Assembly (NCBI GenBank): GCA_947561395.2
Contig: OX387185.1
Location: 23,565,866-23,629,865, forward strand
From: Buxus sempervirens
Lineage: Eukaryota; Streptophyta; Magnoliopsida; Buxales; Buxaceae
Reading direction: 5' to 3'
Length of the DNA: 64,000 nucleotides
Part shown: in pieces, positions 1-64,000 of the stretch
Position numbering within the stretch: the stretch's first letter is position 1
Layout of the letters: each line of letters begins with the position of its first letter
Notes under the pieces: generated by a model
The model's input: the letters and a program-made list of their open reading frames with translations, nothing else
Databases searched by the model: none
What the model was told of the DNA's origin: nothing
Program-made: the position numbers and the translations under genes

Positions 1-827
1 TCAGAACGGTCCAATCTGGACCGTGTTTGCTTCACGGGCAGGTTCAAACCGGACTCCATTCACGAGCAAGAGTGGACCGTATAGAAAATACGGGCAAATG
101 TAAAGTAACATAAAAAACGTAATTTTTCGGCCGGTTGAACCTGATCCAACCCAAACCGGCTTGAACAGGCCCTTTAGACAATTTGGGCTATTTTGAGCCC
201 AATAAAAGACTGTGGGCCCACCAAGACCACCCTGGGCCCACTTGTGAGTGGTCCACCTTAGACTAGCCTATACCAGGCCTGTTTGCAACAAACAGGCCCA
301 GGCCCTTTGACCCTTGGCTAATGGGCCAAATTCAAGCCCACTAAGCCCATTTGCATGTGTAAATAGTTTAAATAAATAACCAAAATGGGTTACCCAATAG
401 CCCAACTGGGCCCAAGGCCCAACCATGGCAACCTACGGGTCTTCCAACGGGACCCAGGTCCGACCCACTCCATTAAATAAAAAAAGATAAAAATCAAACC
501 AAAAGGGACCCACACCTCCAGAGGGCCCCGCCAGACCTAACAAGGCAGCATGCTGGTCTAGGAAAAGGGTGAGCTTGACTCAAAAACCAGGGAGACCCGA
601 GGGACCCGTCAAACTGACGGGGCAGGCCGGGGTGTCTTAGGGCTTCCCCGGACGTAACCGAGGACTTAGCTAGATCTCTAATAAGCCGCAGACCAAACTT
701 AGACCAGATTAGGGCAAAACCGTGTCTGCCTGCACTCTCAGGCAGTAGCGACTCCGAATGTCCCGAGGCACGCACTGAAGGTGCGCCCGGTGTGCGATAT
801 AGGATCCAGGATTTTTAGGTGCGCACA
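1..827 (+). mobile_element. 3' portion of an LTR of the G1 (TGTAGACACC) gypsy family
   Basis: The sequence aligns by eye with the second half of the G1 LTRs (about 12340-13163 and 24590-25417), including the shared end TTAGGTGCGCACA. It differs at perhaps 10-15% of positions, so it is an older member of the family. The LTR stops at 827, and the sequence then switches to the reverse-strand leader of element M. CTAGG at 828-832 is therefore the predicted target duplication. The start lies left of the window, so I cannot tell a solo LTR from the 3' LTR of a full element. A perfect hairpin ACGGTCCA/TGGACCGT lies at 6-24. Small open frames inside, such as 494-775 on the minus strand, recur in every LTR copy and are not genes. 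Confidence 0.85.
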
Positions 828-2114
828 CTAGGGCTTTCTGCCTTTTCTCTGATCTGGCCTGCTTTCGTCTGATTGTCTGATTTGGCCGGCTCTCGTCTGC
901 TTTAAAAGACCATTCTGGACTCAGAGTGCTCCCCGAAGACTCAATGGGTCAAGGCCCACGGCTCTCGGTACTCAATGCATGGATCTGGGGTGGTTCCCCT
1001 GATCAAAGTTAGGTTGGCTTCCTAAATTAGGGCTGAGATAGCCCATGATCTAGGGTTCACTCAATTAGATGCAAAAAGCGGGGGTTGCTGCCCCTAATGG
1101 ACTCTGGATTTTATTCCGATTTTACTCCTCTTATATTCATCATTCACATCCTACTCACCCTCTCATGCTCAACGCAATGTTCATTCAGAAACGTTAGGTG
1201 GGGGAGGATACCCAGCCCGAGACATAAGCTGTAAGACCCTGATTTTTGTGAGTTATTTATTTATTTATTTAGTTATTTATTCTGATGTATAAACTGTGTT
1301 TATCAGGTTATTTTGTGGTTTGAGGGCTTAGCCCATACTCGTATGTACAGGCGTTATATAGCCATTTTTCCGAAAAATCGTAGTATTATCATTTGTATTA
1401 TTAAAGTATAGTTATGTTATTATTAACGCGAATGGATGCGGAACATGTAGTATTTCCAGTGGGCGAGCATGCATAGGATCAAGGAAATGGGAGAGTATTC
1501 GAGCGCGTATGTATCAAGTAAGTGTACTAAAATGGAAAGTAGGGTTGGGTTTATGAGAATACGCTTATCATAATTTGTGAAACATTTTCGTTAAGTCTGG
1601 ACATCAGGAGAGATAGCGATTTCGGCTGGAGTGGCGACTAGGGCTTCTATTCGTGAAGAACCATAAATCGCAAGTGCTGAAAGAAGGAGTTCGGAGCTGA
1701 AGTTCAGTGGGTTATTTCTCTTTGCTCGAGAAGATTTGTTTCGGTAGATTTTTCATTCGCGTGCGTGGCCGGAGAAGTGATCGGCCGAGGTTTTACCATT
1801 CGGGAATAAGCGCACTCAGGTGAGTAGCACGGTTTTACAACTGGGGTTTTGTGCTTTATGTTTCTCTCGAGATTATTCTGATGCATGGTTTATATATCAA
1901 CTGATAGTATGAGTTTTTCTGGTTTTCTGGTTTTCGGGAAATTACATGAACAGAGTCTCCGGATTTAATTTTATATTTGAAAATGAAAGTGTTTAGATTA
2001 ATTCCAAATATGGTTGGGAAGTCTTCTGGGAGTATTAGGAGTGTATTGGAGTAGTTACAGAGCTTCACAGACCGACCAGTCATGTAGATCTCAAAATAAA
2101 AGAGAAATGAAAAT

Positions 2115-2405
2115 CACAGGGGGTATCCGCTCACCTCGCGCTCACCGGCGCTCACCTCAGAGGTAGGCGCCCCGTTAAAAACAACCCACCGCCGAGCTCG
2201 CGCCCGGCTGCCGCTCAGCTCGCGCTCAGCGGAAAACGATGCGCCCATCTCGCGCGAATCTCGCGCCCACCTCACGCCCATCTCGCGCTCATCTCACGCT
2301 CACCTAGCGTCGGGTGAGCGGCAGGTCGATTTTACCCTTTTTCTTCACCGCCGACCGGCGCTCACCTCGCGCCCACCTCAGTAAGTGAGCGGCAGACCTA
2401 TTTTG
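2115..2405 (+). repeat. GC-rich degenerate array inside the Tekay-like LTR
   Basis: Words such as CGCTCACCTCGCGC and GCGCCCACCTCA recur about a dozen times with variation, and complementary pairs such as GGTAGGCGCC and GGCGCTCACC are present. The surrounding LTR is AT-rich, so this is a CpG island-like block. Similar wording appears in the unrelated G2 LTR (about 40020-40090 and 41060-41260). Confidence 0.7.
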
Positions 2406-2994
2406 CTTACTGAAATGGAATTTCTGATTTGACCAAGAGTATTTGCATTACTTAGGGGTTAAACCACTTCACTACTCACTTGGTTAGGAACCTGAGAAAC
2501 CATTTTGTCTATGAAATTATTAGAGGAAAAATTAGTGAACCTCTTAAGAGTTGTTAAGTTGAGTTTAGGTTACTTATGAGTATTGTGCCGGACACCATAC
2601 TAGTAAGAGTTACCAGTTGCTTTTCCTTGTTCTATACACTGTTTTGATTGAGAAGTTATTGTATTTCTGGTTTCGCTTGTTGGAAACTTTAAATGTATTG
2701 AAAGGATTTCCTTGGTATGAATGCATTGAGTTTTACTTCCATATGAATTGTGTTACGGAAATGAGAAATTACTGAATGTACTTGAGGTACTGCTTGGTCC
2801 AGAGGGACAGGTGATGAATTGTGATGGGTTTTTACATGATGTGGGATGAATGGTTTTGTTTTGATATTGAAATTGAGATTATACGATGTTTACTGTTTTG
2901 GTCTAGCTTGTCCTGGATCCAGATGTTTAAGCTTAGTAATGTGATGTTATTGTTGGTTGTTGGAATTGCATGGCCTTGTGTGTTGCCACGACCG

Positions 2995-3130
2995 GTGTAG
3001 AGCAGCCAGAAACCCTGAGTAGGCCTGGTTGTCAATGCAGAAACCCGGGGAGTAGGCCTGCATTGGATGACGAAACCCTGAGTAGGCCGTCATTTCAGAG
3101 TATCCGAAACCCTGAGTAGGCCGGAACTGT
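2995..3130 (+). repeat. Four-unit hairpin array with constant 17-base core and variable stems
   Basis: The core GAAACCCTGAGTAGGCC occurs four times, once slightly altered. Each copy is bracketed by bases that pair with each other: CCA/TGG (3006-3028), CAATGCA/TGCATTG (3033-3065), ATGAC/GTCAT (3067-3093) and TCC/GGA (3103-3125). The brackets differ between units but stay complementary. The sister LTR at 59470-59556 has two of the same pairs, AATGC/GCATT and ATGAC/GTCAT. Confidence 0.85.
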
Positions 3131-4395
3131 GTACATGGAGGTGTGGAGTGTCTACTTGGCATGTTTAATTTATCAACTAAACGATAGTCATGACATTGAC
3201 CAATCGATGTGTTATTGTACTTAACTGAGATGTGATTTGTTGGATTTGAACTTGGGAAATTGATGTTGGTTGTTTAAACGTATTGTAGTGTTGTCGATGC
3301 ATAGTTTTAAAATGTGATTCAACTATTTCTGCATGCATGTGCTACTCGCTGAGATATTCGTATCTCACTCTGTTGTTGTTCTGTTTTTCAGATACTCGTG
3401 GTGAGGGGATTACTGGGGTAGATCCTGCTGAGGCATATAGGGAGGAAGACTACTATTACCTTCCTTAGACTTGTAGGTTATCTGTTCTGAATTTGAGAAC
3501 TTTGAATTAATTGAGATGTATTAAAGTAAATTGGGGATGAACCATATGATTCCAGTTTAGTTTAAATGTTACAATTTTGCATAAATGGAAATATGCACTC
3601 TGTCAGGTTATAGATGTATGATTATCCAGCGATCATAAATTGATTAACGATCCTTGCCTAACCTCCGTGAGACGTGTTATATCTTTAATGAACAACACGG
3701 ATCCGGGGCGTTACATAAGCCTACAATGGTCTGGACCAGTACTGGATCCTCGCGTGCCACGGCAAGAAACCAGTGGTGCTAATGGACTCCAGAAAACTGG
3801 GGGGATGGGTTTACCCTGCTTTCCCCGGCAAGCCACGGGAGCGTAGGTGCTAATACCATCCCAAAGATCAGTTCATAGTAAGAAGAAGGGTAGGCTGCTA
3901 GAGAGGTCTAAGTTTTGGTAAAGAAGTAGCAATATCCGATTCACTCATCTATCAAAGGTCGGATCATTCACGCATCCTCCCTCGTGCGTATCACCCCACG
4001 CAGTTCCATCACGCCAATGCGGGAATTTTAAACAAACCATCCACGGTGTGGTGGTGTGCCCGTGTGTGCAGTTGGGCTGCGTGCTGTGTCTACATGGGTG
4101 AGTTTTGTCTGGACTTTAGGTGATAAAGGAATCCTTACTGCCTCGTATAGTAAGGTGCAGAATTGGCACGTATTACGATGTCCTGGGAGAATCCCCAGGT
4201 AAGTGGAGGGTCACAGGGGACCACTTAAATTCCACTTGCCTTAGGCAATTATCGCGTCCTTGTGGCAGGACTCCCCAGAACACGTAGTTACATGTATTCC
4301 GTGCCTTGCTAAGCGAGGTAGCAAGATTTCCTAAATATCAACTAATTCCCTCTTAAGCTGACTCGGTCTAAGTAGGGTAATACTGGGCTGACTTA

Positions 4396-4413
4396 TCCCC
4401 AGCAGAGTCGCCA
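4396..4413 (-). promoter_or_regulatory. Primer-binding site of element M
   Basis: On the minus strand this reads TGGCGACTCTGCTGGGGA and starts 3 bases inside the 5' LTR end. The same site follows the G1 LTR (13167-13184), and a one-base variant follows the G2 LTR (42536-42553). Ogre/Tat elements are known to prime from a tRNA-Arg; the match to a particular tRNA was not tested. Confidence 0.8.
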
Positions 4414-5468
4414 GGCTGTGCGCGCGTGGGAAACGTGGCACGGGGTAACTTCGGAGTCGCCACCGCCTGATGGGGTGCAGGCGGACACCTGGGTGCCTAA
4501 TCTTGTCTATTAGGGCTTTTTGGTCTGCGGCTTGAGATTCTAAGTCTGTTCTCGGTTGCGGTCTGGGGAAGTCCGTAGACACCCTAGTCCGCCCCGTCGG
4601 ATGACGGGTCCCGTGGGTTCCCTGATTTGAGTCAGTTCTCTTTGGTTCTCACCCGGTTCCTAATCCAGCATGTAATTTAGTTAAGTCTCGGTGGGACCAC
4701 CTGAGTGGTGTGGGTCCCTTTAGTTGATTTTATCTTTGCTTAACTTAATTGTCTGAGTCTGATTGGGTGGGCCCCGTTGAAAGGCCCACGGTGCCCTTGG
4801 TGGGCTTGACTAAGCCCACGTGTGCCCCTGGTGGGCCTCTGCCTAAGCCTAGGAGGTCCTTTGGGCTTAGGTTAATGAGTTGATTTTACTTAATTTGTTT
4901 AAGTTTGAACTTTTGGGTGATTTTCATGCAAAGGGTTAGACTGCATTGGTTGGCAGGCCCTAGGGTGGGCCCCCATGATGGTTTCCAAGGGTGCTTTGGA
5001 ACTATTTTTATTTAGTTTTGCCAAGAATGGGCTACTCACTGGGCTTGGGCCCCGTGATCCAGTTTTGGGCCTGAAAGCCCAAATTCCATGAAGTTAGGGC
5101 TTGAGCCCTTCACTTGGTTTGGTTAGTGGGCTTTGGCGGGCCCGATAGGCCCTTGCCCTAGGTCTCGGCCAAACCACGCAGTTTAAACATCATTCCACAC
5201 ATCAAGGCTCGGGTGTGCCGCATTGGGTTTGGCCTGCCCGGTTCAAATGGTTCATTTCACTTAACTTATTCATTTGCATGCCTTTGAGCTTATCGGGCTT
5301 GGTGGGCCCTGTTGGAAGGCCCACTAGGGTACCAAGTTGGACCGGTGGTCCAGGTCCCAAGTTGGGTTTCCGGGTGACCCGGAAACCCTGTTGGTTCAGT
5401 GGTTTTGGTTCAAATCGCTCCCAAAAGTCGGCAAGACATCGAAACATACAAACAAACACATTTCTGGG

Positions 5469-5535
5469 TGTATTCGGCCTTGGTGGCCGGATACACATGG
5501 GCCCTAGGTGATCCGGCCTGAGTTGCCGGATCACC
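5469..5535 (-). repeat. Downstream hairpin pair of the M LTR
   Basis: Two adjacent dyads occur. One has arms GTGTATTCGGCC and GGCCGGATACAC (one wobble). The other has arms GGTGATCCGGC and GCCGGATCACC (perfect 11 bp). Both resemble the pre-TATA hairpins of this LTR (GTATCCGG..CCGGATAC). Confidence 0.85.
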
Positions 5536-7130
5536 TTAAAATAGGCTTTTTTCGGGGTTTGGCCATTGGGGATGGTTTCCAGGGGTTCTAGGGGTCTTCT
5601 ACAACCTGTGTGGGCCCCTGTGTGGGCCCACATTGGTTCAGGTTCAGGGGAGAAGCCCCATTTGGCTTCTCTTTTGGATTTTTAGCAAGGCAAAGGAGTG
5701 GGCTGAAGGCAAGGAGCTTGCTGCCCTTCTCACTATCTTGGATCAAGCTTGTTACTACAGTGGGGACCAAAGTGTCCCTAATTGGTCTCTGGGACTTCAC
5801 AAACAGCATGCACGAATCCCTGTAGCAATAACAAGACAAGAAGACTGAAAGCATACTCCGCACAATGAAATGCATGAACCTACTCTCATGTGCATCACAC
5901 GGGGCAGCAGGTGCTTGGCTCCCCATTTATACAAATTAGGGTGCATGGCCGGGTTAGGAATGTCCTAACATGCTACTAGGATGGTGGGATAACTCGACAG
6001 CATACCCAATAATCACGATAGCAAATAATTTACATGAAACAACCTAAGTAAGGCATGCTGTAGGAGGCTTGGGACAGCAACCAATGATGGAGGCTTCGTT
6101 GCTGTCCGCGGCAGTACTATGGCAAACGACATATCTATGTATCATTGGGAGGAGGGAATCATGCATTAATACATGGACAATCAACAACCCCCAAAGGGGG
6201 AAAGAGCGTGCATTACTATCCCAAGACAGCAAACCGCAAGGGGGTAAGGGAACATGCTTACCACTTCGACCAACTAACCAACTAAGAAGGGAGACATACC
6301 AAACACCCTCAGCAGCAGCAAACGATTAGTAAAAAGAAACAAACAAAAAAGAATAGCAGCTTGCATGCGTGAGAAGCTAATCAAGCGTGTAAATATAGCG
6401 AGAAAGGCATGCTCATGGGATTCTAGGATGCATGGCACTACACATGTAGAATCTAACAAGAAAGAAAGCCAAAGGAAGATTATCCAGCAAGATTTAAGCC
6501 TAGGCTTATTGCTCATCACGAAGTCTCTACAGAAGGGAAAGAGAAGGGGGATTTACGGGGATACATTTGACTAAAAGCAGAGAAGAGACAAACCCCTCCT
6601 AGAGATGCTTAAAAGGAAATCAAAACAGAAACTTATGAGCATTAAACTTACGTAAGAAAAGGGACTCTCATGCTCCTACGGACCTATACGTGGACCGCTT
6701 GCCTCCGAAGGTCCCCATGCCATGCAAAAGAGCATAAAATGCATGCAATGCAGACACTAACCCCAGATTCGAGCTAGTGAAGGAGATACACAAAAGAAAC
6801 TGTCGAGAATGCTCTCATTTTTATATATGTATAAGCAAATGTGCCAAAAAGACTCACCTTGTGGTTCTTGGGTTGCTATGTAGTGTGGAAGCTCCTCCTT
6901 GAAGCTGGACAGCAACCAAAAGCTTCTTCTCCTTGTGCGAACAGCACTTACACTCCTTCTCGTTGGGGTGTGAGTGCGGTGGAAGAAGAAAGGAGAAGGG
7001 TGGGAGGGCTTGAGATGGTGTGGGAAGGTGGTGGAGCCAAAGGAGCTCAAGAGAAGGTGGTTCGGATGGTGAAGGAAAGGGGAGAAAAAGGGTAAAAGCC
7101 AGCAACCATTGGAAAGGGGGCTGCTGCCCC

Positions 7131-7138
7131 CTTTTATA
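7131..7138 (-). promoter_or_regulatory. TATA box of the M LTR
   Basis: TATAAAAG on the minus strand lies immediately downstream of the hairpin cluster. It is in the same relative place as the TATA boxes of P, R, G1 and G2. Confidence 0.7.
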
Positions 7139-7149
7139 ACTTTCTTAAT

Positions 7150-7396
7150 GTATCCAGACTTGGAGTCCGGATACACTATATACCATGTGTATCCGGCCTC
7201 CAAGGCTGGATACACTAAGCTGCCTTTGTATCCGGTCTTGGAGTCCGGATACAAAACATAATAATTGGCAAAAATTAATTCCGCCGCGAATTTGTCGGGG
7301 AATCGGCGCGAATCTCGCCGAGCAAATCTTCGTATCCGGCCTTGAAGTCCGGATATACATAAGGGTATGTGTATCCGGTATATTTGACCGGATACA
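7150..7396 (-). repeat. Pre-TATA cluster of five GTATCC..GGATAC hairpins
   Basis: Five dyads of about 25 bp lie at 7150-7174, 7187-7215, 7226-7254, 7332-7357 and 7371-7396. The outer arms GTATCC/GGATAC are constant; the inner arms vary (AGACT/AGTCC, GGCCT/AGGCT, GGT/ACC) and mostly still pair. The same cluster with other inner arms is found in the P and R LTRs. Confidence 0.85.
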
Positions 7397-8115
7397 AATC
7401 AACAAATTACGGATTTGCCCTTCGACTTGACCGATTCGACCGATTTGACACTTTTGGATATCTACGGATTGCCCCGTACGAATTTTTGTTTAGTCCTTGA
7501 GATTTTTGGATATTCAAGATTTAGTCCCCGAGATATTTTGCTGTGGTGGCAGCCACGTGTGCAGCTCCTGCGCCACGTGTGCAGTTTCCGGCTTTTGCTG
7601 CCCGGAAACTTCGACAGCTCATATCTCTTTCATCTAATCTCCGATTTGAGCAAACTCAATTGCGTTGAACTCGTATCGGAGCCCTCTATTCAATGACATA
7701 GGGTTAAGCACTTGGCACGGGGTTCGAGGAAAAGTTAACTTTCGGCTCATCCTCAAGTTTGACCGCCCGCAGAACCCTCATCCGGACTCCAATTCCTGCA
7801 CACCCAGTTGCGTTGGAACCATGTCGAGATTCTTTATCCAATGGTATAGAGCAAGGTACTTGGCATGGAATTCGAGGAAAAGTCAACTCTCGGCTCTTCC
7901 TCAAGTTTGACCGCCCGCAGAACCCTCATCCGGACTCCGATTCCTGCAAACCCAGTTGCGTTGGACTCGTGTCGGGATTCTCTATCCATTGAGATAAATC
8001 AAGGTGGCCAAATTTTATCTGATTAAAAGGTCAACTTTCCACTCCTCAGGGTTTGACTTTTTAGCCGGGTTTTGCATTTCCGGCTTTTTGGGAGCGCAAA
8101 AATGAGGTGCTTACA

Positions 8116-8603
8116 GCTGCCCCACATTGGGACAAAGCTAAAACAAAAAACAAAAAAGAGAAAGGAAATAAAAAGGATGAATAGATTCCTGAATGAATTT
8201 GCATGACCATTTCGACCAAGTTGTCACAATTTCTGCAAGAGGATGAAAGGCCATCCTTTCTTTATTTCCCCAGTTTTCAAAGTTATATCTCTAGTCAAAC
8301 CATTTGAGCCTAACTCTCTTTCTTTTAATCCACTGAGTCATGAGTCCTAAATTTGGTGCTGGGTAAAGAAAGGAAGACATGAATGAGCAAAAACAAAGAA
8401 AAGGAAAAGAAAGCAGAAAACACACTGGGACTTGCTAATCAGAGAAAAAAGCCAAGATGACCCCAGAACAAAGGAAAGAAAAAGCAAAATGCCAGAGGAA
8501 GAGTTGCTCCAGAAAACCTAAGACTTAAGGGTAAGCCAGCTTCAGAGCCTAGTAGAAACCATTTTGCATTTCTACTAAATTCGGAAAACATCAAAAGGAC
8601 TAA
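8116..8603 (+). other. Internal 3' non-coding segment of P
   Basis: This is purine-rich DNA with AAGAAAGGAAA-type words and no plausible gene. By homology with G1 it lies downstream of the gag-pol zone. It is broken off on the left by M and on the right by S, whose duplication ACTAA occupies 8599-8603. Confidence 0.75.
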
Positions 8604-8831
8604 TGAAAGAGTAGGAGACTACTCTACAGGTCCTCGATCTACAACAATTATGATCTTAACAATACGGAAACATACACATAGAATTTATACGAGGAAACCT
8701 GAATCCAGATCCAGGAAAAACCTCGAGTCTATATGAGGCGACTAACCCTTAGAATCTTCACTATTAAATGAAAAGCAATTACAAAGGAAAAAACACTTAA
8801 CCTTTACAATTGAACTCACTTAACAGCAATC

Positions 8832-9038
8832 CACAGCTCGAATCCACGAACTGTAACACAACTTGAATCCACAAGCTGCAATTCACGATCAATCCAGATC
8901 CACAGCTTGAATCCACGAACTGTAACACAACTTGAATCCACAAGCTGCAATTCATGATCAATCCAGATCCACAGCTCGAATCCATGAACAGTAACACAAC
9001 TTGAATCCACAAGCTGCAATTCACGATCAATCCAGATC
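8832..9038 (-). repeat. 69-bp tandem repeat, three copies, 3' LTR of S
   Basis: Copies start at 8832, 8901 and 8970. Each holds two small dyads around the constant loop AATCCA: CTTG-AATCCA-CAAG, and CTCG or CTTG-AATCCA-CGAA. The stems change and remain mostly paired. The 5' LTR has four copies (32197-32472). Confidence 0.85.
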
Positions 9039-9429
9039 GTAACAATCACCTCAGAGCCCACTGAGATGATCCAATGCAATAGGAATCCACCTATGCATCC
9101 ATCAAGCTCGATCACCAATCCAGGAGATCATACGATCATGTGAAGTTCCGAAATGAAGAAGAATCCTCAAACTTCAATTCCAGGAGATCTCTCTCAGATC
9201 TCCCCCTCACTCGATCACCGACTCTCTAAAGATGAATTGATTGAATCTCGAACACCTCAAGATTCAAATCGAATTGATCAAAAGAAAAAAGTCCTTTCTA
9301 AAAAAATACAGCTCGTCTATTTAAAGAAGAAAAACTCAGATAGCATCGAGCGCTGGTGGCGTCGCCTTGCGATCGGGGTAGACGGCTGGAAGCGAACTCA
9401 AGTCCCGCTCAAATCCAAATTGACCCAGT

Positions 9430-9720
9430 TAAGGGCGCGCTGCCAGCGCGCTGCTAGCAGGAGGGAACGCGGCATGTGCACAACTAATTTTTAGATTCTT
9501 CAATCTTGCTCTGCGCTACCAGCGGCGTGTCGGCGTCGTCTTACGACGCAAGTATGCGTTCTTTACTTTCAAAGCGCTATTTCACTTATGCGCTGCCAGC
9601 GGAGTGGTAGCGGCGTTGTTCCTCGCAAGTGTCTTTACGAAATGTTCTTTATTTAGAAAACCTTACATTTCCTTGAGCTACCAGCGAAGTGGTAGCTGTG
9701 TGGCAGCATCACCTTCCTCT
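9430..9720 (-). repeat. GC-rich CCAGC dyads in U3 of S
   Basis: Dyads include GCTACCA-GCGAAG-TGGTAGC (about 9679-9698) and CGCTGCCA-GCGGAG-TGGTAGCG (about 9592-9614, one wobble), with further imperfect GCGCTGCCAGC forms. They sit upstream of the TATA-like box. CpG-rich palindromic repeats are a known feature of Sirevirus LTRs. Confidence 0.8.
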
Positions 9721-9830
9721 TTATTAAATTCACAGAACTTACATTTTGATTGTGCACATCTTGAAGATTATTAGAAGATATAATTTGTCAAACATTTGCC
9801 ATATAAGGAGTGTGAGTTTTCACACTTACA

Positions 9831-9844
9831 ATCTCCCCTTTGGC
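9831..9844 (-). promoter_or_regulatory. Polypurine tract of S
   Basis: On the minus strand GCCAAAGGGGAGAT directly precedes the 3' LTR. A TTTGCCAAAGGGGGAGAT-type tract is characteristic of Sireviruses. Confidence 0.85.
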
Positions 9845-9952
9845 AAATGCCTGAAAACAAACTTAAAACAGTGCTTAATATCAAATTCAGATAATATTGA
9901 TTTCCATTTAAACATTCAAAACACAATGATAAGGGAGAACTCAGAATTTCAT

Positions 9953-10737
9953 TCATGTAAGCCTTACTTCAGAATTGAAAGCCTCCTGGGAGGCTTGCAA
10001 GGAATTCAACTTGTCCATGATTGCCATAGCATCAGAACTAGACAAGGAGGATTGAGAAGAAGAAGGCTCCGAAGAAGCCAACCGAAAGGGATTCGCTCTT
10101 TTGCTTCTGGTAAGGGTGGAGGCATCAATGGGAGGTTTGGGGTGAAGGATCAATTCAACAGGATCAAGTATGATCCCTTGGTGAATGCACAAGTAAGTGA
10201 TGAAAATCCCAAAGAGAAGAGCAGAAGTCTTGGATTTCAAATTCCGAGACTGAATGATCTGATTGAAGATGATGGAAGGGAGACAGACGCTGTCTCTATT
10301 CCATAGAGCATGAAGGAGTCTTGCTCGAGAGTGAGAAATCTCAGAATGATGATCTGAGGGAACAAGAGAAGCACAAATGAACAGATTCAAGATCCTGAGA
10401 AGATCTTGGAGAGAGCCATGAGGAAGATAGTTTGGCTTATTTTTTATGGAGGTGGGAGCACCCTGAACAATAAGAGAAGAAATTATTGACTCAATGGGAG
10501 GATCAGAGTGAGAGGCTAGAATGTCAAAGGAAGGAGATTCAACAATGGGCAGCTCCAGAAGAGAGGAGATAAGTTCTTTCGAGAAGTCGAAAGAGATGCC
10601 CCGGACATAGGCTTTGACGAAGCCTTGATTTGCAAGATGAAGATGGTGGAGGTTCGAATAGAACTCTCGAACCAGGTCTTGATAAGCAAAACCATTTATC
10701 AGAGCAAATTTCTTCCATCCATTGTCCGAAAACAAGG
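9953..10737 (-). pseudogene. Third ORF of S, C-terminal part
   Basis: Reading minus from the G1 insertion, the product contains GWKKFALINGFAYQDLVREF and a VRGISFDF stretch. This is like the plant family annotated as putative plant transposon protein, which is often found as the extra or env-like ORF of Sireviruses. The last 60 or so residues are serine-rich with a short helical tail. Its function is unknown; an envelope role has been proposed for the group but I see no signal peptide or clear membrane segment here. It lies between RNase H and the 3' LTR, the expected place. The N-terminal part lies on the other side of G1 (25423-25684). Confidence 0.75.
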
Positions 10738-11282
10738 TGTAGACACCTGATTTTTGCACCCCCAAAATAAAGAAAAATAAAAAGTCAAACCTTGAGGGGG
10801 TCAAAAATTGACTTTTTGATTCAAGTGAATTTGGCCATCAAACTTCATCTCATTGAAAAGAGCATTTCGACACGATTCTAACGCAACCGAATTTGCTGGA
10901 ATCGGAGTCCAGACGGAAAAGATATGAGCTGGTCAAACTTTTGGGGAGCAAAAAGTTGACTTTTTGCTCGACCCCAATTCAACTGCCAAACTTGATCCCA
11001 ATGGATAGGTGGTTCCGAGCTGATTCCAACGACACTAAGTTTGTTGAAATCGGACACCAGATAAAGAAGTTATGAGCAGTTGAAGTTTCAGAAAAACTGC
11101 CCATGTGGCAAAAAGGCAGCAAAAATGGACTAAACCAATAAAATAAATAAGATAAAAGTGTTTAATAATATTTTAATAAAGGAATCTCGTTTATATAATA
11201 AAATAATCATAAAATCGGATAAAAATCTTTAAATAAACCAAATTGAATAAAGGTTTGAAATCCAAACATTTTAAAAACGTGC

Positions 11283-11495
11283 GGGACCGTATTTGAAGTA
11301 CGGGCGAGGCATGCCCGTACTTCAACTACGGGCAAGCTTCTAGAAGGGGACGCGTGGCGGGACACGCGTCCCGTACGGAAGAATCTGCGATAATTGCAAA
11401 TATTCGTTTTTCGCCCGTAATTGAATTATGGGCAAGGCACGCCCGCACTTGAAGTACGGGCAAGGCATGCCCGTACTTCAAATACGGGCACGAGA
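11283..11495 (+). repeat. Pre-TATA CCCGTA..TACGGG hairpin cluster of G1
   Basis: Five dyads of the form CCCGTANTT-AANTACGGG occur, with inner pairs changing between A:T and C:G (for example CCCGTAATT/AATTACGGG in the 3' LTR copy, and CCCGTACTT/AAGTACGGG). A separate perfect dyad GGGACGCGT/ACGCGTCCC lies at 11347-11372. The 3' LTR has one additional 28-bp unit (about 23680-23710). Confidence 0.85.
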
Positions 11496-11503
11496 ATTTT
11501 GCC

Positions 11504-11511
11504 TATAAATA
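11504..11511 (+). promoter_or_regulatory. TATA box of the G1 5' LTR
   Basis: TATAAATA follows the hairpin cluster by a few bases. The same box is at 23758-23765 in the 3' LTR. Confidence 0.75.
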
Positions 11512-12344
11512 GAGAGGCCACCCCCCTCATTTGAGCAAGCCTTCTCCATAGGCCCTTGCCCTCTCCCTCTTGTCCTAACCACGGCCAACCTTGCCCAAGC
11601 TCTGCCAAAATCCCACTAGCCCAAAAATATCCCCAAAATACCCCTAGATTACACCTTCCTACCTCACCTTCAATCCTTTTCAAACCAAAGAGAGAAAGAC
11701 CTTTTCGAAACCATTTTGGGAAATCAAACAGGACGCGGAAGCGCTGCCGAAATCCTCAAAGACCTCATCACCTCAACCAAAAGAAGGTAATAGCAAAGCA
11801 AAGGTTCTGGTAATGTTTTCTTCAACATATACATTAAATGAGTTTCTTTCTAAAATCTTTATTATTTAATTTGTTGTTTACTTCATTATTTGTTTGCTCT
11901 CACCTCCTTTGCCTTGTTTATTTGTGGATTTGTTCTCCCCATAATATGGGAGAGAATTTACTTGAAGGGAAGAAAGAGCAATTCTAAATCAAGATGGACA
12001 CTTGGACAAACTTTAAACCAATCAAATTAATTCGTTTTGTTTACCTAATATAGAAGGGTATGTCCTTCTTGAAACACTGTTGTACCCCATGTCCCCCTCT
12101 CCTTCCCTTCTTAACAACGGCCATAAATGATTAAAAGGAAGTCTTGTCCATTCAAATAATGCAAAAGGAAGAGAAAAGGGAGTAATGGAACCAAATGAAG
12201 CAAAATGGAGCAAAATGCATTATTTTGAAGAAGCTGGAATCTCTGCGGACGTAGCCGGAGCATCCAAGGAACACGCCGGAGTGATCCTAACCAGGATCGG
12301 AACACAAAAGTGCAAAACAGGTTGCGCCCGTAAACTCAGGCCGG

Positions 12345-12432
12345 TCCGGGCGGGACCGTATTTTCTTCACGGGCGAGGAAGACCGTGATTCATCCACGGG
12401 CAAGGTGGACCGTATAGAAAATACGGTCCAAT
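12345..12432 (+). repeat. Downstream hairpin cluster of the G1 LTR
   Basis: It contains the perfect dyad GGACCGTAT/ATACGGTCC (about 12410-12432) and imperfect ACCGT..ACGGGC pairs. These are the same vocabulary as the pre-TATA cluster of this LTR. Confidence 0.8.
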
Positions 12433-13166
12433 ATGAATGTAACTTAAAAAATATAGTTTTCTGGCCCGGTTGGACTTAACCCAACCCAAAACGGCCTGAA
12501 CCGGCCTTTTAGACAATTTGGGCTATTGTGAGCCCAATAAAAGACTGTGGGCCTAGATGGGCCCACCAAGATTACCATAGGCCCACTTGTGGGGCCCACT
12601 TTTGACTGGCCCATACCAGGCCTGTTTTCAATAAACATGCCCAAGGCCACTTGACTCTTGGCTAATGGGCCCGTTCCAAGCCCACTAAGCCCAAATAAGT
12701 TGTAAATAAATAAAATAACCAAATGGGTTACCCAATAACCCAACTGGGCCCAAGGCCCAACCATGGCAACCCACGGGTCTTCTAACGGGACCCGGGTCCG
12801 ACCCACTTCATCTAGATAGATAAAAAGATAAAATCAAATAAAAGGGACCTACACCTTCAGAGGGCCCCGCCAGACCTAACAAGGTAGCATGCTGGTCTAG
12901 GAAGGGTGAAATTGACTCAGAAACCAGGAAGACCCGAGGGACCCGTCAAACCGACGGGGCGGACCGGGGTGTCTTCAGGACTTCCCCGGATCGTAACCGA
13001 GGACTTAGCTAGAACTCTGAAAAGCCGCAGACCAGACTTAGACCCGATTAGGGCAAAACCGTGTCTGCCTGCACTCTCAGGCAGTGGCGACTCTGAATGT
13101 CCCGAGGCACGCACCAAAGGCGCGCCCGGTGTGCGATCTAGGATCCGGTTTTAGGTGCGCACAGCT

Positions 13167-13184
13167 TGGCGACTCTGCTGGGGA
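13167..13184 (+). promoter_or_regulatory. Primer-binding site of G1
   Basis: TGGCGACTCTGCTGGGGA starts 3 bases after the 5' LTR. It is identical to that of M. Confidence 0.85.
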
Positions 13185-15322
13185 ATCCCTCAACCCAGTC
13201 GGACCCTGGTTATCAAATGAGTCAACTTAGGAGGATATAGGCTAATTTAGAAAGTACTTTTTGTCCAACCTTAGTAAGGTATGGAACTCATGTAATTACA
13301 TGATATTGGGGGATCCTGTCAAACGGACATGATAATCGCCTAAGGTAAGTGGTTTTTAACAGGGACCAATGTGACCCGCCCACTTACCTGGGGATTCACC
13401 CAAAACTTGTATTACATGCTGTTCTGCACTTTTACTATAAATGTGACATAAAGGAACCCTTTGTTGGCCCTTATCCGAGAATCACCCGAATAGACACAGC
13501 ACTTGACTCCACTGCACAATACAAGCACCTCACTACACCGTGAATGAATTTTTTAACTGCGTGGGGTGACATGCACGAGGGAGTCTGCATGGATGATCCG
13601 AACTGAATGCTGTCTGCACCATGTGAATGCTCTTCTTAACCAAAACCTAGATCTCTCTAGCAGCCACCCTTCTTCAATCGAGAAACTTACTTTTGGGATG
13701 GTATTAGCCCTACGCTCCCGTGGCTTGCCGGGGAAAGCAGGGTAAACCCATCTCCCCAGGTTTCTAGATTCTTCAAGCGCCATTGGTTTCTTGCCATGGT
13801 ACGCGAGGGGTCTAGTACTTGGCTCAGACCCTTGAAGGCAGGTGCCTCGGGCTGGGTATCCTTCCCCACCTATTGATTCTGAAAAACCTTGATACTCTGA
13901 ATGTGAATGGATTTGAATCTGAATGTGAACGCGAATGCTGGAACAAAATAAGGGAAAAATCAATTTAAAACCCAAGAGTCCATCAGGGGTAGCAACCCCC
14001 GCCGTTTTTTTTTTTTTTTGCATCAACCTGAGTAAAACCTAGACCATGGGCTGCCTTAGCCCTAATTTAGGAAACCAACCCAATTTGATCAGGGGTCTAA
14101 CCCCAGATCCATGCATTTGAGTCTTGTAAACCGTGGGCCTCGACCCATTGAGTCCGCTAGAAGCACTCTAAGTCTTAGTTGGCCTTTTGAGCAGATAAAA
14201 GCCGGCCAGATCAGACAATCAGACAGAAACAGGCCAAAACAGGGGCAGAAAAACCCTAGATTTAGGATTTCAGCCCACCTACCAAGAAGCAAACTTGTAC
14301 CCTCCTTTTGGGTTCCCAACAACCCTAAAGGTGATTTTCTTTACAGAATTATTTTTGTAAATTTCGCCCTCGATGGCAAGTTGTAAACATTCTTGTTATG
14401 GTCTGACACCCAAAAGCAGATGAAAGATAAAAGGCTGATCAGGACTTAGGAGTGCCTCCTTACACAAGTGTATCTAGGAGTCGTGCCTTAACAGGCACCA
14501 ACCCTTTTAGGACCATGCACACACCTGTTGTTTTTTTTAGCATTTAACTTTCACTTTACTTGTGTATATATTTGTTCTTGCATTAAACATGTACACTTCG
14601 AGATCATTTACACCAACCTGTTTAGTCGAACTGTTTTAAAAAAATGCACAAAATATTTTCCGGGCATGCATTGAGCCAGCTTCTGAGGTGCTCATCAAAA
14701 TTGCTTTTCAAAGCACTCAACAAAGTGGCCTTCGGGTCTACATTGAATCATATCCACAACAAACATTAACATTGTCTTTTGCTATGCACAGTAAAACCGT
14801 CATTCGTGGTTATATTGAGCTAGCTGTATAGACATAAATCAAATCGCCCATCTTGCGGCGTAAATTCTCCATGCCATTGTTCAGGACACGTTTTCAAAGA
14901 GATTTTCAGTCGGATATGATTTCCTGAGGTTTGCACTCATAAAGCACGTGTTGCATGGTTTTGAAAACCATCAAACACGATATGATCTCCAGAGTCTCAA
15001 TCTCTGAAAGATCGAACCGCAAGTTTTTTTTAACATCGCAATTTTCAGGAAAAACTCTTGATTGGATATGGCACTGTCACACATTGTTCACAGTGATGCT
15101 TTGTTGAAGTTGTGATTTTCATGCATGAACCGCCTCGTATTTGTTTTCGCCCATCATGGCACTAGAGCAGCACTCACAGTGTAAATGATCTCGTCACACA
15201 CCACACCTTGTTCATAAGTTGAAAAGAAACTGATTGAGATCTTTAATAAACAGGTACGACTCAGGTACTTCACATTAAAAGCACTGCCCAGAACGCTGCA
15301 TTTGCATTAAAAAAGGACTGCA
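13185..15322 (+). other. 5' leader of G1
   Basis: The first 1.2 kb matches the leader of G2 and M (purine and pyrimidine runs, CAGCAACCCCCGC near 13990). The rest, to the gag start, is unlike G2, which has ORF1 in this place. No ORF1-type protein is seen here, and no other gene. Confidence 0.75.
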
Positions 15323-16640
15323 ATGAATTCTTCTGAGGCTCCAACTTCGTCATCCTCACAACCAAGAACTGAAGAACAGCAAGTCATGATGGATCTAAGT
15401 CCACAAGTAGCCATGACACATGTCACGGGGGTTCAAGTACCAGAAGTCCAACAGGGACAACCACCCCAGCCGAACCTCATGTCAGTTGATCTGCCACCAC
15501 GAGACACCCAATTCCCACAACAAGAACCATGCATGCCTGTCCAGCTGGGGCAGGAAGAGCAAGACCGGAACAGGATACGGAAGGCCCAACTTGAAGAAAT
15601 GTTGGCTGCAATAAAGGAAGACAGTAAGGCCCAAATAGCCGCAATAAGAGAAGAGCTCTTGAAACAACTCCAGCCCAACCCAGTACGTGAGGAAACCACA
15701 CTGGAGAGCTTGTGTCTTTTTCCAGACATCCATCTGCCAGCAAAGTTCCGATGTCCTGACCTGCATAAATTCGATGGCACTGGCTGTCCTTTGATACACC
15801 TGCGATCCTATGTTGGCAACATGTGCCAATACGTGAAGGATGAAAAGATCATGGTTCAGTTCTTCCAGAGATTGCTAACTGGGGCAGCATATTCTTGGTT
15901 CCTAAGTCTGGACAAGCAAGAGGTCAAGACATGGAACGACCTTGCTGTTGTATTCATCCAACAGTACCATTTGAACAGTCCGACGGTTCAAACCCGGGCA
16001 GAATTACATAGACTGTCAAAGGGAAATAGCGAGTCTGTAAGAGACTACGCTAAAAGATGGATAAAACTAGCAAATATGGTTCAACCCCCTCTCCTTGAAC
16101 AAGAACAAACTTCTCTGTTCATTTCATCACTGGGGCAGCCATACTTTACAATGCTGCTGGGTCAGTGTGTTGCAAGTTTTGCCGATCTAATCAAAGTGGC
16201 AGAAAGAATTGAAGATGCGATTAAGACTGGAAGAATAGGAGCTTCTATGACAGAATCCTCCCAAGAAGACATAAGATATGAGGGAGCGATCAACCATGTC
16301 CGATCTGCTAAGCGCAAGAGAGGAAATGATCACCCCTGTGCAAATGTCACAACGGCTCGATTGAAGGAGCCCTTGACTAAGGAAGAAAGAAAGAACCGTG
16401 TGTTCACACAGCTTCCATATTCCCTGGCTGAGTTGTTGCCTACCTTGCTGCAAGAAGGACACTTGAAGTAGGTTCCCCCAAATCCAAGGGCACCAGCAAG
16501 TAGAGGGTATGACCCATCCAAGACATGTGGTTACCATAAGGGAGCACCGGGGCATGATACTGACGAATGTTGGAGCCTCCGTCATGCTGTCCAAGATCTC
16601 CTTGAAGTTGGGGAACTCAAAATTGATCCTCCGCCAAATT
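15323..16640 (+). pseudogene. gag region of G1
   Basis: The start at 15323 follows a leader, and the translated part is closely similar to the first third of the G2 gag. A coiled-coil segment lies around residues 85-115. The Retrotrans_gag core occupies about residues 138-300, with landmarks FRCPDLHKFDGTGCP, AAYSWFLSLDK, WNDLAVVFIQQY, ESVRDYAKRW and SLFISSLGQPY. A knuckle-type module (CGYHKGAPGHDTDECWSLRH) lies around 16525-16590. Gag proteins assemble the virus-like particle and package element RNA. The region is broken (at least one break). Confidence 0.85.
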
Positions 16641-16752
16641 GAGAAAAAATTTGAATTGAAAAAAAAAAAAAAAAAAAAGGAAAAGATTGAAAAAAAAAGA
16701 AAAAGATCATCTTTATGCAGCTTAGCATTTCATGGATTCTGGTTTCTGATGC

Positions 16753-17523
16753 TTGTTTCTTTTGGCAGGAACCCCGTCGGTAGTTGAAATGGACCACACC
16801 TCAGAAACAAGTCATGATGCGGCCCAGCAAATATCCAGCATAGTGGCCTCTCTATGGAGTTTACTACGAATGATAACAATCAGGGAAGAAACATGTAACA
16901 AATGCTGGGAAGCATTAGGAAAAGAAAATTTCGAACTACGATCTCGAATAAGGGTCCTTGAAGAAGAAATCCAACAAATGAAGGGGAGGATACCCCTGAA
17001 CAGTCAGGAAGTAAGCCGCCCGCCAACCATAATAGGTAGTCAGATGCAAAAAGAGAAAGGGAAAGCTGTGGCAGCAGATGTTCCTCAAGTCATGAAAAAG
17101 CAGAATCCTTCAGGTGATTCCCCAAGGAGAACAAAAGAGGAAGCAGAGGCTAGAATGAGGAGGGTTTTCACCCCTTTACCATATGCACCGGTAGAATTGC
17201 TTCCAACATTATTGAAGGAGGGATATGTGCAGGTTAAGCCCCCGAACCCCCGAATGATTCGGTCCAGAAACTTCAACGCTGCAGAACGATGTGAGTACCA
17301 TTCTGGTGCTCCAGGACACCACACAAACCGGTGTTGGGATCTGAGGCATGACATTCAAGATCTGATTGATCAAGGGTTCTTGAAGGGACTATTTGAGCAA
17401 CCGGGATCTCTTAAAGGACAAGACATCACTGATAAGTTGGCACAAGTCCGAATGTCTGAATCAATCATCTTCCTGCAGGAAAGAGAAGATGATGTGAAAA
17501 AGAAGGACGAGGAGAGCACCTGA
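16753..17523 (+). pseudogene. Second gag-like segment of G1
   Basis: An N-terminal coiled coil (about residues 35-80) leads into a module shared with G2 gag: RMRRVFTPLPYAPVELLPTL, a PPNPR motif, and then the knuckle CEYHSGAPGHHTNRCWDLRH followed by DIQDLI. This is the C-terminal part of gag without the capsid-like core, so G1 carries two knuckle modules in a row. It is preceded by a pyrimidine run and GGCAGG (about 16755-16771) that resembles a splice acceptor. No protease follows. Confidence 0.75.
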
Positions 17524-19385
17524 AGGCTTCCTCCCATGACATGCAACCGAATTCCAAGAATGCTGATTCACATCAGCCACCTTTTTGCATAATTTGCTTT
17601 TGTTTATGCTTTATTTAATTTCAGAACTTAACAACATGCTTCTTTTTTTGCAAACTAATGAAATCTTTTGAGAAATCACCAAAGTGTTGAGCCACACCAA
17701 GGCATGACTGTGATCTCAGGACAAACTTTTGACAGATGAAATGTGTTGAACAACACAAACTGTGTGGGTGTCAACATAGTCAAGGGATCCCCCACCTCCA
17801 CCACATTTGAACCCTACCTTGCCAAACAGTGGGGCAAGCTGAAAGAAAGAAAGAGGAAGAAGGGTCAAGGTGCCCATACCAGTTAAGGGTCACTGACATG
17901 ATCCAGGATCAACGATCCCAATGACATGAGGAGAGGCCATTTTTGGCTGAAATACTTCAAACAAATTCCGCTAGTCAGACGTGATTGAGCTTGATCGTCT
18001 CATTTTTAACCCACGTTATGTTTAGCCACCCCAAACTGGGGCAAAGTCAAAAAGAAAAATGAATAAAGATGAAAGTAGTTCTTGAGCCAGTTAATTGTAC
18101 AAAAACAAGTAAGTGTTACATTCTCTGTAAAAGGATGAAAGGCCATCCTTGATTTTTCCCAAAAATCATCTGACACAAGATGAAACCCTAGCAAAACACT
18201 TTGAGCCTAACAATCTTTTCATTAACCCTACCATGTCCTGTCTTCAAAACTGGGGTACACAAGCTTCATAAAATTGGAGACACGAGAAAGACAAAGGGAA
18301 AGATAGGGCAAAGTGAAAAGCGCCCTAAAAAGGAGAAACGGGATAAAACCCAGAAAACAAGAATGTGAAGAAAAGAAAGAACTGGGGCAATTCCCTCTGA
18401 GAAAAGAAAAGAAGAAAAAGAAAAGAAAAACAAGAACTGGGGCAAATCCCAAAAGCAAAAGTCAAGGATTGGGGCAAAGAACCCAAGAAAGGAAAGAAAA
18501 GAAAAGAACAAAAAAGAAAAAAAAAAGGTGAAGAAGCTACACAAAGCTGAAGGGGCAAAAGATGAAACAAGCCCTAACCAAGAAAAGTGGACAGGACATG
18601 GCTCTTACCCTACTCACAAATTTTGAGCCTTTATATCATTTCTTCTGGACCCATAAACCCAGCCTACGTTTCGTCCAGTTATGAAGTCCTTTTTGATTAC
18701 AGAGAATGTGACACTAACTCCCAGACAAACTGGCAATGACAGAATTAAAGAAACAAAAGAGCTTTGGCTAGACATGATGGTTACCCATAGAATGAAGTTA
18801 TATAGGATTTGAACCTATTTATCCTTCATTTCTAAACACTGAAACTAAAGCCTACATTTTGTCCTACTAATAAGTCCTCTTTGATCATTGGATCATGATC
18901 TGTGGAAATTGACAGAACCCTTGAACTGGGGCAATGCACCAAACCTGAATAAAGGAACCAAGTGAGAGAAAAACCATTTCAAAATCCCCAACCAAGGGTG
19001 GGAAAAAGAAAAAAAGAGAGAGAGAAAATTAAAAAAGCTGGGGAAGGGCAGTGCCAAAGAAACCCGCTGAACCCAAAACAATTCCCCTCATTCCAACTTG
19101 GGGCATGCCATTGAAGGCAAAAATGTTGAGACCTTTACAGGGAATGCTGAGAAGCACCATTTCATAAAGTCTAAATGAGAGTGTCAGGGGACTGACCCAA
19201 AGATTATTGGTCTTGTCAAGGACCCACTTTGAAAAGCGGGAATTCCAAACATTGGTGAATTCCCAAAAGGTTTTGATTACTTATGTTTTGCACGTAATTT
19301 TGACTAACTTTCACTTGAACTTTTGCAGGTACTGACAAAGCTTGAAACAGACAAACAAGGCCATTACGGCAAATTCACACACTGA
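17524..19385 (+). other. Non-coding segment of G1 after gag
   Basis: This is purine-rich DNA with repeated ACTGGGGCAAA-type words (about ten) and GAAAAGAAAA runs. The 18020-18250 part is the homologue of 8116-8250 in P and of 51840-52000 in G2. Its lysine-rich or phenylalanine-rich short frames are low-complexity artefacts. Confidence 0.7.
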
Positions 19386-19389
19386 TGCA

Positions 19390-20400
19390 GGAAAAATTGC
19401 CTCCATGTATTCTCACATGGGGCACAGAAAGCTAAAAATCGTCACCATGTATTCACACATGGGACGTAGAAAATTCATCACAGCGTATTCACACGTTGGA
19501 TGTAAAAGTAAAATTCGTCACCATGTATTCACACATGGGGTGCAGAAAAGTCATCATGGCGTATTCACACGTTGGATGCCATCACAGCGTATTCACACGT
19601 TGGATGTAAAAGTAAAATTCGTCACCATGTATTCACACATGGGGCCCAAAAAAGTCATCACAATATATTCACACATTGAATGCCATCACAGCGTATTCAC
19701 ACGTTGGATGCCAAAGCAAAATTCGTCACCATGTATTCACACATGGGGAGCAGAAAAAGCCATCACGATGTATTCACACATTGGATGCCATCACCATGTA
19801 CTCACACATGGGATGTAAAATGAGTCACCATGTATTCACACATGGGGCGCAAGCAGAATTCGTCACCATGTATTCACACATGGGGCGCAGAAAAAGTCAT
19901 CACGATGCATTCACACATTGGATGCCATCACCATGTACTCACACATGGGATGTAAAATGAGTCGTCACCATGTATTCACACATGGGGTGCAAGCAGAATC
20001 GTCACCATGTATTCACACATGGGGCGCAGAAAAAGCCATCACGATGTATTCACACATTGGATGCCATCACCATGTACTCACACATGGGATGTAAAATGAG
20101 TCGTCACCATGTATTCACACATGGGGCGCAAGCAGAATCGTCACCATGTATTCACACATGGGGCGCAAATGTATTCACACATTGGATGCCATCACCATGT
20201 ACTCACACATGGGATGTAAAATGAGTCGTCACCATGTATTCACACATGGGACGCAAGCAGAATCGGCACCATGTATTCACACATGGAACGCAGAAAAGCC
20301 ATTCCAGCGTATTCACACGCTGATGAAAAAACAAAAACCGTCACAGTGTATTCACACATTGGACGAAGAAGAAACTGGAATCAAAACCACTGACGGATAA
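19390..20400 (+). repeat. Array A of G1: ATTCAC-loop hairpin tandem repeat, main block
   Basis: About 30 units of roughly 31-35 bp are centred on an 18-base dyad with the near-constant loop ATTCAC. Stems vary together: CCATGT/ACATGG is the commonest, CAGCGT/ACGCTG is at 20305-20322, and CGATGT/ACATTG and CAGTGT/ACATTG pair with wobbles. Units alternate in higher-order blocks of about 130-150 bp. Spurious frames through it encode HTWGA-like repeats. Confidence 0.9.
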
Positions 20401-20496
20401 GTCAGAAATTGGTGAGGAAATGTCCCTACATAATTTGTGATATCAAAGCTGTTGATACATGAATTTGAAAAAAAAGAAAAATTGAAAAAAAAAAAA

Positions 20497-20530
20497 AAAA
20501 AGAAGAAGAAGAAGAAGAAGAAGAAGAAAA
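20497..20530 (+). repeat. GAA microsatellite and purine tract
   Basis: An (AGA)n run follows a poly-A run and is embedded in a purine-only stretch (20465-20620) between the two blocks of array A. Confidence 0.85.
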
Positions 20531-20635
20531 GAAAAATGAAAGAAAAGAAAGAAAAAAGAAGAAGAAGGGAAAAAGATTGAGAGAGAAAAGAAATGGACAA
20601 AGACAAAAGAAACGAAATGTCTCCTAAAGACAAGA

Positions 20636-21170
20636 GCCACCATGTATTCTCACATGGGGCACCCCAGAGGAAGTCACCATATATTCACACATGGGACGCA
20701 AAAAGAGTCATCACAATGTATCCACACATTGGTTGACAAAAGTTTGTGAAGCCACCGACAAATAAGTCAGCTTCGAATATCATTAAGACAAAAAAAAAAA
20801 AAAGGACAAAGGCAAAAGTCGCCATGTATTCACACATGGGACGCAAAAAGAGTCATCACAATGTATCCACGCATTGGTTGACAGAAGTTTGTGAAGCCAC
20901 CGACAAATAAGTCAGCTTCGAATATCATTAAAAGGACAAAGACAAAAGTCGCCATGTATTCACACATGGGACGCAAAAAAGAGTCATCACAATGTATCCA
21001 CGCATTGGTTGACAGAAGTTTGTAAAGCCACCGACAAATAAGTCAGCTTTAAATCAAGACAAAAAGACAGAAAAAGAGTCGCCATGTATTCTCACATGGG
21101 ACACAGACAAAAGTCGCCATGTATTCACACATAGGGCGCAGAAAGAGTCATAATGTATTCACACATTAAT
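20636..21170 (+). repeat. Array A of G1, second block
   Basis: Longer units of about 120 bp each contain a CCATGT-ATTCAC-ACATGG dyad, a CAATGT-ATCCAC-ACATTG dyad (for example 20714-20731) and a constant GCCACCGACAAATAAGTCAGC segment. The last unit has a third stem type, TAATGT-ATTCAC-ACATTA (21151-21168). Confidence 0.85.
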
Positions 21171-21309
21171 TGACTAAAGTTTGTGGTACTGACGCCGCCA
21201 GTGATTAAACTGAAGGTTGGCTGAGGCACACCTGGGTGTTGTTTTTCAACTCACCCCCTGCGGAGACTTTATATGGTCCAACCCTGAGATACTAAGTTCA
21301 AACCAACCA

Positions 21310-21912
21310 GTTTAAATTTGGGTTCTCTTTCCCAGCCGTTTGGCTAAAACAGACCAGTCTAAACCGGGTTCCCTTTCCCAACCGATTGGCTAAAATAGAC
21401 CTGTTTAACTGTGGGTTCACTTTCCCAGCCGTTTGGCTAAAATAGACCAATTTAACATCGGGTTCCCTTTCCCAGCCATTTGGCTAAAATAGACCAGTTT
21501 AACTTTGGGTTCTCTCTCCCAGCCGTTTGGCTAAAACAAACCAGTCTAAACCGGGTTCCCTTTCCCAGCCGTTTGGCTAAAATAGACCTGTTTAACTGTG
21601 GGTTCACTTTCCCAGCCGTTTGGCTAAAATAGACCAATTTAACCTCGGGTTCCCTTTCCCAGCCGTTTGGCTAAAATAGACCAGTTTAACTTTGGGTTCT
21701 CTCTCCCAACCGTTTGGCTAAAACAGACCAGTTTAAACCGGGTTCCCTTTTCCCAGCCGGTTGGCTAAAACAGATCAGTCAAAGGTTTTCTTTCCCAGCC
21801 GTTTGGCTAAAATAGATCGGGTCCAGGGTTCTCTTCCCCAATCATTCCAAATGATTAAAATAGATCAATTTGTCTTTGGGTTCTCTTCCCCAACTGTTTT
21901 AGGACAGTTAAA
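21310..21912 (+). repeat. Array B in G1: TTCCC-[hairpin]-AAAATAGA tandem repeat
   Basis: About 12 units of 45-50 bp have the frame GGTTCTCTTTCCC, a small dyad, then TAAAATAGACCAG. The usual dyad is AGCC-GTTT-GGCT; two units carry fully different but perfectly paired stems, AATCATT/AATGATT (21840-21856) and AACTGT/ACAGTT (21892-21909). A homologous array is in G2 (46400-47490). Confidence 0.88.
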
Positions 21913-22963
21913 ATAGATCTATAATCAGGTACCAAAATAGCTTTCCGAAGTCCGTACCTGTTAAAATCCTGAAAAGGCACAAGCCCCCAGGGGAGTACCA
22001 CTACTCAAGCTCTTCAGAAAAACCCCACGGAGTTGTTTGATTAGTTGAAGATTACATCAATCCCTAGCAGATGGAGCAAACACTGATGCTGTGTTCCTTG
22101 TACAGGTACAAAGAAGGAAGAAAGATGCAAAAATAAACATGAGGTGGATACTTTGTTCCTTCATTCCCCAGCAAAGGCTTCTTCCCTTTCATCCCCAGCG
22201 GAGCTCTGGAGAAAGAAGATCGTCAAGATCCTCAGACCCTCCAACAAAACTTCAAGAGCAAAAAGAGGCATCACAATAATCTCCAGAGAGTCATCTAGAC
22301 GGATTGTATACCCGCCAAATCCCCAGTGGAGTTACGTTAAACCAGGAAGTCCCCGCAAGAAAGCTCTTTGCCTCGACAAAGAAAGCCTGGCAAGAAGGAA
22401 CAACAAACTCTTCAAGGAAAAGAAGATGAAGAAAAGCAAAGCAATAACGGGCCAATTCGCCCCCTATTGTAAATTTTGATTTCCCACTTTTGTAAATAGC
22501 ATAGGATAGAATAGGTGTGTGTGGTCTCCGAGATGATGGACAGCAGCGCGAAAGCTTCCTCCCGTCCTCCCACCGGCACTCCCAAACCCATACCTTGGCC
22601 TATCTCTCTAAAAAAAAAAAAAAAAAAACTGAAGTCACTAAAAGCTTTAACAGAACAAACAAAAAAGAGAAAAACATTGTTAAGTGCCTTGCATCAACGC
22701 CGAAACAGGCTGATGAGCTCAGATTTAATCTTTCTTTTCAAAAGATAGAGAACTAAGGAACAGCCCCTATTCAAACCCAAGAAAGGGTATAGGGATTCCA
22801 AAGTCAGGAAGTGATACCAGACATCTGACACTTCCCTTTCATTAAAAACAATTCAGTGATTGAGCTCGTCAACCATGTCAACAGAAATGCAAGATGCAAA
22901 AATAAGGTTCTTTTTCTTCTTTGCCGTTCATCCCCCAAGGTGACTCCAGCAAAGAGGGGCAGC
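21913..22963 (+). other. 3' non-coding region of G1 with polypurine tract
   Basis: It contains several CCCCAGYGGAG words (22160-22350), the conserved block with CATCAACGCCGAAACAGG (about 22690-22710), a CGTCAACCATGTCAACAG motif, a hairpin with arms CTTTGC/GCAAAG (22917-22956) and the polypurine tract AAAGAGGGGCAGC (22951-22963). No gene is seen. Confidence 0.75.
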
Positions 22964-25417
22964 TGTAGACACCTGATTTTTGCACCCCCAAAATAAAGAA
23001 AAATAAAAAGTCAAACCCTGAGGGGGTCAAAAATTGACTTTTTGATTCAAGTGAATTTGGCCATCAAACTTCATCTCATTGAAAAGAGCATTTCGACACG
23101 ATTCTAACGCAACCGAATTTGCTGGAATCGGAGTCCAGACGGAAAAGATATGAGCTGGTCAAACTTTTGGGGAGCAAAAAGTTGACTTTTTGCTCGACCC
23201 CAATTCAACTGCCAAACTTGATCCCAATGGATAGGTGGTTCCGAGCTGATTCCAACGACACTAAGTTTGTTGAAATCGGACACCAGATAAAGAAGTTATG
23301 AGCAGTTGAAGTTTCAGAAAAACTGCCCATGTGGCAAAAAGGCAGCAAAAATGGACTAAACCAATAAAATAAATAAGATAAAAGTGTTTAATAATATTTT
23401 AATAAAGGAATCTCGTTTATATAATAAAATAATCATAAAATCGGATAAAAATCTTTAAATAAACCAAATTGAATAAAGGTTTGAAATCCAAACATTTTAA
23501 AAACGTGCGGGACCGTATTTGAAGTACGGGCGAGGCATGCCCGTACTTCAACTACGGGCAAGCTTCTAGAAGGGGACGCGTGGCGGGACACGCGTCCCGT
23601 ACGGAAGAATCTGCGATAATTGCAAATATTCGTTTTTCGCCCGTAATTGAATTACGGGCAAGGCACGCCCGCACTTGAAGTACGGGCAAGGCACGCCCGC
23701 ACTTGAAGTACGGGCAAGGCATGCCCGTACTTCAAATACGGGCACGAGAATTTTGCCTATAAATAGAGAGGCCACCCCCCTCATTTGAGCAAGCCTTCTC
23801 CATAGGCCCTTGCCCTCTCCCTCTTGTCCTAACCACGGCCAACCTTGCCCAAGCTCTGCCAAAATCCCACTAGCCCAAAAATATCCCCAAAATACCCCTA
23901 GATTACACCTTCCTACCTCACCTTCAATCCTTTTCAAACCAAAGAGAGAAAGACCTTTTCAAAACCATTTTGGGAAATCAAACAGGACGCGGAAGCGCTG
24001 CCGAAATCCTCAAAGACCTCATCACCTCAACCAAAAGAAGGTAATAGCAAAGCAAAGGTTCTGGTAATGTTTTCTTCAACATATACATTAAATGAGTTTC
24101 TTTCTAAAATCTTTATTATTTAATTTGTTGTTTACTTCATTATTTGTTTGCTCTCACCTCCTTTGCCTTGTTTATTTGTGGATTTGTTCTCCCCATAATA
24201 TGGGAGAGAATTTACTTGAAGGGAAGAAAGAGCAATTCTAAATCAAGATGGACACTTGGACAAACTTTAAACCAATCAAATTAATTCGTTTTGTTTACCT
24301 AATATAGAAGGGTATGTCCTTCTTGAAACACTGTTGTACCCCATGTCCCCCTCTCCTTCCCTTCTTAACAACGGCCATAAATGATTAAAAGGAAGTCTTG
24401 TCCATTCAAATAATGCAAAAGGAAGAGAAAAGGGAGTAATGGAACCAAATGAAGCAAAATGGAGCAAAATGCATTATTTTGAAGAAGCTGGAATCTCTGC
24501 GGACGTAGCCGGAGCATCCAAGGAACACGCCGGAGTGATCCTAACCAGGATCGGAACACAAAAGTGCAAAACAGGTTGCGCCCGTAAACTCAGGCCGGTC
24601 CGGGCGGGACCGTATTTTCTTCACGGGCGAGGAAGACCGTGATTCATCCACGGGCAAGGTGGACCGTATAGAAAATACGGTCCAATATGAATGTAACTTA
24701 AAAAATATAGTTTTCTGGCCCGGTTGGACTTAACCCAACCCAAAACGGCCTGAACCGGCCTTTTAGACAATTTGGGCTATTGTGAGCCCAATAAAAGACT
24801 GTGGGCCTAGATGGGCCCACCAAGATTACCATAGGCCCACTTGTGGGGCCCACTTTTGACTGGCCCATACCAGGCCTGTTTTCAATAAACAGGCCCAAGG
24901 CCACTTGACTCTTGGCTAATGGGCCCGTTCCAAGCCCACTAAGCCCAAATAAGTTGTAAATAAATAAAATAACCAAATGGGTTACCCAATAACCCAACTG
25001 GGCCCAAGGCCCAACCATGGCAACCCACGGGTCTTCTAACGGGACCCGGGTCCGACCCACTTCATCTAGATAGATAAAAAGATAAAATCAAATAAAAGGG
25101 ACCTACACCTTCAGAGGGCCCCGCCAGACCTAACAAGGTAGCATGCTGGTCTAGGAAGGGTGAAATTGACTCAGAAACCAGGAAGACCCGAGGGACCCGT
25201 CAAACCGACGGGGCGGACCGGGGTGTCTTCAGGACTTCCCCGGATCGTAACCGAGGACTTAGCTAGAACTCTGAAAAGCCGCAGACCAGACTTAGACCCG
25301 ATTAGGGCAAAACCGTGTCTGCCTGCACTCTCAGGCAGTGGCGACTCTGAATGTCCCGAGGCACGCACCAAAGGCGCGCCCGGTGTGCGATCTAGGATCC
25401 GGTTTTAGGTGCGCACA
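22964..25417 (+). repeat. 3' LTR of G1
   Basis: It is 2454 bp and nearly identical to 10738-13163. The only differences noticed are about four base changes and one added 28-bp repeat unit in the pre-TATA cluster. Confidence 0.95.
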
Positions 25418-25422
25418 CAAGG

Positions 25423-25684
25423 AGAAGAGCAGAGTGTCAGAGAAGGAGTCAAGCTTAATGGCCCTTTCCAAGAGGAGTGGCCTGTGTTTGATGAAATCAT
25501 TATAATCAGACAAACCATTTCCAATGAATGGTTCAGATGAAGGTGATGGGGATGGGGGTCTCACCGATGGAGAAGAGACAACCGGAGAGGTTCGCACTGG
25601 TGGAGAAGATGTAGCAGGAGTGGTTCTCACCGGAGGAGAAGAGGTGGAAGGAGAATCAGTCCTAGGCTTTTTCTTGGGAGGCAT
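25423..25684 (-). pseudogene. Third ORF of S, N-terminal part
   Basis: The start chosen on the minus strand is the ATG at 25684. The product begins MPPKKKPRT and then a proline/serine-rich tract with a repeated SSPPVRT motif, leading to LSDYNDFIKHRPLLLERAIK. Basic, Pro/Ser-rich starts are common in Sirevirus third ORFs. G1 separates it from the C-terminal part (9953-10737). A TATA-like box lies about 300 bp upstream (25984-25993). Confidence 0.7.
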
Positions 25685-26941
25685 GATGAAGATACAGGAG
25701 TAAAAAATAGAAGAGAGAGAACAAACAAACAGATACAAGCAACGCACGACAAAACCCTAATGGCAGAACAATCTAGCAAACCCTAACTTAAAAGAACGAG
25801 AGAACACTGCAACTGGAAGAAGAAAAAGAAGAAGCAAGACAAAGACAGTAAATTTTTTTTACCTGAACAGTTGACAAGGAGAAGGAAGGGAAGAACGAAG
25901 GCAACGAAGCACCACGACGCGAGGAGCGAGGTGAATCGCAGACAAAGCCAAAAAAAAAGAGGTAAAAAGTGAAACAGATTTCCCCTTTTTATAGGCAAAT
26001 AGAGAGAGCTGCCAGCGTGCATCCAGTGACGCTTAACCTGGCAAGTGCCAAAGCACGAAAGAAAGGAGAGTGCTACCAGCACGCTTCTAGCGACGTAGAA
26101 GGTGCACATGCACAATCAAGAAAAAATACAATCACAAGGCAAAAATTTATAAAAAGAGTTTGAACTATTCTTCATGAAAAATTCATACATCTAAACACAA
26201 AGCTAAGATTTTAACTGAACTAAAAATCATCCAGATAATCAACTTTTATTCAATCCAAGAAGTAATCATCACAAAACTGATTTTGAAGAACCTATCAAGG
26301 TTAATTCAGATGTGATACATTTCATATCTATGGCAAAAATTTCCTTCATGGTTTCTCATACTATAAATTTTCTTCAAGATATTGAGCACACATGCATATT
26401 AATGAATCAATGCTTGTGTAGTGTGTGAAATACATTTTTGACTTTTACACTTTATACTTATGGAAGGCTATTTTAGTGTAATCATACTTGGAAAGTATAG
26501 ACATACCCCAAACTTCATTTTGGTGGCTTTCGCACATCAGAGATAGGTAGCCTTTTCTGATCTCTTTTTCTTTTCTTTTTGTAGAAGGCATTGACCCTTA
26601 AAAAACCTGAGTTTACAGTTCATTCCAAGAATATACCTTCTTTCTCTTTTTGTTTTTGAGAATTACAGTGGCTTTCACTCTAATCTCTATGGCAGCCATT
26701 TCCAAAACTTTTCTTTTCATAAAGGTGATAGCCTATAGATCCCAAGCTTCAACACACAATAAACTTCAATACACAAAGGTGTTTAAGACAAAATTGATAG
26801 TCGATTACAAGACATTTCTATCAATATGCATAGACTCAAGCTTCCTGAATTAAGATTTTAGTATCAAGAACACATAAGTTCATTTTGAACAGACATGTAA
26901 ATCATTTTACATCTAAATTAACTCAAAACAGAACCTGATTT
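25685..26941 (-). other. S segment between RNase H and the third ORF
   Basis: This 1.25 kb of AT-rich non-coding DNA is mostly featureless. The 26010-26105 part contains CTGCCAGCGTGC and CTACCAGCACGC words like those in the U3 of the S LTR, directly followed on the minus strand by a TATA-like box. A TTCAG|GTAAAA donor-like site occurs near 25860. Confidence 0.7.
25984..25993 (-). promoter_or_regulatory. Candidate internal promoter for the third ORF of S
   Basis: TATAAAAAGG on the minus strand is preceded by LTR-like CCAGC dyads and followed by a 300-bp pyrimidine-rich leader to the ATG at 25684. The arrangement copies that of the LTR core promoter. Function is inferred. Confidence 0.45.
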
Positions 26942-29900
26942 TCAGTTTTGAGAGCATACTCCTAGGGATTTCCTAAGAGTTTCAAATCTGTTCTGATCTA
27001 AAGGTTTAGTGAAAATATCAGCCAATTGTTTTTCAGTAGATATATATTCAATCATAACAGTTTTGTCTTCAATTAACTCTCTTATAAAGTGATGCCTGAT
27101 GTCTATATGTTTAGTCCTTGAGTGTTGAACAGGATTTTTGGAAATATTTATGGCACTTTGATTGTCACAGAAGAGAATCATTTGATCCTGATCTAAACCA
27201 TAATCAGATAGCATTTGTTTCATCCAAATTAGTTGAGTACAACTGCTACCTACAGCAATGTACTCTACTTCAGCTGTACTCAATGAAACCGAGTTTTGCT
27301 TTTTGCTTAACCAAGCAATGAGGTTATTACCCATATAAAAGCAACCACCAGAGGTGCTTTTTCTATCATCCATACACCCAGCCCAATCAGCATCAGTATA
27401 TCCAGTAAGATATGGGTTTGTTTCTTTGGAGAACCAAATTCCCAGATCAACAGTTCCATTTACATACTTTATAATCCTTTTCACAGCATTTAGATGAGAT
27501 TCTTTAGGATTAGCCTGATATCTTGCACAAACTCCACCACTAAAACTTATATCAGGTTTACTTGCTGTTAAGTACAGAAGACTTCCAATCATCCCTCTGT
27601 ACAAGGTAGGATCTATATCCTTCCCAGATTCATCTTTTCCAAGTTTTAAGTTAGTACTCATAGGAGTCCTAGCATGTTTTGCATGAATTAAACTAAATCT
27701 CTTGACTAGATTTCTTGCATATTTTGCTTGAGAGAAAAAAAATCCCTTGTTGAGATTGATAAATCTGAAGTCCTAAGAAAAAATTCAGTTCACCCATCAT
27801 ACTCATCTCAAATTCACTTTTCATTAAGTCTCCAAAGGAATGAGCATGAGTTTCAGAAGTAGATCCAAACACTATATCATCAACATAGATTTGAGCAATC
27901 AAAATATGCTTGGACTCTCTTTGAATAAAGAGAGTTTTATCCACATTTCCTCTCATAAATCCAAATTCAAGTAAGAAGAAGGTGAGTCTCTCATACCAAG
28001 CTCTAGGAGCTTGTTTGAGTCCATACAGGGCCCTGTTCAGCTTATAAACATGTTTAGGATAATTTGAGTCCTCAAATCCTTTAGGTTGCTCTACATAAAC
28101 CTCTTCATTCAGATATCCATTCAAGAATGCACTCTTAACATCCATTTGAAACAGTTTAAACTTCAAATAGCATGCAATAGACAAAAGCAATCTGATTGAC
28201 TCTAACCTAGCTACAGGAGCAAAGGTTTCATCAAAATCTATTCCTTCTACTTGGGTGTATCCCTAAGCAACAAGCCTAGCTTTATTTCTGGTTACAACCC
28301 CATTCTCATCAGATTTGTTCTTAAAAATTCATTTGGTTCCTATCACATTCAGATTAGAGGGTCTTTCAACCAATTCCCATACATTATTTCTAGTAAATTG
28401 GTTTAGTTCTTCATGCATAGCATTTAACCAAGAGTCATCCAACAAGGCATCTTTATAAGATTTTGGCTCAAATTGAGATAAATAAGAAGAAAATCTTACC
28501 TCATTATGTAATTGATGTCTTGTTCTTACTCCATCTGAAATATTTCCAACAATTTGCTCAGTTGGGTGGTCTTTGAGAGTTTTTGTCAGAGGAACAACTT
28601 CATTGCTTGAGGAAGCATCTCTGATTTCATCCTCTTCATCTACAACCTGCAAAAATTCACAGTCAATTCCTTCATCATCTATTAACACATTAATAGACTC
28701 CATTACAACAGATTTTTGCAAGTTAAAAACTCTGTATGCTCTACTTGAAGAGGAATATCCTAGAAAAATTCCTTCATCACTTCTAGAATCAAATTTTCCT
28801 AGATTTTCTCTGTCCCTTAGGATATAACATTTACTTCCAAAAACTCTAAAATATTTCAAGTTTGGCTGTTTTCCTTTCCAAATTTCATAAGGAGTTTGTT
28901 TCCATCCAGATCTGACATATACTATGTTACTTATATAACAAGCAGTATTTATTGCTTCAGCCCAAAATTTTGTTGACACTTTCTTGGCTATCATCATGGT
29001 TCTAGCCATTTCTTGCAAAACTCTATTCTTCCTTTCCACAACTCCATTTTGTTGTGGGGTCTTAGGAGCAGAAAATTCATGTTTAATTCCTTGTTCTTCA
29101 CAAAACTTGGAAAACATCTGATTTTCAAATTCTGTCCCATGATCAGATCTTATTCTAACAATCCTCCCTATTTGCAAGTTCTTTTCAACTTGAATTTGAC
29201 AGCACAATTGTTTAAAGCAATCAAAACATTCAGATTTTTCTCTTAGAAAATTTACCCAGGTGTATCTACTGTAGTCATCTACAGCAACAAAGATATACCT
29301 CTTTCCTCCAAGACTTTCAGTCTTTGTAGGTCCCATCAAGTCCATATGAATCAGTTCTAATGGTCTAGAGGTTCCTACAATGTTGGTTTCCTTGTGTGTG
29401 GCTTTGATTTGCTTTCCTTGATTGCAAGGACCACGCATTCCTTTCTTTTTATTGTTCCCAAACTTGGGAATTCCTCTAACCAATTCAGACTTAGAGATTT
29501 TTGACAAATCTCTATAGTTAATGTGACCAAGTCTTCTATGCCACAAATCAATTTCATTGCATATAGAGGATTTTAAAGAGCTTTCATTGTTTCCAATGAT
29601 TCCATAACAATTGTCACTTGTTCTTACACCTATAAGAACTGTTCTACTAGAATTATCCAAAATTTTACATTCTTTTCTGGTAAAGTTGACAAACAATCTT
29701 GAATCACCTAATTGGCTAATACTAATTAATTTTGCCTTCAAACCAGATACAAATAACACATTCTTTAGACAAACTCCATTAGGACCAGTTACTGTTCCTT
29801 TACCTTTGACTTGAGAAGTGCTTCCATCACCAAATGTTACACTTCCACCAAAATATTCTTCAAAGGTACTAAACATAGACTTATGTCCACACATATGTCT

Positions 29901-31909
29901 TGAACAACCACTATCCAAGTACCACATGTTGACATCATGAAGTTTCAAAGCTATATGAATCACATTTGCAACTAAGAAGTCTTTTCTAACCCAAATCTGT
30001 TTTTCATGTGTTTTTTGAGAAGTACCTTCATCAACAACTTGAGATTTTGAAGGAAGTTTCTTTGATAGATTTGTAACTTCCTTATTTAATGATTCAGTCA
30101 ATTTTAACAAGGAATCAAATCTGTTATGTAAATCCAAGGACTGACTTTGATTTACTTTCCTCTTACTGTCAAAATATCCCTTGGGAAAACCATGCAAAAC
30201 ATGACAATTTGGTCTTATATGACCTCTTTTATTACAATGATGGCACACAGGTATGAACCTATATTCAGAAGAATCAAAATTTCAAGATTTGACAATATTT
30301 CTAAACTGTACAGATTTAGATTTTGAAGATTTTGAAGATTTACTTGTTGAGCTTACTTCTCCAGCAGAGATTTTCTGTGAAAATTCCTTATTTTGATTAC
30401 TTACATCAAGTTTTTCAATCATTCTCTTTTCAGCAGAATTTGAGCTTTCAGTAACTTCCTTTGAAGTTGATTCCTCATCAATTTGATGATTTCCTGCAGA
30501 AAAATTTGAAGCATTAGATTTAATTGAATTTGACAATTTCTCAAGTTCAATAACTTTACCTTGAAGTGCAAAAATCTGAACTTCCTTTTCTTTTAATTTT
30601 TCTGTTTTTTCAGTTAAAGAAGTTACCAGAAAATTTTCTTCGACATGTCTTTCAAGTATCTTCTTGTTTATTGAATCTATTTCTGCAAAAGCTTTATTTT
30701 TCTCTGTTTCTGACTCATTCAATTTTTTACTCAGTTTCTTAACTTTCTTCTGAGCTCTATTGAATTCCTTATATAGCTGATTGTAGGCTTCTTGTAATTC
30801 TTCTTCATCATCTGATAAATTTTCTTTATTATCTCCTACAATGTCAGAGATTGAACCACCAGAAGAAGATGAGTAAAAGGAATTGAAAGCAGTAAAATTA
30901 GCAAAAATATCCTCATCTGATTGTGAAGAATTATCAGTATTACTGTCATCCCAAGTAACCTGATAATTTGTCTTTTTCTTTTTATCCTTTGAGGGACATT
31001 CAGAAGCAACATGTCCAAATCCTCTACATTTATAGCATTGAACTTCATCGTTCTGAGAAAATTTCTTCTCCTTTCTTAGATCAGAAATTTTCTTATCAGA
31101 TCTTCTATTAGATCTGTCCATGGATAATAAAGGATTAGATTGTCTCTTTTTAAACATTCTCTTGAACTTTTAGCTAAGAGAACTAATTCATCCAGATCTA
31201 CTTTAGAATTATCTGATTCTTCATTATTTACAGATTTTAGAGCTATTCCTTTACTCCTTTTAGGATTATTCAGATCTAGCTCATAAGTCTGTAAAGATCC
31301 TACAAGATCTTCAATTCTCATGGTATCCACATCTTTTGCCTCTTGAATGGCAGTAACTTTTGGTCTGAATTTTTCAGGCAAAGATCTCAAGATCTTTCTA
31401 ACAACCTTGGATGTAGAGATCTTTTCTCCAAGGTTAAAGCTCGAATTAACAATATCCGAAAGTCCAGCATAAAATTCATCAAAGGACTCATCATCTTTCA
31501 TGTATAGAGTTTCGAAAGATGTTGTAAGTCTTTGAAGTCTAGACAGCTTGACAGCTGAGGTTCCTTCATGAGTGACCTCAAGAATGTCCCAAGCTTCCTT
31601 ACCTACTTCACATGAGGAAATTCTCCTAAATTCCTCAACACTTACAGCACAAAATAAGGCATTCATTGCCTTGTTGTTCCATCCACATAGATTAGATTCA
31701 ACTTTACTCCACTGATCATGAGGTTTAGGCATCACAACACCTCCTTCTGTTGTGATTTCTGGTGGATGATAACCATTACAAACCGAGAGCCAGACACGCT
31801 CATCGATAGATTTTAGGTAAGCTATCATCCTTGCTTTCCAGTAAGAATAATTGTTACCTTCGAATAATGGACGTCTAGAGGCAGATCCTCCTTCTTTTCC
31901 AAAGTCCAT
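26942..31909 (-). pseudogene. gag-pol of S (copia)
   Basis: Minus-strand order: gag start MDFGKEGGSASRRPLFEGNN at 31909 with the WKARM and LCGWNNKAMNAL motifs of copia gag; a zinc knuckle CYKCRGFGHVASEC near 31020; a long coiled coil (about 30780-30550); a second knuckle CHHCNKRGHIRPNCH near 30230; protease WYLDSGCSRHM near 29920; the pre-integrase motif LWHRRLGHINYRDL near 29540; the integrase core with HMDLMGP, RSDHGTEFEN and QQNGVVERKNR (29345-29030); reverse transcriptase with [15 protein letters not shown] and YVDD (28200-27880); RNase H with GYTDADWAGC, STAEVEYIA and the C-terminal ADIFTKPL (27430-26980). The domain order integrase before reverse transcriptase defines copia; the double knuckle and long coiled coil fit Sirevirus. 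It is broken (about five breaks) but every domain is recognisable. Confidence 0.93.
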
Positions 31910-31954
31910 GCTATAGATCTAGATCTCACTTTGTATAATAATTCAAAGTGAATA

Positions 31955-31967
31955 GGCTTTGATACCA
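31955..31967 (-). promoter_or_regulatory. Primer-binding site of S
   Basis: TGGTATCAAAGCC on the minus strand lies just inside the 5' LTR. It matches the 3' end complement of plant initiator tRNA-Met (one difference from the usual TGGTATCAGAGC). Confidence 0.88.
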
Positions 31968-31969
31968 AT

Positions 31970-33263
31970 TGAAAGAGAGGAGACTACTCTACAGGTCCTC
32001 GATCTACAACAATTATGATCTTAACAATACGGAAACATACACATAGAATTTATACGAGGAAACCTGAATCCAGATCCAGGAAAAACCTCGAGTCTATATG
32101 AGGCGACTAACCCTTAGAATCTTCACTATTAAATGAAAAGCAATTACAAAGGAAAAAACACTTAACCTTTACAATTGAACTCACTTAACAGCAATCCACA
32201 GCTCGAATCCACGAACTGTAACACAACTTGAATCCACAAGCTGTAATTCACGATCAATCCAGATCCACAGCTCGAATCCACGAACTGTAACACAACTTGA
32301 ATCCACAAGCTATAATTCACGATCAATCCAGATCCACAGCTCGAATCCACGAACTGTAACACAACTTGAATCCACAAGCTGCAATTCACGATCAATCCAG
32401 ATCTACAGCTCGAATCCACGAACTGTAACATAACTTGAATCCACAAGCTGCAATTCACGATCAATCCAGATCGTAACAACACCTCAGAGCCCACTGAGAT
32501 GATCCAATGCAATAGGAATCCACCTATGCATCCATCAAGCTCGATCACCAATCCAGGAGATCATACGATCATGTGAAGTTCCGAAATGAAGAAGAATCCT
32601 CAAACTTCAATTCCAGGAGATCTCTCTCAGATCTCCCCCTCACTCGATCACCGACTCTCTAAAGATGAATTGATTGAATCTCGAACACCTCAAGATCCAA
32701 ATCGAATTGATCAAAAGAAAAAAGTCCTTTCTAAAAAAATACAGCTCGTCTATTTAAAGAAGAAAAACTCAGATCGCATCGAGCGCTGGTGGCGTTGCCT
32801 TGCGATCGGGGTAGACGGCTGGAAGCGAACTCAAGTCCCGCTCAAATCCAAATTGACCCAGTTAAGGGCGCGCTGCCAGCGCGCTGCTAGCAGGAGGGAA
32901 CACGGCATGTGCACAACTGATTTTTAGATTCTTCAATCTTGCTCTGCGCTACCAGCGGCGTGTCGGCGTCGTCTTACGACGCAAGTGTGCGTTCTTTACT
33001 TTCAAAGCGCTATTTCACTTATGCGCTGCCAGCGGAGTGGTAGCGGCGTTGTTCCTCGCAAGTGCCTTTACGAAATGTTCTTTATTTAGAAAACCTTACA
33101 TTTCCTTGAGCTACCAGCGAAGTGGTAGCTGTGTGGCAACATCACCTTCCTCTTTATTAAATTCACAGAACTTACATTTTGATTCTGCACATCTTGAAGA
33201 TTATTAGAAGATATAATTTGTCAAACATTTGCCATATAAGGAGTGTGAGTTTTCACACTTACA
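31970..33263 (-). repeat. 5' LTR of S
   Basis: It is 1294 bp, the partner of 8604-9830. It is about 67 bp longer because it holds four instead of three copies of the 69-bp repeat (32197-32472). The CCAGC dyads lie at about 32870-33150. Confidence 0.93.
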
Positions 33264-33354
33264 ACTAAGCTCGTCAATCATGTCAACAGAAATGCAGGGA
33301 GTAAAAATGAGGTTCTTCTTTTTCTTTGCAGTTCATCCCCAAGGTGACTCTGGC

Positions 33355-33367
33355 AAGGAGGGACTAC
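33355..33367 (+). promoter_or_regulatory. Polypurine tract of P
   Basis: AAGGAGGGACTAC directly precedes the P 3' LTR. It aligns with AAAGAGGGGCAGC of G1 and G2, so it is slightly degenerate. The conserved CAAGGTGACTCTGG block lies just upstream. Confidence 0.75.
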
Positions 33368-33937
33368 TGTAAGCACCTCATTTTTGCATCCCGGAAGTGC
33401 CGAAAATGCAAACCCTAGCTGAAAAGTCAAACCTTGAGGGGACAAAAAGTTGACTTTTTTATCGAGTGATAATTGGCCACCTTGCTTTATCCCAGTGGAT
33501 AGAAAATCTCGACACGGTTCCAATGCAACTGAGTTTGCTGGAATCGGAGCCCGGATGAAGGATTTACAGGCCGGTCAAACTTGAGGGGGAGCAGAAATTG
33601 ACTTTTTGCAAAACCTTGAATCATATGCTTAACCCTATCCCAATGAATAGAGGACTCCAATACGGTTCTAACGTAATTGAGTTTGCCAAAATTGGAGTCC
33701 GGATGAAGAAGATATGAGCAGTTGAAGTTTCTAGGCAGTAATGCTGGAAACTGCACACGTGGCAAAAGAACTGCACACGTGGCAGGAGAGCAGCTAAATA
33801 TCTCGAGGACTAATCAGCAAATATCCAATTGATGCAAAAATATGTTAGGGGGCAATCTACAATTATCTCAAGTGTCAAATCGATCAAATCAGTCAAATCG
33901 GTCAAATCGAAAGGCAAATCTGTAAATATCCTTTTTT

Positions 33938-34143
33938 GTATTCGATCATATATGTCGGATACACGTGTTTTTCTTCATATCCAAAATTATATTTCGGATA
34001 CAAAAGATTTGCCCGCCAGATTCACGCGGATTCCCCGACAAATTCGCTCAGAAAATTCAATTTTTGTAATAATTATGTTTGTATCCGACATTTGATGTCG
34101 GATACAAAGGAGGTCATGTATATCCGATGTACATAGTCGGATA
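33938..34143 (+). repeat. Pre-TATA hairpin cluster of P
   Basis: Four dyads of the GTATCCG..CGGATAC type occur. The one at 34081-34105 is perfect, with 11-bp arms GTATCCGACAT/ATGTCGGATAC and loop TTG. Inner arms differ from those of M. Confidence 0.87.
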
Positions 34144-34155
34144 CAAAAATGAGGC

Positions 34156-34163
34156 TATAAAAA
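34156..34163 (+). promoter_or_regulatory. TATA box of P
   Basis: TATAAAAA lies 13 bases after the last pre-TATA hairpin. It is followed by a pyrimidine-rich leader. Confidence 0.7.
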
Positions 34164-37043
34164 AGGGGCAGCACCCCGTTGGTCGGGGTTGCACGGCCCC
34201 CCTTTAGTGCTCCACTTTCCCATCTCCATCCGACCCCATTTCCTATTCCCTTTTCTCCTTTTCTAAACACCAATCCCTACACAAACCTCACTCAATCATC
34301 TCCTTACTCTTCTCTCCTTCATTGAAAACCCCAAAGGAGTCCTTGAAGGTGTCATTGAAGCAAGGGAGGTGCTGCTCAAGTGTAGTTTCGATTCAAAAGG
34401 AGGTGAAGCACATCTTAAACATATCCATAATCCCAAGGTGAGTTCTTTGTATTACGTTATTTCACATATATGAGTATGATGTGATTTGGAGCACATAAAA
34501 TTTTATGTGCATTATGTGCTTGCTGTTGAGGATGGCTGCTACCATTTCTTCTCCATTTTCTTCACTTTTTCCACACCACCACAAGGGCGTAATTCTTCCA
34601 AGGTAAGGTGGGTATTTCAGTTGAACCATAGGGAGGAGATGAGTGACTTTTAGTTGGCTTTTAAGCACTCTAAAATCACTGATTTCGTACAATATAGCTG
34701 TTATTGTTCATTTATTTGATAGGGGAGGATGTTCCCCTTTAATCTTATCTCATGTAACCGTCATGTAACCCCTCTTCCCATCCTTTCTTTAGATCACTTT
34801 CTTGTTAATTAAATAGGTTAGATCAATGTGTGGAGCATGTTGAATTTTCGTCCTGTTATTCTAACTTGCATGAGCATGATTCGTTGTAAACATGCATGGA
34901 GTGTGTTCCCCTTCTATTTCTATCCAAGGTACCCCATGAACAATCCCCCTTTCCCCTTTCTTTAAATGTGTGCGCACGTTTGAAACGCCACACAGGCGAG
35001 GCGCACGGATAAGGTGCGCGAATACCTCCTAAAGGGTAAAACAGGAAAAGGTAGTCGCCACTACCTGATGGGGTGCAGGCAGACACCTGGGTGCCCCAAG
35101 GATATCTATTTTGGTCTGCGGCTTGAGATTCTGAGAAAGGGTTCGGTTACGGTTCGGGGAAGTCCGTAGACACTCCGGTCCGCCCCGTCGAGTTACGGGT
35201 CCCATTGGTTTCCCTGGTTTGAGTCAACTCAATTCTAAACTCACCCTGCTTCTATGCCAGCATGCACATTTTATTGGTCTAGTTGGGGACCACCAAAATG
35301 GTGTGGGTCCCCTTCTTTTATTTGATTTTTATCTTTTTATCCAGATGATGTGGGTTTGATATGCACCCCATTGGAGGGCCCATGAGGCCTTGGAGGGCCC
35401 GTTGGGCCCACAGTCTCAAAATGGGCTTGGAACAGTCCAAAAAGCCCAATGGGTCGGGGACAAGTCAAAAGGGGTTGGATTGGGTCCAACTGGGTCCCAA
35501 AATGGATTTTTTAAGGGTTTCTGGGAACTGACAGCACATTTCGTGCGGTCAAGGTGCAACCGTAGATCAAGTGTGGTTTCACCCGAACCGCTTTGAGTAT
35601 GCGGTTCGGGCCTGAAAATCCAAGAAAGGGCGAAGTGGCCTCGGGATTTAGCTCGGGTTGTCTCTAAGGTATTCCAGTAGTCATGTGGGCCCCTACATGG
35701 GCCCACAGTGGTTCAGGGAATGGGGATCTTCCCACTTTGGTCTCTTTTTTGGGGGTTTCATAGCAAGGAAATGAAGGGAAGCAGGGGAGATTGCCTCCTC
35801 CCCATTGAGCCACCTACAGTAGCTAAATAGGGACCAAGTAGTCCCTGTTTTGGTCTTTTATTTCATGCCTAACAGCAAGCATCCAAGATCAAATAAAGAG
35901 AAACCTATGGTCAAGAACCTAAAACATGCTCCTTCATACAACCAAGACATGCATGCTTTCCTATACACTGTCCACGGAAACAGCAAGGTTTGGGCTCAAA
36001 CTCATATGAGATAGTGAGAGTGGCAAGTATTGGAATGATCTAGCATGATACTAGAGTGAGGAGAGGCTAACATATGCATCCAACAAGTATAATAGCAAGC
36101 AAACCATGCAACTTTCATAAGAAATGACACATGCTGCAAGTATATGAACCAGCAATTAATAATGAGGGAAAAGACATGGCAAAAGGCTTGGTAATGACCT
36201 GAAGACAGTGTGGGAGAGGGGGCCTTCATGCACAGTACTTAGCCATGACATATCTTATGCAAACACCATCACGAAAAAGAAAAAAACCTGCTGTAATAAG
36301 ACAGGGACAGCAGCTGATAACAGGTACTTGGGCATGGCCATGGGGCTTACGCATGCTTATACCTTCATGATCCTTGTCTTTAATGCATGCAAGAAGGAGG
36401 TCTCATGACCACCACATGGAGCAACCAAAAGTAGTGAGAGTAATAGAGAAGAGCAACTACAAGAAGGGAATATGGGGGGTTACATAGGGGGTACAAAAGA
36501 TTGGTGAAAAGAAAAGGGGAACATGCTCCCCATGTAGATAAGAGAAGGCATCCCCAAAACAAAACTATAAGGGTATTTTGAAATCATGCAAAGACGAACT
36601 CTCACCCTCTCCTATCACCATACGCATGCTCCCCTTTACCATGGGAGTTCTCTCATTTCCACATGATGGACACAAGTAAAGGAAAGAGTGATCATCATAC
36701 TAAAAGAGAAAAGGAAACATGCCAAAGATGGGTAACACCCTAATCATGCTTAGAACAAACTCACTTTGATTTATGTTGAACAAAAGGTTGTAGAAAACAT
36801 TACCTTGGGTTTAAAAACCCAATAGAGGTGTGTTTGAACCTCCTTGAGGTGAACACAGCAGCTGGAGCTCCTCCTTCAGTTGCAACAACAAGTTCTCTTC
36901 CTCCTTCAAATTTCCAAGTGAGGGAGATGGAGAAGGAAAGGAGAGTGGAAGCCTAGGGTGGGTGATTTCGTACCAAGGATGATGTGGGAGAAGGGGTGGA
37001 AACAGCCCAAGAAAAGCCCACCCCTTGAAAGTGTTCGGATTTT

Positions 37044-37052
37044 CTATTTATA
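37044..37052 (-). promoter_or_regulatory. TATA box of the solo LTR
   Basis: TATAAATAG on the minus strand lies 13 bases downstream of the AAAACCGCAT/ATGCGGTTTT hairpin. Confidence 0.7.
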
Positions 37053-37064
37053 GAACACAGAGAC

Positions 37065-37216
37065 AAAACCGCATACTCAATGCGGTTTTGCCGAAAATGA
37101 ACAGTAACCGCAATTTTTATTATTTCCCACTTATCTTAATTAGTTTAATTAAGATATTAGACTTCCCCAAATTTTATTATTTCCCACTTATCTTAATTAG
37201 TTTAATTAAGATATTA
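37065..37216 (-). repeat. Pre-TATA palindromes of the solo LTR
   Basis: Two copies of the perfect dyad TATCTTAATTA-GTT-TAATTAAGATA lie at 37132-37156 and 37192-37216, inside a 60-bp tandem duplication. The perfect dyad AAAACCGCAT-ACTCA-ATGCGGTTTT lies at 37065-37089. Confidence 0.92.
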
Positions 37217-38328
37217 GACTTTGACTGATTTGCCCCTAGGACTGTTTTGCTTATATCTTCTTCATCCGGGCTCTAATTCCAGCAAACTCAGTTGCGTTGG
37301 AACCGTGTCGGGATTCTATATCCACTGGGATAAAAGCAAGGTGGCCAATTATCACTTGATCAAAAGCCAACTTTTATCCCCTCAGGGTTTGATTTTTCAG
37401 CTAGGGTTTTCATTTTCAGCATTTCTGGGGGATGCAAAAATGAGGTGCTTACAAAATGCATTCTTTTAGTTTAGATGGTTGGTTCATGTTAGTGATCATG
37501 CTGTAAATTATGCGGGATGCATGCTGGATTCCATTTCCTTTATTTACTTCGCTTGTGTATGGGTTAATTAAGATTTTAAGCATGCATGTCATTTCCTAAC
37601 CACGTGGGTGTTGTAGCATGCATGATGAATGGAGTCCCAAGTTCATGTACATCAAGTGGGTTCATGCATTAGAACCTTCACCACTTGCTATGCTTTTGGT
37701 CCTTTCTTTTGTGCTCATTAGCATGCTTTAGTCATGATCTTTTCCCTCTTTTATTCCACTGTTTCATGCGATTTTCTCATCTCCCTTACTTCATTTAGAG
37801 TTGCTGTTTTTTTTGCCTATAAGAAATTTACTCCATTCTTATTCACTCATCTCATGCATAGGCTCGTATCCCCAATCATTAGATGCATGATTAGGTCTCT
37901 GTATGTGGGAAGGTGTTCACTTTTAGTTCATGTATGCGGCCAATGCATACATATAGGTGTGTGTTGTTAAGGAACATGTCTATTTATATTTGGAGCATGT
38001 CTTTTGGTATTTTGTGATTGGGTTTCTGTTGTGCATGCGGGGTGCTTTCTCTAAGCCAAAAGAAACCCACACAGGGACACTTCGTCCCTGTCTCTTTACC
38101 ATGTTAGATTCGAAGAGAGAGAAGGGATGGATCCTCATCCATCTCCCTTGATCTTGATCTCAAAACCCTCAAAAGGAGGCCTGTTTGTTTCCATCTAAAC
38201 CACAGTGGGCCCACACAGGGGCCCACATAAATGCTGGAACATCCCTGGAAGCCCAGAAATCCAAACCCATAGTAGAAATCCCAAGGAATCATGTTTTTGA
38301 GCTGATCCGACAACTCAGGTCGGATTAG

Positions 38329-38512
38329 CATGCTTAGCTGTGTAGCCGAAATTTGATTTCGACTACACTGTTTTTTCTGTGTAGCCGAAATCCGTCGGAT
38401 TAGCATGCTTAGCTGTGTAGCCGAAATTTGATTTCGACTACACTGTTTTTTCTGTGTAGCCGAAATCCGGATTTCGGCTACACTGTGTATTCTGTATATC
38501 CGAAAATCGATT
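38329..38512 (+). repeat. Downstream hairpin cluster of P
   Basis: GTGTAGCCGAAAT-TTG-ATTTCGACTACAC dyads are duplicated in a 70-bp tandem repeat. A perfect 30-bp palindrome is at 38454-38483 (arm GTGTAGCCGAAATCC), and a TCCGAAA/TTTCGGA dyad follows. Confidence 0.9.
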
Positions 38513-39984
38513 TCGGATACACCCTGTAATTTCTGGTTTTAGGGTTTTGGGCCCCCTTGTCTATTTTTCACGACTTGTTTCAATTAAACCAATCAAGCCA
38601 GCTGGGTTTCCGGGTGACCCAGAAACCCAAGATGGGACTTGGACCACCGGTCCAACTAGACACACTTGTGGGCTTTCCAATGGGCCCACCAAGCCCGATA
38701 GATCCACTTAAATGTAAATAAGAAAATAAGACATTTGGGTGGCCTAGACCATTTGAGGCCCACCGAAGCCCAATTCGGGATATGAACGCTTAGAATAAGT
38801 TATGGTTTGGTCGAGACCATGGGCAAGGGCCTATCGGGCCCGCCAAGCCCATTAACCTAACAAGGAAAGGGTCCCTATACCCTAGTCCCGAGAGTCTTGG
38901 GCTTTCAAGCCCTAACCCAGGATATGGGCCCTAAGCCCGATCTTGGCTCACCAAAGGAAACTTTTAATCACTTGGCAACCATGGTGAGGCCCACCCGAGG
39001 GCCCACAAGCATACCCGACTCACTTTTTTCATGGAATTGAACTTAATCTCCAAATTGAACTTAAAATAAAAATCAATTCACTAAACCAAAGCCCAAAGGG
39101 CCTCCCAAGGTTAGACGGAGGCCCACCAAGGGACATGTGGGCTACACCTAGCCCACCCAGGAATCCGCGGGCCTTTCAACAGGGCCCGCCCAATCACGCT
39201 CACAATCATTTTAAGCTAAAAAGATAAAATCAAGCAAAAGGGGATCCACACCGCTTTGGCAGTCCCCGCTGTAAGCACCTCATTTTTGCGCTCCCAGAAA
39301 AAAACCAAAAATGCAAACCCTGGACAGAAAGTCAAACCCTAAGGGGTGAAAAGTTGACTTTTTGATCAAGTGAAAATTGGCCAACTCGCTTTATGCCATT
39401 GGATAGAGAATCTCGACACGGTTCCAACGCAACTGAGTTTGCAGGAATCGGGGTTCGGACGAAGGTTCGGCGGGCGGTCAAACTTAAGGAAAAGCCAAGA
39501 GTTGACTTTTCCTCGAATTCCGTGCCAAGTACCTTGCTTTATATCATTGGATAGAGAATCTCGACACGATCCCAACGCAACTGAGTTTGCAGGAATCGGG
39601 GTCCGGATGAAGGTTCTGCGGGCGATCAAACTTGAGCAGAGCCAAAAGTTGACTTTCTGCTAAAATCCGATCCGGAGGCCTACCCCTAGGTCATGGGATG
39701 GAGGGCTCCGATACGATTCTAATGAAACTAAGTTTGCCCAGATCGGAGTCCGGATGAAGGAAATATGAGCTGACGAAATTCCCGGGCAACAAAACCGGCA
39801 ATCTGCGCACGTGGCAAAAAGCTGCACACGTGGCGAGTTGCGCAGGAAAATATCTCGGGGATTAAATCCGTAAATATCCAAACATACGAAATATCCCAGG
39901 GACTAAATCCGTGAAAATCCGAGAATATCGGATTAAATCAAAAATTGCCAGGGACTAAATCCGAATTTTTTAGATTTTTACGTC

Positions 39985-40090
39985 CGGCGAGCGGCGGCAT
40001 TAAATGATTTTCATCATTATGCCGCTCGCGCGGACGTGGCGAGCGGCATGCGCTCACCTGGAGCTGGGCGCCAAGGTGGGCGCATACCCT
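39985..40090 (+). repeat. Pre-TATA GC dyad of G2
   Basis: Arms of about 18 bp, CGTCCG-GCGAGCGGCGGCAT against ATGCCGCTCGCGCGGACG with small bulges, enclose an AT-rich loop (TTAAATGATTTTCATCATT), itself a dyad. The block ends GGGCGCATACCC just before the TATA box. Confidence 0.85.
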
Positions 40091-40102
40091 TTTTTTTCGC
40101 TT

Positions 40103-40110
40103 ATATAAGC
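40103..40110 (+). promoter_or_regulatory. TATA box of the G2 5' LTR
   Basis: TATATAAG follows the GC dyad block and a T run. Confidence 0.7.
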
Positions 40111-41049
40111 CGCGCGGCATTTCGCGCAGAGGGGTTGGAAGACTTCTCGAAAAAAAACTAAGTGTTAGGATTTTTGGAGGGTTCGAAGGGTTTTTGTCTG
40201 GTTTTCTTCTTCCTTCACCCGAAGCCCTCCTCTCTTCATCCCTGCTTGCCCCCAAAAAAAAAAACCCAAGAGGCTCACCCTTCTTTGGTTCTTCTCCATT
40301 TCCACCCAAGCAAGGGGAAGCTTGCTACTGTTGGTGCGGTGAAATGGAGGATCCCGCCGCTGTCTGGTTTCGAGGAGGCTCCCACATTCGGCTCCAGAAC
40401 TCAAGAACCACCAGGTGAGGATCCCTGTTACTTTGGTTTACACATATATGAATATGCGATGTTCTTTTGTAAGCCGGTCTTATTCAGTGGTATGAAACCA
40501 CTGCCATGAAAACTTGCCATGTTTTTCCTTTTCACTTCCATCTGATGAAGACCACCAAGTAAGGAAGAGGAAGATGCATGTGTTGCTCGCGCTGAAAAGG
40601 GAGCATGTTCCCAAGTTCCCTTCATCCCTTGTATCCCTGTAAACCCCCCTCTTCATTCCCTTCTTCGGATGTTAGCATGCATGTTTGAAGGGCCAGTCTG
40701 TGGATGGGATTGCATGTTGTTTTCTTTGTTTTTATTGTGCTGGACTTGCTAACATGCCCCCCAACCCCCTGCCTATGCTGTTTGCTCCTTGTTGCGCCCC
40801 TGTAAGCATGCTCCCATCATCCCATTAACTGTCTGTAGTCCTAGGACTGTGTTGTTTTGTGATAATGGGGTTTGGTTTCCTTTTTAGTGATATGGAGTTG
40901 TGTATTTAATCAATTAGATTAATTCCAATGCATGTGTGAGTATCTCCTGGGGGTGGCCGAAGCCCTGGGAGGGCTTACAGAGCCTAAAAAATGAGTTACA
41001 GACCTTAAAAGCAGCTCAGAAATGGAGTTTGAAAGAAAAACCGAGAACA

Positions 41050-41262
41050 TCGAGTATCCGCGAAGCTCGCGCGAAGCTCGCGCGCACCTTCGCACGAGGC
41101 TCGCACGAGGCTCGCGCTCATCTCGCGCGAAGCTCGCGCTCATCTCGCGCAAAGCTCGCGCGAAGCTCACGCGAGGCTCGCGCTCACCTCTTTTTTTTTG
41201 TGTTTTCGCTGTTTTTGGTCCGCCCGGCCCGCGCCTACCTCGCGCCTAGTGCCCGAGGTCGG
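41050..41262 (+). repeat. GCGCGAAGCTC array, downstream cluster of the G2 LTR
   Basis: About a dozen 10-15 bp units of CTCGCGCGAAG / GCTCGCGCTCAC type are followed by GGCGCATACCCC, a word shared with the pre-TATA block. The 3' LTR copy (55855-55980) is about 85 bp shorter. Confidence 0.85.
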
Positions 41263-42535
41263 CGCATACCCCTAAAAACATGCCAAATTGATATATTTTT
41301 GAAAAAATTCCAAAAATGCCCTTTACTGTACCGCGGGGGGTTCGCCCCCCGCACCCCACCCCTTTGTTCTCTGCGCATCCAACTTGTACCTTGGTACGGG
41401 GAGGTACCATACCCCGTGGGCTCCGCTTCGCTTCGCCCACAGGGTCCCCGGGTACCTCCCCTTGGACCCAGCACAATGAGCCAGTTTTGTTTTCTGACAG
41501 AGTGTCCATCTTGCGTTTTGTTTCTGTGATTATTGCTGGATGTAAATGCCATTTCCGAAACGAACCGGATAAACCAATAGGGTTTCCGGGTCACCCGGAA
41601 ACCCGACATGGGACTTGGACTCCCGATCCAACTTGACTTCCAGTGGGCCTTCCAACGGGGCCCACCAAGCCCAATAAACACCAAAGCATGCCATTAAAAT
41701 AACTTAAGTAAAATGAACAATTTGAACCGGGCGGGCCAAACCCAATGCGGCCCACCCGAGCCTTGTTGTGCGAAATGGATGCATGAATTGCGTGGTTTGG
41801 CCGAGACCAAGGGCAAGGGCCTACCGGGCCCGCCAAAGCCCACTAACCGAACCAAGGAAGGGTGCAAACCCTAATTTCTGGTAACTTGGGCTTACAAGCC
41901 CAGATTTGGACTACGGGCCCCAAGCCCAGTGTCCAGCTCACTTTGGCAGATTAAAAAGATAAATCTAATAAAAATACTTGGCCACCATGTGGGCCCACCT
42001 TAGGGGCCCACAGACCAGTCCGGCCCACTTGTGCATGAAAAACACTTAATCTTCAAAGCTTAACTTAAAATAAAATCTGTTGAACTAACCAAAGCCCAAA
42101 GGACCTCTCAGGCTAGACTGAGGTCCACAAGGGTACACGGGCTTCACTAAGCCCACCAAGGATACCGTGGGCCTTCCAACAGGGCCCACCCAACCAGACC
42201 CAGATCACCTAATTAAACAAGATGAAAGCAATTAAAGGGACCCACACCACTCAGGTGGTCCCGCCAGACTTAACCAAACTGCATATCGGATTAGGAAGCG
42301 GGTGAGACCAATGGAAGCTGACTCAAACCAGGGAACCCACGGGACCCGTCATCCGACGGGGTGGACCGGGGTGTCTACGGACTTCCCCGAACCACAACCG
42401 AGAACAGACTTAGAATCTCAAGCCGCAGACCAAAAGCCCTAATAGACAGGATTAGGCACCCAGGTGTCCGCCTGCACCCCATCAGGCGGTGGCGACTCCG
42501 AATCACCCGGTGCCGCGTTTCCCACGCGCGCACCC

Positions 42536-42553
42536 TGGCGACTCCACTGGGGA
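42536..42553 (+). promoter_or_regulatory. Primer-binding site of G2
   Basis: TGGCGACTCCACTGGGGA lies just after the 5' LTR. It differs from G1 and M by two bases (CCA for TGC). Confidence 0.82.
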
Positions 42554-44060
42554 CTTTTCAGCCCAGTAGGACCCTAGTTAGATGAGTCAGCATAAAGAGA
42601 GATTTAGTTGACGTTTAGGGTTTCTTACTACCTCGTTTAGTAAGATACAGAATACGCGTAATTACGCGTTCTGGGGAGTCCTGTCAAAGGGACACGATAA
42701 TTGCCTAGGGCAAGTGGGATTTAAGCGGTCCTTTGTGAGCCCCCACTTACCTGGGGACTCTCCCAGGACCTCGTATTGCGTGCTAATTCTGCACCTTGCT
42801 ATACGAGACAGTAACAATCCCTTTACCAACAAAATCTAAACAAATCTCACCTGTGTAGACACAACACGCAGCCCAACTGCACACACGGGCACACCACCAC
42901 ACCGTGGATGGATTTTTATTTATTTATTTCCGTTCTTGTGAGATAAACTGCGTGGGGTGATACGCACGAGGGAGGCTGCGTGAATGATCCGACCCTTGGT
43001 AGATGAGTGAAATCGGATATTGCTACTTCTTTACCAAACCTAGACCTCTCTAGCAGCCTACCCTTCTGATTCCTATGAACTGATCTTTGGGATGGTATTA
43101 GCACCTACGCTCCCGTGGCTTGCCGGGGAAAACAGGGTAAACCCATCCCCCCAGTTTTCTGGAGTCCATTAGCACCACTGGTTTCTTGCCGTGGCACGCG
43201 AGGATCCAGTACTGGTCCAGACCCTTGTAGGCTTATGTCTCGGGCTGGGTATCCTTCCCCACCTAACGTTTCTGAATGAACCTAGCGTTGAGCATGAGAG
43301 GGTGTGTAGGATGTGAATGATGAATAAAATTGGAATAAAATTCAGAGTCCATCAGGGGCAGCAACCCCCGCTTTTTGCATCAAATGGAGTAAACCCTAGA
43401 TGCTGGGCTACCTCGGCCCTAGCTTAGGAAGCTCACCTAATTTTGATCAGGGGAACCACCCCAGATCCATGCATGGAGTCCTGTATGCTATGGGTCTTGA
43501 CCCATTAGAGTCCGCTGGGAGCACTTTAAGTCCAGATTGGTCTTTTAGAGCAGATGAAAGCCGGCCAGATCAGACAAACAGATGAAAGCATGCCAGATCA
43601 GAACATGGGCACTAAACCCTAGATCTAGGAATTTTTAGCCTACCCGCTTGAAAAGCAATTTGTATCCTCCCTTTTGGCTCCCAACAGCCTTAAGGATGAA
43701 TTCTTTGAAGTTTTTGTAAATACTTTTGTAAACCTTCACCCTCGATGGCAAGTTGTAATTTTTGCTGTGGTACGACGCCAAAAGCAGATGAAAGACAGAA
43801 AGACTGATCAGGACTTGAATGTGCTCCTCTACACAAGTATGTCTAGGAGTCGCGCCTGCATTGGCACCAACCCTTAGGACCACACACTATGTGTGCCTGA
43901 GTTAAAATTCCGCACTGGTTTTGTCTTTTGCTTTATTTTGTTAAGCATGTTAGAATTGCTAGTGATTAGTTTGTTGCTTGCAATTTTGTATGTCTTAGGA
44001 CTGATTAAGAGTTTGGTGTGGAACCTTAAACTGATTTGGAATTTTGATCGGATAGTTGGC
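42554..44060 (+). other. 5' leader of G2
   Basis: This is a 1.5 kb untranslated leader homologous to those of M and G1. It includes the CAGCAACCCCCGC block near 43360 and ends in a TTTTGTCTTTTGCTTTATTT pyrimidine-rich run before ORF1. No gene is seen. Confidence 0.78.
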
Positions 44061-45494
44061 ATGGCATCTTCATCCTCATCTGAGAGAACCCGTTCCCCTA
44101 GGATAGAGAAGTGCGCCTGGGATACCCCCTGGATCCGTTCTTGGACAAGGCAGCTCCAAGGGAGTGAGCAGATTGAATGGGAGCACAAATACCACATGGG
44201 ACAGACTTTGTCCCTATTAAATGTGCCGATCAACTGGGATATGATCCAAGCAGCTCTGCTTTTTTGGGATCCCCAGCTTTCAGTGTTTCGATTCGGGATC
44301 AATGAGTTGACTCCCACAATTGAGGAACTTGACCTGTTCCTCCGATTTCGCGACTTAGGAGAACCCGCTAGGCCAAGTCTCAAAGAAAGCTACAAGAATG
44401 AAGCTTGCGCTTTCTTTGGCCTCTCAAGGGGAGAATTCCAGACCTTAGGAGGTGAAAAATCATTCACTAGGGTCTCCAAAACATTCCTTGCTGAAAAAAT
44501 AAGAAACAAAAAGCAGGAAAGACCCCGGGCTTGGTTTGACACCTTCACCCTTGTGGTTCTGTCGCAAATCTTCTTTCCAACTGGAGGAGACACCATTAAT
44601 TTGGCCCTCATGGAAATTGTGGATCAACTCAGGACAGGGTACCGAATCATGCCACTGATCCTAGCTCAATTGTTCCATTCCCTGACTTTGTCCAAAAACG
44701 GAACCCGGAGGTTTCAAGGGTGCGCTCCCCTTCTCCGCCTTTGGCTGCAAGACCACCTGATGGTGTCATCACCAGTCAGTGCATATTACAAAGCAACCGG
44801 CGACAACATCCATTGGTTGGCTCAAAGAGAGATCAAACCAGACCTACCCGCCCGTGAGGATTGGTTTAACCACTTTCTCCACCTGAAAGGAGAAACGGAC
44901 ATCAGATGGTGGGGTACATACAACATCCCCTACACCCCCATTATAGCTTTCAAGAAAAGAGAGGGACTTGCCTTGATAGGCCTCACCCATGCCATGCCAT
45001 ACTATCCGATTCAGGTTCTGAGACAGTTTGGGAAACCGCAGGGAATCCCAGCCAAGGACGACATGAGCAGTTTGATTGGTCCACTCACTAAATGACTAAG
45101 GACCCAACTGTTGACAGAGTGGAAGACAGTCTGCGTATGTCGAGAAGACGTTTTCACCGAATCGCACTTTCAAGATTACGAGCAGTGGATAGCTCGGGAA
45201 TTTGGCCACAACGGCCCCCCACCTCTTCAGCCTGTCGCATCAGGCGGCATTCCAGTTTCGCCCCCTAACACATATAGGGACAGGGTGGCCGAACTGCAGG
45301 AGACCCACTCCCGTATCCATTCAGCTTATGTGGATTCGGAAAGGGAAAGTAGGCAGGCCAATACGGCCTTGCAACATGAAATGGAATTAGTGCGTAAGCG
45401 CGCTGAGGAGGACCGACGTCTGTGGAACAAGCTTCTGCGAGCCTTGAGGATGCAAGACGTGTCCTCCCACTATGATGATGACCAACCTAGCTAG
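44061..45494 (+). pseudogene. ORF1 region of G2 (Ogre ORF1, DUF7745-like)
   Basis: The likely start is the ATG at 44061 (MASSSSSERTRSP); the frame is open further upstream but unlike protein. The core resembles the plant family known as DUF7745: FWDPQLSVFRFGINELTPTIEELDLFLRF near residues 70-100, then RPRAWFDTFTLVVLSQIFFP, and a conserved NWLAQREIKPDLP-like stretch. The last 80 residues of the region form a charged coiled coil (RVAELQETHSRIHSAYVDSE). ORF1 upstream of gag distinguishes Ogre; its function is unknown. The reading frame appears interrupted (about one break). Confidence 0.82.
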
Positions 45495-45846
45495 ACTTTG
45501 GCTTTGTTGTATTTTGATAAGCATGATGATGTACTTTGTGCCGCGGCGGCACTTTTTTTTTGATTGAAGCATGAATTTATTTTCGCTATGCTATGTTGTT
45601 CAAACTTAACAAAACAAGAACAAGAAATGAAAGAATTAATTCCCTCCAATAGGGCAACTCGGTCTCCGATAGACCACCTCTTCTCAGATAATTGCAATAT
45701 TCTTGGTCGCTGCGACCACCTAATTTCCTTTAACTGCATCTCTCTCATTGAGATCGCAAAACCCAGCAAGTGTTTAAAAACACCCAAGACCTTGAGCTCA
45801 GATCACACCCGTCTGTATCTTCCCAAGATCATTCGGTCAAACCTTT
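45495..45846 (+). other. Spacer between ORF1 and the 142-bp array
   Basis: It contains a T run near 45552 and a GCGGCGGC word, with no coding signal. A CCTAATTTCCTTTAACTGCATC pyrimidine-rich part lies near 45720. Confidence 0.6.
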
Positions 45847-46275
45847 GGGGCACTGAAGCCGCCGGTGATTAAATCGTTTGGTGGATGAACGTCCTGGTAT
45901 AGCCTTCCCCTTGTGAGGCGCCGAAGTCAATGGTGATTAAACCAACGACTAGCTAAGGCACGCCCGGGAACTACTAGCCGAAACCTTTGGGGCACTGAAG
46001 CCACCGGTGATCGAGCCGTTTGGTGGATGAACGTCCTGGTATAGCCTTCCCCTTGTGAGGCGCCGAAGTCAATGGTGATTAAACCAACGACTAGCTAAGG
46101 CACGCCCGGGAACTACTAGCCGAAATCTTGGGGCACTGAAGCCGCCGGTGATTGAGCCGTTTGGTGGATGAACGTCCTGGTATAGCCTTCCCCTTTTGAG
46201 GTGCCGAAGTCAATGGTGATTAAACCAACGACTAGCTAAGGCACTCCCGGGAACTACTAGCCGAAATTAGGCACC
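45847..46275 (+). repeat. 142-bp tandem repeat of G2, three copies
   Basis: Copies start at 45847, 45989 and 46130, each with GGGGCACTGAAGCCGCCGGTG and ending AACTACTAGCCGAAA. A degenerate fourth start at 46268 (GCACCGACGCCGCCAGTGA) leads into array B. The same transition sequence precedes array B in G1 (21187-21300), so the two arrays travel together. Confidence 0.9.
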
Positions 46276-46399
46276 GACGCCGCCAGTGAATGAACTGGAG
46301 ATTGGTTGAGGTACGCCTGGGTGCTGCTTTTCAGCTCACCCCCTGCGGAGACCCTACATCGGTCCAACCCTGTGATTCTGAGCTCAAACAAAACCCCCT

Positions 46400-47495
46400 T
46401 AAATTGAAGGTTCTCTTTCCTTGCCTAAACAGCTAAAATAGATCAGTGATTTAGGGTTCTCTTTCCCAGTCGCTCCCGAGTGACTAAAATAGATCAGTTT
46501 TCCAAATTCTTAGGGTTCTCTTTCCCAGCCACTCTCAAATGGCTAAAATAGATCAGCTTTCAAAAAAAAAAAAACAGGGTTCTCTCTCCCAGTTGCCTAC
46601 GGGTAGCTAAAATAGATTCGGTCACTAGGGTTCTCTTTCCCAGTCGCCCCCGAGCGTTTAAAATAGATCAGTTTTCAAGAAATAGGGTTCTCTCTCCCAG
46701 TTACCTGTGGGTAACTAAAATAGATTCGGTCACTAGGGTTCTCTTTCCCAGTCGCTTCCGAGCGACTAAAATAGATCAGTGTTCAAAATTCTTTGGGTTC
46801 TCTCTCCGAGTTACCTACGGGTAGCTAAAATAGATTCGGTCATTAGGGTTCTCTCTCCCAGTTACTTGCGGGTAGCTAAAATAGATTCGGTCACCAGGGT
46901 TCTCTTTCCCAGTCGCTTCCAAGCGACTAAAATAGATCAGCTTTCAGAAAAATAGGGTTCTCTCTCCCAGTTACCTACGGGTAGCTAAAATAGATCAGTT
47001 GATTCAAAACCAGGTTCTCTTCCCTTGTTGCCCTAGGGTAGCTAAAATAGATCAGTTAGTCCAAATCCAATCAAAAAAATCAGTCTTCCAAATTCATTGA
47101 GGTTCTCTTCCCTTGTTACCTGTGGGTAGCTAAAATAGATCAGTTAATTCATTAAGGTTCTCTTCCCTTGTTACCTATGGGTAGCTAAAATAGATCAGTT
47201 AATTCATTAAGGTTCTCTTCCCTTGTTACCTATGGGTAGCTAAAATAGATCAGTTAATTCATTAAGGTTCTCTTCCCTTGTTACCTATGGGTAGCTAAAA
47301 TAGATCGGTCTTCAAATTCATTAAAGGTTCTCTTCCCTTGTTACCTACGGGTAGCTAAAATAGATCAGTTAATTCATTAAGGTTCTCTTCCCTTGTTACC
47401 TACGGGTAACTAAAATAGATCAGTTGATTCAAAGTTTAGGTTCTCTTCCCTTGTTGCCTTAGGGTAGCTAAAATAGATCAGTTAGTCAAATCATA
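46400..47495 (+). repeat. Array B in G2: TTCCC-[hairpin]-TAAAATAGATCAG tandem repeat
   Basis: More than 20 units of about 48-60 bp. Perfect stems include AGTTAC/GTAACT (about 46698-46715), AGTCGC/GCGACT (about 46751-46768 and again about 46910-46927) and AGCCA/TGGCT (about 46531-46548). Wobble-paired stems include AGTTGC/GTAGCT. The flanks are constant. In G2 the array lies between ORF1 and gag; in G1 it lies downstream of gag. Confidence 0.9.
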
Positions 47496-47582
47496 TCATG
47501 AAACAAAAAAAAATAAATGAATACATTCAATCAGATAAAATTGTGTAATCAATTTGTGTAAAATTGCACTAATGCCTGCAAA

Positions 47583-50500
47583 TTGTCCCACCAGGTACCA
47601 AAAATTGCTTTCAGAAGTCCGTACTTGTTAAGATCGAGGAGAAGGCTCGATATGGAACAGCAAGGAGAACAGACGCCGCCAGGGCAGCATCCGGCAGAGT
47701 CCAGTCATACCCAAGTGGTCAATGAGATGCAGCAAAGGATGGACAGTATGGGTTCCATCATCCAGGAACTGATGATAGAATTGAGGGAATTGAGGCAGGC
47801 CCCACCGGCAGCACCAGTTGCCCAGCAGCCGCAGCCACAGTTCCCACCACAAGCAGAAGTGGTGCCACCACCACGTCCAGTAAATCCCCCTCCCCTGGCA
47901 CCACCACCGCCACCGGCAGCGCCATTTCATGTGGCACAACCAGATCAATTTCTGCCTATCCATCTGGGACAGGGTGATGAGGACTGGTACAGAACCCAGG
48001 AATCGCAGTTTGAGGAGAAACTGACAGCAGTAAGGGAGGAGAACAGAACAGAAATGGCCGCCCTGAAGGAGCAGCTCAAACAGCTCCAACCCAGCACAGT
48101 GCAAAGTGAGGCTACCCTGGAAAGCCTTTGTTTCTTTTCAGACATCCAACTCCCGGCTAAGTTCAAATGCCCTGAGTTGCACCAATTTGACGGCATTGGG
48201 TGCCCACTAAACCATTTAAGGTCGTACTCAGGCGACATGTGCCAGTATGCTAAGGAAAAGCGAATCATGGTACAATTCTTCCAGAAGTCTTTAACAGGGG
48301 CCGCTTACTCTTGGTTTTTGAGTCTAGACAAAGCTAAGATAAAGACATGGAATGACCTGGCAGCAGTCTTCATCCAGCAGTACCGCCTAAATAGTCAGAT
48401 TGTACAGACTAGGGCAGAACTACAGAGGTTGACTAAGAAGAGCCACGAGTCGGTGAGAGAATATGCTAAACGCTGGAAGGAGTTGGCGACACTGGTACAG
48501 CCGCCACTGTTGGAACAAGAGATGACATCTCTGTTCATTGCGTCACTAGGACAGCCGTTCTTCACTTTGCTGCTGGGGCAAAGTACCTCGAATTTCAACG
48601 ACCTAATTTTAACTGCGGATCGGATTGAGGATGCAGTAAGAGCCGGGAAAATAGATGGCAGTGGACAGAGTGCTGCACCAAGGAGGCCAGTGACGGGACA
48701 GGCTAGCAGAAACCAGGGGCAAGAGCCCCGAAGGCAGGAACAGCAGGCAGTGAACTATGTGCACCCGGCACAGCCTTATCACTTCTCCCAAGGACCAGAG
48801 GCAGTGGCACCCCAAGGAACCGGGCAGACAGCTTACCAAGGGGTAAGAAAGACGAAAGAAGAATTCGAAGCTAGGATGAAACGGGTTTTCACCCCACTAC
48901 CGTATGCGCCGGCAGAGTTGCTACCTACTTTGTTGAAGAAAGGGTACTTGCAAATCAAACCCCCGAATCCCAGACTGGTCAACGCCAGAAGCTACAATGT
49001 GGCAGAATGGTGCGAGTATCACTCTGGTGCTCCGAGGCATCACACTAATCGGTGCTGGGATCTAAGGCACGATATCCAAGACCTAATTGATAGCAGGCGC
49101 ATCACGGTCGACCCCCCAGCACCACAGGCTCAGACCCCCGCAGCTGGTGTCACCACAAACCCTCTTCCTGACCATTCCAAGGCCTCAACCAGTAAGTCAG
49201 CTAATCAGGTGAGCTGTGACCAGGGCACTGGGCAGTTTGACCTGTCTGTACTGATTGGCCAACCAGGGCAGACAGTGAAGGTGCAGCTTCAAGCAGAAAC
49301 CCACTCGACAGCAATTGCAGTCAAGGAGAATACAGAGGTCTACATCTGTGCGATAGAGGATGAGCCTCAGAGCAGTGAGGAAGTCACGGGGCCATGGAAC
49401 CCCATGCAATGCGGATGGATCAGTGACTCCCCGTCCCCTCCACGCAGGGAAGGAGTGGGCAGTTCTGAAGGACCTTGGTTTCGAGATGGGCCACAGGACA
49501 CCGATGCATCAGTGGGAAGTTCAAGGGTACCCCCGCAGCTGTCTACTGGATGGCCGCAGGAGTATATGTCTGCAACGTCAGAGCCAGACTCGCAGTCCCT
49601 CACCGATCTCCTATCAGATGAACCAAGTTCTGAATCCCTCTCCCATGGCACGCCCGAGTGGCCTGGCCTCCCGCATGTCACAGTAGAAGGGGAGCCATCA
49701 TCCACTTCTGAACTTGCAAGCCCACCTGATCCTTATGAGAGCTCAGATGAATCCGCTGGTGCAGACTCAGAAAACGAATCAGCAGCAAACTCCCGAGTGG
49801 AAAGTAGGACAATAAACGCCATTGAAGAAGGCGGCGATGACTTCCCTACTGATCTCCCTCTGGTGCATTTCCACCCATCCACAGACCAAGAGTTCGTCTA
49901 CCCTACCCCTCTCCCCAACCCCTCCGCCCTCAACATCCATTACATCATGGACTCGCCCCCACAAGACCCATTCTCCCTTTCATTTGAACCACCCACCCTC
50001 AACCTCTCACAACTCAAACTGGAACCACCCTCGTACAACACGGTGTCCCCACCTTACCTCACCCAATCTTTCTACCACCAAGCCACCACCACCACTGCTG
50101 AAGCAGAAATCGATCGGATCACCCGATCCGGTCGATACATAAACACCGACCCCCCACCCACACCAGAGGAGGGAGCCGAAGCAGAAGCAAAAAGGAAAGA
50201 AAAAGGGAAGGAAGTGGTTACAGAATTGCCACCGACCCTCAAGAGAAAGGGAAGGGCCATAGAAGAGGAAGTCACAGATTTGCAACATAGTGTCTACACT
50301 CCCGAATATGATCTCCTCCAGCAATTGAACAAGATACCCGCCCAAATTTCCATAATGAGGCTCTTGATTGATTCAGAGAAGCACCGGGCAGTGCTGATGA
50401 AGGTCCTGGGTGACGCACATGTACCGGCGGACATTGACCCTGAGCAGCTAGGGGCAGTGGTGTCAGTGATCATGGCACCACAGGCTATCTCCTTTTCGGC

Positions 50501-51824
50501 AGCAGACCTACCATCTGAAGGGTGCAACCACATCGAGCCGCTCTACATAACTGTGAAATGTACTGATCTCATCATAAAACGTGCCATGATTGACAATGGG
50601 TCGGCTTTGAACATATGCCCGATGAGGACGTTTCACAGTTTACAATTGGATCCTTCAATGATCAAGCCAAGCGCCCATAATGTCAGAGGTTTCGACAACG
50701 CCAGAAGAGACTCACTGGGAGAGGTCACTTTGGTGATCATAATTGCAGATAGGCCCTTTACCATGGACTTTGAGGTCATGGATATCAACGCCTCATTTAA
50801 TCTGCTGATCGGGAGGCCTTGGCTGCATCAGGCAGGAGCAGTATCTTCCACACTGCACAGGATGGTCCGGTTCGTATCAGGCAACGAACTCATAACAGTA
50901 CATGCTGAGGATCACCGAGAGTTTGAAAGGGTTGGAGTACCCTATGTGGATTATGAGTTACCCACCACACTCAATTTCCAAGCTGTGGAGATGGTGCAGG
51001 TGAATAATATCCCTGAGTCTAAAAGGGGGCGACGACTCTCGAAGAGGCAAAGAAAGAACATGTTTAGTGCTGCTGACTGCGCAGACTGGGGTCTCAGAGC
51101 AGGCGAAGGACTAGGCAAGTACAAGCAAGGCATCAGGGTAGCCATCAAACCTTATAAGCAGACCACTGGGTTTGGACTGGGGTTTAGGCCGCAGCCAGAA
51201 GACTACTCCCGACTCCTTGGGAACCGCACCGAAAGGAAAAGATCCAGAACTGAAGGAAGAGACCCCCACTGGCCCATATGCGTGCACGAGAACTTGTACC
51301 ACCGCTTCTCTAACATGGAGCGTGAAGCAGCCCAGGCTATCGAGAACATAGTCCCCCAAGGGTGGGGAGATGAGTTTCTGGATACCCCTGCCATGGAAGA
51401 AGACTACTTGCAAGGACTGGCTCAGATGCTCTGGGAGGAGCCACCATCTATGGAAATGATGGGAGATGTAGTAGAGGTAGACCCATTGGCTCCTGAGGGG
51501 TCGCCAGATGGCCTGCCAGCATTGGTCGCCTTGGACTCAGTTGACGAAGTCACCATGGCCTTCGCCCCACCAGATGAACAGTTCGTCCCTGACGGGATCC
51601 CAGTCGACTCTGCGATTGTGATAGAAGCGCCACCACCTGCTCCCATTGAGGGATCCAAAGAAGAAGGCCCAATCATGTATGTTTGCATGATGGAAGGGCG
51701 AGACAGCTCAGGAGCACCAACTCGCAGGCCAAGGTCGCCTCCTCCACCCCCTCATATCCCGCACCCCAGAACTCGCAACGGTCTGAACCGCAGTCAAACT
51801 GTACTATGCCTAAGATCATTCTGA
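47583..51824 (+). CDS. gag-protease polyprotein of G2 with a G-patch-like segment
   Basis: One open frame of 1413 codons. The likely start is Met24 at 47652 (MEQQGEQTPPG), because the preceding codons look like a processed leader. Residue layout: a Gln/Pro-rich segment at 75-125; coiled coil about 140-185; Retrotrans_gag core 192-357 (AAYSWFLSLDK, WNDLAAVFIQQY, ESVREYAKRW); a knuckle-like CEYHSGAPRHHTNRCWDLRH near 480; a long Ser/Pro/Glu-rich linker 520-890; a retroviral-type aspartic protease about 985-1090 with IDNGSALNICP as active-site motif and LLIGRPWLH as flap-side landmark; a G-patch-like segment about 1160-1208 (LRAGEGLGKYKQGI, then GLGF). It forms particles and matures gag. The expected reverse transcriptase and integrase are not recognised after it. 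Confidence 0.88.
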   Translation: MSHQVPKIAFRSPYLLRSRRRLDMEQQGEQTPPGQHPAESSHTQVVNEMQQRMDSMGSIIQELMIELRELRQAPPAAPVAQQPQPQFPPQAEVVPPPRPVNPPPLAPPPPPAAPFHVAQPDQFLPIHLGQGDEDWYRTQESQFEEKLTAVREENRTEMAALKEQLKQLQPSTVQSEATLESLCFFSDIQLPAKFKCPELHQFDGIGCPLNHLRSYSGDMCQYAKEKRIMVQFFQKSLTGAAYSWFLSLDKAKIKTWNDLAAVFIQQYRLNSQIVQTRAELQRLTKKSHESVREYAKRWKELATLVQPPLLEQEMTSLFIASLGQPFFTLLLGQSTSNFNDLILTADRIEDAVRAGKIDGSGQSAAPRRPVTGQASRNQGQEPRRQEQQAVNYVHPAQPYHFSQGPEAVAPQGTGQTAYQGVRKTKEEFEARMKRVFTPLPYAPAELLPTLLKKGYLQIKPPNPRLVNARSYNVAEWCEYHSGAPRHHTNRCWDLRHDIQDLIDSRRITVDPPAPQAQTPAAGVTTNPLPDHSKASTSKSANQVSCDQGTGQFDLSVLIGQPGQTVKVQLQAETHSTAIAVKENTEVYICAIEDEPQSSEEVTGPWNPMQCGWISDSPSPPRREGVGSSEGPWFRDGPQDTDASVGSSRVPPQLSTGWPQEYMSATSEPDSQSLTDLLSDEPSSESLSHGTPEWPGLPHVTVEGEPSSTSELASPPDPYESSDESAGADSENESAANSRVESRTINAIEEGGDDFPTDLPLVHFHPSTDQEFVYPTPLPNPSALNIHYIMDSPPQDPFSLSFEPPTLNLSQLKLEPPSYNTVSPPYLTQSFYHQATTTTAEAEIDRITRSGRYINTDPPPTPEEGAEAEAKRKEKGKEVVTELPPTLKRKGRAIEEEVTDLQHSVYTPEYDLLQQLNKIPAQISIMRLLIDSEKHRAVLMKVLGDAHVPADIDPEQLGAVVSVIMAPQAISFSAADLPSEGCNHIEPLYITVKCTDLIIKRAMIDNGSALNICPMRTFHSLQLDPSMIKPSAHNVRGFDNARRDSLGEVTLVIIIADRPFTMDFEVMDINASFNLLIGRPWLHQAGAVSSTLHRMVRFVSGNELITVHAEDHREFERVGVPYVDYELPTTLNFQAVEMVQVNNIPESKRGRRLSKRQRKNMFSAADCADWGLRAGEGLGKYKQGIRVAIKPYKQTTGFGLGFRPQPEDYSRLLGNRTERKRSRTEGRDPHWPICVHENLYHRFSNMEREAAQAIENIVPQGWGDEFLDTPAMEEDYLQGLAQMLWEEPPSMEMMGDVVEVDPLAPEGSPDGLPALVALDSVDEVTMAFAPPDEQFVPDGIPVDSAIVIEAPPPAPIEGSKEEGPIMYVCMMEGRDSSGAPTRRPRSPPPPPHIPHPRTRNGLNRSQTVLCLRSF

Positions 51825-54059
51825 TTGGGAAGTGAAGAGAGGCCATCCTTGACTCTCCTTTAAACTGTAAATCCTTCCAAATACCTTAAATTCTCCCCTA
51901 GTTAGACAATTTTGAGCCTTAAAATTCTTTCAACCCGTTGCAAGTGTTCTACACACCAAATGGGGCATTCCTGGCAAAGCAAAAAGAAACCGGGCATTCT
52001 TGCCCAGAAAAACCTCAAAAAGAAGAGAAAATGCAACAAGGAAAAAAGGAAAGAAAAAAAAGAAGAAACAGAGAAAATGGGGAGATGTTCGCCCCGCCAA
52101 AAATATAGAGATACAAATAAGCCAGGATGTAAGTCCCACCAACAATAAAAGTAGCACACTTTGCAAACACAAATAATTAAGTTTTTTTGAGCCATCTATC
52201 CTTTCTTTCATAACCAAGATCAAGCCTACATTTCGTCCTATCTCTAAGACCTCTCAGATCCCAAAAGGAATGATCAGGGCAAACAGTTAGGTCTGCATTC
52301 ATCAGCAATGACGGAATTCAGAGTTTCCTAGAAAGGCTGGACACAGCGAAAACCCGAAAAAAGGGCGTTGCGTGGTTAGTCAAAAAAAAAAAAAAGAAGA
52401 AGAAGAAAAAAAGAGCTGGTCACATCTGGTTTGAGCAGAGCAAGATACAGAGGAGAGCAGTGATAGTGGCAGGTAGTAAAATGAGAAAGTTGAACAGATT
52501 TGAGAGGTCCAGACTGGCAGGTTGCGCCCGAGTCAAAGACTTCACAGTGGCCTGTGATGACAATACTTTTGAAAATACCAAGCACTCCAAGTCCCGTCTG
52601 ACCTCGGGAAATTTCTTTGATATTGCAAACACAGGCACACACTGACACACCTGTTTTCTCTATAATTGTTCTGCTTAACTGTTTTGAGCTCCACATTGGG
52701 CTACTAACCTGAGTTGATAATTTCTTAACCTTGGCAAAGGCCGCTTCTGGTTGCGGTGGGCAAAAGGCTCAGAGCAAGAAGAGAATAAAAGAAGTGTTTT
52801 GCATTCCCCAGCTATTCCATGGCTAACATGTTGTCTTTTCCCACCTTCACAGGTACAGCAAAAGAGGGATAACGAACGTCTTCTCCAAAATCCCCAGCTG
52901 AGTTCCTTCAATAAACGGAGAATTACAACCTCCAAAAATCCCCAGTGGAAGGCCTTCAGCAAACAAGGGACGACACCCTTACATCCCCAGTAGAGTCCTC
53001 TCAAGCAATAAGAGAATGATACCGGATGACGTAGACTTATCAAGCCTCGCCCAGTCTGAAGAGGCCGGCTTTGCGAAGAAGAGCGGAAAGAAGACAAGCA
53101 AGCTCGCATCAATCCCTGGTGGAGCCTCTCGCACTCAACAAGAGCTTGAACGAACATGAAGAATTCGCACCCAAGCAGAGGGAGAAGGCCTTATGAAGGA
53201 AAATTGCAGCGTGAGGAATCCCCACTTATCCCCAGCGGAGCATCCTTCCCCGGGGAACTCCCACGCTTGTCACTAACAAGGCTCGACCCGAAAGAAGAGG
53301 CGATAAGGAAAAATAGATTCCTGCCCAATCCCCAGCAACAGTCACTCCAAGCTGGGGAGCCTCTACAAGAGGGAAAGCCAATCAGAAAGCACTGCAGAAG
53401 AAGGAATGACAAGATATGAAGAAGAATGAGCATAAATGAAGATATCATCGGGCAAGATGGCCCCTTTTGTAATTTTTGATTTCACACTTTTGTAAATAGA
53501 GTAGAGCAGGTGTGTGGGCTCCCTTGAGGCACTGGACAGCGCTGGAAGCACCTCCTCACCGATAGCAGCTCCTCCTCCACTCTTCCTTCCTCCTTTCTCC
53601 ATTCGGTCCACATCCTAACCCGACCCTGGGCCTCCAAATCCTAATAGTAAACAACAAAAAAAAGGGGAAGAGAGAGAAGAAGAAAATGCAAGCAAGCTTC
53701 AAGTAAAACACAAAATGGATCAGAAGTCTGAAGTCACCTAAAAGCTTTAATGGAACAAACAAGAAGAAAAGAATATTGTCAAGTGTCTGGCATCAACGCC
53801 GAAACAGGTTGGCGAGCTCAAGTCCAATCTAATCTCTTTCAAACTTAAACTAAAATTCTGAAGAGTTGCCCAACAAAAACCCGAAAAGCAAAGGGTAAGG
53901 AAACTCTGAAGCCAGGAAGTGACGCCACATGATTTGGCCGCTTCCTTGTCAAAATGAAAACTTCAAAGGACTAAGCTCGTCGACCATGTCGACAGAAATG
54001 CCAAGCGCAAAAACGAGATTCTTTTTCTCTTTGCCGTTCATCCGCAAGGTGACTCCGGC
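51825..54059 (+). other. 3' non-coding region of G2
   Basis: It contains the GAGGCCATCCTTGACTCTCC block (homologous to P at 8250, G1 at 18140 and R at 63550), purine runs, and a series of CCCCAG(T/C)GGAG words between 52800 and 53350. Then come the CATCAACGCCGAAACAGG block (about 53785) and the GTCGACCATGTCGACAG motif (about 53980). Small frames here show no domain. Confidence 0.78.
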
Positions 54060-54072
54060 AAAGAGGGGCAGC
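54060..54072 (+). promoter_or_regulatory. Polypurine tract of G2 with overlapping hairpin arm
   Basis: AAAGAGGGGCAGC precedes the 3' LTR. The arm CGGCAAAGAG (54056-54065) pairs perfectly with CTCTTTGCCG at 54027-54036. Confidence 0.85.
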
Positions 54073-57000
54073 TGTAAGCACCTCATTTTTGCGCTCCCAG
54101 AAAAAAACCAAAAATGCAAACCCTGGACAGAAAGTCAAACCCTAAGGGGTGAAAAGTTGACTTTTTGATCAAGTGAAAATTGGCCACCTCGCTTTATGCC
54201 ATTGGATAGAGAATCTCGACACGGTTCCAACGCAACTGAGTTTGCAGGAATCGGGGTTCGGACGAAGGTTCGGCGGGCGGTCAAACTTAAGGAAAAGCCA
54301 AGAGTTGACTTTTCCTCGAATTCCGTGCCAAGTACCTTGCTTTATATCATTGGATAGAGAATCTCGACACGATCCCAACGCAACTGAGTTTGCAGGAATC
54401 GGGGTCCGGATGAAGGTTCTGCGGGCGGTCAAACTTGAGCAGAGCCAAAAGTTGACTTTCTGCTAAAATCCGATCCGGAGGCCTACCCCTAGGTCATGGG
54501 ATGGAGGGCTCCGATACGATTCTAATGAAACTAAGTTTGCCCAGATCGGAGTCCGGATGAAGGAAATATGAGCTGACGAAATTCCCGGGCAACAAAACCG
54601 GCAATCTGCACACGTGGCAAAAAGCTGCACACGTGGCGAGTTGCGCAGGAAAATATCTCGGGGATTAAATCCGTAAATATCCAAACATACGAAATATCCC
54701 AGGGACTAAATCCGTGAAAATCCGAGAATATCGGATTAAATCAAAAATTGCCAGGGACTAAATCCGAATTTTTTAGATTTTTACGTCCGGTGAGCGGCGG
54801 CATTAAATGATTTTCATCATTATGCCGCTCGCGCGGACGTGGCGAGCGGCATGCGCTCACCTGGAGCTGGGCGCCAAGGTGGGCGCATACCCTTTTTTTT
54901 CGCTTATATAAGCCGCGCGGCATTTCGCGCAGAGGGGTTGGAAGACTTCTCGAAAAAAAACTAAGTGTTAGGATTTTTGGAGGGTTCGAAGGGTTTTTGT
55001 CTGGTTTTCTTCTTCCTTCACCCGAAGCCCTCCTCTCTTCATCCCTGCTTGCCCCCAAAAAAAAAACCCAAGAGGCTCACCCTTCTTTGGTTCTTCTCCA
55101 TTTCCACCCAAGCAAGGGGAAGCTTGCTACTGTTGGTGCGGTGAAGTGGAGGATCCTGCCGCTATCTGGTTTCGAGGAGGCTCCCACATTCGGCTCCAGA
55201 ACTCAAGAACCACCAGGTGAGGATCCCTGTTACTTTGGTTTACACATATATGAATATGCGATGTTCTTTTGTAAGCCGGTCTTATTCAGTGGTATGAAAC
55301 CACTGCCATGAAAACTTGCCATGTTTTTCCTTTTCACTTCCATCTGATGAAGACCACCAAGTAAGGAAGAGGAAGATGCATGTGTTGCTCGCGCTGAAAA
55401 GGGAGCATGTTCCCAAGTTCCCTTCATCCCTTGTATCCCTGTAAACCCCCCTCTTCATTCCCTTCTTCGGATGTTAGCATGCATGTTTGAAGGGCCAGTC
55501 TGTGGATGGGATTGCATGTTGTTTTCTTTGTTTTTATTGTGCTGGACTTGCTAACATGCCCCCCAACCCCCTGCCTATGCTGTTTGCTCCTTGTTGCGCC
55601 CCTGTAAGCATGCTCCCATCATCCCATTAACTGTCTGTAGTCCTAGGACTGTGTTGTTTTGTGATAATGGGGTTTGGTTTCCTTTTTAGTGATATGGAGT
55701 TGTGTATTTAATCAATTAGATTAATTCCAATGCATGTGTAAGTATCTCCTGGGGTGGCCGAAGCCCTGGGAGGGCTTACAGAGCCTAAAAAATGAGTTAC
55801 AGACCTTAAAAGCAGCTCAGAAATGGAGTTTGAAAGAAAAACCGAGAACATCGAGTATCCGCGAAGCTCGCGCGCACCTTCGCGCGAGGCTCGCGCTCAC
55901 CTCTTTTTTTTTGTGTTTTCGCTGTTTTTGGTCCGCCCGGCCCGCGCCTACCTCGCGCCTAGTGCCCGAGGTCGATGCATACCCCTAAAAACATGCCAAA
56001 TTGGACATCCCCTTGGACCCAGCACAATGAGCCAGTTTTTTTTCTGACAGAGTGTCCATCTTGCGTTTTGTTTCTGTGATTATTGCTGGATGTAAATGCC
56101 ATTTCCGAAACGAACCGGATAAACCAATAGGGTTTCCGGGTCACCCGGAAACCCGACATGGGACTTGGACTCCCGACCCGGAAACCCGACATGGGACTTG
56201 GACTCCCGGTCCAACTTGACTTCCAGTGGGCCTTCCAACGGGGCCCACCAAGCCCAATAAACACCAAAGCATGCCATTAAAATAACTTAAGTAAAATGAA
56301 CAATTTGAACCGGGCGGGCCAAACCCAATGCGGCCCACCCGAGCCTTGTTGTGTGAAATTGATGCATGAATTGCGTGGTTTGGCCGAGACCAAGGGCAAG
56401 GGCCTACCGGGCCCGCCAAAGCCCACTAACCGAACCAAGGAAGGGTGCAAACCCTAATTTCTGGTAACTTGGGCTTACAAGCCCAGATTTGGACTACGGG
56501 CCCCAAGCCCAGTGTCCAGCTCACTTTGGCAGATTAAAAAGATAAATCTAATAAAAATACTTGGCCACCATGTGGGCCCACCTTAGGGGCCCACAAACCA
56601 GTCCGGCCCACTTGTGCATGAAAAACACTTAATCTTCAAAGCTTAACTTAAAGTAAAATCTGTTGAACTAACCAAAGCCCAAAGGACCTCTCAGGCTAGA
56701 CTGAGGTCCACAAGGGTACACGGGCTTCACTAAGCCCACCAAGGATACCGTGGGCCTTCCAACAGGGCCCACCCAACCAGACCCAGATCACCTAATTAAA
56801 CAAGATGAAAGCAATTAAAGGGACCCACACCACTCAGGTGGTCCCGCCAGACTTAACCAAACTGCATATCGGATTAGGAAGCGGGTGAGACCAATGGAAG
56901 CTGACTCAAACTAGGGAACCCACGGGACCCGTCATCCGACGGGGTGGACCGGGGTGTCTACGGACTTCCCCGGACCACAACCGAGAACAGACTTAGAATC

Positions 57001-57117
57001 TCAAGCCGCAGACCAAAAGCCCTAATAGACAGGATTAGGCACCCAGGTGTCCGCCTGCACCCCATCAGGCGGTGGCGACTCTGAATCACCCCGTGCCGCG
57101 TTTCCCACGCGCGCACA
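54073..57117 (+). repeat. 3' LTR of G2
   Basis: It is 3045 bp, the partner of 39270-42534. It is shorter in the GC-rich array and lacks the segment at about 41291-41454. It also carries a short duplication of a CCCGACATGGGACTTGGACT word (about 56150-56210). Confidence 0.94.
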
Positions 57118-57330
57118 CCCGCCAGACTCAATAAAATGTGCATGTTGGAATAGGAATTGGGTGAGATAGACCAAAGTTGGCTCAAACCAGGAAAAACCAT
57201 GGGACCCCTCATCCGACGGGTGGACTGGGGTGTCTACGGACTTCCCCAGACCGCAACTGAGACTTTGCTTAGAATCTTTAGTCGCAGACCGCCTAATAAA
57301 AGAACATAGGCACCCAGGTGTCTGCCTGCA

Positions 57331-60011
57331 TGTAAAATCCCGAATTTTAATAACATTAAAAATTAGATTTTATGTTTTAAAAATTTATTTAATTAGTGGA
57401 GAACTTTAGAAACAGAGAAAGGGAGATTAATTAGAGTTAAATTTCAAAAATTTAAATAGGATGAATTATTAAAATGGGAAATTTTGGTTATTGGACTTCC
57501 ATGGATTTGGATTTTGGCGATTCGGTGTTGGAACGAGTGAAGGTAATCTTGGAATTTCCCAAGCCTAAATTATGAAGAATTAAGTTAAATAGGCAACAAA
57601 TATTGGTTTAAATAAATTGATAATAGTGTGTTTGAAATTTATTATAAATTGGAAGGTGCTAATGTAGGGTCTTGGTGGAGTGGCGAAATTAAATTAGAGA
57701 GTAGGTGGTTGCCTAGGTAGGATGTTGCGGTGGATGAGCACGCAACAGATCATGAGGTGGGGTGTTTTTTTAGAGCATCTTTTCATTAGATCAAACAGCT
57801 AAGGGTTGTGCACGTATGGATATGTGTAGGCAAGCAGGCAGAGAATCATTAAGGGAACTATAAATACTTAAGGTATTTTGGTCGTAGGTTTTTCTTTTCG
57901 CATAATTTGAGTTCGAAGAAAACTGTGGCTGGAGTTCTAGGGTTTTGGAGAGGAGCTGACGTGAGGTTTCCTGTTGATTGAAGTGTTCAGGATCAGAGGT
58001 TCAGTCGATTTGTCTGTGTGATCAGATCTGGAACTTTTGGGATCGGAGGTGAGCAGCAGAGATTTTGGAGTGAGAATCGTTGCCGTTGGTGCTCAGTTGA
58101 AGCCTTGGAGTTGCTGAACTTGGGGGTATTCGAATCAAGTGAGTAGCATCGTTTTGATTTTATGGTGGGTTTTGATCTCCGAGATTAGTCGGAAGCATGT
58201 TTTCTGAATAAGTTTTTTACTGAGCGTGAGTTATTTGATGGGTTTAGAGTCGTGATTATAATGTTGTTTGGATTAAATCCGAACCATGTTTAACAGTGTT
58301 TTGGTAATGGTAGAAGCATAGATGAGTAGTTACAGAGGTAAAAAATACGGCTAGTCATGGAGTTCTGAGATTAACAGAGAGTCGCGAGTCAGAGGTCGTG
58401 TTCGCCGACTTGGCGCCTACCTAGTGCCAAGTGGTAGAGTCAGTGCAAGGTATAGTATGTTAGTCTCGCCGAGTTCACGCTTGTTCCGCGCCAAGTAAAT
58501 CGGGTTAGCACGAGGTGCTGTTTTAGCATGCGCCTACCTCGTGCCAACCGTCCCAAGGTCAGCGCACCTACCCAAATTGTTGAAAACAGCCCCTTAATTA
58601 CATGAAAGTAAATGTCCTGTGTATTTATTGCTCCATTTACTTAAGTCTTTAAATGTAAATAAGGTTTTACCCCCCATTTGGAACCAATAAAAATACTTCC
58701 AAGGTCCAATTCCTAGCCAATAAAAAGTCAACTTTCCAGTTCATGCCTAAATTTCCAGTTTTCCCGGTTTTTATCAAAAAGCCAGGTTTGGGTTTGATAC
58801 CCAGATGAGTGATTTAGAAGCCCATAAAATTCTAGGAGATGTTTTTACCCTTCAATAGGCTACAACCAAAATTTGAGCCCGAAACGCCTTGTAGATTTGT
58901 CTAGAAAAATTATATACCCAAACGTCAACGTTTTTAACCAGACTTAGAATATTTTGAAGTCCAAAACTTTTTGTCTCGGAATTTATTGCTTTTTGGTATG
59001 GTGACCTTATAGGGGATCCTAAGACTATTCCACTCATCCAAAATATATTTTGAGGATTTTATGACATTCGTTTTGATTGATTTGGTTTATGAAAGCGAAA
59101 TTGAGAATCTAGGAGCTGTTTGCTGATTTATGTTTAATCGAAGTTTGGATGCTGTAACTGTTTCTGTATAATGTGTTTACTTCTGAAAAGTCAGTTTTGA
59201 AACCATATTTGTTTTGCTAAAATGCATCTACACTATTATGCTAGTTCATCTTCGAATGCACGGTACACTTCAGGAATGATTCACTTGAACATGTTGATCT
59301 ATATGTCCGTTTTTCATGATGGAAAACACATTGAGTTGATTTGCTATTTTTATATTTACTACTGGTTTAGCTTGTCCTGGATCCAGAGTCTAAGCTTAGT
59401 AATGTGATGTATATGTTTTATTAGTGTAATGGCATGGCCATGGAGTGTTGCCACGACCGGTGTAGAGCAGTCAGAAACCCTGAGTAGGCCTGGTTGTCAA
59501 TGCCGATACCCGGAGTAGGCCAGCATTGGATGACGAAACCCTGAGTAGGTTGTCATTTCAGTTAATCATTATTTTATCGCTATCTTCGGGATTGGAGACA
59601 GATTTTATTGCTTGATTTACCTGATGGTTTTCTGCACTGATATAAATTGGATTATTGAAGTTTATTCGGAATATGCGTGTTATCATCATCGTATATGGTT
59701 TATAACCGTGGCATGTTTTAGAACTGAACTAAATGTATTTGTGCATGCATGTGCTACTCACTGGGATATTCGTATCTCATTCCATATTGTTTTGTTTTGT
59801 TTTCAGCTGCTCCTGGAGAGGACGATACTTGCGGGTAGTTACTTGGTCATGTGAGTTTATTTCCGTTTGGGATTATTTTAGCACACTCTGTTATATAGTT
59901 ATTGTTATATTCATGTTTTTCCTTCACTCTGATATTGTGGTTCTGTGTTATATGCTAACCTTTGGAGAAGTGTTACGGTTTAACAATGTAACTCGGATAT
60001 GGGGCGTTACA
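57331..60011 (+). mobile_element. Second Tekay/Del-like solo LTR, TSD CTGCA
   Basis: It begins TGTAAAATCC, ends GGGGCGTTACA, and has CTGCA at 57326-57330 and 60012-60016, 2681 bp. It resembles 1230-3715 in its ends, in the GCTTGTCCTGGATCCAGA word (59373), in the TTGCCACGACCGGTGTAGAG word and in a GCATGTGCTACTC word near the end. The middle differs, so it is a related but distinct subfamily. A GC-rich TTGGCGCCTACCTAGTGCCAA-like block lies at 58385-58565 and the hairpin array at 59470-59556. No coding part is present. Confidence 0.88.
59470..59556 (+). repeat. Constant-core hairpin array, second Tekay-like LTR
   Basis: Three units related to the array at 2995-3130. Brackets AATGC/GCATT and ATGAC/GTCAT surround CCCTGAGTAGG-like cores. 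Confidence 0.82.
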
Positions 60012-60661
60012 CTGCACCCCATCAGGCAGTGGCGACTCCAATTTCCCGATTGACCCATCCGGAGGCACGCACACTCATGTGCGCCCCGCTGTGCGTTTCC
60101 ACATGCGCATAGAAGCCACTACCAAGAACGAAAATACAGCAACCACACAGTGACCTCTAGATCATCTTAAATCGACTAAGAGGTCTCCTTTTCCACACTT
60201 TAAACCACCGAAGGCTTACCTTTCTTACCGTGGAAGAGCCATAACCCATAGAAGACATGAAGAAGTAATAACAAGTGGAGAAAACTCACATTTCATGCAT
60301 AACAGAATACCACATCATGCATGAGAACCTACATGCTCCAAATGGACCAAAACTCACATATGTTGAATAAAATCTTGCAACAATGCTTACCTTGTGTTTA
60401 CAAAACTGTTTTTGGGGTGCTTCACCTTCCCTTAGACTTGGATGGCTGCTGGAACTCCACTTTGCAGTACCAACAGCAGCAACACCTTCTCTTCTTTGTG
60501 GGAGAATGAAGAAGAAGAAGGAAAGGGAGAGTAGGAGAATCAAGGTGGAGTGTTTGGGGAGTATAGGAAGCAAGGAGAGGTGGGAGGGGAGGGGCTCGAA
60601 CCAACTTGGAGGGGAGAACAGGGGGTAAGGCCAGCAACCCTCGGCCAGGGGGGTTGCTGGA

Positions 60662-60670
60662 CTTTTTATA
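60662..60670 (-). promoter_or_regulatory. TATA box of the R LTR
   Basis: TATAAAAAG on the minus strand lies 12 bases from the nearest hairpin. The context is like those of M and P. Confidence 0.7.
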
Positions 60671-60681
60671 GACATGTTTTT

Positions 60682-60914
60682 GTATTCGGCCTTGATGGCC
60701 GGATACACAAGGTGGTGTTTGTATCTGGCCATGGAGGCTGGATACACTAGGTGTCTTTTGTATCCGACATAAAATGTCGGATACAGACATAATGTTTTGA
60801 AACATTAAATTCCGTTAGAAAATCTGACAAGATTTCGATGGAGATCTTTTGTATCCGATATTTAATGTCGGATACAAAGAAAAATATGTGTACCCGACAT
60901 ATTATGTTGGATAC
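60682..60914 (-). repeat. Pre-TATA hairpin cluster of R, five units
   Basis: Units lie at 60682-60706, 60721-60745, 60760-60784, 60851-60875 and 60890-60914. Outer arms are GTATCC/GGATAC; inner arms are of the GGCC/GGCC type in two units and GACAT/ATGTC type in three. All have loops of about 3 bases. Confidence 0.88.
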
Positions 60915-61496
60915 AAAAAGGCGAATTTTCGATATTTATAGATTGCCCCTCGGATTTGACCGATTTGACAACCGAGATAATCGTAGATTGCCCCTGGCTA
61001 TTCGCAGATCAATCCCCGACATATTTTTACATCAATTGAGTATTCGCGGATTAGTCCCCGAGATATTTATCTGCTCTCTCGCCATGTGTGTTGCTCTTTT
61101 GCCACGTGTGCAGTTTTCGACGTTGCTGCCCTAGAACTTTAACTGCTCATATCTTCTTCATTCGGACTCCGATTTTGGCAAACTCTGTTGCGTTAGAACC
61201 GTATTGGAGTCCTCTATTTATTGGGACAGGGCTAAGTAGCTGATTTGGGGTTTAGCAGAAAGTCAATTTCTGCTCCCCCTCAAGTTTGACCGGCTTGTAA
61301 ATCCTTCATCTGGGCTCCGATTCCAGCAAACTCAGTTGCGTTGAAACCGTGTCAGGATTCTCTATCTACTGAGATAAATTAAGGTGGTCAATTATCACTT
61401 GATCAAAAGGTCAACTTTTGCCCCCTTAGGATTTGACTTTCCAGCTAGGGTTTGCATTTCCAGCACTTCCAGGAGTGCAAAATTGAGGTGCTTACT

Positions 61497-63581
61497 GCTG
61501 CCCCTCTTTGCCGGAGTCACCTTGCAGATGAACGGCAAAGAGAAAAAAGAACCTTGTTTTTCCACCTGGCATTTCTGTCGACATAGTGGACGAGCTCAGT
61601 CCTTTGAAGTTTTCATTAAGAGGGGGGAAGCGTCCAGATGATGTGGTGCCACTTCCCAGCTTCAGAGTTTCCTAACCCTTTGCTTTTTGGGTTTTTGTAT
61701 GGCAACTCTTCAGCATTTAATTTATATTTAAAAGAGATTAGATCGGACTTGAGCTCGCTAAGCTGTTTCAGTGTTGATGCCAGGCACTTGACAACATTCT
61801 TTTCTTCTTGTTTGTTCCATTAAAGCTTTTAGATGATTTTAGACTTCTGATTTTTTTTTTTTAAGATTGATGGCTAGGAGTTTGTTTAGAAGGTGGGGAG
61901 AGTGAGGAAATGAGGAAGGAAGAGAGGAGGAGGTGCTTCCAGAGTTGTCCGGTGCCTCAAGGGAGTTCACACACCTGCCGTATTCTATTTACAAAAGTGT
62001 GAAATCAAAAATTACAAAAGGGGCCATTTTGCCCGATGAGATCTTCATTTCTGCTCATTCTTCTTCATGTCTCGCCACTTCTTTTTTCTGCAGAGCGCCT
62101 TCTGGTTGGCTTTCCTCTTCTGATGAGGTAAAGGCCTCCTAGCTTGGAGTGACTACCACTGGGGATCAGCCGAGAACCTCCACCTCATTGCTTTTTCTCA
62201 GTCAAGCCTTGTTTTTGGCATGTGCAAGGGTTCCATTGGGAAGGATGCTCTGCTAGGGATGGGTGGCACCTCTTATGCCGTCATTTCTCACTTCTGCTTG
62301 GGTGCGAGCTCATCCTGCTTGTCTGAGCTCTCGTTGAACATGAGGAAATTCCACCAAGGATTGGTGTAAGCTTGTTTTGTCTTCTTTCTGCTCTCTTTCA
62401 CAAAGCTGACCTCTTCAGACTGGGCGAGGCTTGGGAAGATTATCAAATATCGCTTTCTTATGGCTAGGAAGGACTCCACTGGGGATTTAGAGGGCATCGC
62501 ACTTCGTTTGTTGAAGGAACCCCACTGGGGATTTGGGAGAGGATGTCTGTTATCTCGCCTTTGCTGTACTTGTGAAGGTGGGAAAGGAACAGAATGTTAG
62601 TCGTGGACTAGCTGGGGAATGCAAAACATTATTTTTATTCTCTTCTTGTTTTGGGCCTTTTGCCCACGACAGCTAGAAGCAGCTTCTGCCAAGGTTGAGA
62701 GATCATCAAGTTTGGTTAGTAGCACAAATGTGGAGCTCAAAAATAGTTAAGCAGAACAATTATAGAGAAAACAGGTGTGTCAGTGTGTGCCTGTGTTTGC
62801 AATATCAAAAGTAATTTCCAAGGTCAGACGGGACTTGGAGTGCTTGGTATTTTCAGTAGCATTATCATCACAGGCCACTGTGAAGTGTTCTTGCTTGGGC
62901 ACAACCTATCGGTCTGGAACCCTCAGATCTGTTCATTTTTCTCAGCTTACTGTTTGCCACTGTCACTGCTCTTTCTGTACCTTGTTCTGCTTAATCCAGA
63001 TGTGACCAGTTTTTTTTGTGACTGACCACACAACGCCCTTTTTTCGGGTTTTCGCTATGTCCAGCTTTTTTGGGAAATTCTGAATTCTGTCATCGCTGAT
63101 GAATGCAGACTTAACTGTTTGCCCTGATCATTCCTTTTGGGATCCGAGAGGTCTTAGGGATAGGACGAAACGTAGGCTTGGTCTTGGTTACGAAAGAAAG
63201 GATAAATGTCTCAAAAAAGCTTAGTTATCTAGGTTCGCAAAGTGTGCTACTTTTATTTTTGGTGTGACTTACATCCTGGCTTATTTTTATCTCTATTTTT
63301 TGTTGGGTAAACATTTCCCCATTTTCTCTGTTTCTTTATTTTTCTTTCTTTTTCTATTGCATTTTCTTTTCTTTTTGAGGTTTTTCTGGGCAATAATGCC
63401 CTGTTTCTTTTTTTGCTTTGCCAGGAATGCCCTATTTGATGTGTAGAATACTTGCAATAGGTTGAAAGAATTTTAAGGCTTAACATTATCTAACTAGGGG
63501 AGAATTTAAGGTGCTTGAAAGGATTCATGGTCTAAAGGAGAGTCAAGGATGGCCTTTCTTCATTTCCCAATCAGAATGATC
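61497..63581 (-). other. 3' non-coding region of R
   Basis: It is the reverse complement of the G2 3' region (51825-54072). Landmarks are the polypurine tract and hairpin at 61504-61542, a GCATCAACACTGAAACAG-like block near 61775, CCACTGGGGAT words between 62150 and 62540, and the AAGGATGGCCTTTC block near 63550. No gene is seen. The open frames are shadows or low complexity. Confidence 0.78.
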
Positions 63582-64000
63582 CTAGGCATAGTACAGCTTG
63601 ACTGCATGTACATTTATCGGCTCAGGAAAAATTGCCCCGTCCATCTCCTGTAGGATAAGTTCTCCTCTGGACAGAACCTTGTGGACTACAAATGGCCCTT
63701 CGTAGTTTGGCTTGAATTTCCCTCTGCTGTCCTCTTGATGGGGAAAGATTCTTGTTATAGGCTCGCCCCACTCTCTGTTGGTAGAGTTGGCTATGACACA
63801 AAGCCTTGATTCTTTTCTCATCCAACAATTGTAATTGGTTAAATCTGGATTCTTCCCATTCCACATCACTGATCTCAGCTTCCTTGAGAATTCTGAGTGA
63901 CGGAATCTGTACTTCCACGGGGAGGATTGCTTCCATTCCGTATACCAGGGAGAAAGGGGTTGCCCTGGTCAATGTTCTGATTGATGTCCGGTAGGCGTGC
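63582..64000 (-). pseudogene. Integrase C-terminal region of R (Tat/Ogre gypsy)
   Basis: Minus-strand translation shows ATPFSLVYGMEAILPVEVQI, the end of the integrase catalytic core region. It then shows RAYNKNLSPSR and KFKPNYEGPFVVHKVLSRGE, the C-terminal domain that binds DNA in gypsy integrases, ending VKLYYA at 63582. The KFKPNYEGPF motif is typical of Tat-clade integrases. The catalytic residues lie beyond the window. It is broken (about one break in the visible part). Confidence 0.88.

What the first reader, a model, noticed from the sequence alone, without database searches (positions are those of the whole stretch)
2995..61542. Compensatory-stem hairpin arrays recur in unrelated LTR retrotransposon families
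Seen directly: at least five different short-hairpin arrays in this window keep one part constant while the stem changes on both arms together. They are in the Tekay-like LTRs (2995-3130, 59470-59556), the Ogre/Tat LTR U3 regions (7150-7396, 33938-34143, 60682-60914), the Sirevirus LTR (8832-9038), G1 array A (19390-21170) and array B (21310-21912, 46400-47495). Random drift would break pairing. Kept pairing implies either selection on a folded RNA/DNA form or a copying process that always rewrites both arms, such as hairpin template switching. Palindromic repeats are known in Sirevirus LTRs; a shared constant-part/variable-stem design across chromovirus, Tat/Ogre and copia elements is, to my knowledge, not described.
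Basis: partly seen in the sequence, partly recalled or inferred. Interest (0 to 1): 0.86.

Follow-up and report, generated by a model that had tools for sequence, protein, structure and literature searches.

The report
Variable-stem hairpin arrays in plant retrotransposons
Several different plant jumping genes in this stretch carry rows of small hairpins whose paired arms differ from unit to unit yet still match each other; some sit just before the promoter and look like known control palindromes, others lie in sequence that is probably copied into RNA and may work as folded RNA.

Summary
In five kinds of array (Tekay-like, copia, A, B, Tat/Ogre U3) the two hairpin arms change together more than chance gives. 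Shuffles, slid registers and a tree-matched null (0-2 of 1000 simulations) agree for A, B and U3; random-flank draws agree for the Tekay-like and copia arrays. Single-pair covariation is nearly absent with window copies alone: 1 of 9 stem pairs in A, 0 of 7 in B, none outside the stems.

The arrays are not one design. The constant part is the loop (Tekay-like, copia, A), the flanks (B) or the outer stem (U3). U3 palindromes end about 10 bases upstream of a TATA box, show no sense-strand G.U preference, and resemble published Sirevirus promoter palindromes. The other arrays lie in sequence inferred to be transcribed. There imperfect pairs are mostly G.U rather than A.C in sense, clearest in copia and in B of G2, mixed in A. 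Differences shared by units mostly keep pairing, private ones mostly break it (p 0.03; 0.09 without copia). This favours selection on RNA hairpins over hairpin template switching for copia and B-G2.

Function is inferred: presenting constant unpaired motifs to Gag or a host protein. No copies outside the window could be fetched.

The parts
1230..3715 (+). Tekay-like solo LTR 1, TG..CA, target-site duplication TAAGC (1225-1229 and 3716-3720); strand inferred
3003..3131 (+). four hairpins, constant 17-19 nt loop GAAACCCTGAGTAGGCC, four different stems
57331..60011 (+). Tekay-like solo LTR 2, target-site duplication CTGCA; TATAAATA at 57859 on +
59465..59561 (+). three hairpins corresponding to units 1-3 of LTR 1
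7149..7396 (-). Tat/Ogre U3 palindromes (5), constant outer stem TGTATCC/GGATACA, variable inner stem; TATAAAAG on - at about 7131-7139
33937..34147 (+). Tat/Ogre U3 palindromes (4; the last, 34121, in another register); TATAAAAAAG begins at 34156
60681..60915 (-). Tat/Ogre U3 palindromes (5); TATAAAAAG on - at 60662-60670
11288..11491 (+). G1 LTR palindromes GCCCGTA..TACGGGC, TATAAATA at 11504 (again in the 3' LTR, 23514-23744)
8833..9095 (-). copia 3' LTR hairpins, loop TGGATT, five stem types
32198..32530 (-). copia 5' LTR hairpins, loop TGGATT; TATA-like TTTAAATA at 32758-32751, so downstream of the inferred start
19398..21172 (+). array A: 38 units, 5-pair inner stem, usually one bulged base and a 3-5-pair outer stem, loop TATTCACA; between gag ORFs and 3' LTR of G1
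21306..21910 (+). array B in G1: 13 units, constant GGTTCYCTTTCCC..AAAATAGA flanks around the hairpin
46409..47487 (+). array B in G2: 19 units (one broken, 46434), between 5' LTR/PMD ORF and the gag ORF
10736..25417 (+). G1: Tat-like element, LTRs about 10736-13163 and 22962-25417 (98.7% alike), gag ORF 15311-16471; no pol domain in the ORFs scanned
39268..57116 (+). G2: Tat-like element, LTRs from 39268 and 54071, PMD-domain ORF 43878-45095, gag ORF 47562-51824

Best explanation
There are two kinds of array. (1) The Tat/Ogre U3 palindromes ending close upstream of a TATA box are promoter dyads: DNA elements with a fixed outer half-site and a subfamily-specific inner half-site, working like the palindromic repeat boxes of Sirevirus LTRs. 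(2) The copia leader, the Tekay-like array, array A and array B lie in sequence inferred to be transcribed and are maintained as RNA hairpins on the sense strand. The stem letters are free as long as they pair, while a constant single-stranded part (loop or flank) is what is recognised. The most likely role is a row of binding sites for the element's Gag or a host RNA-binding protein, serving packaging, dimerisation or RNA fate. Shown: arms change together. Supported in copia and B-G2, mixed or weak in the others: constraint on the sense strand. Inferred: transcription start, and the recognition and packaging role.
For: Joint change beyond a tree-matched null and beyond shuffles and slid registers. 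Imperfect pairs under symmetric scoring, distinct hairpins, G.U against A.C: A 12:4, copia 10:2, Tekay-like on + 10:1, B 12:1, against U3 6:12 and other Tat LTR palindromes 2:6. Fixed register: A+B 41:9 over all units against U3 5:10, Fisher p 0.0007; distinct units only 30:9, p 0.004; cells are not independent. Sense folds more stably than antisense in 12 of 12 distinct copia units (p 0.0005) and in 10 against 2 of 15 B-G2 units (p 0.007). In the fold of a whole array block, A hairpins form in sense (23 of 28 above 0.5) and not in antisense (5 of 28); Tekay-like 4 of 4 against 2 of 4. The two main copia stems differ at 4 pairs, all 4 pairable in sense. Pair states shared by several units keep pairing 13 of 19 times in A and B-G2, private ones 7 of 22 times in A, B-G2 and copia, p 0.03. 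G-C, G.U and A-U occur at one and the same pair in A and in B. U3 arrays end close upstream of TATA.
Against: Array A: G.U and A.C arise about equally as events on its tree (8 against 7), with 12 further breaking changes, and units are not more stable in sense. Part of the copia sense advantage is base composition: shuffled units already differ by about 1.1 of 2.7 kcal/mol. B in G1 is more stable in antisense (7 of 8), and the Tekay-like units show no energy preference. Counted by stem position the G.U contrast is not significant (p 0.69; recurrent positions p 0.11). The shared/private contrast is p 0.09 if copia is left out of both sides. In whole-array folds B hairpins are not dominant (mean pair probability 0.24 sense, 0.32 antisense in G2; 0.33 and 0.47 in G1) and copia shows no sense advantage (0.80/0.78 and 0.44/0.54). 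Per-pair covariation is significant for 1 of 16 pairs. The Tekay-like sense strand is itself inferred. No RNA, small-RNA or binding data; no Rfam match.
Confidence: 0.5

Rival explanations
1. Hairpin template switching: during reverse transcription or replication one arm is rewritten from the other, so both arms change in one step without selection on the fold.
For: In U3, pairs 9-19 (GC 7, AU 6) and 11-17 (CG 6, AU 5) switch with no G.U intermediate. Tekay-like stems are wholly unrelated between units.
Against: Copying yields Watson-Crick pairs and has no reason to prefer G.U over A.C on the sense strand, as seen in B and copia. G-C, G.U and A-U all occur at single pairs in A and in B. The Tekay-like stems stay nearly the same between two LTR copies.
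Confidence: 0.2
2. All arrays, transcribed ones included, are DNA-level protein-binding dyads (enhancers, silencers), and the strand differences are noise.
For: LTR palindromes as regulatory boxes are published (PMC2829016 and PMC10760457, passages). Units of array A and the Tekay-like array show no strand energy bias.
Against: Tekay-like and copia units have a constant asymmetric loop and free stems, the reverse of a binding dyad. B and copia are biased to G.U in sense, B-G2 and copia also by energy.
Confidence: 0.2
3. Shared ancestry plus choice of examples: a few founder stems amplified in arrays, with no continuing constraint.
For: Units are amplified (A has 24 distinct of 37). Private changes mostly break stems. 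Single breaking changes outnumber double keeping ones on the tree of A (19 against 5), and per-pair tests are nearly empty.
Against: Tree-matched simulations rarely reach the observed pairing (0-2 of 1000). Four unrelated founder stems sharing one loop already need an explanation.
Confidence: 0.1

Closest known systems
Sirevirus LTR repeated motif (RM) boxes (Bousios 2010, PMC2829016, passages read; Bousios 2016 known only as described in PMC10760457)
   Same: Multi-copy palindromes in the LTR a short distance upstream of the TATA box, varied in sequence between elements; the same place and symmetry as the Tat U3 arrays here.
   Different: Here in LTRs of Tat/Ogre type, with a TCCG..CGGA core and variable inner stem. 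The transcribed arrays do not fit. A maize survey saw no obvious peak of hairpins in Ty3 elements (PMC10760457, passage).
Hypervariable tandem repeats in 3' UTRs of Tat-lineage elements (PMC7004042 and PMC11963269, passages read)
   Same: Arrays A and B of G1 lie between the gag ORFs and the 3' LTR of a Tat-like element and are tandem repeats.
   Different: The terms 'hairpin' and 'secondary structure' do not occur in the main text of those two papers. Array B also lies upstream of gag in G2.
Viral 3'-UTR hairpins with constant single-stranded motifs bound by coat protein (alfalfa mosaic virus AUGC; largely recalled, abstract start of PMC9414508 seen)
   Same: Constant unpaired motif with free stems, as in array B.
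   Different: Resemblance only; no protein binding tested and no relation implied.
Retroelement packaging and dimerisation signals (Ty1 Gag PMC8396678, BARE PMC3735527; abstract starts seen)
   Same: The copia hairpins lie in the leader, where such signals usually lie (recalled).
   Different: To my knowledge those are single elements, not arrays with a constant loop on changing stems.

Membership tests
Sirevirus-type RM boxes | palindromic, multi-copy in the LTR | tested here: met
   U3 arrays
Sirevirus-type RM boxes | short distance upstream of the TATA box | tested here: met
   Met for U3 arrays of three Tat/Ogre LTRs and the G1 LTR; not met for the copia array, which is downstream of the TATA-like box
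Sirevirus-type RM boxes | CGG-CCG core signature | tested here: inconclusive
   U3 units carry TCCGG..CCGGA or TCCGAC..GTCGGA; the order differs from the published CGG then CCG
Sirevirus-type RM boxes | host element is a Sirevirus (Ty1/copia) | tested here: not met
   U3 arrays lie in LTRs alike to those of G2, whose gag matches PF03732; clade not tested by RT
Tat 3'-UTR tandem repeats | array between coding region and 3' LTR of a Tat element | tested here: inconclusive
   Met by position in G1, not in G2, where array B precedes gag; Tat membership not tested by RT
Structured RNA under selection | significantly covarying pairs confined to the stem | tested here: inconclusive
   1 of 9 (A) and 0 of 7 (B) at E<0.05, none outside; aggregate test positive
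Structured RNA under selection | G.U tolerated and A.C not, on the transcribed strand | tested here: inconclusive
   Favoured in copia and B-G2; mixed in A, Tekay-like and B-G1
Structured RNA under selection | hairpins form in the transcript | not testable with these tools
   needs probing or small-RNA data; folding predictions are mixed

The most novel reading that the evidence does not exclude
Different plant LTR retrotransposons (copia, a Tekay-like family, Tat) have independently evolved rows of transcribed hairpins that present one constant unpaired motif on freely changing stems, a multivalent address label read by Gag or a host factor, while other stretches of LTRs carry promoter palindromes of separate origin.
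Probability: 0.3. Interest if true: 0.78.

Novelty: new variant of a known kind. Interest (0 to 1): 0.52.

Why it matters
How plant LTR retrotransposons, above all those without pol, mark their RNA for packaging is largely unknown to my knowledge. Arrays whose stems change while pairing stays would point to the recognised motif directly. The contrast between promoter palindromes (no strand preference) and transcribed hairpins (G.U preference) gives a simple test that can be run on any large set of annotated elements. It would also help tell which LTR hairpins may feed small-RNA silencing.

Tried and rejected
Outside copies: viral-contig scans for the Tekay loop and an array B pattern gave 0. 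The Tat U3 pattern gave 9 viral loci, which I took as chance palindromes without reading them. Protein searches in viral contigs with copia integrase and G2 gag found no relative. The genome-contig scan gave 5 exact 17-base matches in bacterial records, fewer than the roughly 30 that equal base frequencies would give in 257 billion bases; not read. Rfam at gathering scores: none. Searching short sequences as text in papers gave 32 papers, 20 listed, on unrelated subjects by title. The copia gag has 3141 protein relatives, 120 listed, most without a name; named ones include Olea, Vitis, Fraxinus, Trifolium and Camellia; the host was not identified.

Rejected: one common design (the constant part differs); RNA selection on the U3 palindromes (G.U not in excess); the view that the sense-strand signal is equally strong in all transcribed arrays. 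The sense strand of the cluster 38319-38522 was not verified, so its share of the counts is a side remark.

Full report
What is there. The window is plant DNA full of LTR retrotransposons. Two Tat-like elements, G1 (LTRs about 10736-13163 and 22962-25417) and G2 (LTRs from 39268 and 54071), carry gag ORFs; no pol domain was found in the five ORFs of theirs among the ten that I scanned, and ORFs under 150 aa were not scanned. A copia element on the minus strand has LTRs at about 8604-9831 and 31961-33264, a primer-binding site TGGTATCAAAGCC, and gag and integrase ORFs on the minus strand; G1 lies inside it. Two Tekay-like solo LTRs lie at 1230-3715 (duplication TAAGC) and 57331-60011 (duplication CTGCA).

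The Tekay-like array. Four units share the loop GAAACCCTGAGTAGGCC (one 19-nt variant) on stems with nothing in common: GCCA/TGGT, TCAATGCA/TGCATTGG, GATGAC/GTCATT, TCC/GGA. The true pairing of arms is the unique best of 24. Random places in the same LTR reach the summed score in 1 of a million draws. The second LTR keeps three of the units in order with almost the same stems, so the stems are old and not quickly rewritten. A TATAAATA on the plus strand of LTR 2 suggests that plus is sense and the array transcribed; this is inferred, and TATA-like matches also occur on the minus strand of LTR 1.

The copia array. In sense, the loop TGGATT recurs with stems ACAGTTCG/CGAGCTGT, CAGCTTG/CAAGTTG, GATC/GATC, TTACGATC/GATCGTGA and, outside the tandem array, ATAGG/CCTAT. 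In the window 24 of 63 TGGATT occurrences have at least four contiguous pairs, 21 of them in the copia LTRs, against 52 of 2196 for permuted hexamers. Swapping arms among four types, the true one ties with one other of 24 because two stems share GATC. A TATA-like box lies at LTR position 507 and the hairpins at about 743-1060, so they are in the leader. The two main stems differ at four pairs, all pairable in sense RNA (one double change, three wobble changes). All 12 distinct units fold better in sense, though composition explains part. Changes private to one unit break the stem in 4 of 5 cases.

Arrays A and B. A has 38 units: loop TATTCACA, five-pair inner stem, usually a bulged base, and an outer stem that itself alternates between CGTC/GACG, CATC/GATG and GCC/GGC. 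B has constant flanks GGTTCTCTTTCCC and AAAATAGA around stems such as AGTCGCT/AGCGACT, AGTTACC/GGTAACT, AATCATT/AATGATT and AGCC/GGCT. Standard pairs fill 88.0% and 92.0% of cells, 0 of 500 shuffles reach the covariation score, and slid registers are far lower; the number of pair types is not unusual (43 and 365 of 500). G-C, G.U and A-U occur together at single pairs, a stepwise path. Swapping arms among stem types did not reach the true score in 20000 trials for A inner stems and for B; for A outer stems 334 of 20000 did.

Correction for ancestry. I simulated units along their tree with the same substitutions placed at random among variable columns. The aggregate of doubly changed, still pairable differences per pair of units was 1.34 against 0.21 (A), 1.34 against 0.24 (B) and 1.21 against 0.17 (U3), 0 of 1000 each. 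A per-pair R-scape-like test gave 1 of 9 pairs in A (E 0.03), 0 of 7 in B, and none of 291 and 113 outside the stems; single breaking events on the tree were 19 in A and 5 in B, against 5 and 3 double keeping ones and 13 and 13 steps between Watson-Crick and G.U. So the signal is in the stems, but one window cannot carry a per-pair claim. The copia and Tekay-like arrays were not put through this test.

The U3 palindromes. Thirteen 27-mers from three Tat/Ogre LTRs share TGTATCC/GGATACA and differ inside. Each of the three groups ends about 10 bases upstream of a TATA box, and a different palindrome group in the G1 LTR does so too. Their imperfect pairs are not G.U-rich (6 G.U, 12 A.C). Sirevirus repeat boxes sit in the same place and are palindromic (PMC2829016, passages), and a later paper describes such palindromes as cis-regulatory (PMC10760457, passages). 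I therefore read these as promoter dyads.

Strand test. If a hairpin works as RNA, G.U on the transcribed strand is tolerated and A.C is not; a DNA dyad or a copied palindrome has no such preference. Counts under symmetric scoring were 44:8 in the four array kinds read as transcribed and 8:18 in LTR palindromes. These are cells from related units, so the Fisher values on fixed-register cells (0.0007 for all units; 0.004 for distinct units) overstate it; per position there is no significance (0.69). By tree events A gives 8 to 7 and B 5 to 2. By unit energy copia and B-G2 favour sense, A and Tekay-like are neutral, and B-G1 favours antisense. In whole-array folds A (its first block) and Tekay-like favour sense, copia shows no sense advantage, and B slightly favours antisense. 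The RNA reading is therefore best for copia and B-G2 and open for the rest.

Old against young changes. Non-major pair states shared by two or more units keep pairing in 13 of 19 cases (A, B-G2); private ones, copia included, in 7 of 22 (p 0.03); with copia left out of both, 13 of 19 against 6 of 17, p 0.09. This fits constraint while elements replicate and decay after insertion.

Print. Searches in the open-access library listed no paper that by title or abstract start describes constant-loop, variable-stem arrays in plant LTR elements: 20 of 89 listed; 12 of 79; 20 of 42; 3 of 3; 10 of 35; 10 of 11. Passages were read in five papers; in a sixth, PMC3305785, the searched terms did not occur. 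Subscription papers are mostly not held, and Bousios 2016 is not held.

Noticed in passing
21185-21970 and 46262-47640: The block holding array B, with both its flanks, lies 3' of gag in G1 and 5' of gag in G2, as if the hairpin block moved within the element family.
   Followed up: partly
43878-45095 (+): ORF with plant mobile domain (PF10536) and DUF7745 inside G2, upstream of gag, perhaps a captured host domain.
   Followed up: no
45839-46266: Three tandem 142-bp repeats just before array B of G2.
   Followed up: no
32826-33150 (-): Upstream of its TATA-like box the copia LTR carries spaced dyads such as GCTACCACTTCGCTGGTAGC, so one LTR may hold both promoter palindromes and leader hairpins.
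   Followed up: partly
38319-38522: Another strong palindrome cluster (GTGTAGCCGAAAT..ATTTCGGCTACAC) with a 75-bp tandem duplication.
   Followed up: partly
7639-8005, 39388-39656, 54186-54459: 148-bp direct repeats near the LTR starts of several Tat-like LTRs.
   Followed up: no
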